From Hymenochaete sp. R1 (Eukaryota; Basidiomycota; Agaricomycetes; Hymenochaetales; Hymenochaetaceae): 64,000 bases of DNA. The position numbers and the translations under genes are program-made. The notes below the pieces were generated by a model, which saw nothing but the letters and a program-made list of their open reading frames with translations, had not been told where the DNA came from and made no database searches. The stretch covers positions 248,001 through 312,000 of the forward strand of contig JAFREE010000011.1 in NCBI GenBank assembly GCA_019400425.1, given 5' to 3'. Numbering within the stretch: position 1 is the stretch's first letter; the number at the start of each line of letters is the position of its first letter. Below, piece after piece: positions 1-64,000 of this stretch.

Positions 1-266
1 TCCCTACTCATTCGCCACCGACAACTGCGTAAGTCTTATCATACTATTTGATTGGACTGCGCACCTCTGCCCATTCACCAGCCCAGTCTATAAAGAACTT
101 CCTGTCCATCGCTGCACTGTGATCGCACCCAGATCTGCTGTTGCAACTAGGTTGCATCAAAGTTCAAACCTTCTATTGACTCTCGAGTCTCTAGACGCAA
201 AGTGCAAAGTGCATCGTCCAAGTACTCGTTCCTCCCTCTTTTCCAAGCTAACTACTACTGTTGACA

Positions 267-1427
267 ATGCCGGACTCCCCAACGAAGGGAACGTCGGAGC
301 TCGTCAATATCCCTATTGATCCGAGCCTTGTCAACCCGAACGGCGAGCCAAGCACAGGTAGCAAAAGCCAAAGGAAGAAGCGCAAACGCGGCACACAAGA
401 TGCTGGAGGTTCCCCTCATTCACCTTCACTTGGTAGCGGTTCGAAGAAGGCTCGCGGCTATGAGGAGGACTTAACAAAAGCAAAAGATACACTTCTTTGC
501 AATGCCCATGGAATCCATTCGGCTGAACTCGCCGTATTGGCCAAAGGCGGTGACGATGAGGACGAGATCTGCCGACTCTGGAGAGAGCTCGAGCTGTCCA
601 AGAAGCGGGTGGTTAATTCGCTAGACACGACGAAAAAATATGGCATTACCATGCCTTCGTCGATTTCGCCAATGTTCAAGGATGTGAAGCAGGCTATTGG
701 GACGTTACGAAAATATCTCACGAACCCTAGCCGTAAAACTGCGGTCCCAATATTCCGCAAAGATGTCCTCCCACACTACCATGTTGAACGCATGAAGCAG
801 CTCCAGTTGTTAAAGCTCACCGAAGAAGAGGCACAAAACCGTGCTGATTCTCACGCAAAGCTCGCGACTGATCGCCTTTCGACTTACGAGCTCAATGTAC
901 ATAAAGTCCACTGTGCTCGATGGCGTGTACTCGGTACCTCGGGCGACATCGAGGCCGTGATGGCGGCATGGAAAGAAGTTAAGAAGACTGAGAACACCCT
1001 GAGGGAACAGAAAAGCGCATTGAAAAAGAAACTCAACGACCAAATGCCCCAATCCACCAAAATCGACGACGACGAATATCGAAAGGTCGAAAAGGCACGA
1101 CGTTCATTGGCACAAGAAAAACGCTTCCTCGTCATGAAGTACAACAATTGGTTGAACGCAGGCGAAGACAAAGAGGAGAAGAAGAAAGTACTGGATTCCC
1201 ATCTGGAGAACGAGTATAATGTCAATCGCAGAGCAATTCTTGCGACTCTCAAGTACACCGATAAGGATGCTATGGACCGAGCAGACGCATATGATGTCTC
1301 TCGTAAAAGAAAGGAAATTCAATCTGCGGCCGATGAGTCGGCATTTTATGACAAAGAAAGCATGGAGACGTGGCTTACAGTTCCCCTAGAAGATATTTTC
1401 GGGGCAACAAGTGAGTGGAATATGTAG
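267..1427 (+). CDS. Orphan family A protein, two-module (copy A1)
   Basis: I do not recognise a known domain. The gene is a single exon of 386 codons from the ATG at 267; the open frame reaches slightly further upstream only through a TTG. The N-terminus (residues 1-60) is low-complexity with a basic cluster RKKRKRG, a likely nuclear localisation signal. The rest is charged, probably helical, and seems to be two copies of one module: NAHGIHSAELAVLAKGGD in the first half aligns with NVHKVHCARWRVLGTSGD in the second, and YHVERMKQLQLLKLTEEEA aligns with YNVNRRAILATLKYTDKDA. It is clearly paralogous to the genes at 2409 and 22079, with similarity along the whole length. A GTAAGT at about 30 and an AG near 80 could be a leader intron, and TATAAA lies near 90. 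The protein is probably real; its function is unknown. Confidence 0.75.
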   Translation: MPDSPTKGTSELVNIPIDPSLVNPNGEPSTGSKSQRKKRKRGTQDAGGSPHSPSLGSGSKKARGYEEDLTKAKDTLLCNAHGIHSAELAVLAKGGDDEDEICRLWRELELSKKRVVNSLDTTKKYGITMPSSISPMFKDVKQAIGTLRKYLTNPSRKTAVPIFRKDVLPHYHVERMKQLQLLKLTEEEAQNRADSHAKLATDRLSTYELNVHKVHCARWRVLGTSGDIEAVMAAWKEVKKTENTLREQKSALKKKLNDQMPQSTKIDDDEYRKVEKARRSLAQEKRFLVMKYNNWLNAGEDKEEKKKVLDSHLENEYNVNRRAILATLKYTDKDAMDRADAYDVSRKRKEIQSAADESAFYDKESMETWLTVPLEDIFGATSEWNM

Positions 1428-2408
1428 TATCAGTGAGATGTGATCATACCGTTCTTCGGGTGGGAGGCTTGTTGCATACTTCATATGACTTCTTCTTAAT
1501 TTATATTTAATACTTGTGTATAGCCGTTCTCTATGTAAGTGGCAATTAAGGTAAGCGTACGCGGGTATCGTCCATTCACTTTGTTATTAGCGCTCTCGTC
1601 CCTAAATAATTTGAAAAAGATGCGAGCATGTGTCAAAGCCCAGCACTGGGAAAATACTCATTGGAAAACACGATGCAACAAACTCACATTGTAGAACAGT
1701 GAAAGGTGTTTTTGAATACGATAAAACCAGAGTGCTACGATTCTGAGCTAGTGCTAGTCGAGAGTTTTACGCGATAAGTGCATTCCCTTCCAAGCTCCTA
1801 AGACTCACATATACAACCCGTGTGGGCTGGAAAGACTTACGTGAATTGAGGGCATGAATCCGAGCAAACGAGTCAATCTATGAATCACAATGAACCTCCG
1901 TATCGCAAAGTGATGGAAGCACCTACGTAAATCTCCGGAAATCACTACTTTGCAACCCTTGCCCGCTTCCCAAGCGCCCTATTTGAATCCATAAACTTTC
2001 ATATCAATCGACTCGGAGCAATCGAACTAACCGCCTGTACATAATTTGAACGGTTGCATTATTCATTCAGTGCATACTGCCGAGAGATCAGACACACAAA
2101 CCCCCTTTGCGGTTGCATCCGTCTTTCCCTGTAACGCATTATGGTGTTACAGTTCGTCAGATACGATACAGCCCAGTTATCTAGCTCGAACCGCATAAAA
2201 GCGTCGATCCTCTTGAAATATACTGCGCACCTCGAGCCAGTCTTCATCGCAGCTTAACATCCCTTCATTGACACCTTCTTTGTTGTCCATTGTCGCCTTC
2301 CTGATCCTATCTCTGCGGTTTCTCAAACATATCCGCCCAAGGTCTTTGAGAACTATAAGGATATAGCGTAAACTGTTAAACATTTGTCAAGTCATCAGCA
2401 CCAATACA
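1428..2408. other. Intergenic, between A1 and A2
   Basis: Holds the 3' flank of the first family A gene and the promoter and leader of the second. Only short minus-strand ORFs without recognisable features occur here. I see no repeat or RNA gene. Confidence 0.5.
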
Positions 2409-3611
2409 ATGTCAAAACCGTTAAGAGAACTTGCCCCAAAGCCCCCGACCATCCAAATCGATCCTTCCTTTGAAGAACCCGGTCCCGAAACCAAAGGAAA
2501 GAAACGAGCTCGACCTACACATGATATTGGGCGAGTCCCTCACCCATCCTCTCGCGGTAGCGGCTCAAGAGCGACATCCGGAGAGAACGTCATCGTCGTC
2601 GATACGAACGTGTCGAAAGCAAAGGAAACCCTTGTTTGCAATGCGCACGGACTGCACTCAGCTCACTTATCCGTACTTGCCTATGTCGGGGACGACGAAG
2701 ACGATATTTGTCAACTATGGAGAGAGCTCGAGTTGGCTAAGAAGCGAGTGGATAATTCGCTCGCAACAACGAAGAAGTTTGGCATAAGCATGCCCTGGTC
2801 GATTTCATCAGTATTTCGGGACGCTGCACGTGCTGCCAATGCACTAAGAAAATTCATCATAAAGCCTTCTCCCAGCGGCCAGTTGGTCCCAGATATCCAT
2901 AAGGACAGTCTTCAGGCCTATACCGCTGAGCGCATTAAGCAGCTCCAGGCCATAAATCTCACCGAAGAAGACGCACATGAAGGCGCCGTAGCTCACTCGA
3001 ACCGAGCTGCTGAGCGCTTTACACCTTTTGAGCTTAACGCGCATAAGGTCCTTAGTGCTCGATGGTGTATGCTTGGTACTTCAGGCGACATCAATGCTGT
3101 AATGGAAGCATGGAAAAGGGTCGAGAGGACTGAATGCACCCAGAAAAAATATCAGAAAAGTCAGCAGAATAAGAAAACCTTCTCCGAAGCGACTTCATCT
3201 CCGGAAAACGACGATCTACCTCCAGGAACCATCAGTGTCTTCACAGGAGTCGACGAGGAGGAATATCAGGCGGTGGAAAGGGCCAGAAATTCGCTGACGC
3301 TAGCGAGACGCATCTTCTCGCGTAAATACAACGAATGGTTGAACGCAGAAGAAAAATACAAGGAAGGAAAGAAGATAAGAGCCGATACTCACCTGAAGCA
3401 AGTCTATAACGTGAAACGAAAAAAAGCTCTTGACGAGCATTTGAAGTGCACTGACGCAGACGCCTTGGATAAGGCAAAAGCGTACAATGTCTCTAGTAAA
3501 GGGGGATGGACTGTAACTGTGGGTGAAGAATTGACGTTTCCCGCCGAAGAACACAAGGCCAGTTGGATTATGTTCTCTTTCGATGACGTTTCGGAGAAGG
3601 TCGAAGAGTAG
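2409..3611 (+). CDS. Orphan family A protein, two-module (copy A2)
   Basis: Single-exon gene of 400 codons, a tandem paralogue of the gene at 267. The start ATG fits the MSKP/MSNQP-type N-terminus seen in other members. Residues 25-60 hold a basic, Ser-rich segment (KGKKRARPT). Module 1 runs about residues 70-205 and carries NAHGLHSAHLSVLAYVGDDE followed by LWRELELAKKRV. Module 2 runs about 215-370 and carries NAHKVLSARWCMLGTSGD. Module 2 has an insertion of about 25 residues (around 255-285) relative to copy A1. No signal peptide, membrane segment or catalytic motif is visible. The function is unknown; a nuclear location is inferred from the basic cluster only. Confidence 0.75.
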   Translation: MSKPLRELAPKPPTIQIDPSFEEPGPETKGKKRARPTHDIGRVPHPSSRGSGSRATSGENVIVVDTNVSKAKETLVCNAHGLHSAHLSVLAYVGDDEDDICQLWRELELAKKRVDNSLATTKKFGISMPWSISSVFRDAARAANALRKFIIKPSPSGQLVPDIHKDSLQAYTAERIKQLQAINLTEEDAHEGAVAHSNRAAERFTPFELNAHKVLSARWCMLGTSGDINAVMEAWKRVERTECTQKKYQKSQQNKKTFSEATSSPENDDLPPGTISVFTGVDEEEYQAVERARNSLTLARRIFSRKYNEWLNAEEKYKEGKKIRADTHLKQVYNVKRKKALDEHLKCTDADALDKAKAYNVSSKGGWTVTVGEELTFPAEEHKASWIMFSFDDVSEKVEE

Positions 3612-4940
3612 ATCATGAAGTCCGGATGAACGAGACCCGTCCCATTCCGAGAAAGTTTGTCATTTCCTTCAAGTTAATTTCCGGCGTCTGCTTGCCCTCT
3701 GTCCATACCCATGAATCATGAAATAGCGCGTGCCATCGTTCGATAGCTTCATTTCTCGTATCGTTGTAATCTTCCTGGAATAGCGTCTTTTTGTTCGCCT
3801 ATCGAAATTTATATGCATCAGTCGTTAGCGCTGAGGGAAGGAACCTTTGCAAATATCAATGCAGCAAACTCACCGGGAAAAAACAAAGGCTTCGGAGCAT
3901 AAGGCGAGTGTTAGGCCCAAGTAGGATGCATTTCCTTTTTCATTGAAACCCGAAGTAGAGAGATCAGACAAGATCGGAAAGGCGGAGGCGCGTTAACAGC
4001 GTCTATTTCCAATGCTTCTCGAACAATGGCGAACATAGATAAAACTAGAGCACGTGGATGGTTATTTTCGGCGTACAAATGCGACTGCGCGCTGGCGCCC
4101 GAAGGCCGTGCACCGATGAGCTAGATGATCTCGATCACATCTGTCAGAGTCGTTTGGAAGGATTGCGCATGACCACCACGTTAGTACATGCGACCGGAAG
4201 TAGCAGTACTGCTCCAGAGCGATGACGACGAACCAAAATACTTGTGGCTTGCAATGATATCCTTTTTCATATCAAGCCCGCTACGCAGACGGCGAGCGCC
4301 ATAAGAAGCGCCAAAGAGATTTGCTGTGTTGAAATAAAAGCATAGATAATGAAGCAACGTACGTATCTCGGAACGGGAGGCGCCCGAGCAGGGGATGCTC
4401 TATATGTGGACCACACCAACACTTTTCTAATGATCGCTAGTGTCAGGTAGTGCCACAATCTCCGCAATGGGGGAGCCTTTTAGGTTTATTTGCAGAAAGA
4501 GTAATGTGGTAGCGCCGCCAAGAAGGATCGAAATAGGAGTGGAAAAGCAAATTTAGAAAGAAAGTGGATGAGATCCGAGTTGAAGGGTCTGAGGCGCTTC
4601 GAGAATCTGACTTTGAATCAAGAACCTTCGTAACTCCTCATTGCCAACGAGTTCCGTATATTGATCATGAGCTGGAGCGAGCAGGCCAGATTACTGGAGG
4701 GTTACGGTGGCTGATCATGACTGTTCGGAGCCAAAGAACCCGAGCGGGAGTCCAAGGGAAGAGATGTGATGGCCATTTATGGCAACTGTGGGTCCCGTGA
4801 TCGGCGCTTGGTGGTGGCTTTACAACCTACAACTACACGCTCCTCACCTCGCTCTTGTACCGCCTCTGTTCTTCTTCCTTTTCGCCCACATCCCTCTCCA
4901 TATCTTATCACAGCGACAACTTTTTCTTGACTACAAAGCG
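3612..4940. other. Intergenic, between A2 and GID4
   Basis: About 1.3 kb with no supported gene. Short ORFs at 4267-4467 (minus) and 4564-4800 (plus) lack recognisable features. The last 150 bases are pyrimidine-rich and are probably the promoter and leader of the GID4-like gene. Confidence 0.45.
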
Positions 4941-6564
4941 ATGCCGAGACCCCTCTTTGTTCCAGTAGACAATGTGCAGGCTGTCAATGAGCCGCAGCCA
5001 AAACAATGTCCCTCGTGTCAGAGGCTCGTTGCACAAGACGTAGCCTTGGCCGCTGACGATGCTCTTCCTTTGTGCTTGACATGTTGCGAGAACCTCAGGT
5101 CGTCTCAAGGACGACAAGTTCCTGGAGTTTGCGTGCCCAACTCGGGTTTTCTGTCTCCATTACACGACGGTGTTCGGGACGTTGGAGCGCCGCGCCTCGT
5201 CTCTCCAAGAAGGAGGCCTTCCTCGACAGTGATTGCCACTCAAAGTCACCCGGAAAGCATCATTTCGGAGGATCTTAACGATGAAGACGGCGGACGAACC
5301 GCCATTCGTCGCAGCCAGCTAATCCCCGACACCACCCGACACGCCGCCTCCACTGTCGCGCATGGTCCTGGTCCTGTTACCGTTCCTACTGCCACGCCTT
5401 CGCTTGATCGCTCACTTACGCAACGTGTATCCTTCCCTTCTCCTTCTCCTTCGACAAGAGACACATTCTCAGAGCCACAGTCTCCTATACACCAATTACA
5501 GCAACACTCTCCAAGACCTTCTTCGAGCGCATCCGGTCTCCACGCGAGTGACGAAGCATATCCGGAACCGGACCCACTGGTGGACATCACGAGACTAAGA
5601 GTCCGTCCAAGAGGGTTTAGGTGCCTACAACCGGGCGCCACATTCAAAGGTGTACAAAAGAGTGGAAGAAATAGTTACGATGTCAATGTGACACTGTTGG
5701 TATGTTTGTACCTTGCTCCATATCAATCACCAGCTTACACTTATTCACATTCCAATTCTTTGCCCCATAGAATGTCGACTTTGCTTCATCCTCTCTCTGT
5801 GGCTACCTCCGAATTCGTGGACTGACAGAAGGCTGGCCTGAACTCACCACATATTTTGATGCTGAAATCATTGGTACGCGATACGGCTTCGAAACGCAGA
5901 CACAAGAATGGGGAGCGAGTCGCCACGACGATTTGGTACACTGGGCTCGGTTCCCGGCGTTCCGAGACGTCCAAAAAGATCTTGTTGAGCCTGGCCTGAC
6001 TCTTCCCTCAAACACGAACCGGTCTGCCGTGTTCATGCGATGGAAGGAACGTTTCTTGGTCCCTGATCATCACGTACAGGACATTCTGGGAGCAAGTTTC
6101 GCTGGTAAGCCCCGATTTATCTCCTTGCTTCTGACCGATTTCTGACCTAGAGTTCATAATAGGCTTTTACTACGTCTGCGTGGAATTCGATCCGCAACCC
6201 GAAGTCTACCCTTCGCTAGGCCGTTCGACATCTCTCGACTCGTCTCTCGCTCCGTGTATCGAAAGTGGGTATGCACCAGGACCGTACCCTGCGATCGTCT
6301 CAGACCCGAATTCGGAACGGTGGAGATCTTGCGCTGAACCGAGAGAGCCAAGGGGCTGCCCGCCGGCCACAATGACTGGTTTCTACTTCCACCAGAACTC
6401 GGAGCCGTAAGTTTCCGATTCTCTGAACTCTACTTCCTCCCCTTCTCCATGGTTCTATTTTCTGTAATGAGAGCTAACCTTGTGCACTTTTTATTTTTAG
6501 TTATCAGCAATTGTCTTTGACGCATACCACGGAGCGATTCCACTCGAGCTTTGAGTTCCGTTGA
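4941..6564 (+). CDS. GID4: GID4/VID24-like substrate receptor of the GID (CTLH) ubiquitin ligase
   Basis: Homologue of yeast Gid4 (Vac_ImportDeg family), which recognises N-terminal degrons such as Pro/N for the GID/CTLH E3 that degrades gluconeogenic enzymes. Four exons: 4941-5699, 5771-6104, 6163-6406 and 6501-6564 (466 aa). Residues 1-235 are a fungal extension with CPSCQRL and CLTCCENL, a possible zinc-binding knuckle, followed by Ser/Pro-rich sequence. The beta-barrel domain starts near residue 235: GATFKGVQKSGRNSYDVNVT, then LCGYLRIRGLTEGWPELTTY, FDAEIIG, WGAS..DDLVHWARFP and GFYYVCVEF. The protein ends soon after the TGFYFH strand. The ATG at 4941 was preferred to the upstream in-frame 4779 because the intervening codons look like untranslated leader. 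Identity is confident. Confidence 0.92.
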
Positions 6565-9197
6565 GCGCGAGATCGGGGGTAGGAGTGTGTCATGCAGTAA
6601 CGGGTTTGGATGGTCGGATTGTGTGGTGTGGTTAGGGATGGGAATGGAAAACTTGGGTGGAATGCGATAATGATGGAGCAGGAATCATCTGAGGTGGCCG
6701 GGAGAAGTCAGTGACTAGACGGACGAAGAATGAGAAAGAGCATTTTAGAAGCGAGAAATCGTAGCTTCTTGAATATGGATTCCTTCTGGTCGGGCTGAAG
6801 AAACTAATGAGTCGGCGTGCAAGGAACGTGTGCTGGAGAAAGCAGATCAGTCGGACGATTCGGGAGACGGTCGCAGTACCAACGATCGATTGGTGAATCG
6901 ATCTTCATCGTTCAATAGCCACGCATCTCGCTCGGGATCAATAGGCCTCGGAGTGGCGTTGCGTGGTGCCGAAGGATGAAGAAGCAGCAAACGAAGGTCG
7001 AAGTGAGAAGGAAAGAAACAGAGAGACAGGGACGACCGAAGGCAGGTTGCAGCCGGAAGCTGGGTTTTTAGGTACCTCCAAGAACCTGCAGCATCGCTTA
7101 CACCGGTCGAAAGGTCTATTGTAAACCTATGCACGAAGGCGGTTGCAAAACCATAGATGGATTATCCCGTGAACTTCATCACCTCGTCGCACTCCGTGCT
7201 GCTCTCGTTTACGTTCGGTGACCCGTCCCTGACGGAGATGATGAGCGAAATGCGCATTGCTTGCAATGTATGCAGTGATATGATGCATTGTCACCCGCCG
7301 AACGCACTGCTCTATCTTTGGATACGCTTACACGCCATATCCCGAACTTCGATGGGATTGGATTCAGGTATGGGTTCTGCCTGGGTGGGCGAACGCTTGA
7401 ACTGGGACCCGCGAACCCGCGAACGAGCAAACAGGCGCCGAAGGTGGATTCGGATCCTGTGGGCGTTGCTCCAACGTTTTCTATCACTGCTGGGGACCAG
7501 CCTCGACCTCGAGTAGTGCGGTGGCTATGGTTATGTATGTATGGCTTCTTGTGGATCGCAGTGCTCCCGATCCTTTGTGCCATCTACTACGCTCAGAGTG
7601 GCTTTTGGCGCATGCATCCCGTCACCGCCATTTGTCGTCCTTTGGGTACGTGTCATTTCGCCGTGCTCGTGGGCGAAATGACGTTTCGTCTTCCCGCCCC
7701 TCCCTCATTCTTCGCGTTGTGTAGAAGGGCTCGTTTCGTCGTTCTTTCCGCCGTATTCGCAGCTTCGAGGTTATTTTGAGATAGACTCCGCGTGCGCTTT
7801 TGTGGGTCTCCCCCCGAGTCACAGGCTTTCTTCTCTCACTCCGGCTCCTCTTGTCTCCTCTCTTGTTCTCCACTTTCCATATGTCTATTATGGAGGGTCT
7901 CTTCACTTCTTCGTTACTTCTTCCAACTTTATCCTCTCTTGCACATTCATCATTCGAGTTTCCGTTTCTGTATCTTGTCTTCCACACATGCCTCTTCTGA
8001 TTCACCCACCCATACCGATCCAGTCCGTATACTGTACATTCACGTTCACGTCCATGTACGTTCCCACTCCCGATCTCCCCAGCCAATGTCCCCACTCGCG
8101 CCCACCTTTCACGTTCAACCGTATACCAAAATTCCATTTCATTCGCGTCTTTCTATCCTACGACATATTCACGAAAGAAAAAACCCAACGACAGACAGAT
8201 ACGCGAACACGAGATTGGGGAGGATTGACTTTTTTTCTTTCCCTTCTCGATTTTACTCATGTATAGGCGACGACCTTTTCCCTCCTCTCTTCTCTTTTTC
8301 CCCTCTTTTTTTTCATTCCCTCTGTTTCTTTCTTTCTTTTCTTTTCTTTCCTTCCAACTCCTCTTGTATTTACTTCGTCTATAATGCATAATCGATGACT
8401 TTTTTGCCCGATGGCCGGTAATCTCACTGACTAACGAGCTTTCTCTGACTTTTGATTGTTTGATTTCTAACAACACCACGCCATCTGTTCCAGGCCATGT
8501 ATTTCTTCCTACCCGTGCGTTGACCCCTTCCGACGTGTTGTATGGACTGCCGATTGAGTTACTTTGTTGCAGTAAAGCACTATGATTTGATATGCCGGCG
8601 GCAAAGCTGATTTTACCTCTTTTGAAGTTCCAATGAAGAGGATCTTCGAGTTCCAAGCTTTTTCTTCGATAAAAACTCAGAGCTCGAACAGATATAGTCG
8701 ACGTCGTCCTTGCCTGCTGGGATTGAAGATCTAGACTCGGAGCCTTAGGCTGTTGAAGTTGAGATCAATCGGCTCGGAGAACACACGAGATTGCTTGGCC
8801 GTTTTTTGCGTGAAACACTTGAATAAATTTTGATGACTGCGTTTTCTGTGTGTATGAAAAGGACTGGTAGATTCTCTAGTGACTAGAGAAATAGTAGAAA
8901 TATAAAATAAGAGTAGCTGAATAGTGCATGAGGTTGGTTGAGAGAGTGTCGGCCAAAAGGAGACAAACATGCACGCGGTCGCTTGTCGTCAATCTTATTT
9001 CCTCTCTCTCCGTCCTCCTTCCTCCTTCCCCTCCTCCCTTCATCCCACCTCTCCTCACTCTCGTCTTCCTCCATTTCCTCTCAACCACCTCTCTAACGCC
9101 TCACGAAACCCTCGACTCTCCTTCTTTTTCATCCAACCTACCCACCCATTCGACACTACAGAATCACAACAACCGCTCATCCACCATCGGTCCCGCA
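6565..9197. other. Long intergenic region with a weak ORF and pyrimidine-rich tracts
   Basis: About 2.6 kb between GID4 and casein kinase 1. An open stretch at 7279-7779 (plus) encodes one hydrophobic segment (around RWLWLCMYGFLWIAVLPILC) but has no ATG in a convincing position and no recognisable homology; overlapping frames on both strands are also open, so I do not call it a gene. From about 7800 to 8360 and 9000 to 9190 the plus strand is strongly CT-rich, as is common in promoters and leaders of well-expressed fungal genes. The long ORFs on either strand in these tracts are compositional artefacts. Confidence 0.45.
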
Positions 9198-11735
9198 ATG
9201 TCTTCTCATGGCGCTCATTCTTCCTCGCCCAATCTCGTCGGCGTACACTACCGTGTAGGCAAAAAGATCGGAGAGGGCTCCTTCGGCGTCATCTTTGAAG
9301 GTACGTATTCACGCTTTCCGTCCACGTTACGTCGGCTGTTAGAAGGCGAAGGTGTACTCACTGACGATGCGTGTCTGTCTGCGTCCGTGTCTACACAGGG
9401 ACGAATCTCTTGAACTCACAAACGGTCGCGATCAAGTTTGTACGTCACTCTTCGGTAGTTTGTAGATACTTGAATGTCATTCTGAGGCCTGTTTCTTCTT
9501 TTTCTGCTCTAGGAACCGCGCAAGTCCGACGCTCCGCAGCTGCGAGACGAATGCCGCTCGTACCGTATCCTTTCGGGCTGTCGTCAGTCCCACCCTCTTA
9601 TTTCCACTCTTCTCACATTTTTACTGACGTATCGCCTTCTCTAACCAAACTTAAATCCCAACCAACGAACACGGGTCACCTCCACCCGGAACCCTCGAAC
9701 CGACACCAACCCAACTTAAAACGAAACCTCCCCACCACCCACCCACGCATGTGCATCAATCAATCTCATGCCATTCATTCGTCCTTCACAGAGGGCATTC
9801 CGCAGATATATCACTTCGGCCAGGAAGGGCTGCACAATATCCTCGTCATCGATCTCCTCGGACCGAGTCTGGAGGACCTCTTCGACATGTGCGGACGGAA
9901 GTTCTCGGTCAAGACCGTCTGCATGACGGCTCGGCAAATGGTGCGTGTATACACTCATGGGCATGTGTCTTTGGCTTAGTGGTCTTCTGGCGCTTGTGCG
10001 CTCGAGGCCGTGTTTCTGCTATGATTTGATTTTTGAGACGACTCACTGACGCTTGTGTTTGTTTTTTATATTTTATGTTTTGATACAATGCGTTTTGCCT
10101 TTTCCGCGCTCGCGCTTGTGCTCGTTCGCTCGCTTGTCCATGTTCCGGCTTTGGGTGCTCTACTTTCGGTACCCGGACTTCCGTCCTGCACTCATGGATG
10201 GCGCTTTTACCCTCCTGGTGCACCTTGGCGCTGCACCTCGGCAATCTGCAATTAACAAAACCGGTTCAACCTATCTTTCAATCACCGACTTCTAAAATAC
10301 TCTCAACTTGATCCCACATCAGATCTCACGAGTCCAAACGATCCACGACAAGAACCTCATCTATAGAGATATCAAACCCGACAACTTCCTCATAGGCCGG
10401 CCAGGGACCAAGAACGCGAACCTCGTCCACGTCGTCGACTTTGGGATGGCGAAGCAGTACCGGGACCCGAAGACGAAGCAGCACATTCCGTACCGGGAAC
10501 GCAAGTCCCTGAGCGGCACGGCGCGATATATGAGCATCAACACCCATCTTGGTCGGGGTGCGTTTTCGCTTATTTCACTAGTTCGATTTTAAGATGTTCT
10601 GAACGGTGAATTGTGTTTTTATTTGGTACAGAACAATCGAGGCGGGATGACTTGGAGGCGCTGGGACACGTGTTCATGTACTTCTTGCGGGGGAGCTTGC
10701 CGTGGCAAGGCCTAAAAGCGGCCACGAACAAGCAGAAATACGAGAAGATCGGGGAGAAGAAGCAGTCGACGCCCATAAAGGAGCTGTGCGAAGGGTTGCC
10801 TGGTACGTCTCGGTTGTTTTGTCTCTAGGTTTCTTTGTTCGAAGGCCTTACGTCGGTGTTAGATGAATTCAGCATTTACTTGAATTATGTGCGAAAGTTG
10901 GGATTCGAGGAGACGCCGGATTATGAGTTCTTGCGTGAGTTGTTCGCGAAGGTGCTGAAAAATAGCGGAGAGGTCGAGGATCAGGTGTATGACTGGAATC
11001 TCCTGAACAATGGACGGGGATGGGAATCACAGATGGTACGTTTATCAAACCTCTTCCTTTCCCATACTCGAAGAGACTATATCAAAACACGAACGGCTCA
11101 CTCATTCGCACCCTCAGCTCGGCTCAAGCTCTTCCCAAACCCAAGGAGGAGCCCAAGACCGCCGACGAGATGACCGCGGCCGGCGCACAGGAGGAGGGGC
11201 CGATGAAGACCACCAACGCCGACGCGCGTCAGCCGTCCCACCCAACACCACCACCGCGACCCCTCAACCGTCCCAACCCTCCGCCGCACTTGTCCGCAAC
11301 AACTCCAAGACGCGCAAGATCCCGAACGCGCTCATCCCTGGGCCCACTGGGGCGGGAGCAGGGGCAGGGGCGGTGACGCCGAATAGCGCCGCGGCGCATA
11401 TTGGGGTGCCTGTTACTGGGGGTGGCGGGGCGGCGGGGACGCCGACGAGGCGGGCGAGCGCGCAGAACTCGGGACATCCGTATGCGAGTGGGGAGTACGC
11501 TGCGGAAGGTGATCAGTATGGTGGCGGAGTTGGAGCGGGAGGGTATGGGCTGGGTGGGGCGGGTGCGGGTGCTGCGCCGCCTGAGGTGAGCGCGGTGAGG
11601 GCGCGGGGGATGTCTGGGGATGGAGGGGTTGCGTCGACGGGTGTGGGGATGGGGCAGAGTGGGGGGTATGATGGGGAGGTGGACGTTCCGAGGCCTTCGC
11701 TGATTATGAGGATCTTGACGTGTCGGTGTGGGTGA
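9198..11735 (+). CDS. Casein kinase 1, YCK-like, with C-terminal cysteine motif
   Basis: Ser/Thr kinase of the CK1 family. Eight exons: 9198-9300, 9399-9439, 9513-9582, 9792-9940, 10323-10557, 10632-10802, 10863-11035 and 11118-11735 (519 aa). Visible landmarks are the Gly-loop GEGSFG, VAIKF with the ATP-anchoring Lys, [22 protein letters not shown] (catalytic loop), [10 protein letters not shown], and the CK1 signature [14 protein letters not shown] in place of APE. The kinase domain spans about residues 15-300. The tail (about 315-519) is low-complexity, rich in Gly/Ala/Arg/Ser, and ends in LTCRCG. Plasma-membrane yeast Yck1/2 end in a palmitoylated Cys pair, so lipid anchoring is plausible here but inferred. 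Intron 4 (382 nt) is much longer than the others. Confidence 0.93.
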
Positions 11736-12320
11736 ACGGCGACGGGAGTTGGTTCCCAGTTTCGTCGTCGTCGTCGTCATCGTCATCGCGCCTCGTCCAT
11801 TCCCCCTCGGAACCGTTCCGCTCTCGCTCTCCCGTTCTCGTTTCATCCATCGTATGACTTTTCATTTTATCGCTTCCCCTCTTCATCCTTTGGTCTTCTT
11901 GTGTGTCTATCCAGCCCCGAACGCTCTTCTCGTTCTTGCTCGACTATCCGTTGATTCGTTGCTTTTCCTCTTTCACGCCTAACGAAACCCCTTCACGTCT
12001 TCCCTTCACTTATGGCTCCCCCTTCTCTTCTTTCTTTCTCTGCCCCCTTTTCCGTTTATCTGGTCCGTCATACATACATACCAATCCACCAACTCCACCC
12101 ACCCAACAATAATGCTTTTCACCGTTTTTCGTGTGCAATACTTTCCCCGACGCTTTTACGCCCTTCTTGTCTTTGACCTTTAACGTTACGTACGCCGTTT
12201 GCTTCTGGCCGCAGGCCGACCGAGCTTTTTTTTCTTTTTGCATCTCTTCTCTTCTCCCCTTTGTCTCTTTCCCCCCTCTAAAGCCGCTTAGTTGCGTAGT
12301 CGTAAGTGTGGTTAACTTTT

Positions 12321-12349
12321 CCTTTCTTTCTTTCTTTCTTTCTTTTTTT
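12321..12349. repeat. (CTTT)n microsatellite
   Basis: About seven CTTT units ending in a T run, in the 3' flank of the casein kinase gene. Confidence 0.9.
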
Positions 12350-12464
12350 CTTATGATTCGATCGATTTCGCTCGCTTGATAGCCCGCTCGATCCCCGACC
12401 CAATTTATCCCATTTACTCGAATTCAAAGTCCAATACCTTCAGTCATTTCTCGATCTTCCGTCT

Positions 12465-12507
12465 CTCCTCTTCTCTTCTCTTCTCTTCTCTTCTCTTCTA
12501 TTCTCTT
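12465..12507. repeat. (TTCTC)n microsatellite
   Basis: About eight TTCTC units with one interruption (TTCTA), in the same CT-rich flank. Confidence 0.9.
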
Positions 12508-12878
12508 AGTTTTTTTGGCTTGTTGCATACCCACCTCTCTCGCTTGCTTGCTTGCTTTTCAGGCTATATTAATATTGAAGGTTTTCTTTCTCTTTTTTTT
12601 GTGTCTTCGTTGGTCGTTGGTCGTGGGTCGTTGGTTGAGTGGGGACGGCGTTGCTATAAGTATGACGTCTTGGGTCTTGGGTCTTGATGGTGTGAAGTGC
12701 TATGAGGCTCTATTATCTCGGTTCTGGTGGATACGATAGTTGGTCCTTTTTTAACTGGTGCTGGCGACTTTTTCTTGAGCTTGGAAACGAACTGGTGAGA
12801 AGAAAATACTTAGACTAAGTGAAATGAGAAAGCGTGAGAAAGTGCACGTGTCCGCATACGCCCTTCTCCAGAAATCTA

Positions 12879-13158
12879 CAGCTGGGTGGGTACACGAAAT
12901 AATGGGACACCTGCTTGCCGAGAAATGATCGACGTTGTCGATCTTTTCTGTTGTTTTTGCAGAGGGGGGTGTTACAGGCTACTAAACTAATGTACATTTA
13001 ACTTATCATGTATATATTGGAATATTATCTGTCCTTTTTTTTGCGCAAATGTAATTCAATGAGGTTGTCTTCATGCGAGTGCATTCCAAAGTGCACGACC
13101 CCGACAGTGTCGATCAATTACCAAAAACGGGTGTCCCATTATTTCGTGTACCCAGCTG
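12879..13158. mobile_element. Mariner/Tc1-like MITE, 280 bp, TA target duplication
   Basis: The two ends are inverted repeats. The left end (12879-12940) and the reverse complement of the right end (13101-13158) share CAGCTGGGT then ACACGAAATAATGGGACACC, and further in share TGATCGAC and TGTCG. The left copy has a 4-nt duplication (GGGT), which accounts for the 62 versus 58 nt lengths. TA dinucleotides flank both ends (12877-12878 and 13159-13160), the target-site signature of the Tc1/mariner superfamily. No transposase ORF fits inside, so the element is non-autonomous. It lies 98 bp upstream of the CCT4 start codon and contains TATATATT at 13009-13018. Confidence 0.85.
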
Positions 13159-13256
13159 TAAATCTACCTCAAGCTTAAGGAAATCTCCTCTTCAAGTTCG
13201 CGTTCACTAGTACTTTAGTCTTTAGATCGGACACCACCCTCCGTCCATCCAGCATC

Positions 13257-15705
13257 ATGTCAACGCAAACACAGACGATGCAGCCCAAAGTCGTAGGAGG
13301 CTCGAATAGCGGGGCCAACAAGGCGTTTAACGACAAGGTATGTGGACACAGCGCTCCGAAGAAATAAAATAAGAGCAAAATGTCGATTCGATTCGACGCA
13401 TGTCTCTTTGGCTGGCTGACGTTTGTGTGCATGTGCATGGGCGTTTATAGAGCAAGCCGCAGGAGGTGAGGTTATCGAACATGACGGCTGCGAAGGGTGA
13501 GGTTCTTCTATATTCGCATACGCATACGTCTGGGGGATCTGACTGTGCTGATGGATCTCACCTTGGATTTGAATAACGACGATGATGACGACGGCGACGA
13601 CGACAAAAGCGATCAGTGATGCAGTTCGGACTTCGTTAGGGCCAAAGGGCATGGACAAGATGGTGCGTTGATGTTTGATAGTTCTACTTCGGTTGGAGGC
13701 CATCGCGTTTACGTTCTTTATTAACTTTTTGGCTATCTTTTTGCGGGACTCGAATTTTATGATGTGGCTTGGATGGTATGGAATGGTATGGAATGGTATG
13801 TTGGTCGGTAGATCCAAACGTCGAAAGGAGAGGTCGTTATTACCAATGACGGCGCGACGATATTGAAGAGCATCCAGGCTTTACATCCTGCGGCGAAAAT
13901 GGTCAGTTCACAGCTCCCAATTCCCTCAACTTCCCCGGTCCTTCTCTTTCTTTCTTGCTCATCAAGCTACCTATCAACCCTAACATATATACATAGCTCG
14001 TCGACCTCTCCGCCGCACAAGACATCGAAGCCGGCGACGGCACGACGTCCGTCGTCGTTCTCGCCGGGAGCCTTCTAGGCGCCGCCGAGAAGATGCTCGA
14101 GAAGGGGATCCACCCGACGATCATCGCGGAGGCGTTTGGCAAGGCGGCGAAGAAGGCGGTCGAGTATTTGACGGAGATATCGACTCCGGTGGATTTGAGC
14201 GACAAGGCGAATTTGTTGCGCGCTGCGACGACGTCTTTGTATTCGAAGGTATGCATTATTATCATTACTATTATTATTATTCCTTTCTCTTTTCTGCTCT
14301 TCGTAACGTCTTAGGGAGAATAGAACCGCCAATACTGTACCTTTTTTTGTTGCTTACGTAGATTGTCTCGCAATACTCGTCTACGTTGGCTCCGATCGCT
14401 GTTTCGGCCGTCACTAGGCTTGCGACCGACACATCGTCGAACGTCGACTTGCGCGATGTACGGATAGTGAAGAAAGTCGGAGGGACGATTGAGGATACGG
14501 AGCTCGTGGACGGTGTTGTGCTTAACCAAAATGTTGTCGTTGCTGCGGGTGGCCCGACTCGAATCGAGAAGGCGAAAATCGGGATCATCCAATTCCAATT
14601 ATCAGCTCCCAAACCAGATGTGAGTTTTTTTTCACCCCCGGAGACACCTTGTATTTTGCATTTATTCAAACTACATCTTCGATTCAACAGATGGACAACA
14701 CGGTCATCGTCAACGATTACCGCCAGATGGACAAGATCCTCAAAGAGGAACGCCAGTACCTCCTCAACCTCTGCAAAAAGATCAAAGCCGCAAAGTGCAA
14801 TGTGCTGCTCATCCAAAAATCCATCCTCCGCGACGCCGTGACGGACCTCTCCCTCCACTTCCTCGCCAAGCTCAAGATCCTCGTCGTCAAGGACGTCGAG
14901 CGCGACGAGATCGAGTTCCTCTCCAAGAGCCTCGGCTGCAAGCCCATCGCGGACATCGAGGCGTTCTCGGAGGATAAGCTCGGGTATGCGGAGCTCGTGG
15001 AGGAGACGAGCAAGGCTGGGGCGAAGATCGTGAAGGTGGCGGGGGTGAGGAACCCGGGGAGGACGGTGAGTGTGCTTGCGATGGGGGCGAACTCGTTAGT
15101 GCTGGAAGAAAACGAGAGGAGTCTGCATGATGCGTTGTGTGTGGTGAGGTGTCTCGTCAAGAAGAGGTGCGTCCTTCCCTTCCTTCTATCCCAACTTATA
15201 TTTTCCATTGACGTCCTCAAACCAAATTCATAATAGGGCCCTCATCGCAGGCGGCGGCGCCCCCGAGATCCACATCTCCCGCGCCCTCTCGCAATACGGA
15301 CACACCTTGAAAGGCATGGAAGCCTACTGCTTCCAAGCATACGCCGATGCGCTCGAGGTCATCCCCAGCACGCTCGCCGAAAACGCGGGGATGAATCCCA
15401 TCGCAATCGTCACCGAGCTGAGGAACAGGCATGCATTGGGGGAGCGGAACGCTGGGATTAATGTCAGGACTGTATGTTTGTTTGCTTTTTTTTCGTTTAG
15501 GGTTGCATGCACGCTGCGAGATGAGGCTGACTGGTTTCCTTTTTGATTTGATTTGATTTGATTTGACTCGATTCAGGGCCTCGTATCGAATATCCTGGAA
15601 GAGGACGTCGTGCAACCTTTGTTGGTGTCTACGAGTGCATTAGAGCTCGCGACTGAGACAGTTTGCTTGTTACTCCGTATCGATGACTACGTACAAGCGA
15701 GATGA
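13257..15705 (+). CDS. CCT4: T-complex protein 1 subunit delta (CCT4) of the cytosolic chaperonin
   Basis: Subunit of the CCT/TRiC group II chaperonin that folds actin, tubulin and WD-repeat proteins in the cytosol. Nine exons: 13257-13337, 13451-13496, 13610-13662, 13812-13901, 13997-14248, 14362-14619, 14691-15166, 15237-15471 and 15577-15705 (539 aa, the usual family length). Landmarks are [18 protein letters not shown], the ATPase motif [27 protein letters not shown] and [13 protein letters not shown], and a C-terminus ending RIDDYVQAR. The phrases [11 protein letters not shown] and NAGINVR single out the delta subunit rather than other CCT subunits. The promoter is occupied by a MITE. 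Confidence 0.95.
13771..13800 (+). repeat. Three-copy 10-mer tandem repeat in CCT4 intron 3
   Basis: Three consecutive copies of G(G/A)ATGGTATG inside the intron at 13663-13811. Confidence 0.9.
15545..15566 (+). repeat. (GATTT)n repeat in CCT4 intron 8
   Basis: Four GATTT units immediately before the acceptor of the last CCT4 intron. Confidence 0.85.
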
Positions 15706-15997
15706 AGACGATGTGGGGTGATTGACCTCGACGAGCTGATCGGTGTATACTATAGACTGCAAAAACAAAATGCGTATCTATCTTAGAGGTGCAAATGTAT
15801 TTTGAAAACCAAATTTTCACTCTTGCTTTCAGATATTGGTGAATTGACTCGCGGGAGTACTTGTTATAGTGGATTGCTACATTACGAGTGCATTCATGAA
15901 GAAAGGTCGTGCAGCTCTACGGATATTATTTCAAAAGATCTGTTACAGTGGATACATAAGAAAGAAAGAAACAAGTGATGCGTCCATCTCCATCGAA

Positions 15998-17444
15998 CTA
16001 CAAAGCGGTGATCTCTTGAGAGGCAGACGTTTTAATACCACTGGGCCCAACGTTCTCAGCGCCATCGGCTTCAGCTACAGCATTGGTCTTAGCACTCGCA
16101 CCCGCACCCGCGCCCGCCTTCCCCCGACTCCTCCCCCACCTAACCCCAACCCTCTCTCCATCGACCTCGAGCCTCCCACCCGCCCACGCCTCCGCCGCCC
16201 TCTCCGCTGCATTCCTATCCACGAAATTGACGAAAGCGCAGCGCGATTTGGCGACGTGTACGATGGAGCGGATGGTTGATGCTGGAGAGGGTGAAGAAGG
16301 AAGAAAGGGGAGAGAAGAGACGACTGATGTGCGGATGGAAGGTTCGGAGGATGTTTGGGGGAGGGAGGAGAGGAAGAGAGAGGTCTGATGATTGGAGGGG
16401 GAAAAGAAAACGAAAACAGGATGAGTTAGTCGGTGAAACGATAGGGCGTAAGTTTTGGCGAGGGACGTACGATGGATGTGTCTTCGGGAGGTGCAAGGCC
16501 TTTCGAGTCGGCGTTTTGAGCCAGGATCTTGCGAGCTACGGGGTCGTTACGACCATAATATCGATCCTGGATATTTTGTTTAGCCAGTCCGTTGTCCGGG
16601 GGCGTTTCATGTCTACGTATCACACACACCCAGTGAGTATCAATATCAACCCTGCGAGAAAAGTATAAGAGATAAGTTAAATAGAGTAGACCATACCTGA
16701 ATGGACATTCGTTTCCTCTGTTACACTCCCCCTTGACGAAGAACGAGCAAATCTTGGCTCGGTTGCGCTTATAATAAGGGTCCGAACGCGCTAGCTCTTT
16801 CAACATTTCCTTCCCCGCAGACGAAGCCTTGCCCCCATCCAACAGCGTCTTATTTCCTTCCAACTACACAAAAGAAAAACAAACAGAAAACAGTTCCAAC
16901 CATCAGCGATCCATATCCCTCCAATACGAGCAGAAAAAAGTAAAAGCACGAAAAATAAACCCACCTTCCCATCCATATTCTGCGCGAAATATTCCCTATT
17001 GATATCACTCGTCGGCGCTTGCGACTTGATCGCCAACGCCGTGTCGCGCACCTGGGTCGGCAGGCCATACTCGAGGTCCAACAGGCACGTCTGGCACACG
17101 TTCTTAATCTTGGCGCAGGTTTGACAGATGACGGTGGCTTTGAAACGGGAGCCTTGGCCGGGGTTCCAGCGGAAGACGGTGAAGGGGCGAGCGCAGGCGC
17201 CGCAGGACCGGGCGAATTCTTGCTTGGACTGTGGGTGAAAGGTGAGCTTGAGGTTGAGTGGGATGGGAAGCGATGAGGGACTCACCATGCGTAGGAAGGG
17301 GTTGTCACCGAGACCTGAGGAAAGGCTGCCGTTAGTCACAGAATCATAACTGAGCTGAGCTTTGAAGGACAAACAAGTTTCGCAGATGATAGGGAATTCG
17401 CTCTGCTCCCATCCTGCCTTGTTGATGTCTGCCTTTGGCGGCAT
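15998..17444 (-). CDS. ECM2: Pre-mRNA splicing factor ECM2/SLT11 (Cwf5, RBM22)
   Basis: Spliceosome component that contacts the U6 snRNA and the catalytic centre. Six exons on the minus strand: 17444-17375, 17314-17286, 17228-16965, 16863-16697, 16612-16471 and 16384-15998 (352 aa). The N-terminus holds the family's zinc-binding region: [32 protein letters not shown] and [25 protein letters not shown] finger follows ([20 protein letters not shown]). The C-terminal RRM is divergent: LFLSSLP as RNP2-like, [19 protein letters not shown] as RNP1-like, then VRWGRSR. After the RRM there is only a short Ala/Gly-rich tail. Its 3' end lies about 290 bp from the 3' end of the convergent CCT4. Confidence 0.93.
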
Positions 17445-17725
17445 TTTTTGTCGAGAAACTGTACGTTACAGCGAACAAAGTACTGGTAGGTCACCAGGTG
17501 GTAGGGAACTTGAACAGCTGGAGTGCGGTGGATCAGTCGAACGCGATGCTGTCGTTACGTCGATCACTCGGTGAAATTGCGATCGACAACAAGTTCATGC
17601 TTCAATCCCGGGTCCTTTTTGACTTTTTAGGATGGAAAAAAATCAGTCTTTACGGGAGACAATAATGTATACCATAACCAGATACTGTTCAAAGCTGAAA
17701 ACTGACCAAGTAAATTATTTTATAG

Positions 17726-19317
17726 CTAATGCTCGTTTACAGAATCAACCGTTTGTTTGATAACCCTTCTCCGTCTCTTCACCCTCTCTGCAACATCACC
17801 TCCGTCATCCAATAATCCAACATCACAAACTTCCACCTCACTTTTGACGCTAATACTTTCCACTTTGACGGAATGTTTCCTCTTCCGCGCGAGCTTCGAT
17901 AACGGAAGCTTGAGTTCTGTCTGCGTCAGGGCTGGCGAAGGAATAGGTGTCGGAGAAGGAGTGGGCAAGCCGTAGGATGTGAAACTTTTGAGATCAGCAG
18001 TGAACAGGACCTGAATTGATACTAATTAAGGCAAGGTAAATCAATACATCGATGCATTGGACGTACTGAGTGAGCCCAGCCAGCGTACGAGCCCCAGACA
18101 TTTGACAGTCGTTCGTTGACTTCGTCGTACAATTTGGGTGACATCGTCATTTTCCCTTTCCCAGGCGATCGTAACCCGTAGTGCTTCACCGCTATTTGAT
18201 GGACATGCGTGTCCACAGGGATGACTTCAGGCTGTAATGCGAATTTCAGTCACTAACGATTACCTTGAGAAACAAAATGGCAGGAGGGAATAGTACCTTA
18301 TCCAAGCTCATAAGCAGAACACAGTCTGCGACTTTTCTCCCAACACCCATGAGCCTGACCAGTTCCTCCCTCGCGTCTTGAGTTGGTGCTGATCGCAATT
18401 TCCTGAGGAACGCAAACACGCCGTCATCCGTGACATGAGCGTCCAAAAGCATCGCAGAAGTCTTTTGAATAAATTCCGCGCGATAGCCGAAACCAAGTGT
18501 TCGGAGCGTTGATGATACGGATGGTCTGGCCAGGGCAGATGGAGGAGGAAATGGGTGGAATGACTTGATGTGAGGTTCCTCGAGCTCGAGAGAATCGTTG
18601 TCGCGTATGAGCTTCAATGGCGGCGAAAAATGCGTACATAGGTTCTCGACCATCTTTGAGATTCTGCTGATGTTGTTATTTGAAGAGCATATGAATCTAC
18701 CCACAATTAAGAATGTATTAGCTTTGTAAACAAGTAAAATACCGTGAGGCTTGAAGAACGCACGAAATGAGACACTCCCAAGGATCCTGCCTCAGCATCC
18801 TAATCCCCGCGAACCTCCCCCTCACACCTCGGAACACAGGATCTCTCAGACCCCACTCTTCATATAACTTCACGAGATCCACGTCTAGCTGAAAATAATC
18901 TCGAACAAACTGCAGCGTTTCCTCCTCCCTGAGCTTCTCCCTTCCTTCAAAGACCGAAGACGAAGATGCGCCGTCCTCCTCGTCAGGGAACAGGGCCTTG
19001 TAGAAAAGCGTATCGGAAGATTGTTGGAGGCATATGACGCGGTCCTTGAGACAGAATCTGTACTCTTGCTCCGGGGTTGGATTTTCGCTGACATTGGTGT
19101 CTTTGAGACCGGCGTCTTCGCGCCGTGAGGCGAGTGAACGTGTTGACCACCGGAATGACTGGCCGCATTTCAGGACGGCAGAGAGACAAAGCTGGTCTAT
19201 TGAGAGAGGAAGAGCTTTGAACCCTAGAGGGACGATGTTCGACATAGCAGTAGTAAGAGAATGAGCGGTCGTGAATCGGCTCGAATTTCGAAAGACGCGA
19301 CGCTGGACGCGTTCCAT
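17726..19317 (-). CDS. OGG1: 8-oxoguanine DNA glycosylase/AP lyase (OGG1)
   Basis: Removes 8-oxoguanine opposite C in base excision repair. Four exons: 19317-18764, 18696-18297, 18231-18067 and 18010-17726 (467 aa). The OGG N-terminal domain includes LKCGQSFRW and EYRFCLKDRVICLQQ. The HhH-GPD core includes DPWECLISFICSSNNNISRI, RTLGFGYRAEFI, the hairpin LMGVGRKVADCVLL with catalytic Lys306, and PVDTHVHQIA with Asp325. The 19-residue Lys-Asp spacing equals human Lys249-Asp268. The tail has basic NLS-like clusters (KLARKRKHS, VKRRRRVIK). Translation could start at 19317, giving an Arg/Ser-rich leader like a mitochondrial presequence, or at Met25 (19245). The start lies 115 bp from that of the divergent BET3. 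Confidence 0.94.
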
Positions 19318-19432
19318 GTCGATCTCTGAGACGGGACGCAGCGTTCACCCGAGTCCTCCTCCTCCTTCCTCATACCAGCATCTCATCGCTGCTCTTGTTT
19401 CATCGAGAAGTTTACGTGGGAAAGATAAAGCA
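19318..19432. promoter_or_regulatory. Divergent promoter region OGG1/BET3
   Basis: Only 115 bp separate the outermost OGG1 start (minus) and the BET3 start (plus), so both genes must share promoter DNA. No obvious TATA element is seen. Confidence 0.6.
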
Positions 19433-20330
19433 ATGGCGACGACGAGCAAGCAATACAAAGCTATAGGGGAAGATATCTGGAAAGGCCGCACCGAGAAGAT
19501 CGTTCGTCATTTGCCTCGAACGATCCAAAACACCAAGCTCAAATATCCATCCTCTTTCTTGATCTAGAACGCCGAACTTTTCGCAATGACGTACGGAGCG
19601 CTCGTCGTACAACTGATCCAGGACTATGAGGACTACGCCGAGGTGAATAAACAGCTGGAGAAGATGGGGTACAACATTGGCACGCGCCTCATCGAAGACT
19701 TCCTCGCGAGGAGTAGTCTCGGACGCTGTGCGGATTTTAGAGAAACGGGAGAGGTTATCTCGAAGGTGGGTTGCGCGCTTCTTATATATGCCAATTGATC
19801 TATATTATGCATGTTTACACGAAAAAAAAATGAATTGTGGATGAGAAGGTCGGATTCAAATCTTTCCTCAATATCACGCCCACCGTAACGCACAGCCCGC
19901 CCCCACCCTCGGCCAAATCCGCCTCAGCCCCTCCTTCAAGCAGCGGGACGTCAGGAACGGGGTCGGGCCCAGGAGCATCTTTCTCCCTCACCTTTGACGA
20001 GAATCCACTCGCGGATTTCGTCGAGTTGCCGGACGAGGCGTTGGCGGGTGGTTTATGGTACAGTAATGTTTTGTGTGGGGTTATCAGGGGGGCGCTGGAG
20101 ATGGTACGTCCGTTTTCTCAACTCTCGAAGTTTCACTCATACTCCTTGGATAAAGATTGATTACTGACTTCAATTTTCTTTATTGCGGGATTTCATTGGT
20201 GGGATTCTAGGTTCAGATGCAGGTGGAAGCGTCGTTCGTGGGCGATGTCTTGCGGGGCGATGAATCCACTGAAATGCGGGTCAAGCTCTTAAAATATCTC
20301 GAGGAAGAGCTTCCAGCAGGCGAAGACTAG
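19433..20330 (+). CDS. BET3: TRAPP complex core subunit BET3 (TRAPPC3)
   Basis: Core subunit of the TRAPP tethering complexes, which activate Ypt1/Rab1 at the Golgi. Four exons: 19433-19501, 19568-19765, 19849-20103 and 20211-20330 (213 aa). Landmarks are [36 protein letters not shown] and SSLGRCADF, whose Cys matches the conserved acylated Cys of BET3, then [16 protein letters not shown], the [13 protein letters not shown] strand, [18 protein letters not shown] and a C-terminal [16 protein letters not shown] helix. A Ser/Pro/Gly-rich insertion of about 35 residues (near 106-140) breaks the domain after NITPTV. Orthologues usually have only a few residues there. Confidence 0.94.
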
Positions 20331-22078
20331 TAACGGTGGCATGATTGCATGTGGGTGTGTGTTATTGGATTTGTGAGTACTCTCCTGGTTCTTGGATTTC
20401 CTCGTATAATTACAAACAATCGATCTAAATATTCGTTTCCTCTGAAACAGACTTATGATGTATTACTAGAATCGCATCGATCATGTATTGCCCCACGAAA
20501 TACGAAAGGCCTTTCCCCCTAGCTCATTGTTATCCAAAATCAAACCTGGTGGGTTTGACAAAGTCAGTTCACGGTACGTCAGTGAATGAGGGCCGAAGAG
20601 TACGATTGATGCTCGTCGTTGGATCTTTTCAAAACGCAGTATTCAAAATGCTGAAGGCTGGAAAACAAACTCACTAGAGCAACTACAGGAGGAAGCTAGG
20701 TGCGTTTTCAGAGAGTGCTTGAATTAAACTAATGTAGCAAATGAGCCGAGTTCATTAACAATTCTCCAAGGATGGGCAAACACATGGCGCGAGAAGTAGA
20801 ATTGGTCTCAAATAATCCGATCGTGACGGATTCGAGTAGTGGGCACGGGCAAGACAGAGTCAACTTGGATGACGAAGGTGAGATTACTCTTTTGATGCAA
20901 AAAAAACTGAATAACTACCCAGTACAATGGCTCAACCCAGTGTACCCCTATGTCGCTGGGTGAATGCCGTTAATAACGACTCAGACTTGTAAGGCTTACA
21001 AGGCAACAACTTCCAGAGATACTATACTATGGTCCTCGCCAATTGGCGACGCAAACAACACCCAAGTGCGTCAATTTTGCATGGCGATTCTTTAGCCCTC
21101 GGCAAGTCCTTCGAGTCACCCAAGTGTACGTCGAAGTTCCCATACATAAGACCTTACTAGCTGCTGTATGCTGGCGCAGAAAATTATTTTGGTGGCGCAG
21201 AAAAAAAGGTCGAACGAAACGAAAAGAGATTGACTGCTCGGCAAGCAAAAGCGGAAACCCTCCTAGATACAACACACGAGCATCGAGCAAAGACATACGC
21301 GTTAGTCTGGAAAGGGGTGAGCATACATATGTACAATTTTCGATCAGCCACTGTTCTGAATTTGTGCTGAAAAGGTTTGTTTGGATGACTTTATCATAGA
21401 AGGTAGTTTCTATCAGTGCCAGGTCGCGTCACGAGGTCTACGGAGTCACTGGCCATTTCTTCCCAGCGCCCATCGTCTCATCGTCTTCAGATATTATGTC
21501 TTCTTGGACTGTAGAGACTTCACTAAAAATAATTGATGCAACTAGGGACCTCGCAAAGGGGGCCGTCACGTCGCAAACTGAAGCATACTCGCATGCATTT
21601 GGGTACTTAATGCTGGGTTCCTTGTTTGCTTCTGTACTGTCACCCAGCATAGTCTTTAACGTCGCTCAGGTCATCATAGTACGAGGTGTGTCAACTTCCT
21701 CTGTCTGTTTCTCCCTTCCTCAGCGCAGGCTAGTTCCCTTGCGAACGTTTATTGACCATGGTAAAGTAGGCATTTCTTGGATTACTCTAGTCCAATCAAG
21801 CGAGCTCAGGTCACGTTCGCCACAGCATGTGAGTCGAGTCTGTTCTTTTAGGAGTATACTGAGCACCTAACATAATCACTATCACAGTCCGCCGTTTTTC
21901 CATCATCCATCCATTCCTCCTTGACTATCGCCGCGTCACTATCACACTTAACCTCCACTCTACTCCGCGACTGAATTGCCAGTCGTCAACAAACCCTACC
22001 CAATTAGGCGCAAAGCGTTGTCTTTTCCCCTTAGGCGTTCCTCCTTTTTAGAGCCACCAGGCCATCTACATTGGCACG
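20331..22078. other. Intergenic, no recognised gene
   Basis: About 1.7 kb. ORFs at 20772-20963, 21043-21399 and 21496-21870 (plus) show no recognisable domain. The start of the last (MSSWTVETSLKIIDATRDLA, then a hydrophobic stretch near LMLGSLFASVLS) is the only one that resembles coding sequence, but there is not enough to call it. The last 200 bases are probably the promoter and leader of the family A gene at 22079. Confidence 0.4.
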
Positions 22079-23245
22079 ATGTCAAACCAACCAAAGGAAG
22101 GTGCCTCATACTCCTTAAGCACCCCGCAAGATCCTTCCATTGTTGGGCATGGCACGGGCAGCACGGATAAAGGGAAAAAGCGAAAGCGACTGCACGATCA
22201 GCAGGATGTTGAGAGTGCTCGCAATCCCACCTCGCGTGGCAGCAGCTCAAAAGCAGCTCGTGGTGACCCAGCCCACGAAACAAGAGTCACAGATGCAAAG
22301 GAATTATTGCTTTGCAACGTCCACGGCCTCCACGCAGCCCGTCTGCATATATTGGCAGAGGGTGGGGCTGACAAGCCCAAGATATGTAACCTCTGGAGAG
22401 ATCTTGAATTGGCCCAGAAACGAGTAGCTGGATCAACCAGGACCATGAAGAAGAACCGGATAGCCATGCCTTTAGCATCTTCGCGGATGTTTCTTGATGT
22501 TGGAGACGCTGTCCATCCACTGCGACAATTTTTTGGCAACCTCAATTATGGGGACCAGGCTCCGGACTTCCGCAGCTTGGACAGCTTCGCGAAGTACCGT
22601 ATTGAACGCACAAGAGGGCTCCAGGACTTAGGGCTCAGCGAGGCTGATGCACTCGAACAGGCTGTAGCCCATGGGAATCGGGCCACTGATCGCCTCGCAA
22701 CTTCCGAACGGAACGCGGTAAAGGTCCACAGTGCACGGCTCCGCTTGCTCGGCACCTCTGGAGATGTCGAGGGTATAACGAAGGCGATAAAGGATGTCGA
22801 AAAGGCCATGAATACTCAGACTAAGTTCAAATCAACAGAAACTTCCATCGGCAGCACATCTCAACCCACAGAATTCGACAGAGAGTATGAAAAAGTTGAT
22901 AACGCCTGGTTTGAGTTGAAGAAACCGAGAGCCGTTTTTAAGAAGAATTACAAGATCTGGTCAGACGCTCCCGAAGAGGAAAAGGAAGATAAGAAGAAAG
23001 CACTCGAAGGCTGCGTTTCTGCTTCTAGCTTCTATCACATCTCTCGCCGACAGGTTCTTGAAACATTGGGATGGTCTGAAGATGAAGTCTTATCTAAGGC
23101 AGATGCTTACGAGGACTTATCCAAAGGAAAGAGGATCCGCGGTTTTTTGGATGATGATCTGGAATTTCCTGGCGGAGAAAACCATTTAAGTCGGTTTGAC
23201 ATTAATGTTGATGACCTTTTCTCTGATGACTTTTTCTCGACTTAA
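22079..23245 (+). CDS. Orphan family A protein, two-module (copy A3)
   Basis: Single-exon gene of 388 codons, a dispersed paralogue of the genes at 267 and 2409. The N-terminus MSNQPKEG is nearly the same as that of the family B gene at 40742 (MSNQPEQS). It has a basic cluster KGKKRKRLHDQ. Module 1 has NVHGLHAARLHILAEGGAD and LWRDLELAQKRV; module 2 has NAVKVHSARLRLLGTSGDVE and ends near LETLGWSEDEVLSKADAY. The junction between modules, LGLSEADALEQAVAHGNRA, closely resembles the C-terminal motif of family B (LHVSEADALAYG), which is part of the evidence that A is a doubled B. No catalytic or membrane features are seen. Confidence 0.75.
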   Translation: MSNQPKEGASYSLSTPQDPSIVGHGTGSTDKGKKRKRLHDQQDVESARNPTSRGSSSKAARGDPAHETRVTDAKELLLCNVHGLHAARLHILAEGGADKPKICNLWRDLELAQKRVAGSTRTMKKNRIAMPLASSRMFLDVGDAVHPLRQFFGNLNYGDQAPDFRSLDSFAKYRIERTRGLQDLGLSEADALEQAVAHGNRATDRLATSERNAVKVHSARLRLLGTSGDVEGITKAIKDVEKAMNTQTKFKSTETSIGSTSQPTEFDREYEKVDNAWFELKKPRAVFKKNYKIWSDAPEEEKEDKKKALEGCVSASSFYHISRRQVLETLGWSEDEVLSKADAYEDLSKGKRIRGFLDDDLEFPGGENHLSRFDINVDDLFSDDFFST

Positions 23246-24206
23246 TAATATGGTGAGCAAAAACCACTTCGTTTCGACGGGTTAATCAAGTCCTAAACTC
23301 ACATTTTAGGACTTTGTTGCTTTCAATTCAATCATGATGCTTACCTCCCCTTCATCCGTCTGCAAACATAATTGGTCGGTTTCGGCAGTTGAGACTGTCG
23401 TCCATTTCAATGATTCAAATAAAGCAACCGTTTGATTACTCTCTCTTTTTCAAATTCCAACTGCAAAGAATTCTCGATCTTGCGCAAGAAACTGTAATGC
23501 GACATGTTCATCAGTACTCTGATTGGACGATAAAATAAAGCTAAGAGTGGCACCAAAAGTTTCACGTGTCGAAACTAAGCACAACATGATTCATAAATAG
23601 TAAGTAAGGAGCACCCAACTCGATTATGCGGTATGGACTAGTAAGAGTAAAGGTTACAGAAGACGCCGGCGCACTGTGAATGACGAACCGATGGGTACGA
23701 ATGAAGTACTGATTGGCTAGTAAAAAATACGAATTGACTGTTGGATATAGTAAAAAGAAGGATGTAAGTAAGATGGAGGATATTGTAAAGAAAATGGGCA
23801 AAGTGATGAGCTTTATACGGGCGTCAGCCGGGTCTTCTTTACTCTTCAGCCCATTGCAAAAAATATTGCCCACAAAATCGCCGACGTATAACATTTCTAC
23901 TAAATGCAGTCAAGGGATTAACAGTGATATTTAGTGGTCATATCATTAAATCATTTTAATTCCATTCCGATTCGTAAAGATTTGCAAAGATGAGAAAAGT
24001 AGTAAAACATAGAAAACGGCTTAAAAGAGCCAGTAGCCGAATCAAGAAATGTGTTTCCAAGAGAAAATCAAAGCAACGAAGGCACTAAAAAACGCACAGC
24101 TTTCCGTCAGGAACAAAGGAAAGAAATCTATCATACTTGCGTAATTGAAGGTAGGTGTGTCAGAGGGAATATCGACATCGGTGCGAATAGTGTTGAATCA
24201 TGAGTG
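23246..24206. other. Intergenic, AT-rich
   Basis: Between the family A gene and the 3' end of the JmjC gene. Short ORFs at 23562-23894 (minus) and 23713-23934 (plus) have no supporting features. I see no repeat or RNA gene. Confidence 0.5.
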
Positions 24207-27200
24207 TTACATTTCCTAATGAATATCACAAGAAAACGTCGTGACTACATGAGTATGGTTCGTAAGGAAAATCGACGAGCTTACCGGACTATTAGACCTT
24301 ACAAATGATTCCGGTATGTCAGAAATACTCGGATGGATTCCGTTGGAAAAAGATATACCACCCCTCTGAGTCGCAGGTGGTGACCGAAGCAAACCATTTG
24401 AGTTTCCTGGGGGCGTGACGGGAGCTCTTTGCTGTTCCGACGTTAAAGGCACTTTGTGATTATAGTGCTTTGGTGTCATGGAGTTAATATATGACCCGTC
24501 ATCAAAAGGCGTGTTTTGTGAATGGTCGCTGACTCTTGCACCGACTCTTCGCCTTTTCTGCGCATGCTCAGAGGTTCCTCCACCCGTTACCGGATATTCT
24601 TCACAGTTGCCTCTACCGTTACTGGTTGCACCCGGTGGATGATATGACGGAGATTGATGAGCCGGGAACATGCTCTGACGTGAGGCTTCATTTGATTCGG
24701 AGGAAACAGGGCTCCGATCCTGGTATAAACCTTGCAAGCGTGACTAAGGAAACAAGTGAATGATGTATTGAAGGCTATCCAAGATCATAACTTACACGAT
24801 CGAAACTGTTCAAGTGATCTATGGGGTCAACGGGACTCCCATTTCTCATTCCACCATTGAAAGATGGAGATATTGAGACCCGCCCAGTCGCCGTTGTGGG
24901 GTATTCATCCCATGCGCGCTTGGATGTCGACTTGGTCCCGCGAACTGGAATCTGTAAGCAAGATTGAGCTTTCATACGACCGATAAACACATCCATTCAA
25001 TGTGAACGAAACATACAGGAGAGCGTCGCACGCCATCACCCATCACTCTGTCGTTTTCTCGTATAATTGCTGTCCTTGCTTCTCTACGAAGTTGTTCAAC
25101 TTCTTTTCGAATGGCTGCGCTCTCGTCCGTAAGTTTTCTGGTTTCCTCTTGAAGTTTGCCAATCTCGCCTATTAAAGAGGCAAACATTTGGTTCATTGAG
25201 CTCTTTAAAGGCTCGACGAGAGTCGCGTGTAAGTCTTCGATTAAATTAGCAGGTGTCGTTGTTTGCTTAGGCTTCGGGACAAGATTGTGTTATTCATGAT
25301 TGAGCATTCAAAAAAGTTGTATATTGAGTATTCACCGAAGGGCTCCCAGCTTGTGAGTTCCGAACTCTGATTTTGATCGGATGGATGGCATCCGGAAGGA
25401 TGTCATCTGAAGCTATCGGCTTCGTTCTCGGTCTGCCTCTTTTCTTTATCATGTTTTCGATAGACGAAGGCTCTGCAGCGGAAGGTTTCCTTGAATCTTT
25501 CCCCCCTCGCGACAATGTCACTGTCTTCCTTCCGGAACGAGTTGTCGTCATCTCATACTTGCATTGATGCGTGCCATCGGAAGAGTCAGAGTCCGAATAA
25601 TAATCTGTTCGTCGTTTCCGTTCCATTATGGTCCCGGGTTCGCGCTTGCGTCGAAGCTGCGTTTAGTGAGTCTCAACGGGGACAAACGCAAGAAAGAATA
25701 AAACTCACGCCCGTAGAAGCAATGCATTCTACTGAGGAATCTCCATCAGCATCGTACCAGCCAACCTTCAGTCCCTGTCGTAACGGATGACAACGGGTAA
25801 ACTTAGCGGCGAGTATGGCCAAGTTCATATCCATGTCACAAGCTACGCCGCTCTCTGCGCTTTGACGTATGCGCACCTTGCAATTCTCCTTGTTTTCCCT
25901 ACCAGTCATATGTGCACTGTGCAAAAGCGCATGGTCGTCCTGATTGAAAAACAGGCAGATTGCTCTGGCGACATACACACCTGCGTTAAGGAGGTCACGA
26001 AAACAACGATTGCGGTGGCACTTATTGCAGTTAAGCCCACCCCCGACTGCGATAAGGTGGATTTGAGAGCCGGAATGGCAGTTGTTTCTGCATTTACATT
26101 TCATCTTATCTTTTCCCTGTAGGAATTATTAGGGGATGTAGTGTCTAGAATTTCGGCACGCACCTCATTCAAAAGCTTCATGCGACGTTGTTGAATAGCG
26201 ATTGCAACACGGAAAAAGCTTGGATGGATGACGAGCTTTTCGATGTTTCTGCGAACGATCAGAACAAGATAAAGTGATTTAAACAAGACTGACAATTTAC
26301 TGATTGGTGAAGAAAATTCGGGACTTCTGGTCAATCGGGCGCATACTTCCGCAGCGCGGTTTCGGATCGCAAAAAGCGGTTCCATGGGATACCGGTGAAT
26401 AGGTTTCATCGCCGAACAAGAACAAGTACGACCTTCGGCGCAACAACCAGGGCAAAAGACAATTTCATGGTCTTCACCTCCACATTTCAAGCATTCAAAA
26501 TAGCTCTGAAAGATGTCTGCTCCGCAAAAGTCACAGTAAAGGTTAGAGTAAACTTGGACCGATGGATCGATGCTCTCGGAAGCTTCAGTTGGAGTTATTT
26601 GTGGAAGTGACACTCTTGACTTGGTCTCGTACTTCTCGTGATACTCCTCTTTGATAACTTTATCAAAGAGCTTAATGAGCTGCTCTAGTTCGGATGCGAG
26701 TTTCTGTGACTGAAGCGCGGAGCAAGTCTGCTCGATGGGAAAATTCACTGGCCTCTCAGGAGAACTGGAGGAACTAAGTGGTGTTAGAGAGTCCGAATCA
26801 GAAGGCGATTGCAATCGCTGTGGTACCAAATGAGCCAAGTCATTGGTATGTTGAATGAGAGTTCGGAAAATGAGGAGCTTGATTCGATACGTTTCGGTGC
26901 GACAGACTCTGTAAACTATTTCAGAAGACGGATCGAAGCAATGAGACCTTATGGAACTTACCTGCGATACAAGGGTAGCTCGTGGTGGAAGGCTGTTTCG
27001 AGACCCTTGAGCGTCATTCTAGACCACGACAACTTGTTCGTAATGCCTCCATAGTTGACAACTTGATGGCAAGAGCGACGTGGTACGAGTACGAGGTCAC
27101 CCACGCGCTGCTCTACGACGTGAACGTCGAATGGAGCACACGCAAATTCTTCCGCGGCCAAGGTAAGTGATTCATGATCTAGTTCATTGTTCAAAGTCTG

Positions 27201-28044
27201 GAAAAAATCAGCTGCACTAGGAGCATCCGACGATCTCGTCATGAACCAGAATGCCGCTCCGTCTTGAGTGTCAGAATGGACCATCAAGTTTTGGCCGTTC
27301 GATGCACATAGATCTTTATGTGCGGGAGTGAAAGTTTCGTTGCCGCCATAATAACACATGAGAGTCTCTACTCTTTCCTACAAAGAAGTCTCGCTTCCTG
27401 CCAATGCAAGAGACAAACGGACTCACCTCTCCTTTGAGTAAACGAAGCAGGTCTTCCGAGCTTCCTGGTTTGAGATACGATGGGAGTGGACTATCCGTCA
27501 ACCATTTGTGCCATTCTTCTGGACATAAAGCGTCTTTGGCGTAGAGAGCTTCAGGTTCTGGAGGGTCTATGAAGTCAAAGCCAAGTCAAACTCTGAGCAT
27601 GGAAACAGGTACACACCGCGGTTTTCCGACGCGTCTCCCCGCGCCTTCTTCACGAACGTCTTCAAAGGCATGGACTCATCCGCGAGAGTCAAACAATTCC
27701 TTGTATCCACAGCTAAAGTACGTACGTTGTCAATCTTCGGCCCTTTCACTTCCAGATGCACAGACAAACTCACTTTCTTCCCCGAATTTGTTCTGCAGCC
27801 ATTCCAGACTGAATAGATCTTTTCCTTGCCACGACGGTAGCTTTTGCCAATCCTCCACAACCAGCGGAGTCCCTGATTCCTCGTGTTCCCGAATGATCAC
27901 GTCCAGCTCTTCTTCAGCTAGTGTTGCCGACACACGATCTACTGGCCGCATGCGCGGACCAAGATTCACCAGGTAGTCTAGTGACCATCCCTTTGAAACC
28001 GTCGAGATGCTCCTCTTTGACAGTCGACTCGAGCTGTCATCCAT
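24207..28044 (-). CDS. JmjC-domain protein with Cys-rich, AT-hook and coiled-coil regions
   Basis: Probable Fe(II)/2-oxoglutarate chromatin protein. Eleven exons: 28044-27774, 27712-27617, 27566-27427, 27377-26962, 26908-26164, 26116-25709, 25656-25336, 25265-25017, 24951-24796, 24719-24285 and a tiny 24215-24207 (1081 aa; all phases agree). The JmjC domain spans about residues 30-310: PLVVEDWQKLPSW, CYYGGNETFTPAHKDL (HxD metal ligands), AAFWFM, VGDLVLVPRRSCHQVVNYGG (distal His) and LSWSRMTL. Then come a Cys cluster (CDFCGADIFQSYFECLKC...CPGCCAEGRTCSCS), a second (CKCRNNC...CNKCHRNRC), an AT-hook KKRGRPRTKP, a coiled coil (GEIGKLQEETRKLTDESAAI) and KRRRV. Demethylase activity is inferred from the metal ligands only. 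The last exon is the weakest part; reading through gives a stop at 24216. Confidence 0.82.
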
Positions 28045-28445
28045 CCTCTAGTAATTGGAGCAGAAAGGATGAAGGGGCAACAAAGTGAGTGGAAATGGGC
28101 TGAAAGGAAGTATGGGAGAGGGCGGATGAGAAGCGTGTCGGGCTGAAGCCTGCATTTATATTGGCGACGCGTGATGTCCGCCGTTAATCTTTTGACTCTT
28201 TGAAGTCCGTAGAACTCGGATCCCGATGTTAATGACAATGAACAGCAAATAAATTACTTCAAAGGCTACTGGAATCAGAACACCGCCTTTGTCCGGGGCA
28301 TTACACGGTCATGATACCATTACAATAGGAAAATATTATTTACTATAATTTAGGATGCAGAAGCTTGATGTAAAGCCTGGCAGCCAAAATTCCGAGGCGA
28401 TAAATCGAGAGCAGCGAAAGAGAGAAAATGACGAAGAACGACTGA
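28045..28445. other. Intergenic, upstream of the JmjC gene
   Basis: About 400 bp between the JmjC start and the 3' end of the ZIP3-like gene, both on the minus strand. It should hold the JmjC promoter. No clear motif is seen. Confidence 0.5.
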
Positions 28446-30039
28446 TTATTTGTATCCTGGAGGAATGAAGCGTCGCCCTGTAGACGTGCTGGGTGTTGAA
28501 GGAATGAATCTTCTTCCGTTCGGAGTGGGTGGCACCGACTGTTGATTCGGATTATACCCAGGAGGATTAAAGCGTTGTGGTGCTTGGCCAATTGTCCGCG
28601 CCTGTCCTGGACCAGGTCCTCTCATGTTGGGATATTGAGCCCCACTCGTCGCGTGAGCTGAGAAAGAACATAAGAAGTGTGCTTGGGTTCATGATAAAGT
28701 CAGACATTACCTGGATACTGAACAAGTTCAGTGAACTTAGGTGTTGAAACGTGATGGGATTGCGGGTTTACAATTGTGGGATGGCGAGGATGATTTGGAG
28801 GCGGCGGCGGTGGCATATATTCGTGGGTATTTTGATGATTCTGTTGTCGAATAGGCGCTTGCTGTGCATGGGAGAGAATCTTTGTCCCTTGCACAAGCCT
28901 TTGAGGAGTTCCAGCTCCAGGTTGGGGATTGTATGTATATTGCCTTCAATATAGAGTGAGTTAGATTTGAGATGACAGCATTTTTTGACACGCATATACT
29001 CACTGTTTAAAGTGACTAGACCCTGGAGGTTGCCCCGTTGCAGGTGTTCTGCGGAAGTTCCGACTCCCTGAAGATGTATCCGACCCTGCTATTCGTGCGA
29101 GAGATGGTGGAGCATCTTGGTTCGGAGGAAGCGTAATCCGTTGAGGTGCAAGCACACTGCTACCTGGTCTGGGACTCGACATAGCTCTTCATATAAGATC
29201 TGGAAGGTCAAGCCCTGGACTACGTTGGTTCAGATATACGCACCTTGATATATCAATCATTTGTCTCTTCCCATTCGCATTCAACTGGTTTGACGGATCC
29301 AGACCCAGATGGCGCCCATGACCTTGCTGAACATCAGGCTCTAGAGTGTCCCCTCGAAGTCGGGCAACCTCCATTTTCAATGCCTTTATTTCACTAATGA
29401 AAGCAAAAAAAAGGACAGTCTGAGTCGCAAGGCACAGGAGAATTTACTGAGACTGTAGGCACCCTTTCAATGTCTTGACCGTACCGATCTCAATTTTCAT
29501 TTGACCTAATACTCTTCTGTATTCTTCACAGCGTGCTTTATAGAACCGGGCGGCACCGGCTAGTCGTTCTTGTTGAAACTTCAACCAATCAGCCGCGATC
29601 GGCCAGAGAGTTTCCAGGGCAGTATACCTTTGCAGCTTGGGCCAGAGAGTCAAGCTTGAATGGCAGTGGACTGAACCAATCAGAGAAGGGGGCAGGCATC
29701 TTGACGTGAACGTGTTGTGTGACTCTGAAACGTTTATTTGGAAATGTTTTACGCACCTCTTTTTGAAGAGGCATAAGCTCGATTCCCTGTTCATTGCAGC
29801 TCGAGCAACTTCGATCTGGATCTGGGTAGACGTAGGACGTGCGTGATTAGACATTTCGAGAACTTTATTCACATACTGAGATGCGCGTTGCACAGGACAT
29901 GGCCGCATTCCGTTATCCAGAATGGTACTTGCGGTCCAGAAACACCATCCGGTGAGAAAGGTTGTTGGCATTTGGAGCAGGTCACAAACTCCCACACATC
30001 CAACTCTTGAGTTCTTGCAGGTTGGGCAGCGTCCTCCAT
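28446..30039 (-). CDS. RING protein of the ZIP3/RNF212/HEI10 type (candidate meiotic crossover E3)
   Basis: Eight exons: 30039-29877, 29821-29757, 29699-29628, 29578-29448, 29393-29244, 29186-29004, 28943-28711 and 28657-28446 (402 aa). The N-terminal RING reads WEFVTCSKCQQPF, then ITECGHVLCNAHL, then CSSCNEQGIELMPL, i.e. CxxC, CxHxxCxxH, CxxC. Next is a short linker MPAPFSDWFSPLPFKLDSLA and a helical segment (FQQERLAGAARFYKARCEEY to KALKMEVARLRGD), then a disordered Pro/Gln/Asn tail with two RRFIP motifs near the end. RING, FSDWF-type linker, coiled coil and Ser/Pro-rich tail is the architecture of the SUMO/ubiquitin ligases that mark crossover sites in meiosis (yeast Zip3, worm ZHP-3, mammalian RNF212). 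Assignment rests on architecture rather than on strong identity; another RING E3 is possible. Confidence 0.75.
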
Positions 30040-30402
30040 GACTAGGACAAGCCGACAAGCGAAGCAAGCTGCTTCGATGGATAACCAGAGCCAGCTCTTT
30101 CCCTTTGTACAAATCGTTGAATGAAAACCCAATGTAGTAGTTCGTTATTTGAAGGAAAACTTTATGTCGTCGTCGCGTCGTCGGCAATAATGTGGAAGGG
30201 TGGAGGGGGACAAATTCGAAGCAGACGCGCCGCACGTGTCACACTAAGGCTTAATTAATCACGTGTAACTGTGACAACCAATGTTACACAAGTCACACAA
30301 AAAGGATCGTCGTCTCGAACACAGTCGAACTTGGAGAGTCGAAATCGCATTTTCTTTTTTTCTGCGTCCTTGTTCTCCCTCCAGCTCGTTCAAGACGTTC
30401 TC
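30040..30402. promoter_or_regulatory. Divergent promoter region ZIP3-like/SPP2
   Basis: 363 bp between two divergent start codons. It contains TTAATTAATCACGTG at about 30250-30264, including a CACGTG E-box; a second CACGTG occurs near 30232. No TATA element is clear. Confidence 0.5.
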
Positions 30403-31770
30403 ATGGCGGGTCGAGAAACCTCCGTTTCGTTCACTGTTCGACGTCCAACGCCTGTTTCTAGGGCAGGATCTTCAGGACTCGACTCCGACGCTGAAACTTT
30501 CAAAGTTCCAGCGCTGCCCCGCCATCTCAATGGGAACGGTCATTCCAGGTCAACGAGCCCTCTCCCAAAGGGTAGTCAATCAAGCCTTCGACACGGATTT
30601 AATGAAGATGATTCAAGCGCAGAGGAGGATGAAAATGTTGATGAGATAGTCACTGGGTTTGATAAGTTCGGGGTTCAGCGGTGTGTGAAACTTGTTAAAT
30701 ATTCATGTCCAGGTCCTCAACTCAAAGAAGGCTCGTTCGTTGACAGATTGAAGGAGAAGGCTAAGGAAGGCCCTCTTGTCATTCCTGCTCTCGCTAATAA
30801 GGATTGGAGGGAGGTCGCGCGCAAGCGCAAAGCCGTTGAGATGTTTGTACCTGGCGGCGCCGTCAAAACGGGAGCCGATGGAAGCGTCGGTGGGCTTGGA
30901 ACGAAGGATTCGATTCACGCGGGCCCACAACTCTCAGGTCTAGTTGTTGCGGAAAAAAGATTGCGAATGGACGTGGACGTGAACGACGCGAAAGTTGATG
31001 CCTCCGAGGAGGTCACGAATCTCGAGAAACGAGAAGAGACTGAGGACGAGAAGGCGATCCGCGCACTCATGGCGAACGCCTTGGGTGAGAATGACGACAA
31101 CGAAGTCACTATCGATACTATTCCATCTGGCTCCAACAATTGGACACGTCCAGCAGACGAGACTGATGCATTTCGTCAAGATGTTATCACACGACCCGAC
31201 GAAGCTTCCTTAGACGACTATGATCGAGTACCCGTTGAGCAATTTGGTGCAGCCCTTATGCGAGGTATGGGCTGGAAGCCCGGAGAAGCGGCATCCCGCA
31301 CTAGGAAGGGTCCTGTTGAACCTTACCTCCCTGCGTCTCGGCCTGCCCTTCTCGGTATTGGCGCGAAAGAACGCGAAGCAGTTGACGATGGCTCCAAGAT
31401 GAAAAAATCCACGAGGCCGGAAAGACGATATGTTCCTGTTGTAAAGAAGGATAAAGAAAGAAGTTCGTCTGATTTACCACGGGAAGGAGAAAGGGATGTT
31501 CGCCGAAGTCACAGTCGCGACAAACGGAGTAACGATCGAGAAATCGCCAAGGGCCGGGAGAGGAGCCCGAGGGACAAGGACTACGACGCACGCCGTGATC
31601 GCGAGCGGAGGAGCGAACGCCACGAATACGATGGCAGGGAAAGAAGGAAGGAAAGGGACTATGACAAGGACCACGCTAGAGACAGAGACACCCGCAAAGG
31701 GGATGAACGTGGGGGTCGGGACAGTGAGGTGAGGCGGCATGATAGAGACAGAGAGGGCCGTCGCCGGTAA
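30403..31770 (+). CDS. SPP2: Spliceosomal G-patch protein SPP2 (GPKOW family)
   Basis: G-patch partner of the DEAH helicase Prp2, which remodels the spliceosome before the first splicing step. Single exon of 455 aa from the ATG at 30403 (MAGRETSVSFTVRRPTP); the upstream in-frame codons look like leader. The middle region has FDKFGVQR and PLVIPALANKDWREVARKRK. The Spp2/G-patch core is VPVEQFGAALMRGMGWKPGE, near residues 275-300, followed by KGPVEPYLPASRPALLGIGA. The last 120 residues are an Arg/Asp/Glu/Ser-rich RD-type tail, as in the metazoan GPKOW side of the family. It is one of the few conserved genes here with no intron. Confidence 0.9.
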   Translation: MAGRETSVSFTVRRPTPVSRAGSSGLDSDAETFKVPALPRHLNGNGHSRSTSPLPKGSQSSLRHGFNEDDSSAEEDENVDEIVTGFDKFGVQRCVKLVKYSCPGPQLKEGSFVDRLKEKAKEGPLVIPALANKDWREVARKRKAVEMFVPGGAVKTGADGSVGGLGTKDSIHAGPQLSGLVVAEKRLRMDVDVNDAKVDASEEVTNLEKREETEDEKAIRALMANALGENDDNEVTIDTIPSGSNNWTRPADETDAFRQDVITRPDEASLDDYDRVPVEQFGAALMRGMGWKPGEAASRTRKGPVEPYLPASRPALLGIGAKEREAVDDGSKMKKSTRPERRYVPVVKKDKERSSSDLPREGERDVRRSHSRDKRSNDREIAKGRERSPRDKDYDARRDRERRSERHEYDGRERRKERDYDKDHARDRDTRKGDERGGRDSEVRRHDRDREGRRR

Positions 31771-32000
31771 AATACTCTAACCTGGTGCGAACTTACCGTC
31801 ATGCTGTTTTTTTTTTCAAAGTTGAAGTACTGAAATCGAATTTCTCATAGTACCAGTTGTTGAATTTATGTTATGCCTGCTTACTAATCGATCGACATTA
31901 CTATATCAGCCTCATTCGACGTCATCAATTTTGCCGACGCTTTTTGAATCAACGTTTCTTGAGTCTGAACCTTCACTGTCAATCACTTACTGCACTCACC

Positions 32001-33889
32001 ATGCCTGAGACGGACCTCGAGAAACTGACTCCGCCGAAGGATCTTGAGCGAGAACAACGTAGAATCATCTTCGAACACATCTTTCGGCGCTTGGCTGTTC
32101 ACAGAAACAATGCAGAACGATACGCAATCAACGAAGCGTACTTAATGCCTAAAGCCTCCCAAGATAAATCACGGTCGGAGTTTGTTGAAGAAGTCACCAA
32201 ATGGGTGAATGCTTTGGCTGAGAACGCGTGGATGGTCTGTTCCGAACCGGGAAAAGGTGAGCATCCATAGATGTGTTGAGACCTTTAGAAATCACAAATA
32301 TGAGCATAGAGCGGCCTACAATTGATTCCCTCGCTGAAACGTCGACGCGTGATTTGGCCCCTTTACCCGATCGATCTATCGTCGTCCGCTTTCTCAACAC
32401 CGTCTTGCTTTTGCATATAACGTCGTCCAAGCAATACTCTGCACAAGCTCGAGCCTTTCTTCTTGAATTCTCCAACGACGAACTCGATGAGACTGCGGCG
32501 ACCGCCATTCTGAAGGATCCAAAACACGCCCTAGAAGACGCGGAAAAATATGCACAGAATGCGAAGGACGAACAGGCAAGAACTAACCGGGTCTGGCGTG
32601 CCGTCGGTGTTGGAAGTGCGGCTGTTGTTGGAGGCGTCTTAGTTGGCGTGACAGGTGGCTTAGCTGCACCGCTGGTCGGCGCTGGCGTATCGTCTTTACT
32701 CGGAATACTCGGACTCGGAGGCAGCGCTGCAGGTATTCTCGCAGCAGGTTTGGCGGGCTCGTCAGCTGTATGCGGGGCTCTGTTTGGAGTTTATGGTGCG
32801 AAAAGTGGTGCAGAGATGATTGCGAGACATACGAAGGAGGTCGCCGATTTGGCTATCGTACCCGTGAGGGATCCCAAAGAGACTTTAGCAGTAAGGATCT
32901 GTGTAAGTGGATGGTTGAAGGACAAGGGGGACGTTACTGCCCCTTGGACAGTATTTGATGATTCGGAGGACACCCTCGCCTTGCAATGGGTATTCAAGTC
33001 CTGCGTTTTTGATGACTTTGTTTTAACTTTATCGTAGGAAGTCGAGGCTCTCGAGAAACTGTCTTCCGCCCTCGGCGATTTGATCAAGACACACGCAATC
33101 AAATATGTGCGGACAGAAATTGTACGTCGTACACTCGACCAAACTTACTCCCACTTACTCTTCACGCAGATAAGGCACACTTTTCTTGCTGCACTCGCTG
33201 TTTCCCTCGCCCCCATCGCACTTCTCAACCTCGGTCAGCTCATCGACAACCCATGGGCTAACGCAAAGTCTCTCGCCGTCAAGACCGGCCATGTCCTCGC
33301 CTCTCTGATTCACTCGCGTGCATTCGGTGCTCGGCCAGTCACTCTCACCGGGTATTCTCTCGGAGCCCTTGTGATCCTCACCGCATTGGATGACCTCGCT
33401 GGTATGCCCGAACCCGCCAAAACAGTGCACCTCGTACAGGATGCATATTTGATGGGCACTCCAGCATTGGCAGGTGGGACGAGCTGGGCTCGCGCGAGAA
33501 GGGTCGTTGCAGGGAGGCTCGTGAATGCATACACTGATGCCGAGTCCGACTACGTCCTAGCGTTTTTGTCGCGTGCAAGTGTTTCGGATACGGTCAATGC
33601 GAAGGGTGCATATGGTGTGGCGGGATTGCAGCCCGTTGAAGTAGCTGGGGTAGAAAACGTGAAAGTAGGGGGCGTAGAGGGGCATGTCGCATGGAGAGGT
33701 GTTGTTGGGAGGTGTTTGAAGGAGTGTGGTGCAAGGGGGATCAAGGTGGAGGAAGCAGAAGAACAAGAAAGGATGATTGGAGGGGAAATTAAAAGAGAAC
33801 TGGAAGAAGGGTTGAAGGTGGATAACCCAGAGCTAGAGAATGTTCAACTCACCACCGACTCCTCCTGCGACTTGGACAAGAAATATTAG
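32001..33889 (+). CDS. DUF726 protein (TMCO4 / yeast Mil1 family)
   Basis: Membrane protein with an alpha/beta-hydrolase-like domain. Four exons: 32001-32256, 32310-32989, 33038-33121 and 33170-33889 (579 aa). The N-terminal third is helical and soluble. A Gly/Ala-rich hydrophobic block (about residues 190-255: GVGSAAVVGGVLVGVTGGLA, GILAAGLAGSSAVCGALFGV) should span the membrane. The hydrolase part has ICVSGWL, HVLASLIHSRAFGARPVTLT and the nucleophile-elbow motif GYSLGAL, then VQDAYLMGTPA and NAYTDAESDYVLAFL. Yeast Mil1 binds AP-1 medium adaptin; enzymatic activity of the family is not established. Intron 1 (32257-32309) is my least certain junction because other AG acceptors lie close by. 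Confidence 0.88.
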
Positions 33890-34140
33890 ATAGTCAAATG
33901 GGCAATGCATTACCACTGCATGTAAATCTTGACACTTGATAAAATTTGTTACCTACAGTACCATTGACCGAATGTCGCCTCGCATAGAATAAGGTGTCTG
34001 CCGCACGAAACAAAAGTGTCAAAAGGAACACATGTTGAAAAAGCACGTATACTATAAGCATGGCGTAATTATTAATTCACTGGGGGCGGCTTGGGTAGTC
34101 GTAGCGGACGGGCGCGTCGCGACGCGCTCAGCCCAAACAA

Positions 34141-35782
34141 ATGATTCGCCGTTTGATCGCCTTCACTCACCTCGTCCTTTGTTCACGGTCTTCACCAGCA
34201 CTTCTCAAACAACGCCCGTTCACCAATCTATCGTTTTCAACCCAACTTCTCGGCACAACTCTCACAAAGATGCCCCGACCATCTACCAAGTCCGTATCTA
34301 AACGAAAAGCCTCCGATAGTGACAACGACGCTCCAAACGACCTCGAGGAGAAAAATGTACGCGCAAAGGCTAAGAAGAGCAAATCCAGTATAAGTGAAAG
34401 CCAGGCTGCTGTTGCAGAGGGAGAAGGTTTAGCGTCGAACGGACAACCGACGAACAAAACGTTGCCTGATGTGATAAAGTTTGAGGCGAAGCCGGAGGGG
34501 TCGGTGCGCGTTGCTTCGTGGAATGTGTCCGGGCTGGCTGCGTGTAGAAAGAAGGTACTTTTGTCTCTTTGGATATTTTGTTTTGAACATAGCTCAATTC
34601 ATCTGTCTGTGCTCATTCATCAAGGGGTTCAAGTCCTACGTCGAAGCCGAGGAAGCGGACGTATTAATTATTACCGAGACGAAGGTAACAGGATATCCAT
34701 TGCATTTATGCATTTCTCGCTCATTAAATATGTAACACAACAGGTGAATGAAGAACCTCACATCGAAGAACTGAATGAACGGTACGAGCACCGTTACTGG
34801 AGCGCAGCTGCAAAAAAAGGCTATGGTACGTACTGATCTCCAAAGCTTTCCTATCTTCACACCCTCCGAGTCTAAACTTTGTTCTTTTATTTCCCTCCTG
34901 CCCCATCGTAGCTGGCACTGCCGTCTTCTCAAAACTCAAGCCCATCGACGTCAAGACAGATCTTCCCGGACATCCAGACAAGGACGCCGTCAAAGGACGT
35001 ATCCTTACACTCGAATTCGAAAAGTTTTTCCTCGTTGCGACGTATGTGACGAACGCCGGACAGGGACTGAAGGTTTGTTCTCTTATAGTTGCTCTAATAT
35101 ATGGCGTATCGAATCCTAATGCCTCAATCCTGTCTCATTGACAGACATTGAAGGAGAAAGAAGTCTGGAACGAGCACTTCGAGCGGTATATTCGTGAACT
35201 GGACGCGAAAAAACCTATCATATGGGGCGGTGATCTGAATGTTGCACCCACTGAACTTGGTTTGCCCCTTTCCTAATTCTCATAAATTTTCGGGCTTTAC
35301 GATATCTAACCCATTCCTTATCTCCTCTACCCCTCCCCTCTGATAGACTTGAGCAACCCCAAACCAAACTGGAATAAGACTCCAGGATACACAGAATCAG
35401 AGACGAAAGCCTTCGCGCGTATTGTTGGCGAGTCGACAGGTGCCAATGATAAACAAAAAAGTGATAAGTCAACATCGAAAGAGAATGCGACCGGGTTCGT
35501 GGATGTGTGGCGTCATTTACACCCTTCGCTCCGACATTACACGTATTTCGGGTATAGGTTCAACTGTCGGGCGAAAGGGATTGGATGGAGGCTCGACATG
35601 TGTGAGTATCGTTGGATCTGTGGTTCTTTTAATTCTGCAGCCTAGAGCTAACGAATATCCGTTTTGAAGATGTTTCAAGTCGAAGGATACTAGATAACGT
35701 GAAGACGTGCGAAATTAGGAATGAGATTTACGGGGCGTCGGATCATTGTCCTGTCATACTTGAAATTGAAGGTCTTTTATAG
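34141..35782 (+). CDS. AP endonuclease, exonuclease III type (APE1-like)
   Basis: Cleaves DNA 5' to abasic sites in base excision repair. Seven exons: 34141-34554, 34625-34684, 34744-34825, 34912-35072, 35145-35259, 35347-35601 and 35670-35782 (399 aa). Active-site motifs are SWNVSGL (Asn), IITETK (Glu), AKKGYAGTAVFSK, GGDLNVAP (Asp and Asn), RLDMYVSS and GASDHCPVILEI (Asp-His at the C-terminus). Residues 1-43 (MIRRLIAFTHLVLCSRSS...) are rich in Arg, Ser and Leu, lack acidic residues, and look like a mitochondrial presequence. A second ATG at 34270 starts MPRPSTKSVSKRK, a basic nuclear-type N-terminus, so two forms are possible. It lacks the long C-terminal zinc-finger tail of Apn2. Confidence 0.93.
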
Positions 35783-36030
35783 CTGAGGTACATCTTGTCG
35801 TCATTGAAAAATTTGTATAATAATGGTGGTATGTGCTTTGGAAATATTTATTGAATGCACACGGCACGAGGTTGACTTGTTCAACGTGGCTCCATGACAC
35901 TACATAGGAACATGACTTGATAGATATTGACAATCGACGTATATCCCTTCGCTACTCTTGAAACTAACTCTAAAAGCAGCAGAGCGGGATGAAACCATGG
36001 CCACTAAGTCAGTTCACCGGGACTGGAGTT

Positions 36031-36684
36031 TTAATCCTCCACCCCCACATTCCATAAACCTCGTTCCATTGTCGCAATATCACCTTCGCTCGACTCCCCA
36101 ATCTTATCAGCCACACCCTTCGTATCGTCCCCATTCCCATACGCAAGAGCGTCCTCCGCCTCTATCCCTAACTCTTCCAGTATTTGACAGCGTTCCTTGT
36201 CATACGAATCAAGTATCTTCGTCAAGTCGCCGCTCACTTTAGGGTTTGAGCTCGAAGCCTGACTGCTGAGACTGGTCTTTATGTGCGACATCCGGCCAAA
36301 CTTCTCTGTGACAAGCACGAAATTGCGGATACCACTAGTTGGTAGCGACTGCGGTGGATTGACGGTGAACTCGAGGCGCATTTTCCGAGTGTGCTCGCGG
36401 AGTCGTTTGCTCGTCATTATCACAGGTGACCAGATAGCGTCAATCACCTTCTCATCTTTATCTGGTGTCCCAAGGATCTTCATCCAGACACGGTGAAGGG
36501 TGAGACAGTGCTTGCGGTAAATATCAATTCGTTTATCCTCCCTGCGCAAACGCTTTGCCTCTTCGTGTTGCTCGATTTCTTCCTGCGTCCTTCCCCTTTT
36601 ACGGCCAGCTTTGCTCCCAGAGCTCGCAGTGCTACCAAGAGGGACTGCAGCTGATGCATTTCCCTGTTCAGGTTGATGGGACAT
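36031..36684 (-). CDS. Orphan family B protein, single-module (copy B3)
   Basis: Single-exon gene of 217 aa with start MSHQPEQGN, which matches copies B1 and B2. The basic N-terminal segment GRKRGRTQEEIEQHEEAKRL could be a nuclear signal. The module runs about residues 50-185: YRKHCLTLHRVWMKILGTPD, IWSPVIMTSKRLREH, a divergent Ser-rich middle, and YDKERCQILEELGIEAEDAL followed by AYGNGD. The LGT and the final E-DALAYG motifs are the most conserved across B and recur in family A. The last 30 residues are acidic. The function is unknown. Confidence 0.72.
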   Translation of the reverse strand: MSHQPEQGNASAAVPLGSTASSGSKAGRKRGRTQEEIEQHEEAKRLRREDKRIDIYRKHCLTLHRVWMKILGTPDKDEKVIDAIWSPVIMTSKRLREHTRKMRLEFTVNPPQSLPTSGIRNFVLVTEKFGRMSHIKTSLSSQASSSNPKVSGDLTKILDSYDKERCQILEELGIEAEDALAYGNGDDTKGVADKIGESSEGDIATMERGLWNVGVED

Positions 36685-37245
36685 TGATCTAAGTAAGTAA
36701 AATAAGTATTTGCATTAGCGGACGAAGGGCAGCGGCCATAAACTGGCCTTAATCGAAGAAAGAGTTTAGAGGTACAAATTCACAATGACTGGCCGTCTCA
36801 AGCAAACGACGATGCGAGGTGTGATGGATGATATGGTCTAAGGTTGTGGCGGGATAGAGAAAACCGAGCGCGGTTTAGCAGATAGTTAGTCAGAGCTTTA
36901 GTTGGGCTGGATACAATAACGAGGAAGGACACTCACTAAGAAGCGATGCTTAAGACGGAAGAAAAGTCCCCAGATGCAAGAAGGCGGGACACATGACACT
37001 GCTAGAAGTCTATGCAAGAGGTAGAAGGTCAAAATTATATACCTCTTGATTTCAACTTTGCTTCGTTGCGCTTTAGTTTGCCAACGTGATAAAGATCAAG
37101 CCTCGAAGCAGCGTCGTATAAGTAGAAGCGTATCCGTCGAAACTGAACTCTCTTGGTCTGGTCTTGATGCACACAACACGACGTCTAGTATTCAGTACGA
37201 CTCCATATAAATTAGAGAGCAATGCGTGAAAAAAACTCGTACAGA
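36685..37245. other. Promoter and leader of B3; VMA8 3' flank
   Basis: No gene. Contains the promoter box described separately at 37030-37072 (minus strand) and the 3' end of the VMA8 transcript. Confidence 0.55.
37030..37072 (-). promoter_or_regulatory. Family B promoter box with TATA-like element (B3)
   Basis: On the minus strand AGCGCAACGAAGCAAAG (37072-37056) is followed 10 nt later by GAGGTATATAATTTT. The same pair precedes copies B1 and B2. The B3 start codon is about 370 bp downstream. Confidence 0.55.
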
Positions 37246-38253
37246 TCAGAAAATAACATCTTCATCTTTGGTGGCCAGCAAGTCCGCTCCTCCGGTGTCC
37301 CCACTCTCAACGGGTGGCAAGTCAATATCCAGCCCATCTTTCCTCCTTTCCTCCACCAATCGCTCCTTCTCCTTGTCTGCAATCGCCGCATCCCTCTTTT
37401 TCTTTCCCTGCACCTTCTTCAACCTAAAGAACTCCTCACGATCCATTTCGTCAAGCTCACTCATGATATACTTAATCGTGTTGTCCAGTTTGGGAATGAC
37501 AACATGTTCGATGGCGTTTACGCGTCGGTTGGTGAGACGTATGACTTCGTCGAGGATCGTGAAGGCGGTTTGGAGCGAAGCAAGTTCAACGAGGGTCTCG
37601 ACAGCTTTGGCGTAGGTCTCGCGGGCTTTGAGGACTTGTTGGCCTCCACGGCCGAGCCCTGCCAGGCTGAACTCTGTTTGTACACCGTGAAGCGTCAATA
37701 TGAGACCGCATTTTACGAATGATCAAAGATGGGGACGGAGAATAGTTTAAGGAAGAAACGGGTTATTGAGATGCATTCACAGAACAAACACGCCACGCAC
37801 CAGTTCCAGCAACCCGATCAACCTCGAACGTCGGAAGCAGCACTCCCGATACGTTCTCCTGCTTCGCACGCACTCGGAATGAAGCAGATTTGGCCTGCTC
37901 TTGGAGAAGGTAACCGATATCGCTGGATGTTGCATAGTTGACCTCTGCGAGTGAGAAGGAAGCGGCTTGCATAACCTTGCCTAGCTTCATCTTGGCCTGG
38001 ACGTGCACATGCCGACGAGGATGTAATAATGCGAACAAGTCGTAATCAGTAGTAGATTACGCTAAGACGAGTTCTATCGCGATGTGCTTACATCCTGGAC
38101 TTTCTTAAGGATCGCTCTGAACCTGGTCGAGAGTGCGTCTCGCTTCTTAGCTAAAAGTGAATGGCCAGTCTGAGCGCCTTTCAGCCTAAGCTTGATATTA
38201 GTGAGGGCCATTCGAGTAGGGAAGACATTTTCTCGAGGGCCCGTTCCCGACAT
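37246..38253 (-). CDS. VMA8: V-type H+-ATPase subunit D (VMA8)
   Basis: Central-stalk rotor subunit of the V1 sector, coupling ATP hydrolysis to proton pumping into the vacuole. Three exons: 38253-38092, 37996-37801 and 37673-37246 (261 aa). It begins [20 protein letters not shown] and continues [79 protein letters not shown], the signature of the family, and [17 protein letters not shown]. The second intron (37674-37800, 127 nt) has its acceptor directly before EFSLAGLG, which fits the family without extra residues. An upstream in-frame ATG at 38316 is not needed. The 326 bp to the divergent LEA2-like gene should serve both. Confidence 0.95.
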
Positions 38254-38579
38254 CGTGAAGGTCGACGGTGAGGTGCGTGCGGAGACGAAAGAGAGAACTG
38301 GCCAAGTTCGCCACAAGATTCAAGAGGTTAGGTGATTACGTCATACACACCCTTCCGCTGTTCTTCTGACCGAAATTACTTTAAATTTTAATCTATTCTA
38401 CTGGAAAGTACCCAGATCAGATGAAAGCGTGCATATATCCAAATACAAGAGACATCTAAGCATAAATTAGCGTGTTGAAGAGGTAGAGCGGCAACAAAGG
38501 AGCATGGCGGTGCGCGTGCGCAGTCAATTTCGTTTCGCACTCCCTGTTTCCGTCTCCATCATCTCTTTCTCCAACCACC
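38254..38579. promoter_or_regulatory. Divergent promoter region VMA8/LEA2-like
   Basis: 326 bp between divergent start codons. No clear TATA or repeat is seen. Confidence 0.45.
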
Positions 38580-40012
38580 ATGTCCTACCGGGACCCATAC
38601 TATTCTCAAGAGCACACCTACAATGACTCTCCAGACTATGACCCATACGGCAACAACTACCAACGGCACCCCACCTACGACCAGAGCGGGTATACTGATG
38701 ACGACCGTGATCGTTTTGGAGCACCGGGGGATGGCAACAGGTACGGGGAGGCACCTGTACGTTCTGGGACGCTAAGCGACCGCCCGAGAGAGAAGGGTAG
38801 ATATGATGATGCAGGTTTCCCTCCTGCGTTGGGGCCACCTAAGTGAGTAAAGCTGAGCTAGGGAAAGGAGAGCAAATAATTTCGGGAATCGCTGACGTCG
38901 CTCGCGCGCATTCACTTACAGGCATACCGGCGGGTTCCGGATATGGCGTAAAGACCAGTATAATGGCATGTGGACAAGAGTGCGTGTTTTCCTAAGCTTG
39001 GACGTAGTTGTGGATTATGAATGATTCTGTATATATAGGGCGGGAGGGGCAAATGCTGCCTGCGATTCTTCTGTTGCTCGCTTCTCATCTTCATCTTCCT
39101 CCTTGTCAGTATCATTCTGACTCTCGGCATCGTAAGTTTCGTTCTTCCGCTCTCTCTTAAAGGAATTAACAACTGTGCTTGGAAGTGGATTCGCCCACCC
39201 GACATTGCCATCAATAGCGTCGGGTTGAATTCGACGGGCGGAAGTCCAGTGCGTGTACTATCGAATACCAATATTACTCTTGAACTTGAACACACTATAA
39301 ATGTCAGGTTTCCGTTTCATCATCATCGTTCACCCTCAATCTGGGTGTAAGCATAACGTATGTAACCTCTGATGGTGCACTGTACCGGGGCTCAAACATT
39401 TTTACAGGGTTGACAATCCGAACTATTTCGATGTCGACTTCAAGGAGATCAAAGTTGAAGTGTGTAAACCTATCTTTTCGTCCCCGTCATTTTAGCAGAT
39501 AGCCCCTTGAAACTGTTCTGACGAAACATTTGCGCAGTTGTCATATCCAACGAACAACATGGACCTTGGCGGTGGCCAGAAAGACAACATCAAGTTCCGC
39601 TCAAATACCGAAACGACATTCAACTTTCCCTTCGAGTTGGATTACAAGACATCTGAAGACACAAATATGGTTGTCTTGCAGGACCTGTTGAGCAAATGCG
39701 GTATCACAGGTGGAACGAAGCAAGATATCACAGTCGATTATAAGATTACAGTAAGTGTTGAGTTAGCTTCAGTGGCTTATCATTGTTAACGCGATTTGAT
39801 GTGTGCGATGAAGCTCGGCCTCAAAATTCTATTCTTCAGTATCCCACCGTCGTTTAGCAGCTCATTCAGCTTCGAATGTCCCATTTCGCAGAGCGATATT
39901 GAAGTTCGTAAATCCACAACTTTGATCGTTTCCCAGATGTGATTACTGAACCTTTGACTCGTAGGGGTTGTTGCAAGGCTCGGGGTTGAACATACCAGAA
40001 GTGAGCGGCTGA
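38580..40012 (+). CDS. LEA2-like single-pass membrane protein
   Basis: Nine exons: 38580-38842, 38922-38979, 39039-39131, 39186-39248, 39308-39357, 39408-39459, 39538-39750, 39814-39903 and 39965-40012 (309 aa). Residues 1-90 are a hydrophilic Tyr/Asp/Gly/Pro-rich cytosolic tail. A Cys-rich juxtamembrane motif GKCCLRFFCCSLL leads into a membrane helix (about 115-137, IFIFLLVSIILTLGIWI). The lumenal part has the LEA2 pattern: INSVGLNSTG, FTLNLGVSITVDNPNYFDVD, IKVELSYPTN and ITVDYKITLGLKILFFSIP. Fungal proteins with this layout are related to vacuolar-membrane LEA2 proteins and plant NDR1/HIN1-like proteins. The exact role is unknown. The juxtamembrane cysteines are candidate palmitoylation sites. 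Confidence 0.82.
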
Positions 40013-40741
40013 GTCCCGTTCTAACGTGGTTGTATCATCTGCGCTAGTCTTGCTCAAAAGACATATTTTCGTGCATCTGATTAATCATGCAAACACTCTC
40101 ATCACTACCTCTTCTTATTCATGGACAACGTAATTCATAGTAAATTGTTTTTCAATACAAAATGGACTTGACTCGCGTCGATCTTTCTTCCTTTACTCGT
40201 TGACTTTGATTGCTCTGATTCGATCCGAGGCCCGGATTCGAAACAAGGCCGCGCTGTGGGTCCCTCGATTCCTTCGAAGAAATTTTACCAGTCATATCCC
40301 CGTTCCTTGATTTTCTCTCTCCGCTGACGTGCTGCATCAGCAAACGAAAGCAAAGTAAAGTCGAGAGGTATCTAAATCTACACCCTCGTCACTCTTGTAC
40401 AGATCCCCAACAATGTCCTGTCTTTTACTTTTTTGCAACGAGCACCTGCTCTTCCCTTTTATTCCTGTCATTCACAGTGAGTACCCTTGTTCGTCAATAC
40501 TCACACCTTGATTCAAACGCTGACCGACTGACCACAGTATTGCGAGTAGTCACCTGATACATCAGCTATCTACTCCTCGCCACATTCAACAAATACCAGC
40601 TCACTCATTTCGATCTTGAAAGCCACCACCTACTCGTCCAAGTCTGACCATTGTAAGTCATCATCCCTGCCTTAGCTTTCTATGTCGCTGTTTTGAATCA
40701 GAGCAATAAACTCCTACAGATACACACCTTCTATTGATTTA
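40013..40741. other. Promoter and spliced leader of B1
   Basis: No coding gene. Besides the promoter box it holds two good candidate leader introns, 40477-40537 (GTGAGT...CACAG) and 40653-40719 (GTAAGT...TACAG), so the B1 transcript probably has a spliced 5' UTR although its coding region has no intron. Confidence 0.5.
40338..40377 (+). promoter_or_regulatory. Family B promoter box with TATA-like element (B1)
   Basis: CAGCAAACGAAAGCAAAG (40338-40355) is followed 9 nt later by GAGAGGTATCTAAAT-type sequence ending at 40377. It differs at one of 18 positions from the box upstream of B2. A second shared word, CTCGCCACATTC, lies at 40577-40588. Confidence 0.6.
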
Positions 40742-41377
40742 ATGTCAAATCAACCAGAACAGAGTCAGGCTTCTTTGGATACTCTTGGTCTTAGTACCCC
40801 GAGCTCCAGCAAAAGCTGCACTGAGAGAGGGAAGAGGAAAAAGGACGACTCTAGCGGTCCCCCGCCAAAATGTGTGCAGAAAGGATTGCCCTCTGCGACG
40901 TACGACCTTTATCACAAGAGATGCAAAGCGATGTATCAACGCCGATCGCTAATTCTCGGAACACCAGCTAGAGATGGGACGGCAAGCCAAATCATCGATA
41001 TCATCGAAAAAGTGTGGTTACCTATGGATAAACTACGTGTAGACAGGAACTCTGTTGTTTCTACTTTTCGCAAACACCCTGAGGCATCACTTCCTAACCC
41101 TAAGCTCCCTCGGTACAATACGATTGAAGCCAAGTTCGGAGAATTGGTGACTGCAAAGGCTACTCTTAGCAGAATGGTAAATACTCTGCCGGAATCCGGA
41201 TGGCAGACATATGTTGACGAATATGAAAAGGTGAGCTGCGCATTGTTGAAAGAACTGCATGTATCGGAAGCAGATGCACTTGCGTACGGGATGGGGGACC
41301 TGTCAGAGCCACCTTTCGAGGAGACAGAGGAAGAGCAGTTTGAACGGGGTTGGGTGGATTTTATTGATGATACGTAG
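40742..41377 (+). CDS. Orphan family B protein, single-module (copy B1)
   Basis: Single-exon gene of 211 aa beginning MSNQPEQSQ. Residues 25-45 hold the basic cluster RGKRKKDD. The module covers about residues 55-195: YDLYHKRCKAMYQRRSLILG followed by TPARDG, then VWLPMDKLRVDRNSVV, and YEKVSCALLKELHVSEADAL followed by AYGMGD. The C-terminal 20 residues are acidic. It is paralogous to the genes at 42090 and 36031 and, more distantly, to each half of the family A proteins. No known domain is recognised. Confidence 0.72.
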   Translation: MSNQPEQSQASLDTLGLSTPSSSKSCTERGKRKKDDSSGPPPKCVQKGLPSATYDLYHKRCKAMYQRRSLILGTPARDGTASQIIDIIEKVWLPMDKLRVDRNSVVSTFRKHPEASLPNPKLPRYNTIEAKFGELVTAKATLSRMVNTLPESGWQTYVDEYEKVSCALLKELHVSEADALAYGMGDLSEPPFEETEEEQFERGWVDFIDDT

Positions 41378-42089
41378 GTAGAATCTCAGAACCTACTGTC
41401 GAAGTGCACGGGGGAAATGGCATAAGTTAACCTCATTTATATATAAAAAATCTCAAGCCGAGGCTGGCTACTAGTAAACCGATGAGTTGGCAATCTAGCT
41501 CATGCTTTTTGCTTAGACGACGCTATCCAATCTAGCTTTTGAATAAAACCCCTAGCTGACCATCTCAATCTTAATCATAATCATCCCATTAGCTACTGGT
41601 AGAAGACATCTCCAGCACGTAGAGTCAATGGGCAAAGTTGTGCTAGTACTCACTGGCATTTACTTCCTAAAGTATTATGTCAGCAAGTACTAAGAGAGCA
41701 AAGTGCATGCATACATGTACTTCCACTAGTATTACTTTTTCAGCCTTCTTTGCTGAGGGATTATAGCCAGCAAGCGAAAGCAAAGGCGCTTGACCAGTAT
41801 AAAAACCTTCCCCCCTACCGGGCCTACCCTTCAAAGCATTGTCATAAGCTTTCTTGCAACCAGACCTGCTCTTATATTCTCCGAGCGGGTGCTTTCCAAT
41901 CCTAAGATCACCCTCATATTTTCACGACTCAGTCTATCAGTCAACTTCTCGCCACATTCTGTGACTTCTGTTGATCGACGAGATCTAACCAAGTCAGTCC
42001 TTCCTTCACTCTGCCCAGTTCTTTGATCTAAGACTAAAAATAGGTTTTCTCCGTAGCCCCTTATCACTCATTTCACCCCTGCCATATCG
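41378..42089. other. Intergenic between B1 and B2; B2 promoter
   Basis: About 700 bp without a gene. The 3' half holds the B2 promoter box and, at 41948-41959, the word CTCGCCACATTC also found in the B1 leader. Confidence 0.5.
41768..41805 (+). promoter_or_regulatory. Family B promoter box with TATA box (B2)
   Basis: CAGCAAGCGAAAGCAAAG (41768-41785) followed 12 nt later by TATAAAAA (41798-41805). Box and spacing match the B1 and B3 promoters. Confidence 0.65.
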
Positions 42090-42776
42090 ATGTCTGAGCA
42101 AACGGAGCAGCAGGCAGCGGCCTCAGTCCCTTCGGCTTCCGTCGGGAGCGGTACGAAGAGGAAGAGGGATGGAAGAAAAGACGATCCCAATGACTCGAAT
42201 GAGCCTCGGTCGAAGCGCCCGAGCCAGAGCAAAAAACTCAGTACGTTCGAGACTTACTGCTTGAAGTGCAAAGACGTGCATCGTGGCCTCATGAAGATTC
42301 TCGGAACAACGGATGCGGACGCAAACGCTATCAACGCACTTTGGGGACCAGTAGCTGTAGCTAAAGACCGACGCAACCACGTCATTCGTAATCTGAGAAA
42401 ACAAGGTACGACGGTTGATACGGATAATAATGTACCGGATAGCGGCATTCCAAATTTTGGTGTCGTCAACAAGATGTTCAATGAGTCACTTTCGAAGGCA
42501 AAGACACAAGTTACCACATACGCTCAGAAGAATAGCGATAGTGATGTCACTCAAAGGCTTGTAAACGACTATCACTCGAAACGACAAAGCATTCTAGACA
42601 ATTTAGGTATTAGCGCCGAAGAAGCCCTTGCATATGGGGACGACACTGCTTCACCGGAAGTGACTGAGAAGGTGATGAACGCAGGTGCAGATGCTGCACA
42701 AAGTGGCACAGGAGAAGGAGCATCGACTCTTTCTGTGCCGAACCAAGAAGCTGCATCTGAGCAGGTCGGTAACTGA
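42090..42776 (+). CDS. Orphan family B protein, single-module (copy B2)
   Basis: Single-exon gene of 228 aa starting MSEQTEQQ. It has the basic cluster GTKRKRDGRKDD near residue 20. The module runs about residues 50-190: YCLKCKDVHRGLMKILGTTD, LWGPVAVAKDRRNHVIRNLR, and YHSKRQSILDNLGISAEEAL followed by AYGDD. The C-terminal 45 residues are a low-complexity Ala/Ser/Glu tail absent from B1. B1 and B2 lie in tandem and share upstream sequence, so they look like a local duplication. The function is unknown. Confidence 0.72.
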   Translation: MSEQTEQQAAASVPSASVGSGTKRKRDGRKDDPNDSNEPRSKRPSQSKKLSTFETYCLKCKDVHRGLMKILGTTDADANAINALWGPVAVAKDRRNHVIRNLRKQGTTVDTDNNVPDSGIPNFGVVNKMFNESLSKAKTQVTTYAQKNSDSDVTQRLVNDYHSKRQSILDNLGISAEEALAYGDDTASPEVTEKVMNAGADAAQSGTGEGASTLSVPNQEAASEQVGN

Positions 42777-43806
42777 GGTCGGATTTTGGCCAGTATATGA
42801 TTGTGGGTATTGTCTACGAGACTTACAGATGCATGTACATTGATTTGGAGGATAGATACGGAGGATAGATACGGATGTCGGATTGGATCCTGTCCCATAG
42901 GCCTAACTCTACGTTCAAGAATTGCCATTAAATTGCATTCTAACTATAGTCACTCACTTTGCTATCTTTCCCGTCCCGTAAAACTCGACGCTAAGAAAAG
43001 GTTGAATTAAGTATACTGACGTACGAGGAATGGTATCATCATTTTAAATCCGGACCTGGGGCGTACCAAAATCATGGTTGCTGAATACAGAGCCAGGTGA
43101 TAGGAAAGAATCATTCCGTGAGTCGTATGAACCAGATTCGAGCATACGTTTATAATAATTGTTGAGTACATGGTGACCCTATCAATACTCTTGGTCTGAG
43201 ATTGAAACGCGAAAAAAACTGACATACCTTGGTCAAATAACTGCTCATATTGTTACACGATTATTCATCGGTCTGAGCAAGGCCGATATCCGTACTCGAG
43301 CGTACTAGCCTCCCTTGTACCCTTGGAGGGATCGAACACGAGTTCATTGGTGAGAGATGTCTCAATATGTATCCCAAACGAACCTATGGCTAGGAAAGGG
43401 GCATCATGATGATTCTTCCGAGTCGAAACGGCGCGATGAAGGAAGCCGTGCGTCATGGTAAAATGGAAATAGTGTCGATCACAGAGCAAACAAAAGCAAA
43501 CAAAACAGGAACGTCTTTGGTCATGTTCTGAGTTACACTGTCAACTTCACTTTCGTTTTGTTTCTTCAAATTCTTTTCATTCTTCTCTCTACGTGCTATT
43601 TCGTTTCTCGTTTCTTTATTCTCTGCTTCCGAATCAACTTGAAACGTAGTGGCTTCAACTGAAGTGACAGGCGGCGGCGACGACAACAACGAAGGCGAGA
43701 ATCTTGGACGAATAGTGCATTTGACATTCGAGCACCCGAGCTTGGAACTATTTGATTTCGCGCGTTACTGCCCTATTTACCCACCCATCCGAGCCCAAGT
43801 CCGAGG
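42777..43806. other. Intergenic, upstream of SOG2
   Basis: About 1 kb. Minus-strand ORFs at 43265-43489 and 43453-43689 have no recognisable domain and overlap one another. I see no repeats. Confidence 0.45.
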
Positions 43807-46800
43807 ATGCTGGTGCTAACAAAAGAACATATAATTGACGCTATCGCTCGTTCAAATGATGAGGGTTGCACGCTTGACATCAGCAATAAGGAACTGGGGG
43901 ATGTCGGGGAGCAGGGAGCCGAAGAGCTCGCGCAAGTAGGAAGAGGGGAGGACCTGTTGGACGAATGTAGAATTTTGAGGTGAGTTCATATGTCATTCAG
44001 AATCATGAGGAGGTCTCAACTGACGGAACTGGCCTCGTGAATTGCCGAATGATGAAGAATCGCGTTGGTGGGCAATTACCTCTCGTCGCTTCCGATGGCA
44101 TTCCAACGTTTATCGCGCTTACGATACTTGACTCTGCGCTCTAATGCATTTTCGGTATTCCCAGAGGTGGTGAGTGAGCTTTCTTATGCTCTGTACTCTT
44201 TCATGAACTAACACACTGGACAGCTCACTACCATGCCCTCATTGGAAATACTGGACTTCAGTCGCAACAAGATCAGAGGCTTTCCATCCAACCCAGGGAC
44301 TCTCGTCACTCTTCGCGTATGTTACACACTGTGAATTCATATAATCCGAAATCTAATATTATCACTCTTCAACAGGTCTTGTCGGTTAGCCGAAACGAAA
44401 TACGAAAACTACCATCCTATTTATCCAAGTTTAAGAACTTGACTGTCCTCAAAGCCGATCACAACCCGATCGAATGGCCCCCTCAGACAGTCATGGAATC
44501 TAAAGGCAGTTTGGAAGACTCAGAGGTTATGCACGGCTGGGTTAGGTCAATGAAGGAATGGATGGCCGAACAACATGTTGAGGACGAGAAGGTGAACGCT
44601 CAATCCGAGACAAAGGCTATAGATTCGGACAAGACTTCACACACTCGAAACATCTCCCTGGAGTCGGAAAGCTCGATTTACTCCACTTCATCGTACAGGA
44701 ACTCCCTTGATAAAGATGAATTACCTCGTGAACTTGAAATGCCTCCTCCGATCAACACCAATGACATATCGCCTTCAGCGGAGACCGCACTCTCAACCTC
44801 GCCTGAATCGTATTTACCTACACCAGAGGACTCATTACCCTCTGCTGCTCTGAGAGATGACGCCGAACGTCCTGAAGACAGCCGCCATGGGAGAAATGAC
44901 TCGGAACTCCAGTCTACAGCAGAACATCCGAATAATGTCAACCAGCCGAACGGTCGATTGACAATTCAGAAAAGTCTACCTGACTTGCGTTTCGCCAATG
45001 GTCGCTCGCACGGGCACCTTATTCCTCCAACAAAAGCTCGTAGGTCACCCAGCTCAGACATTCAAAAGGTGGCATCGAATGAGAGCTTTTCGTCCATCAC
45101 AGACATTTCTATTAATGCTTTCGAAACTCCCCTTCGTAACAGACCTTTGAGATCGATAAAACCAGGTCACGAACACTCACCCTCCGCCTTGGATCGTGGT
45201 CCTCCCTCGATGGATGTTGAGCGAAACTCATACTTCCGGCGGCTATCAACTTTACCTACCTCTACGATAACGCGCATGACTCCTGGGTCATTGTTATCCG
45301 TCGTAGACGGAATTCGTGGTATCCTCTTCGCAGTGTCCCAAATCTACCAAACCTTGCAGCTATATACTATGTACTGCATTGACGAACGACTGTCCATCAT
45401 TCTCATGAAAGTGCTTAATCCTGCTTCCTCCTGCCTTCAGCAATTAATCGACGCCCTGGATAAATTTGATTCGTTGAGCAAACGAGGTTGCCCGCCCCCA
45501 AACGTCTGTAGAAGGCTAATTGAAACTTGCAAAGACAACGTCGTTATGTTCAGCAAGGCGGCGGGTGTTCTTGCCTTACAGCTCAAGGTCCTTACTCTGC
45601 GCGACGATGTCAGATATTCCCGACATATGTTACTTGTCATCTACGGAGCGACGGCAGAAATATCACATGCATGGTCTGATATCGCCCCTCGGTTGGATTC
45701 AATAGAATATCTCATTCGGGACGATGGGTCATCCCCGCTCTCGAGTCCAGGCATGCCAACCCCAACCCCATCGAAAGCGACCCCGTCTAAGTCGCATTTT
45801 GTTTCGCATGCTTCATCCAATCGTGTTATGATACCATCTATAGAGGAACAACCTGAACCACCGGCACTTCCTCCGTCTAAGTTCCCTCCGCCGCCTCTGA
45901 CTCGTTCATATACGGATCACCCTCAGCTCTTGAACTCCATGTCATCCTCGCCGTTGCCACAGCCTGGAGCTTTGGCCATGAAGAGGCCGACACAGTCCGA
46001 GGGTCGTACTCGAATCAACCGAAGACACGCTGGATCTTTCAGCGTCGAGGACGTTGAAATTGGGAAGTCCTTGCCATCGAACTACGATTTTCCTGCTTTA
46101 AGAGGAATCGCTTCCAACGGGTCAAATACACCAACCGGGCGAACTATAACGGGACCCTCGAGGAACGCAACAGCTACACCAGGTTCCATTCCTCCCCTAT
46201 CCTCCTCCCCTTTCTCCCCGCCTTTACCAGCATCATCCCATTCCCGGCAGAATTCTGCCCAGAATGGCGTTTCCGGCATCCCAATTACGGGTTCAAAGCT
46301 ATCCGATATGAGTCAACTTGTACCTCCAACACCACCGTCCTCTACATCCTCGGCTAATCTAAGCTCGAACTCAACTACGGTGGTAGACAAAAGGGCTACG
46401 GAAGCAATGGCCAGCGCCGTTAGCGCCGCGCCAGCTGTCTGGGCCATGCTTGAGGAGATCGTTGCCTCGGGTGGGATGTGCATGTCTGGTTCTCCCGTAA
46501 ACTTGAACGCAGGCCTTGCAAAAGCGCAGGCAGTGACGCAACGACTTGCGGAAAACATTCGAGCGACGCAAGAGGGCGATGTGGATGCAGATAGGAGAAC
46601 CTTGAGGGCGGACGCTCACGCGTTTATCAAGGTTAGGCACTTTCTAATGTACTTGATGCTTCAGTGATTAACCAGTGATGTGTTTGTAATATCTAGACGG
46701 TCATCTCACTTTCAAAGATCGTGAAAGAGCATGGGTCGGCTCATCATTTGACGGGCCAGCTTCGCAGTGAAATAGCAAAACTTACGAACGCCACGCAAGA

Positions 46801-47290
46801 GTTCGTGATGCTCATGCATGTTACATCGACTCCGACTCCGAGGTCCTCCTCACCAAATCAAATGAACGGTGCCAGTCCTTCAGCAACTCCCAGTATCAAC
46901 GCGACTCCAACCCCAGCTCCATCAAGCGGCCAGTCTCCCTACATGGGCAATCTTGGATCTCCGGACGATAGGTCTTCGTCCACATTGACCGCCGGTAACG
47001 GTTCGTTTTCCCGAAGTCGGAGCGCGCAGCCATCTGCAAGTTCCAAACTACTGACCAACTCTGCACCTAGGAGTGCCCTACCGCACCAACAGTCTTTCAA
47101 GTTGCCTCCTGCAACTCCGATTCCTAGCCCTGGCTTGGGGTCTGGATCAGGGCTGGGTCCTGCTTTAGGACCGGGATTGGGCGTCGGTACAAGGCCGGGT
47201 GGAAGTTTAGGGAGTATACATACGTCCCACATGCGGTATAGAAATGGTGATGTATCATTCGAAGCAGGAGTTATGACAGAAGGATCATAA
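43807..47290 (+). CDS. SOG2: SOG2-like leucine-rich-repeat protein of the RAM/morphogenesis pathway
   Basis: Scaffold of the RAM (NDR-kinase Cbk1/Orb6) network controlling polarity and cell separation. Five exons: 43807-43979, 44058-44169, 44224-44316, 44376-46631 and 46697-47290 (1075 aa). LRRs lie about residues 55-165: LVGNYLSSLPMAFQRLSRLR, LTLRSNAFSVFPEVL, LEILDFSRNKIRGFP, LSVSRNEIRKLPSYLSKFKN and LKADHNPIEWPP. A long Ser/Pro-rich linker follows, then the helical SOG2 domain (about 380-510: VVDGIRGILFAVSQIYQTLQ, LNPASSCLQQLIDALDKFDS, CRRLIETCKDNVVMF). A second conserved helical part (about 820-950) has AMLEEIVASGGM and VISLSKIVKEHG. The tail is Ser/Pro/Gly-rich. Identity is confident from LRR plus SOG2 domain order. 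Confidence 0.88.
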
Positions 47291-47867
47291 CGAGAAGTCG
47301 ATACTCTTTCGTTGTCCTGAACTCTAGGATATTTTCCATCTGGGTAGCTTGTGCGCTCACGCAGAGTCGTGCTCCAGACCTCCACCTCGGAGGTTTCATG
47401 ATCTTTATTCATTCTCTTCATTGCTTGTCCAAATTTTCTTGTGTTGCTTCCGCCATGTATTCTACACGTCCATCTTGTTGCTCATCGCATATTCCCGTTT
47501 TCTTCTTGCTTTCTTTCTTTTCATGTTCAACACAACAGCATTCCTGGATAACAATATTCACAACATTTCCTACAAGCTCCTTTTTTATCTTTTTCCTAAG
47601 ATCAACTAAGCATTAAGTGTATTATCTTCTTATTCGTTTCGTTCCACCAGCCTTACAATTTCAATGTTGAAGATAGAATTGCTAACTATCTTCAAAGTGT
47701 TGGAACCGATTGAAGACTATCTTCATAACCATTTCTCATTCCACTCTCGTTTCCTCATGCGTAGTTCGACTCACTACGTGCATCCTCATCAGATTTTCTT
47801 TGTCTCGTTTACATTCAAGGTAGTTTGTGATTGTTGGGTACTTTTGCATCTTGCCACTTCGAGTAAG
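47291..47867. other. SOG2 3' flank
   Basis: CT- and T-rich 3' region of SOG2. The ORFs here are Phe/Ser-rich and not credible. Confidence 0.5.
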
Positions 47868-48447
47868 ATGCGAAACGCCGACTGTGCGCCCTTTGTAGGT
47901 ATGAGATTTATTTCTAGACTTCAGAGCTCGATGTTGAATTGCACTCAACAGGTGCGGATGCTCACAGCGTCATTCACACTTGTTCGTTCGAATAGGATTG
48001 GTACTGGTGTGTGGACGAATTCCAGCCGAGAATTTCGAGTGGATGCAGCCTTCAAGTTCCTGGGACATCCTCAGTTTTTCTGGAGTATTTATCCGAAATG
48101 CGTGTGCACAAACGAGAGCTTTTCGCTCTGTTGCATGAGGAAACTCAAGAATGGACTAACTTGATGAAGCCCGCGAAAGTGCGAAGGTTCAAGTTTGCTG
48201 AGGATAAGGGGATTCGAACTCTACCCGTAGTTGTCCTTCCTCCTCCCAAACCTTCCAGCAAACTCGACTCACTCGATGTCAAAGTATTCGGTACGCGGCT
48301 CTTCTCGGCATTAAATTTCTCGTCAAATTGACGTTGAACTTGCATTCACATACTACTTCCGACCAATGTCCTTATAGGTCTGTTCGCACTCTTAAGGATT
48401 GCCGTCTTCCAAGCTACAGATCTCTTCGCTAGTATCATTAGGTTACG
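47868..48447 (+). pseudogene. Possible broken hypothetical gene
   Basis: Three stretches look like exons in compatible phase: 47868-47898, 47952-48290 and 48378-48447, giving MRNADCAPFV, then WYWCVDEFQPR to LHEETQEWTNLMKPAKVRRF and LPVVVLPPPKP, then LFALLRIAVFQATDLFASII. However the second carries an in-frame TAG at 47993-47995, and the frame after 48447 soon meets another stop. I do not recognise a family. Either this is a decayed gene or I have chosen the wrong splice sites. Confidence 0.3.
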
Positions 48448-48538
48448 GTAAGCATGTATTCGTTCCCAAAATACCTCGAATTTTAAACTAGTGGCTTAGT
48501 TTCCTTGGTGCTTGACTCGGTCGTACGTTCCTCTAGAC

Positions 48539-49336
48539 ATGCCGAAAGAAGTTCATGCTCCTTCTCATTCGTCTCGGACGGCTGCGGCGGGCCGCGGTAG
48601 CGGACTTAGCCGTGGTAGCAGCAGGAAACGGTGTCGTGCAAATGCCATTCTTCCTCCGCAATCGTCATCATCCAATGCCTTGCAACTTGTAAATCCCTCG
48701 CACCAAACTGGCGGCGGCGGCACTAGATAACCTCGTCTTCCAAAGGCATACATTCCACTACCCGACTCCTTCCGAAACATTCATCATCCACATCGGTTGC
48801 TTCATGATTTTCTCGATGACCAGCGTCGACTTCGCGATGAAGGAAATGACGACGAGCTCATCGTTTCGAAGGTAATCAAACTCGCTGGGGCGAACATCAG
48901 AGCGGCGCAAGCTAATGAAGAAGCCAGACATTTTTCTTGGCTCCTTGATCGGATCTTCCTGACGCTCTTCAGCCCCGAGCTCGCAAAGCAGTACGAGAAC
49001 GAAGCGGTGGATGCGGACGGATGCATCACCAAAGTCAAAGACGTGTGGGTTGACGAACTCAAGCGCGTCTTGGAAAAGGATGTGGGGTTTTGGAGATCCA
49101 GAACTGGAGAATTTACTAAAGTGCAGGTAATGGCGAAGTATACCTCAATCATCCTCAGGCTTGAGTGAGGGCTGCCGCATGCGGACGAGGAAGCTGGTGC
49201 TAAGATGGTTGAGGAACTGAACAAGGAGAAGGCAGATTGGAGTGGCTATTCTTCTATGCACTTGCCATCGAATAACAAAGTAGGCGCAGAGCTATTAGAG
49301 ATGTCTTTGTATTGGGCTCATCTACAAATTCGATGA
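48539..49336 (+). CDS. Hypothetical protein, three exons
   Basis: A plausible gene model of 225 aa: exons 48539-48688, 48746-49126 and 49190-49336, introns of 57 and 63 nt, all in phase. The N-terminus is low-complexity and basic (GRGSGLSRGSSRKRC). The middle is charged and helical (LHDFLDDQRRLRDEG, KLAGANIRAAQANEEARHFS, SWLLDRIFLTLFSPELAKQY, VKDVWVDELKRVLEKDVGFW). I do not recognise the family. The splice sites are inferred from phase alone, and the upstream broken exons at 47868-48447 could belong to the same locus. Confidence 0.45.
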
Positions 49337-49738
49337 ACCGCCAGAGTGCCTAGATTTGGTCTCTACCTAAAGAAATGCAAATTTATCTTTCTCTTATTTC
49401 GATGCATTATGACAAGTATTAAAGAAGCGCTATTTAGTAAGTCAGGTGCGGGGGGAGGGTGTCACCGGTGGTGCTTCCATCCAACTTCCTGAAAACCATG
49501 CCTTCGCCTTGGTGAATTAATTTATTGTTGACTGCTAAAGGCCAGAGCGCAAGCTTCTAGTTTCTTCGTGGCACTCAGATACTCTCTGGTAAACCTTCAA
49601 GTGGTTCAGCGGTTGTGGCTTGTTCACCTCGAGCCGATGTGGCTTATAATTTTCAAACTCCGCGTGTGATAAAAAGGGAAGGTTGTCTTTGAGTTTGAGA
49701 CAAAGGCCCTTTATTCTGTCCACTTCCACCTTCCCTCG
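49337..49738. other. Intergenic, upstream of the first aprataxin-like gene
   Basis: About 400 bp with no supported feature; the minus-strand ORF covering 49535-49915 is the antisense shadow of the aprataxin-like gene. Confidence 0.5.
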
Positions 49739-50635
49739 ATGTCTTTCGACAAGTCCCTTTTCAGCAAAATTGCAAGGCACTCGAACCCAGAGTCGTTCCC
49801 GCCGAACGTCTACATCGCCCATACAGAGAACACAATCACAATCTTCGACGCCTACCCAAAAGCGGACTACCACTTTCTCGTCATCCCTCGAGTGACCCAG
49901 GAAGGGCTCACACATGAGAAAGATGAGAGAGGAATTGATAGTGTGAAGACGACTAAGAATCTTTTGAATCTCAAAACGTTCTTTGGTGCCCCTGGAGTGA
50001 ACAAAGAAGCTGCAAGAAAGTTTTTATTGCAGATGAAAGAAGACGCAGAAGCTCTGAGGAAGGAGATTGAGGAAGACATGAAGCTGCGGCGGAACTTCGT
50101 TTGGAAACTCTACTTCGGGTTCCACGCCATACAATCAATGGAGTTAGTTCTCGTTTCCTTCGTTCTTTGTCCGTTTTATTGTATCGAGGAATTATGGCTC
50201 CTTTCTTCCTTCATTGTGCTTGTTTGTATTAATTTGCCATTTCAGCCACATCCATATGCACATCATCTCTGACGACTACTGCGGAAAGAATCTGAACAAG
50301 AAAAGGCACTACAACTCCTTCCATCCCCAGCTTGGCTTCTTCCTCCACCTCGATGACGTCCTGTCTTGGTTCGACGGAGATACAACAACCCAGGACGTAG
50401 TTGCAGTGAGTCCCACGTTTCCTTTTCCAGTGGCTCTCAAGTCTATGAACGCTAAATTGCAATTTCAAATGTCGTTTAGAAGATCCAGTTGAATGAAGCA
50501 AGTTACATAAAGAAGCTCGAGGCGCCGCTTCGCTGTGTTCATTGCGAAGATTATCGAGCACACGTACCTGGATTGAAGAAGCACCTTCAAGAACATTTCG
50601 ACGACGCCCAAGCCGAGCATAGCCGAGATGAATAA
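49739..50635 (+). CDS. HNT3: Aprataxin-like HIT-domain and zinc-finger protein (APTX/Hnt3), first copy
   Basis: Aprataxin removes AMP left on 5' DNA ends by abortive ligation, in single-strand break repair. Three exons: 49739-50142, 50246-50405 and 50480-50635 (239 aa). The HIT domain has VYIAHTENTITIFDAYPKAD, YHFLVIPR, and the catalytic triad SMDHIHMHIISDD, with all three His of HxHxHxx present, followed by LNKKRHYNSFHPQLGFFLHL as in aprataxins. The C-terminal zinc finger is LRCVHCEDYRAHVPGLKKHL followed by QEHF (C2H2). There is no FHA domain, as in fungal Hnt3. A related gene follows in tandem at 51231. Confidence 0.93.
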
Positions 50636-51230
50636 GTACAAGTCTTTGACAACGCGCAGATATCACAGAGAGTCCACAAAGATCGGTGCATGGGCCACAA
50701 GGGGCGGCGGCGCCTCTCGGACAAGGATGGATCTTGATCATCAATCCGGCTCGCGAAGTAAGAAGAACCTCCCGCGCCTCCCTTGCAAAAAATATACGCA
50801 ACCAGCATATTACCACAGCACCTTATTGTATAGCATCTCTTTCAATCAATGACTTTACTCACGCCACGCTGCGACAGACGTCCACAAAGGGCAATATAAG
50901 TTTATGCGTCCACCTTCCTTTCAAGCACACAAAAGAATAATCAATAGCCATAAACGCCGTTGCGTCGAAATCGGACGGCAGAGACGGAGAGGTCGTTCGC
51001 CAAGCTGTGCAAAGCACTGAGTTCATTATACGACGTTGTAAGCGGGGCCTCGTGCTGAAAAATTTGAATTGGTTCGGTTCGGCTAGAGGTATGACGGCAG
51101 CGAAAGAAATGTATAAGAAGACGTGCCCACTGTTGCCTCCAAAGTCTAGATAAGTACTCTTTTCTTCCCTAAAGGCCGTCCTCGACTTACGGATCTCGCG
51201 TTCCCTTGACGTGGCCTCCTGGTAATCCGA
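50636..51230. other. Intergenic between the two aprataxin-like genes
   Basis: About 600 bp with no supported gene; ORFs in several frames overlap and show no recognisable domain. It should contain the promoter of the second copy. Confidence 0.5.
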
Positions 51231-52230
51231 ATGCCGCCCAATATCGAGTTCGACCCGGACAGGTATGCAAAGTACGCCGCCCTTACGCTCCCAGACCCAC
51301 GTTTCGGAGGCCACGAATACTATAACCACACCGAGAACACGCTGTGCGTGCAGGAGCTGTACCCAAAATCCGAGTACCACTTGCTTTTGATCCCGCGCGT
51401 CGGGAGTGTGCCTCGAGTTCCGGAGAACCTGAAGGATGTTCAAACGCTGTTAAGCTTGAAAGCGTTCACGAAAGAGCAGGCGTTCGAGCTGTTGGGAGAG
51501 ATGTGGGAGGATGCAATAGTAGTGAAGAAGGAGGTCGAGGAAGATATGAAACAGAGGAGGGGATTTACGTGGGGTATTTGGATGGGATTCCACGTTGCTC
51601 CGTATCATCGGTGAGTGAGCATTTTAGCATAATGGACCGGCTTTTGAACGCTGGTTGCGATAGTTACTTGCATCTGCATATTATGTCGTGCGATCTGACG
51701 GGAGAGTACTTGAAGAAACCGTCTCATTTCTTCTCCTTCCATCCTGGGTTTGGTGACTTTTTGCATCTGGATGAGCTACTAGAATGGGATGAAATCCAAG
51801 ACTCCCGATTCAGAAGTGTAAGTATCATTTCAACGTGCTCACTATGCAGCGTTTTCCTGAATATTTAATCTTCCAGAATGTTCGACAGCTGGAAATTAGA
51901 AAGCGTCAAATCGAGGGTCGAAGGAAAGGTGGTGCGGGTCCCGAGGAGCGTACCTATGAGTGCTATTATCGCGAACCCAAGGAGTGTCTTTTCATGGCGG
52001 ATAATTTCTCAGAGATGAAAGCGCATCTCAAGGAGGAATTCGACGCGATGGTGGAACGGAAGACGAAGCAGGCTGAGAGACGCAAAGAGGCCGAGGCAAA
52101 ACTCGCGAGGATGCGGGCGAGACAAGCTGCTGCAAAGCTTGCGAAACAGCAGCAGCAGCAGCAGCAGCAAAATGAGGGTGTTGAAGTTGCTGAGAATCAG
52201 CTACCAGTAAGCGAGAATCCCGAAGTGTGA
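51231..52230 (+). CDS. Divergent aprataxin-like protein, second tandem copy
   Basis: Three exons: 51231-51610, 51664-51817 and 51877-52230 (295 aa). It aligns with the first copy across the HIT domain: EYYNHTENTLCVQELYPKSE, YHLLLIPRVG and VEEDMKQRRGFTWGIWMGFH. The HIT motif reads YHRYLHLHIMS where copy 1 has SMDHIHMHIIS with equal spacing, so the first His of the triad is Tyr while the middle (nucleophile) and third His remain. The zinc finger is altered: the two Cys are separated by seven residues (CYYREPKEC) rather than two, then AHLKEEF, which could still give a C2HE site. The C-terminus adds a Lys/Arg/Glu helix and a polyGln run. Activity is uncertain. Confidence 0.85.
52147..52170 (+). 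repeat. CAG trinucleotide run coding for polyGln
   Basis: Seven CAG and a CAA codon near the C-terminus of the second aprataxin-like protein. Confidence 0.9.
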
Positions 52231-52666
52231 ATGGTTCTTGATCTGGTGGATGACTTTGCTCCTGGATTTCGCGCTTGCATATAGATCTAATTTTTGTATA
52301 ACATTGTATGGAAGCTTTGTCCTAGTTCTTTTCTTGTCGACGAAATGAGTTGCTAAAATGCTTGCTAATTTGGCTGGAATACGATGATTAATGCATGTTG
52401 ATTTCTCCTTTGGCAGAACACTCACCAAGTAGATGCAACCTACCTTATACATACCATTAACCTGCTAGGCACATAGATACGCTTGAAAAAATAAAGATAA
52501 ATTCTTTTACTTTTGACCACTCAAAGCCTGGGATGAGGGCGAGGTGAAGTGAGATGATGACGGAAGCAAAGAAAGGTGAGAGAGATCACAGGTGAACCGC
52601 AGCGCGTCTACTCCATCTCACGTTCTCAGGCACTGGCCTCCATCTCCTCCCCTTTCTTCCTCGACG
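52231..52666. other. Intergenic, upstream of PEP7
   Basis: Nothing recognised. Minus-strand ORF 52201-52452 is featureless. Confidence 0.5.
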
Positions 52667-55600
52667 ATGAGCTCAGTAACGTCGACGCCGTATGTTCCAT
52701 ACCAAGCTTACAAGGTGCGCAATGAATTATCAACCCAGTCAGTCGCTCACTTCGACGTCTGGTAGTCGAAACGTCACAACCGAACAGTCTCCTCACCTCC
52801 CGTAGAGCCAAATGGGCAGACATCCCCAGCACCTCAACCGCGACATACACCCTCGCCTTCTCTTGATTTTGTGCGCAAAGCGTCACCAGAGTCTCAGAAT
52901 ATACCAAATGAACTGAAGCGCCAGAGCTGGAGCGTGGCGTTGACGAATGGCGACGACTCCGGCACAGGGGTATGGAGTGCAGCAGCTCCAGCCCCGGTGC
53001 GTCCACGGCCAATGTCTATGGTCATTCCGTCGACAAGTGGAGGCCAAATCTCAAGTGAAAGCTCAACAACGAGCTCCGACGCTAAGAGCCTTGCTTCTCC
53101 TGGGGGTCGATCCACTGCGAGCTCACCGGTCTTTCATATGAAAGACGAGCCAACGAGCCCGACTAGTCCTAGTAGCGTCCAGTCTATCCAATCTACGGAG
53201 AGCAAGAGAACTGCGTCCCCGGTGATGACGGCAACACTCGATGGCAAGGCAACTAGCCCACCGATGCCACTTATTAGCGTCAATGGAAATAGTACAAATG
53301 AAGCGGGTCCTTCAAACCCTAGCAAACCGCCCTACAGCCCGCGCAAGTCCTCGACATTCAGGCATGTCCCGCTCCGCCCGCCGTCGGCGAGCGTCGCTCC
53401 GAGAACTTCGTCCCCATTGCGGCCAGCAGGTGCGCAGTCACGCTCAAGGACTGCATCTGCTTCAGGCTTCTCATCGCCGTTGGCGGCACCCCAACAACCT
53501 GATGATGACGATGCTGTGCCGTCCGTTGACAGTACTAGTAACGATGCTAGTACCGTTGATGATGGATCACTCAGACCTGAGATGCATGGCAGCCCCAGCT
53601 CCAAATCAAGTTTCTCTCCTCCTGCTTCTCTTCGATCGATGCCTATAGCAACGATCGAGACTGACTCGATTCAATCCTCAAAGCAGTCGAATATATCACC
53701 AAATATTGTTCCTACTAGACTAAACCCACCACAACGGACAAGTTCCCTCTCCATCCCAGCGAGCACACCGCTTCCTCCGCCAAAAGACTTTTCGCCCTCT
53801 CCTAGTCGGGCTCTTTCAGTTGTCTCCTCTCCCAGAATCAAATCCCCTGCTCCAGTCAGGACGCCCACCGTATCCGGTTCATCCACATTATCGGGTCGGA
53901 GTACACCCTCAGTATTAACACCATCCACTTCGTCATATCGGGCAACGTATCGACCTGGGTTTCAGCCGAAGGGCGTGTACCGTCCCTTGACGGACGATTT
54001 CCTGGTGCTGCGCAAAAGGTCTAGGGATGCGGGACGAGTTGAGCAAACGCGTCTTGAGCGTCGGTTCGAGAAGCTTGTCGATTTGCATTTTGTGCGGGAT
54101 AAAGACAAGGAAACGGACAAGGAGAAGAATGGAGCTGGGGTCAACACTGGAAAGGGGAAGGAGAGGATAAACGGGGCGCCAGAAGCACCGGGGATAGCAA
54201 GGAGGGCATCGTCTTTCTTTGAAGATTTGGGTGACCTGAGGACGAGGAGTGCTTCAGAGCTTTGGAGGGGAGTGCTGGAGTCTCGTACTGCTGCTGTTAG
54301 TGGTGGAAAAAGTGACATTCGAGGTGAATACGACGGCGATTTTCATTTCATTTTACACAACAGTCTGATTTGCGTTTTCTTAGCGGCTGAACAACGGATA
54401 ACACCATGGCAAGAAGACTCGGAGGCGACATGTTGTCCACTTTGCTCGTGAGTCGCGAATCCATAGGCTTCTCAATTTATGTCAAGTTTTTCTAATGCTT
54501 TATGAACATGAAGTGCCTCCTTTCATCCTTTGACGAATCGCAAGCATCACTGTCGATTATGTGGGAAGATAATGTGCTCTCTCCCAATAAAGAAACCCCA
54601 ACGTCCCTCTCCGTGCTCACTCCTCTTCATCGTTGATATCAAGTCCGGCAAAATCGAAGAAGTGAACGAGGGGGTTGATTACGGAGTGAAGCCTAGAACG
54701 AGAGCAGACTCGTTGAGAGGGTCTGGCGCGAAGGGGAAAGGGAAAGGAGCAAATGCGAGCGAGGATGCGGAAAAATTCTTGAAGGGAGTAAGAATCTGTA
54801 GAGAGTGTAAGCCTATCATGCTGTGAGTTTGTGTCTTCTGCCTCAACATTCGATAATCTAACGTTCGAATCGTCATAGTCGTCAACAGTACCGACAGGAG
54901 ACAAAACGCGTGCCGGGTATAATCAAGCTTTATAATGTGCGTCATCAGAGATCCATTTCTGCATACGTTACGTTGCCTTGACAAGGCGCATATAGGCACT
55001 CCTTACGCTCGAAAGCGAAATTGAAGAATTCCTTCCCCAATTCCAAGACCTCATGCGAAGCCTCACGTACGTTTATTCACTCTTGTTTTCCCTGTAAGCT
55101 TTAGTGCATTTTCACTAACGTTACCACATCCATCTTTGTTATCAACGTCGTATTTTCCACCCTTTCCCGCCTCCAGCGACAACTCGGCAGAAGACGCTCC
55201 AACAAAGGAAGCGTCCGCCGCACGCAAGCATCTATTGCAGTGTTTCTCGGACTACGACACGATAGCGAAGCGGATTCGAAGGATACCGTGTCCTGGCGGG
55301 CAGGGGAGCTCTCAGGACCGCGTGCAGGCTGCGATCATGACGCGCGCAACGGTGTTTTTGCAGAAGAATATGTTTCCTTTGCAGGTTCGTTTTTTTTATT
55401 ACCAAAGCGAGTCTGAGCTATTCGCATTAAAGCTGAACGCTTGCATATCAACATCTATGTAGGCTCTTCCTAAACTTAAGAAACACCGTTCTTCCTCTTC
55501 CACGTCTACGATCTCCCCAACACCCTCCCAGACCTCTTCAGGGACTGCAACGCCCACCCCATCCTCTTTCGTCGACCCAGACTCGGAGCTCGCAAAAGCA

Positions 55601-55780
55601 CTGCAGCCGCTGCTCGAGCAAGAGGCGCTTCTGGAGTCGTTCGTTGAGGAGGCGACGGCGCAGAGGAAGTTTGAGGACGCGAAGACGTTGAAGGCGAATT
55701 TGAATGAGATTCGGGCTGAGATTGAGAGGGTTGTTGGGGGCGCAGGAGGATTGATTGGTGGTGGTGGGCTTGGGTGCTAA
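52667..55780 (+). CDS. PEP7: FYVE-domain endosomal tether PEP7/VAC1 (rabenosyn-like)
   Basis: Effector of Vps21/Rab5 and Vps45 in Golgi-to-endosome transport. Eight exons: 52667-52714, 52766-54323, 54384-54447, 54514-54822, 54879-54936, 54996-55066, 55177-55384 and 55463-55780 (877 aa). The first exon is only 16 codons (MSSVTSTPYVPYQAYK). Residues 17-370 are a disordered Ser/Pro-rich extension. Then come RPGFQPKGVYRPLTDDFLVL and RLERRFEKLVDLHF, typical of fungal Pep7, and the FYVE finger CCPLCSASFHPLTNRKHHCR with LCGKIMC, whose second half (RICRECKPIML) is separated by a basic low-complexity insertion. A helical C-terminus with a Rab-binding-like hairpin (LEQEALLESFVEEATAQRKF) ends the protein. 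Confidence 0.88.
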
Positions 55781-56311
55781 TGATTGGGTGGTGTGAGATG
55801 AGATCGGCGCGGTACGGCGAACGGAGGTGTGTGTGATACCGGAGGAGGGGGGTCGTTCTTTTCTTTTCCTCGAGGGTTACAACAAAGAGCAAAGCTTTAT
55901 TTTTCTTATATTCAAGGATTTCTAACGTTCAATGTTTGCTTGTAAATTATTAACTTTTCTTGAAGACATTCATCCACTCCGTTACCCTTTCCCTTTCGCC
56001 CCACAACATTGATCGTGCGACGTATATGAAATTGAGCTCTAAAATGTAGTCTTTCGGGATGAGTCGGATTTAGGGGAATCGAGACGGAGCCAATCGCATT
56101 TGACTGGGGTTCGTTTCAGCCGGGCCAGTCGCGCTCAGCAGCAGTAACTCAGTCAGTCGGACCCGTCGGCACACACTTGACCTCACCCGCTGCGTGTTAT
56201 AACCGCTCTTCTATTGCCGCGCACCCCGCACATCTCCTTGTCCTCCTCCCACCACCATCCACCGTTCACCTCTTCTCGTCCATCGCCCTCCTCACGCCCA
56301 AAATACGCTCA
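55781..56311. other. Intergenic, PEP7 3' flank and citrate synthase promoter
   Basis: About 530 bp, no gene. The last 150 bases are C-rich leader sequence of the citrate synthase gene. Confidence 0.55.
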
Positions 56312-58352
56312 ATGTTCTCAAGACAGTTTGCTCGCTCCGCTGGTGTCGCTCGCTCTGCAGCGCAGGGCCAGCGAAGGAACGCTTCGGTATGTTACCATAC
56401 GTGTCGTATCGTGATTATTTTTTCGGAGGTCTGACTTTTCTCATGTCGGTTGGTTGGCTGATTGTCCGTACGATGGTAGTCGCTGCGCGACACGCTCGCG
56501 GAGGTCGTCCCGCAGAAGCAGCAGCAACTTATTAGGATCGTAAGTCCTCAACTACTTTTTTTTTCAGATGTGGAGGAAATTTGCTGACGTCACAACTCTT
56601 TGCCCTTTTTTTCTTTCTTTCTTTCTGCTTTCGTCGATGGCATTGTGTGCCATCGTCAATATGAGTAGAAGAAGGAATATGGCTCGACTGTCGTGGGTGA
56701 CATAAAGGTTGAGAACATCATCGGTGGTATGAGGACGCTCAAGACCATGCTGTGGGAGGCATCGGTTCTCGACCCTAACGAGGTTTGTCGGTTCTCTTTT
56801 TTCTTCCTTCTGCACCGTGTTAAAAGCGTTCTGGCGTCGCTCAGGGTATCCGCTTCCACGGTCTCTCCATCCCCGAGTGCCAGAAGGTCCTCCCGAAAGC
56901 TGAAGGCGGAAAGGAGATGATCCCAGAAAGCATGCTTTGGCTCTTGCTTACAGGCAAGGTTCCCACTGCCGAGCAGACGAAGAGCCTCTCACAGGAGCTT
57001 GCGGAAAAGGGAGATCTTCCCAAGGAGATTGAGAAGCTCGTTGACGAGTAAGTGAATATCCGCATCCAAAGAAGGTTCTTTTTTGAAATTAACTTGTGCT
57101 GGCGAAATTTCCAGCTTCCCCACGACGCTTCATCCCATGACCCAACTCGCTATGGGTGTTGCTGCCCTCAACTCGACCTCCGAGTTCGCAAAGGCTTACG
57201 AGCAAGGTGTCAAGAAGACTGAGTTCTGGAAGCCCGCGCTCGAGGATACCATCACCCTCATCGCGCGTCTCCCGACTCTCGCTGCCCGCATCTACCGCAA
57301 TGTATACAACCCAGGCAAGGCTATTGCTGGTATCAATAAGGATCTTGATCTTACTGGTGAGCTCATCGTGAAAACATCGTGAAAAGATTGGAATCGTGGC
57401 TGATGTGACGCAGCCAACTACACGAACATGCTTGGGTTCGGTGACAATAAGGATTTGACCGAGTACCTCCGTCTTTACCTTGCCCTTCACGGTGATCATG
57501 AAGGCGGCAACGTCTCTGCCCATACCGCTCGTAAGTTTCCTTGTATTGAATTAATTAAGGTAGTTGTATCTAATTCCGTCTGTTAGACCTGGTCGGCTCC
57601 GCCCTTTCCGACCCATATCTCTCCTACTCCGCCGCCCTCCTCGGTCTCGCCGGGCCCTTGCACGGCCTCGCTAACCAGGAGGTCCTCCGCTGGCAACTTG
57701 AGATGCAGAAGGAAGTCGGCGAGGATAACATCACGCAGGATACGATCAAGGAGTTCTTGTGGAGGACGCTCAAGAACGGACAGGTCGTGCCAGGTTATGG
57801 ACATGGTGTGCTCCGTTCGACGGACCCGCGGTTCACAGCGTTCATGGACTTCATTGAGGCGCGTCCGGAGTTGATGAAGAGCCCGACGATTAAACTCGTC
57901 AAGGAGGTTCGTGATTTTAAACGTCTTAAGATCTGAAAGTGATGTGTTAATGCGACGTGGATTTAGACGTACGCCGTCGCCCCGGGTGTCCTCACTGAGC
58001 ATGGTAAGACGAAGAACCCGTACCCGAACGTCGACGCTGGTTCCGGCTGCCTGCTCTACCATTACGGTCTCCGCGACTTCAAGTACTACACCGTCCTCTT
58101 CGGTGTCTCTCGGGGTGCGTATTCTCGAACTCGTTGAGTCGTAGGTTCAATGATGGAAGTTGCTGACCGGCATTTTTTTTCATAGCTCTTGGTGCATTGA
58201 CACAGATCGTCTGGGATCGTGCCCTTGGTCTGCCCATCGAGCGTCCAAAGTGTAAGTGATCCCATCTAACTCAATGCTAATCACCGGAGAATTAATGTCC
58301 TCTTCCAGCGATGTCCATGGACGCCCTCGAAGCTTTCATTAAAAAGAACTAG
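56312..58352 (+). CDS. CIT1: Mitochondrial citrate synthase
   Basis: Condenses oxaloacetate and acetyl-CoA, the first step of the TCA cycle, in the mitochondrial matrix. Ten exons: 56312-56386, 56480-56537, 56669-56782, 56846-57047, 57115-57356, 57414-57530, 57587-57906, 57967-58114, 58186-58251 and 58309-58352 (461 aa). The N-terminus [20 protein letters not shown] is an Arg/Ala-rich presequence. Catalytic residues are visible in [13 protein letters not shown] (His), [15 protein letters not shown] (His) and [15 protein letters not shown] (Asp). The C-terminus AFIKKN lacks a peroxisomal SKL-type signal, so this is the mitochondrial rather than the peroxisomal form. Length is normal. Confidence 0.96.
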
Positions 58353-58964
58353 GTGCCCCATACAACCTTCGTTGCTTGTGTTCAGTGGTTGGCGGTAGGA
58401 AAGGAGGACCGTATATGCATTTCACCAACCTTCTGTCATTTTACTTTCGTCAATTCATAACATTTATCACGATACTTTGCTGTCTGCTATTCCTTTACAT
58501 TATCCTCTCGTCTTTTTTCTTTTATTTGGATTCGATCAATGTTCGAAGCGCAGACCGCGGATGCGAATATTGATGCGTATTGTTAAATGTCTTAAATTAT
58601 GAGTACCTTTGCATGAGATCGTGGGGGTCCACGTACGATGGGGGACCCTGGTCCGTTCTACACGCCAAAATTTCTCCGGATTCAAATTTGAAGCAAAAAA
58701 AGTGATGAATGTGTTGTCGGTACAAGAACCATGTTTTGCAACTCGCGCTTCATCACGTTCCAGTAATTACAGCGATATTGATGACTATTTCCTAGCCCGT
58801 CAACCCCCTGCTCCATTTCCGAAGCTCTCTTCTCTTCAAGAAAAATACAACAAGATTCAATGTCAGCGCGAGCAATATACTATTTGCATCTGAGTGAGCC
58901 TCCTCTTTGTATTTTGTTTTTCTTTATATAGAATTATCAATAATGCTGCTTTTGTTGCATCACC
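58353..58964. other. Citrate synthase 3' flank
   Basis: T-rich 3' region, then an ORF at 58609-58893 without recognisable features. No gene called. Confidence 0.5.
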
Positions 58965-59036
58965 GCCGCAATAGCTCAGTGAGAGAGCAGTAGACTGAAA
59001 ATCTAAAGGTCCCCCGTTCGATCCGGGGTTGTGGCA
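58965..59036 (+). tRNA. tRNA-Phe (anticodon GAA)
   Basis: Folds as a cloverleaf without intron. Acceptor stem GCCGCAA pairs with TTGTGGC (one G-T), discriminator A. D-stem GCTC/GAGC. Anticodon loop CTGAAAA with GAA. T-arm CCCCG TTCGATC CGGGG. Deviations: the D-loop is one or more bases shorter than usual and lacks a clear GG pair, and the outermost anticodon-stem pair (27-43) is G-A. The CCA end is not encoded. Probably functional, but a degenerate copy cannot be excluded. Confidence 0.85.
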
Positions 59037-59649
59037 CTGGCACCCTGCACAGACACGCCTCTTATTTTTTTTTTTCTTTTCTTCAATTTCAGTGGAATAT
59101 GGTAGTACCGGTGCTGGTCCAACAGCTCTTGGCGAGGTACTGCCAGTACTGGTACTGGTGAGCTTCACGATTCGGCTATTTCACGGAAACAAGCTTAAGA
59201 AGTGCGCACGTCTTGATGTTAAAGACTCGGATGATGCATGCAGCACTTTTATTATGCAGGAGAAGTTAGTGCTGCTGTTGGACTTGTGCAAAGTAGAAAG
59301 AACCATGACCTTGCGGAATAGGAGATGTGGGATTATCATGGTATACGTATGTGATACGTTACTCGTTTTGATCCTTTGCATGCTTAATAGCAAGTGCGGC
59401 TGGGATATAATTGAACAAATAAGGCTGGTCATGAACGCTTTATTCGTTCTCGAACTTCAACTTGATTAAAGGACAACAGACATTTCACTTACAAAATTAC
59501 GTCAGTGACTTGGGATTCAAGTTGTAGCTTAGAGGGAATGAAAGTAGTAGATTCAACTGGCTTTGAACTCGGAGGACTGCAGTGGCACAGTCAAACCGAC
59601 GTTATTCGTCTATGAGAGATCAGAAATGATAGAGGGAGGTACATCAACA
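59037..59649. other. Intergenic downstream of the tRNA
   Basis: A poly-T run (59067-59077 region) directly after the tRNA fits RNA polymerase III termination. The ORF at 59029-59469 overlaps the tRNA and is rejected. Nothing else recognised. Confidence 0.5.
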
Positions 59650-60432
59650 TTATTTGTGTGATTCCTTTCGAACTGTGTCATTATCCTTGGGGTCATCTTT
59701 ATCTTCGTAGAGCTCGTCCACATAATCGTAGAAATCGCTCATATCCTCGTCATCACTGGCGTCGAACTCAAACCCAACTTCCAGCATGCGCGTCATGGAA
59801 CTCTTGTCGAGAACCTTTGCCGCATCAACGATGCAGTCATTCAAAAAATGTCGCTTGTCAAACCAATCGCGCTCGAGCATGCGTACCTCCTCGTCAGTCT
59901 CGCCTGCCCATCTGGCCCAATCTAACTTTTGCTTCCTGACCCTACACGAAGTAATGACTACTTCGAGCTGCACCCTGACCATCACCTTGCGAAACCGCCC
60001 AGGGTGTTCCCATAGTTTCTCCTTCATTATCTGCCGATATAGTTCCCGCAGACGCGTATAAAGTTCAGTGTGAATAAGGCGGATCCCTTCCTTTAGCTCG
60101 TCGCCCACATAATCATCATTATAGACCTTGCGTGCCCATTGCAGTTTTTTCTCGGAGCGAAGGGCCAAAATCGTGAAGGCACATTGACATGCTTCTATCC
60201 TCTCGGCCTTCATTCTGGCTTTATCGCTGTCCTCCTTGGTCTCAAACTCATCCCAATAGCACGCCATCTCATCTGCATTCTCTTTGAAAAGAGAGATCGC
60301 TTTGGCAATGACAGAATCAACAGGTGGGTCCGCGGCGTCAGAGGGGTGAGATTTGAAGAGCTCCCTTTCCTTGGAGACAAGGCGTTCCACGGATTCAGGA
60401 TAAGTCTTCTTCACCTTCTTGGGAGACGACAT
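59650..60432 (-). CDS. Orphan family C protein (copy C1)
   Basis: Single-exon gene; 260 aa if started at the ATG at 60432 (MSSPKKVKK), chosen because it aligns with the start of copy C2. An ATG at 60534 would add 34 residues. Highly charged and helical. Shared with C2: PPVDSVIAKAISLFKENADE, then LRSEKKLQWARKVYN, then RLRELYRQIMKEKLW and FRKVMVRVQLEVV. A conserved CQCA motif (CGCA in C2) sits in the middle. The C-terminal 40 residues are strongly acidic (DASDDEDMSDFYDY). I do not recognise a domain and see no clear similarity to families A or B. Confidence 0.7.
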   Translation of the reverse strand: MSSPKKVKKTYPESVERLVSKERELFKSHPSDAADPPVDSVIAKAISLFKENADEMACYWDEFETKEDSDKARMKAERIEACQCAFTILALRSEKKLQWARKVYNDDYVGDELKEGIRLIHTELYTRLRELYRQIMKEKLWEHPGRFRKVMVRVQLEVVITSCRVRKQKLDWARWAGETDEEVRMLERDWFDKRHFLNDCIVDAAKVLDKSSMTRMLEVGFEFDASDDEDMSDFYDYVDELYEDKDDPKDNDTVRKESHK

Positions 60433-61969
60433 GATGGAGGACGAATGGAGGCTTGAAGACAATGGAAGGGTATGTCCTTCTGCAGCCGACAATTCCCGCT
60501 CCTCCATTAATGCGACAGGACTTTGCACGCGCATTGTCGTATCTCGAATGCCAGATCCATGGCGGAATAAAGTTCGCGATTCAGGAGATGAATCAAGATC
60601 GGGAGACCCTGAAATTAGTAAATGGCGGAAGTAGCTTCATACTGTGCAAACTTGTGCCTTACCTAACATCAATTATACTTCTACACTTCTGCTTGCTCGG
60701 TAGGGATAAGACTGCGTCGCGGAAGAGTCTTGATGCAGAAAGGATTACCAGTGCCAACGACTGCAGCAAAGTTATCAGAATCCACGTCGCAGAACGGCCG
60801 CCCTACTTTTGAATACATATGCGACCATAGTGGAGAGATCGCCGAAGATTCTGCTAATGTTATTAAGGAAATGCAAAGTGAATTCACACACGTAAACAAC
60901 AGGACTTTGCCTTGCGTACCAATAGGAGAGTCCAAAGATCAGAAACTGAGTGAACGTGGTAGCATACATAATTGCTAGGTCGAGATTCAGCGTGCAAGAT
61001 CGTCAGGTCGGATATAGTTAATGAATACAGGTCAAGAAGATTATCTGAGGATGGCCGATCCTTGTATGCCTGATAGAGCTATCATCTTGATGATTGTCAG
61101 TCGTGATAGTGACATGAACAGATGTGCAAAATAATATGCGTACCTCTAGTTCTTGTCTTCCAACGGGACGATTGACAAACCAGCTCTTCATACCTAATGT
61201 AACTTACTGGGCGAACCGCGCGGCCGTCGATATCTCGAAGATACGACTATAGAGTCTCATGCCATTCACATAGCAGGCGCTTTTGATACAGAAAGTGCAT
61301 CATTTATTTCTTCTCGTTATTTCCTAATTTCCCGCTCACGGAGGCTAGATCCCGAGTCAATGGTGACGGTTCTCCGAAAGCTTGGCAAAAAAAAAAGCAG
61401 AGATATAGTTTCGTGATTGTTCGTTCCATCGTATCCCATATTATGAGAATGGTACCGTCTTGAGCCGCGAAAGCTTCTTCTTTTCTTTCTCTTCTCTGGA
61501 TCCTCTGAAGCCATGTCATGACTCATGAATTTGATTAGTAGGAGCCAAGTGCAATGTAAAGAGCTCCAATAGTTCCCACAGGAAAATTTTCGGAATGGAC
61601 CCCTCTGCGCGCACGAGCGTGCTTCACGACTCGAACAAGCCTTCTCTGAAAGTTTCGTTCCGTGCATGATTGTGAGGTCAAACGAGCGTCAGGAATGTTA
61701 GAGGCCTAGGGAAGGAGCATGAGCACTCCTCCGTCGAGGGACACACAAATCCAATGGATTCAAGGGATCGACTCAGAGCGTCGATCACAAACTATTTCCG
61801 ACTTGTGTTTTTAGCCTGGACTTAACACACTAGTACATTTGCAACATCTGCTGAAACATCGCACGCAGCCAATCGTTATACGACTATCATGAGAAGGACG
61901 CAGAGTACGATACAACGTAGAGGACACCCTCTGATCGGGACCGCCATCCTTCGAGACTTAGGCTCGTCG
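60433..61969. other. Intergenic between the family C genes
   Basis: About 1.5 kb. ORFs at 60453-60812, 60730-60978 and 61317-61667 have no recognisable domain. No repeat was seen. Confidence 0.45.
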
Positions 61970-62683
61970 CTATCTGGATAAACCGACCGACGTTCCTTCT
62001 AATTCGGCTTGAGTCTTCAACAAACGCCTTATGACATCTTCACCAAGAACGATCTCTCCATGGTTCATCCAGCCACCATGGAGAGCGCCCATCTTCTCAT
62101 GGTATGTATCCGTGATTGCTTCGTGTTCTGCGCCAGTAATTTTATCATCCTCGAAATCAACGGTAGCACGCTCAGCATCACGAGATGCGAGGCTGAATTC
62201 AACGAGCATGATTTCGAGTTGGACCCTGACAACCACCCGCCGAAACATCTCAGGATCGTCCCAGAGCTTCTGTTCCATAATATCCCGGTGAAGCTCCAGC
62301 AGGCGGTTCCGTAGCTCGTCGTAGAGAAAGTGTATCGAGTTTTCTAGTGAAGAGCCCTCGAGTTCATGGTTATATACTCTCTGAGCCTTCTCCAGCTTCT
62401 TTTCAGAGCGAAGAGAGATAATCTCCAGGGCGCATCCGCACGCCCGTTTTCTCTCTTCTCTTCTTTCTCTGTACCTCTTACCTCGCACATCCTCTTCCCA
62501 CAAAGACTCCGTCTCCTTTGCGTTTTCCTTGAAAAGAGCGAGCGCCTTGGCGATGACAGAGTCTGCAGGAGGGTTCGAGGAGTTTGTATGAGCCTTGTAG
62601 AGCCCCGTCTCTTTCTTGAGGAGGCTCTGTACAGGTTCAGGGAGAGTAGGCTCGGTTTTCTGGTGCGAGGGGGGCTCGGACAT
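61970..62683 (-). CDS. Orphan family C protein (copy C2)
   Basis: Single-exon gene of 237 aa from the ATG at 62683 (MSEPPSHQK). The open frame continues upstream and another ATG at 62746 would add a basic leader (MLKRKRCVRV); the shorter start matches C1. Conserved with C1: NPPADSVIAKALALFKENAK, ACGCALEIISLRSEKKLEKA, RLLELHRDIMEQKLW and FRRVVVRVQLEIM. It lacks the acidic tail of C1. Charged, helical, no membrane segment. The function is unknown. Confidence 0.7.
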   Translation of the reverse strand: MSEPPSHQKTEPTLPEPVQSLLKKETGLYKAHTNSSNPPADSVIAKALALFKENAKETESLWEEDVRGKRYRERREERKRACGCALEIISLRSEKKLEKAQRVYNHELEGSSLENSIHFLYDELRNRLLELHRDIMEQKLWDDPEMFRRVVVRVQLEIMLVEFSLASRDAERATVDFEDDKITGAEHEAITDTYHEKMGALHGGWMNHGEIVLGEDVIRRLLKTQAELEGTSVGLSR

Positions 62684-63258
62684 GACGGGACGAGAGACGG
62701 CGCGAGGAGCTTCAAGGACTCGTACGCACCTCTTTCGTTTCAGCATACCATTCTGGTATTTATCGTGCGAATCAGAGGGGTCCGTGACTTTGCAAGCGCA
62801 ATCCAATTTCTATACGCAGACCCGACCCGCGCATCCTGGCTTTTCAAGTAATGGAATCAGATTTTGGTATACGCAAACGTGTTTCTTTTAGCACCTGAAG
62901 CCGCTCGTACTAAGACTAAGACCTGTCTTAGTGGCATAATAAGGAGTGATGACCGAGGCAAGGTGAGACCAGGAGCAGCCTTCGTTGAATATTGAGCAAA
63001 GTGAGCTGGAAGTCGGGCTCGGCGCCCCTGCGTACAACTGGATAAAGTAATCAAGAACAAAGGAGAAGCAAAAAAGGACGGGGGGGGGTTACAAAACTTG
63101 AATACTTTGTTCCCTTTCTTCTGTTTTCTGGGGAACGGACGGTGAGAAGAGGGAGTGAAACCAATAAACGGAAAGGAAGGTGGGAGATCACGACATCAGT
63201 ACGCAAACGAATGGGGTCAGGATCGAAACATAAAGCATTCTCAGAAATGTAGTCTGAT
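62684..63258. other. Intergenic, right of family C
   Basis: About 570 bp with no supported gene; a G9 run lies near 63081. Confidence 0.5.
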
Positions 63259-64000
63259 TCAACTACTGGAAAACAGCCCACTCGAATATCCCATAGCAAG
63301 TGAAAGGAATACGAGCAAGATGATCACAATCTGTGACTGGGACTGGGGTATCCGCCCAAGCCCGGTTGCTGGTCTTGAGATGGACTCTTCTTCGGGCTTT
63401 TCATCAAACTGGGTCATGTCAAACCTTCCCAACGACCCCGGAAACGACTTTCGTTTCTCCAACTCCGACTTCGACCTCGTCCTCGACGACCACGAAATGT
63501 CTTCAGAGGTGTTCGACTTTGACGGGCCATTAATATTGGGAGGACGAACGAGGAGGTTCGATCGTATGACGTCGATATCGGCTCGAGTGAGCAAAGTGCG
63601 CGAGGTGAGGTAATCCTCCACCGTCCCGTATTTTTCGCGGAAGAGGGACAGGGTGGCGTGCATAGTCTCTTCCCTGTATTTCCACGAAGAGAAAATCGGT
63701 TCAGTCAGTCTCGGAAGACGCTGGGAAATAGGTGCTTGGTGCTTGGTGAAGGGATAGCCACTCACTTCGCACTTCCCATGTTCTGAAAACCCGCCCAGTT
63801 GTCTCTGTATAGCGCTTCGCGCTGGAAGCGTGCGACGAGGGCTGGTAAGACGGGTGCGAGGCCGTATGTCGTTAGGCCGTAGTCATGCGCTATCGACGCG
63901 TCAGATGCGTTGAGGAGCTGCCAATTGGTGTACAATGTCGATGTCAGACTCGGGAGTAGGAGGGAAAGGACACTGGCACTTCATCGCTGTCTGGGGGACT
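63259..64000 (-). CDS. Tyrosine/serine phosphatase-like protein, 3' part only
   Basis: The gene runs off the right edge, so the N-terminal part with the expected P-loop (HCxxGKDR) is not in the window. Exons seen: at least 63980 to the edge, 63917-63766 and 63673-63259, in phase. The visible part matches the C-terminal half of the Tyr_phosphatase_3 family: LLNASDASIAHDYGLTTYGL, then GSAKEETMHATLSLFREKYG and TVEDYL. After the domain come a Ser-rich linker and a hydrophobic C-terminal segment (QIVIILLVFLSLAMGYSSGL) close to the stop, which would make it tail-anchored. Family assignment is moderate because the active site is not visible. Confidence 0.72.

What the first reader, a model, noticed from the sequence alone, without database searches (positions are those of the whole stretch)
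267..42776. A shared orphan module links six dispersed genes (families A and B)
Seen in sequence: genes at 267, 2409 and 22079 (A) and 40742, 42090 and 36031 minus (B) share an MSxQPxx-type start, a basic N-terminal cluster, an H-x(6-9)-LGT-x-x-D motif, a W-x(4)-KR motif, and a final Y-x-x-x-R-x-x-L-x-x-L-x-[IV]-[ST]-E-x-DAL motif. B proteins (211-228 aa) hold the set once, A proteins (386-400 aa) twice. Inference: an undescribed, lineage-specific nuclear protein family that expanded within about 43 kb among housekeeping genes.
Basis: partly seen in the sequence, partly recalled or inferred. Interest (0 to 1): 0.8.

Follow-up and report, generated by a model that had tools for sequence, protein, structure and literature searches.

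The report
Fungal orphan family, one or two modules
Six genes in this fungal stretch are relatives that carry one or two copies of the same undescribed helical protein module, and with their other copies in the same genome they show how such a family grows by doubling, trimming and swapping modules, though what the proteins do is still unknown.

Summary
The core observation holds. The six ORFs are where stated, and profile searches show that A proteins hold twice the module that B proteins hold once. The motif strings as written fail: W-x(4)-KR and the final motif match 0 of 6 proteins. The family is larger than reported: I count 19 gene-like members and 3 remnants on contigs C13, C113, C212 and C312 of one 27.8-Mb genome. 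No Pfam hit passed a cut-off shown; no solved structure matched convincingly. AlphaFold2 gives the B3 module a confident helical bundle.

Six two-module genes off C13 look three-exon: in 12 of 12 modules an AG acceptor lies just before the nine codons ending in the conserved Tyr of helix 4 (1 of 19 C13 modules). The 12 gene-like C13 members are single open frames. So off C13 an intron-bearing module doubled inside a gene. Whether C13's A proteins stem from that same doubling is open: the tree mildly prefers two separate doublings (all a-modules as one clade: p-AU 0.027). B is either the undoubled form or a trimmed A.

Function is inferred: nuclear adaptors with a basic N-terminus and an acidic tail. 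Lineage restriction could not be tested; no fungal proteome is held.

The parts
267..1427 (+). A1, two-module protein, 386 aa, one open frame
474..866 (+). A1 module a (residues 70-200)
879..1307 (+). A1 module b (residues 205-347)
   Evidence: a second run of helices in the model
2409..3611 (+). A2, two-module protein, 400 aa
2613..3008 (+). A2 module a
3021..3500 (+). A2 module b
22079..23245 (+). A3, two-module protein, 388 aa
22289..22684 (+). A3 module a
22697..23125 (+). A3 module b
36031..36684 (-). B1, one-module protein, 217 aa
36124..36525 (-). B1 module
40742..41377 (+). B2, one-module protein, 211 aa; the B of the window least like A
40904..41302 (+). B2 module
42090..42776 (+). 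B3, one-module protein, 228 aa; 93% identical protein P0001 in a metagenome
42249..42650 (+). B3 module; AlphaFold2 helices 52-72, 78-104, 123-147, 151-172, 176-183; mean pLDDT per ten residues 85-96 except 73 and 69 at residues 101-120

Best explanation
These are paralogues of one undescribed fungal protein family. Each protein has a basic N-terminal segment, one or two helical-bundle modules of about 120-165 residues, and in most members an acidic tail. History (inferred): the old module was one bundle whose gene had a phase-0 intron in front of helix 4. Off C13 that module doubled inside one gene and carried its intron along, giving the three-exon form predicted on C113, C212 and C312. On C13 the genes are intronless; their module doubled too, and the tree mildly favours a separate doubling there, after which A and B spread by local duplication. 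B is then the undoubled form, or an A that lost its middle. Mechanism (inferred, the weakest step): nuclear adaptor proteins. The basic cluster brings the protein to the nucleus or to DNA, the bundle binds a partner, and the acidic, partly aromatic tail is a docking or activation peptide. Two-module members can bridge two partners, while one-module members bind only one.
For: Homology: HMM iteration from A alone or from B alone reached the same 25 ORFs of 1635 (output partly cut); decoy test. Two modules in A: a and b halves find each other above decoys; the A1 model has two successive runs of helices. Intron: in six genes off C13, 12 of 12 modules have AG just before the nine codons that end in the conserved Tyr, against 1 of 19 C13 modules and 386 of 3726 codons (10.4%) ending in AG in the 12 C13 genes. 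Intronless C13: 12 of 12 gene-like members are one open frame. Separate doublings: in a tree of 26 A and C modules all C13 modules fall on one side of a branch (94/95), and holding all a-modules together costs 11.0 log units, p-AU 0.027. Constraint: 16 of 18 pairs gave a finite NG86 dN/dS, all 0.22-0.52; two were saturated. Charge: N-terminus net positive in 18 of 19 members, tail net negative in 17 of 19. K[KR]x[KR] in the first 75 residues in 14 of 19, against a mean of 2.8 and a maximum of 8 in 500 shuffles.
Against: No localisation, binding or expression data exist here; basic clusters and acidic tails are common. The 94/95 branch is not starred, modules are short and divergent, and conversion between a and b within a branch would give the same tree. 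Part-wise HMM scores (no decoys) make B a mosaic of module a (helices 1-3) and module b (helices 4-5), which fits a trimmed A better than an undoubled form. No RNA-seq supports the splice models; the acceptor in question was the only frame-compatible one for 5 of 12 introns, one of several for 5, and outside the range searched for the 2 of C312g1. C113g4 is a one-module gene off C13 without an intron in its frame. The A1 model is modest (mean pLDDT 68.3, pTM 0.45).
Confidence: 0.42

Rival explanations
1. One doubling only: a three-exon two-module gene was the ancestor of all two-module members. The C13 branch lost both introns, most simply through a cDNA, and B arose from an A (or from an exon-2-skipped transcript) by losing the middle: helices 1-3 of module a joined to helices 4-5 of module b.
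For: With HMMs of the seven C13 A proteins, helices 4-5 of B favour module b in 5 of 5 (93.5 against 17.4 bits summed) and helices 1-3 favour module a in 4 of 5 (83.0 against 47.9); with all 13 two-module genes it is 5 of 5 for both parts. B with all C13 a-modules is a branch at 85/87. Exon 2 would be phase 0 at both ends.
Against: All a-modules as one clade: p-AU 0.027. With HMMs of the six genes off C13, helices 1-3 of B favour module b in 5 of 5 (58.0 against 40.3). B with the C13 b-modules is not rejected (p-AU 0.102). Poly(A) and target-site marks were not looked for.
Confidence: 0.33
2. A fast-evolving conflict family (self/non-self recognition, a meiotic driver or similar) in which copy number, module number and gene conversion create diversity under selection.
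For: Remnants at C13:178333, C13:218717-219453 and C113:123310. Between C113g2 and C113g3 eight successive 100-bp blocks around exon 1 are 80-97% identical, the block before them 75%, the other eleven 39-63%. Identities of the 18 pairs compared are 30-66%.
Against: Pairwise dN/dS of 0.22-0.52 means purifying selection on average. No known conflict domain in Pfam passed; PADLOC was not scanned.
Confidence: 0.2
3. The shared motifs are chance or compositional similarity of charged, helix-rich proteins, and A and B are unrelated.
For: The literal motif strings match poorly; some B-to-A-half scores lie near the decoy ceiling, and B2 alone does not reach A.
Against: Iteration converges; bridge member A199 scores 33.9 and 27.0 against a decoy maximum of 9.9.
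Confidence: 0.02

Closest known systems
Focal adhesion targeting (FAT) domain of FAK/Pyk2 and other four-helix bundles (PDB)
Retrogenes / cDNA-mediated intron loss (recalled)
   Same: Intronless members beside members with predicted introns.
   Different: Poly(A) and target-site marks were not examined, and the tree does not show that C13 genes come from the three-exon form.
Locally expanded orphan families of fungi (recalled)
   Same: No Pfam domain above a cut-off shown, local arrays, remnants, wide divergence.
   Different: Module number varies between one and two, with the intron at the same place in both modules of the spliced genes.

Membership tests
One homologous A/B family | Profiles built from one group find the other above shuffled decoys | tested here: met
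   (iteration): B HMM above the best decoy for 5 of 6 window A halves; A-half HMMs above it for B3 (both) and B1 (one), not B2
   3, 3, 0 and 0 of 6 for the four strings
Any curated Pfam-A family | Hit above the curated cut-off | tested here: not met
   all rows of the six window proteins lie below their cut-offs; 16 members scanned, cut-offs given for the first only (all below); best E among the others 0.0033
FAT-type four-helix bundle | Fold match well above unrelated bundles | tested here: inconclusive
Retrogene branch (C13) | No intron where the spliced paralogues have one | tested here: met
   12 of 12 gene-like C13 members are one open frame; AG at the place in 1 of 19 modules. A220 has no ATG before its basic cluster, so its start is unresolved
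Retrogene branch (C13) | Descent from the three-exon two-module form | tested here: inconclusive
   all a-modules as one clade p-AU 0.027; mosaic of B points the other way
Retrogene branch (C13) | Poly(A) tract and target-site duplication | not tested
   Not searched
Lineage-specific orphan family | No homologue in other fungal lineages | not testable with these tools
   No fungal proteome or named fungal genome collection; some searches found only P0001-P0003
Nuclear protein family | Nuclear localisation | not testable with these tools
   Only basic clusters seen

The most novel reading that the evidence does not exclude
The two-module architecture evolved twice in this one genome, once from an intron-bearing and once from an intronless one-module gene, with B keeping the single state. 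Pairing of the bundle is then itself selected: the protein works as a tethered dimer that bridges two nuclear partners, and the one-module B proteins are its natural half-size competitors, while conversion of a single module reshuffles partner choice.
Probability: 0.2. Interest if true: 0.62.

Novelty: new member of a known kind. Interest (0 to 1): 0.4.

Why it matters
Orphan families rarely show how they were built. Here one genome holds one-module and two-module genes, a module pair that shares one intron place, an intronless branch, a conversion-like tract that spans one module, and remnants. It also gives a module that can be turned into an HMM for fungal genomes, and a testable guess that doubling of a bundle changes an adaptor from one-handed to two-handed.

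Tried and rejected
Chance similarity was rejected. Weak Pfam scores (Nuf2_DHR10-like E 1.5e-4 in one of 16 members, 22.3 bits under its cut-off of 28.4; UTP6_C 0.0033 in one) were set aside as likely coiled-coil noise. PDB profile hits were not accepted: best E 0.16 (Z-DNA-binding protein) and 0.063 (syntaxin). phmmer of A3 against PDB found nothing up to E 10. Fold matches were judged generic. IMG/VR scans with B3 and P0003 found no relative. A repeat search of window 35000-44000 found none of 25 bases or more. DNA self-comparison of C13:168001-339590 at E 1e-6 showed A246/A1/A2 and the second family, but nothing between B genes, although B2 and B328 group at 100/98 as proteins. Literature: (listings with the openings of abstracts; 4, 1, 1 and 0 papers; none opened) held nothing that I recognised as this family; that is no proof that it is unpublished. 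Species: not identified. STE3 has two match groups on contig C293 and STE2 none (where the tool warns that nothing rang anywhere); this fits a basidiomycete but does not prove it. For the activation-tail idea only charge and WFYL counts were computed.

My first version of the history (one doubling, then cDNA) was demoted after the tests; it is now the first rival, and the odds were changed for that reason. Corrections: one search's HMM part scores were stale and are discarded (redone; only its trees are used). One search failed and was redone. One search stopped at its last step; only its completed part is used. In one search the A halves overlapped by up to 11-12 residues, so one search replaced it. 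Typed models differ a little from later splice sites: C113g1 was typed four residues short at its second junction (377 against 381 aa), C212g1 carries six residues more at its first, C312g1 carries three more at its second and keeps its probable in-frame first intron (18 codons).

Full report
What was checked. The six reading frames are present at the stated coordinates and lengths. The strings do not define the group, but the proteins are homologous.

Homology. BLASTP links A and B weakly (e.g. B3-A1 E 1.1e-5 in a six-protein database). HMM iteration from the three A or from the three B proteins reached the same 25 ORFs of 1635 (part of the output was cut). With non-overlapping modules and 5000 shuffled decoys the B HMM put 5 of 6 window A halves above the best decoy, two only just; the A-half HMMs found each other; B2 was reached only by B HMMs. 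An earlier run with slightly overlapping halves put only 2 of 6 A halves above the best of 2000 decoys for the B HMM, and profile-profile probabilities were 93-95% for the three pairings.

Extent. The window is C13:248001-312000 of a genome of 27.8 Mb in 336 contigs. I count 19 gene-like members: on C13 seven two-module (A246, A1, A2, A3, A197, A199, A220) and five one-module genes (B1, B2, B3, B326, B328); on C113 three two-module genes (g1-g3) and one one-module gene (g4); on C212 one and on C312 two two-module genes. A220 lacks an ATG before its basic cluster. Three loci look like remnants: C13:178333, C13:218717-219453 and C113:123310. Weaker hits at C13:222350 and C13:337131 and C34:1374 were not counted. 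The genome tool calls its counts lower bounds.

Anatomy. The B3 model (10-row alignment of window sequences and P0001) has helices 52-72, 78-104, 123-147, 151-172 and 176-183 at high confidence; mean pLDDT is 75.4 over the whole chain because both ends are low. The A1 model shows two successive runs of helices, mean pLDDT 68.3, pTM 0.45. The models were not superposed. N-termini are net positive in 18 of 19 members and tails net negative in 17 of 19.

Introns. GT-AG introns in the genes off C13 were enumerated. In six genes both modules have AG just before the nine codons that end in the conserved Tyr of helix 4: 12 of 12. In one search this acceptor was the only frame-compatible one for 5 introns and one of several for 5; for the two of C312g1 it lay outside the range then searched and was found at the predicted place afterwards. 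As a control, the same codon ends in AG in 1 of 19 C13 modules, and 386 of 3726 codons (10.4%) of the 12 C13 genes end in AG. Donors remain ambiguous for some introns, most of all module b of C113g1. For these genes the simplest reading is that the module had its intron before it doubled.

One doubling or two. In a tree of the 26 modules of the two-module genes, all C13 modules stand on one side of a branch (94/95), and a tree with all a-modules held together is 11.0 log units worse, p-AU 0.027. With B added, all C13 modules still stand together (85/89) and B with the C13 a-modules forms a branch (85/87); B with the C13 b-modules is not rejected (p-AU 0.102). The 32-module tree put B next to the first modules of A199/A197/A220 at 92/79; for helices 1-3 alone this was 78/77. 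So the data mildly favour separate doublings on and off C13. Conversion between a and b within a branch, or long branches, could give the same picture.

Origin of B. Part-wise HMM scores without decoys: with the seven C13 A proteins, helices 1-3 of B sum to 83.0 for a and 47.9 for b (4 of 5 favour a), helices 4-5 to 17.4 for a and 93.5 for b (5 of 5 favour b). With all 13 two-module genes it is 5 of 5 in the same directions. With the six genes off C13, helices 1-3 favour b in 5 of 5 (58.0 against 40.3) and helices 4-5 favour b in 4 of 5. If all two-module genes shared one three-exon ancestor, B would amount to exon 1 plus exon 3; if the doublings were separate, B may be the undoubled form and the mosaic a matter of position. 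This is unresolved.

Exchange between copies. C113g2 and C113g3 were compared in 20 blocks of up to 100 bp: eight successive blocks around exon 1, intron 1 and the start of exon 2 are 80-97% identical, the block before them 75%, the other eleven 39-63%. This looks like gene conversion of about one module. P0002 and P0003 resemble this same exon by eye, and P0001 is a 93% relative of B3, so related strains or species occur in metagenomes.

Selection. NG86 ratios for 18 chosen pairs: 16 finite, all 0.22-0.52; two saturated; 12 of the 16 finite dS values exceed 1.5, so the numbers are rough.

Known families. Pfam: all rows of the six window proteins lie below cut-off; of 16 members, the best E was 1.5e-4, below its cut-off. 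PDB by sequence: nothing convincing. PDB by fold: generic bundles. Protein database: three searches, 3 hits in all (one search scored only the 7992 candidates sharing most words). No row marked as the window's own protein appeared in these lists, so this genome seems not to be covered there, and a lack of hits says little about other fungi.

Verdict. A real, constrained fungal gene family without a Pfam entry that fits, with one or two copies of a helical module and a partly readable history. Its function is inferred: nuclear adaptor proteins, perhaps with an acidic docking or activation tail. It is a new family of a familiar kind, not a new kind of system.

Noticed in passing
window 59653-60636 minus and 61973-62809 minus (C13:307653, 310171), also C13:320522-321415 and 323451-324230 plus: A second local family of charged proteins without a Pfam hit (two members scanned): four match places in this genome, all on C13; the first and third are 81% identical over 800 bp of DNA in opposite orientation. 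The two right-hand matches each have one TAG inside.
   Followed up: partly
C113:120.4-122.4 kb versus the gene at C113:139.9-141.2 kb (L032, L033, L039): Conversion-like tract of eight 100-bp blocks at 80-97% identity covering exon 1, intron 1 and the start of exon 2 of two family members.
   Followed up: partly
window 58965-59037 plus: tRNA-Phe (GAA) beside the second family; similar 73-76-bp stretches at C13:224815 and C13:324462.
   Followed up: no
C13:326858-327523 minus (B326): The N-terminus holds KKRGRPP, which resembles an AT-hook core (recalled, not tested).
   Followed up: no
G000 contig C293:208856-212266: Two neighbouring STE3-type pheromone-receptor match groups, as expected of a basidiomycete mating locus.
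   Followed up: no
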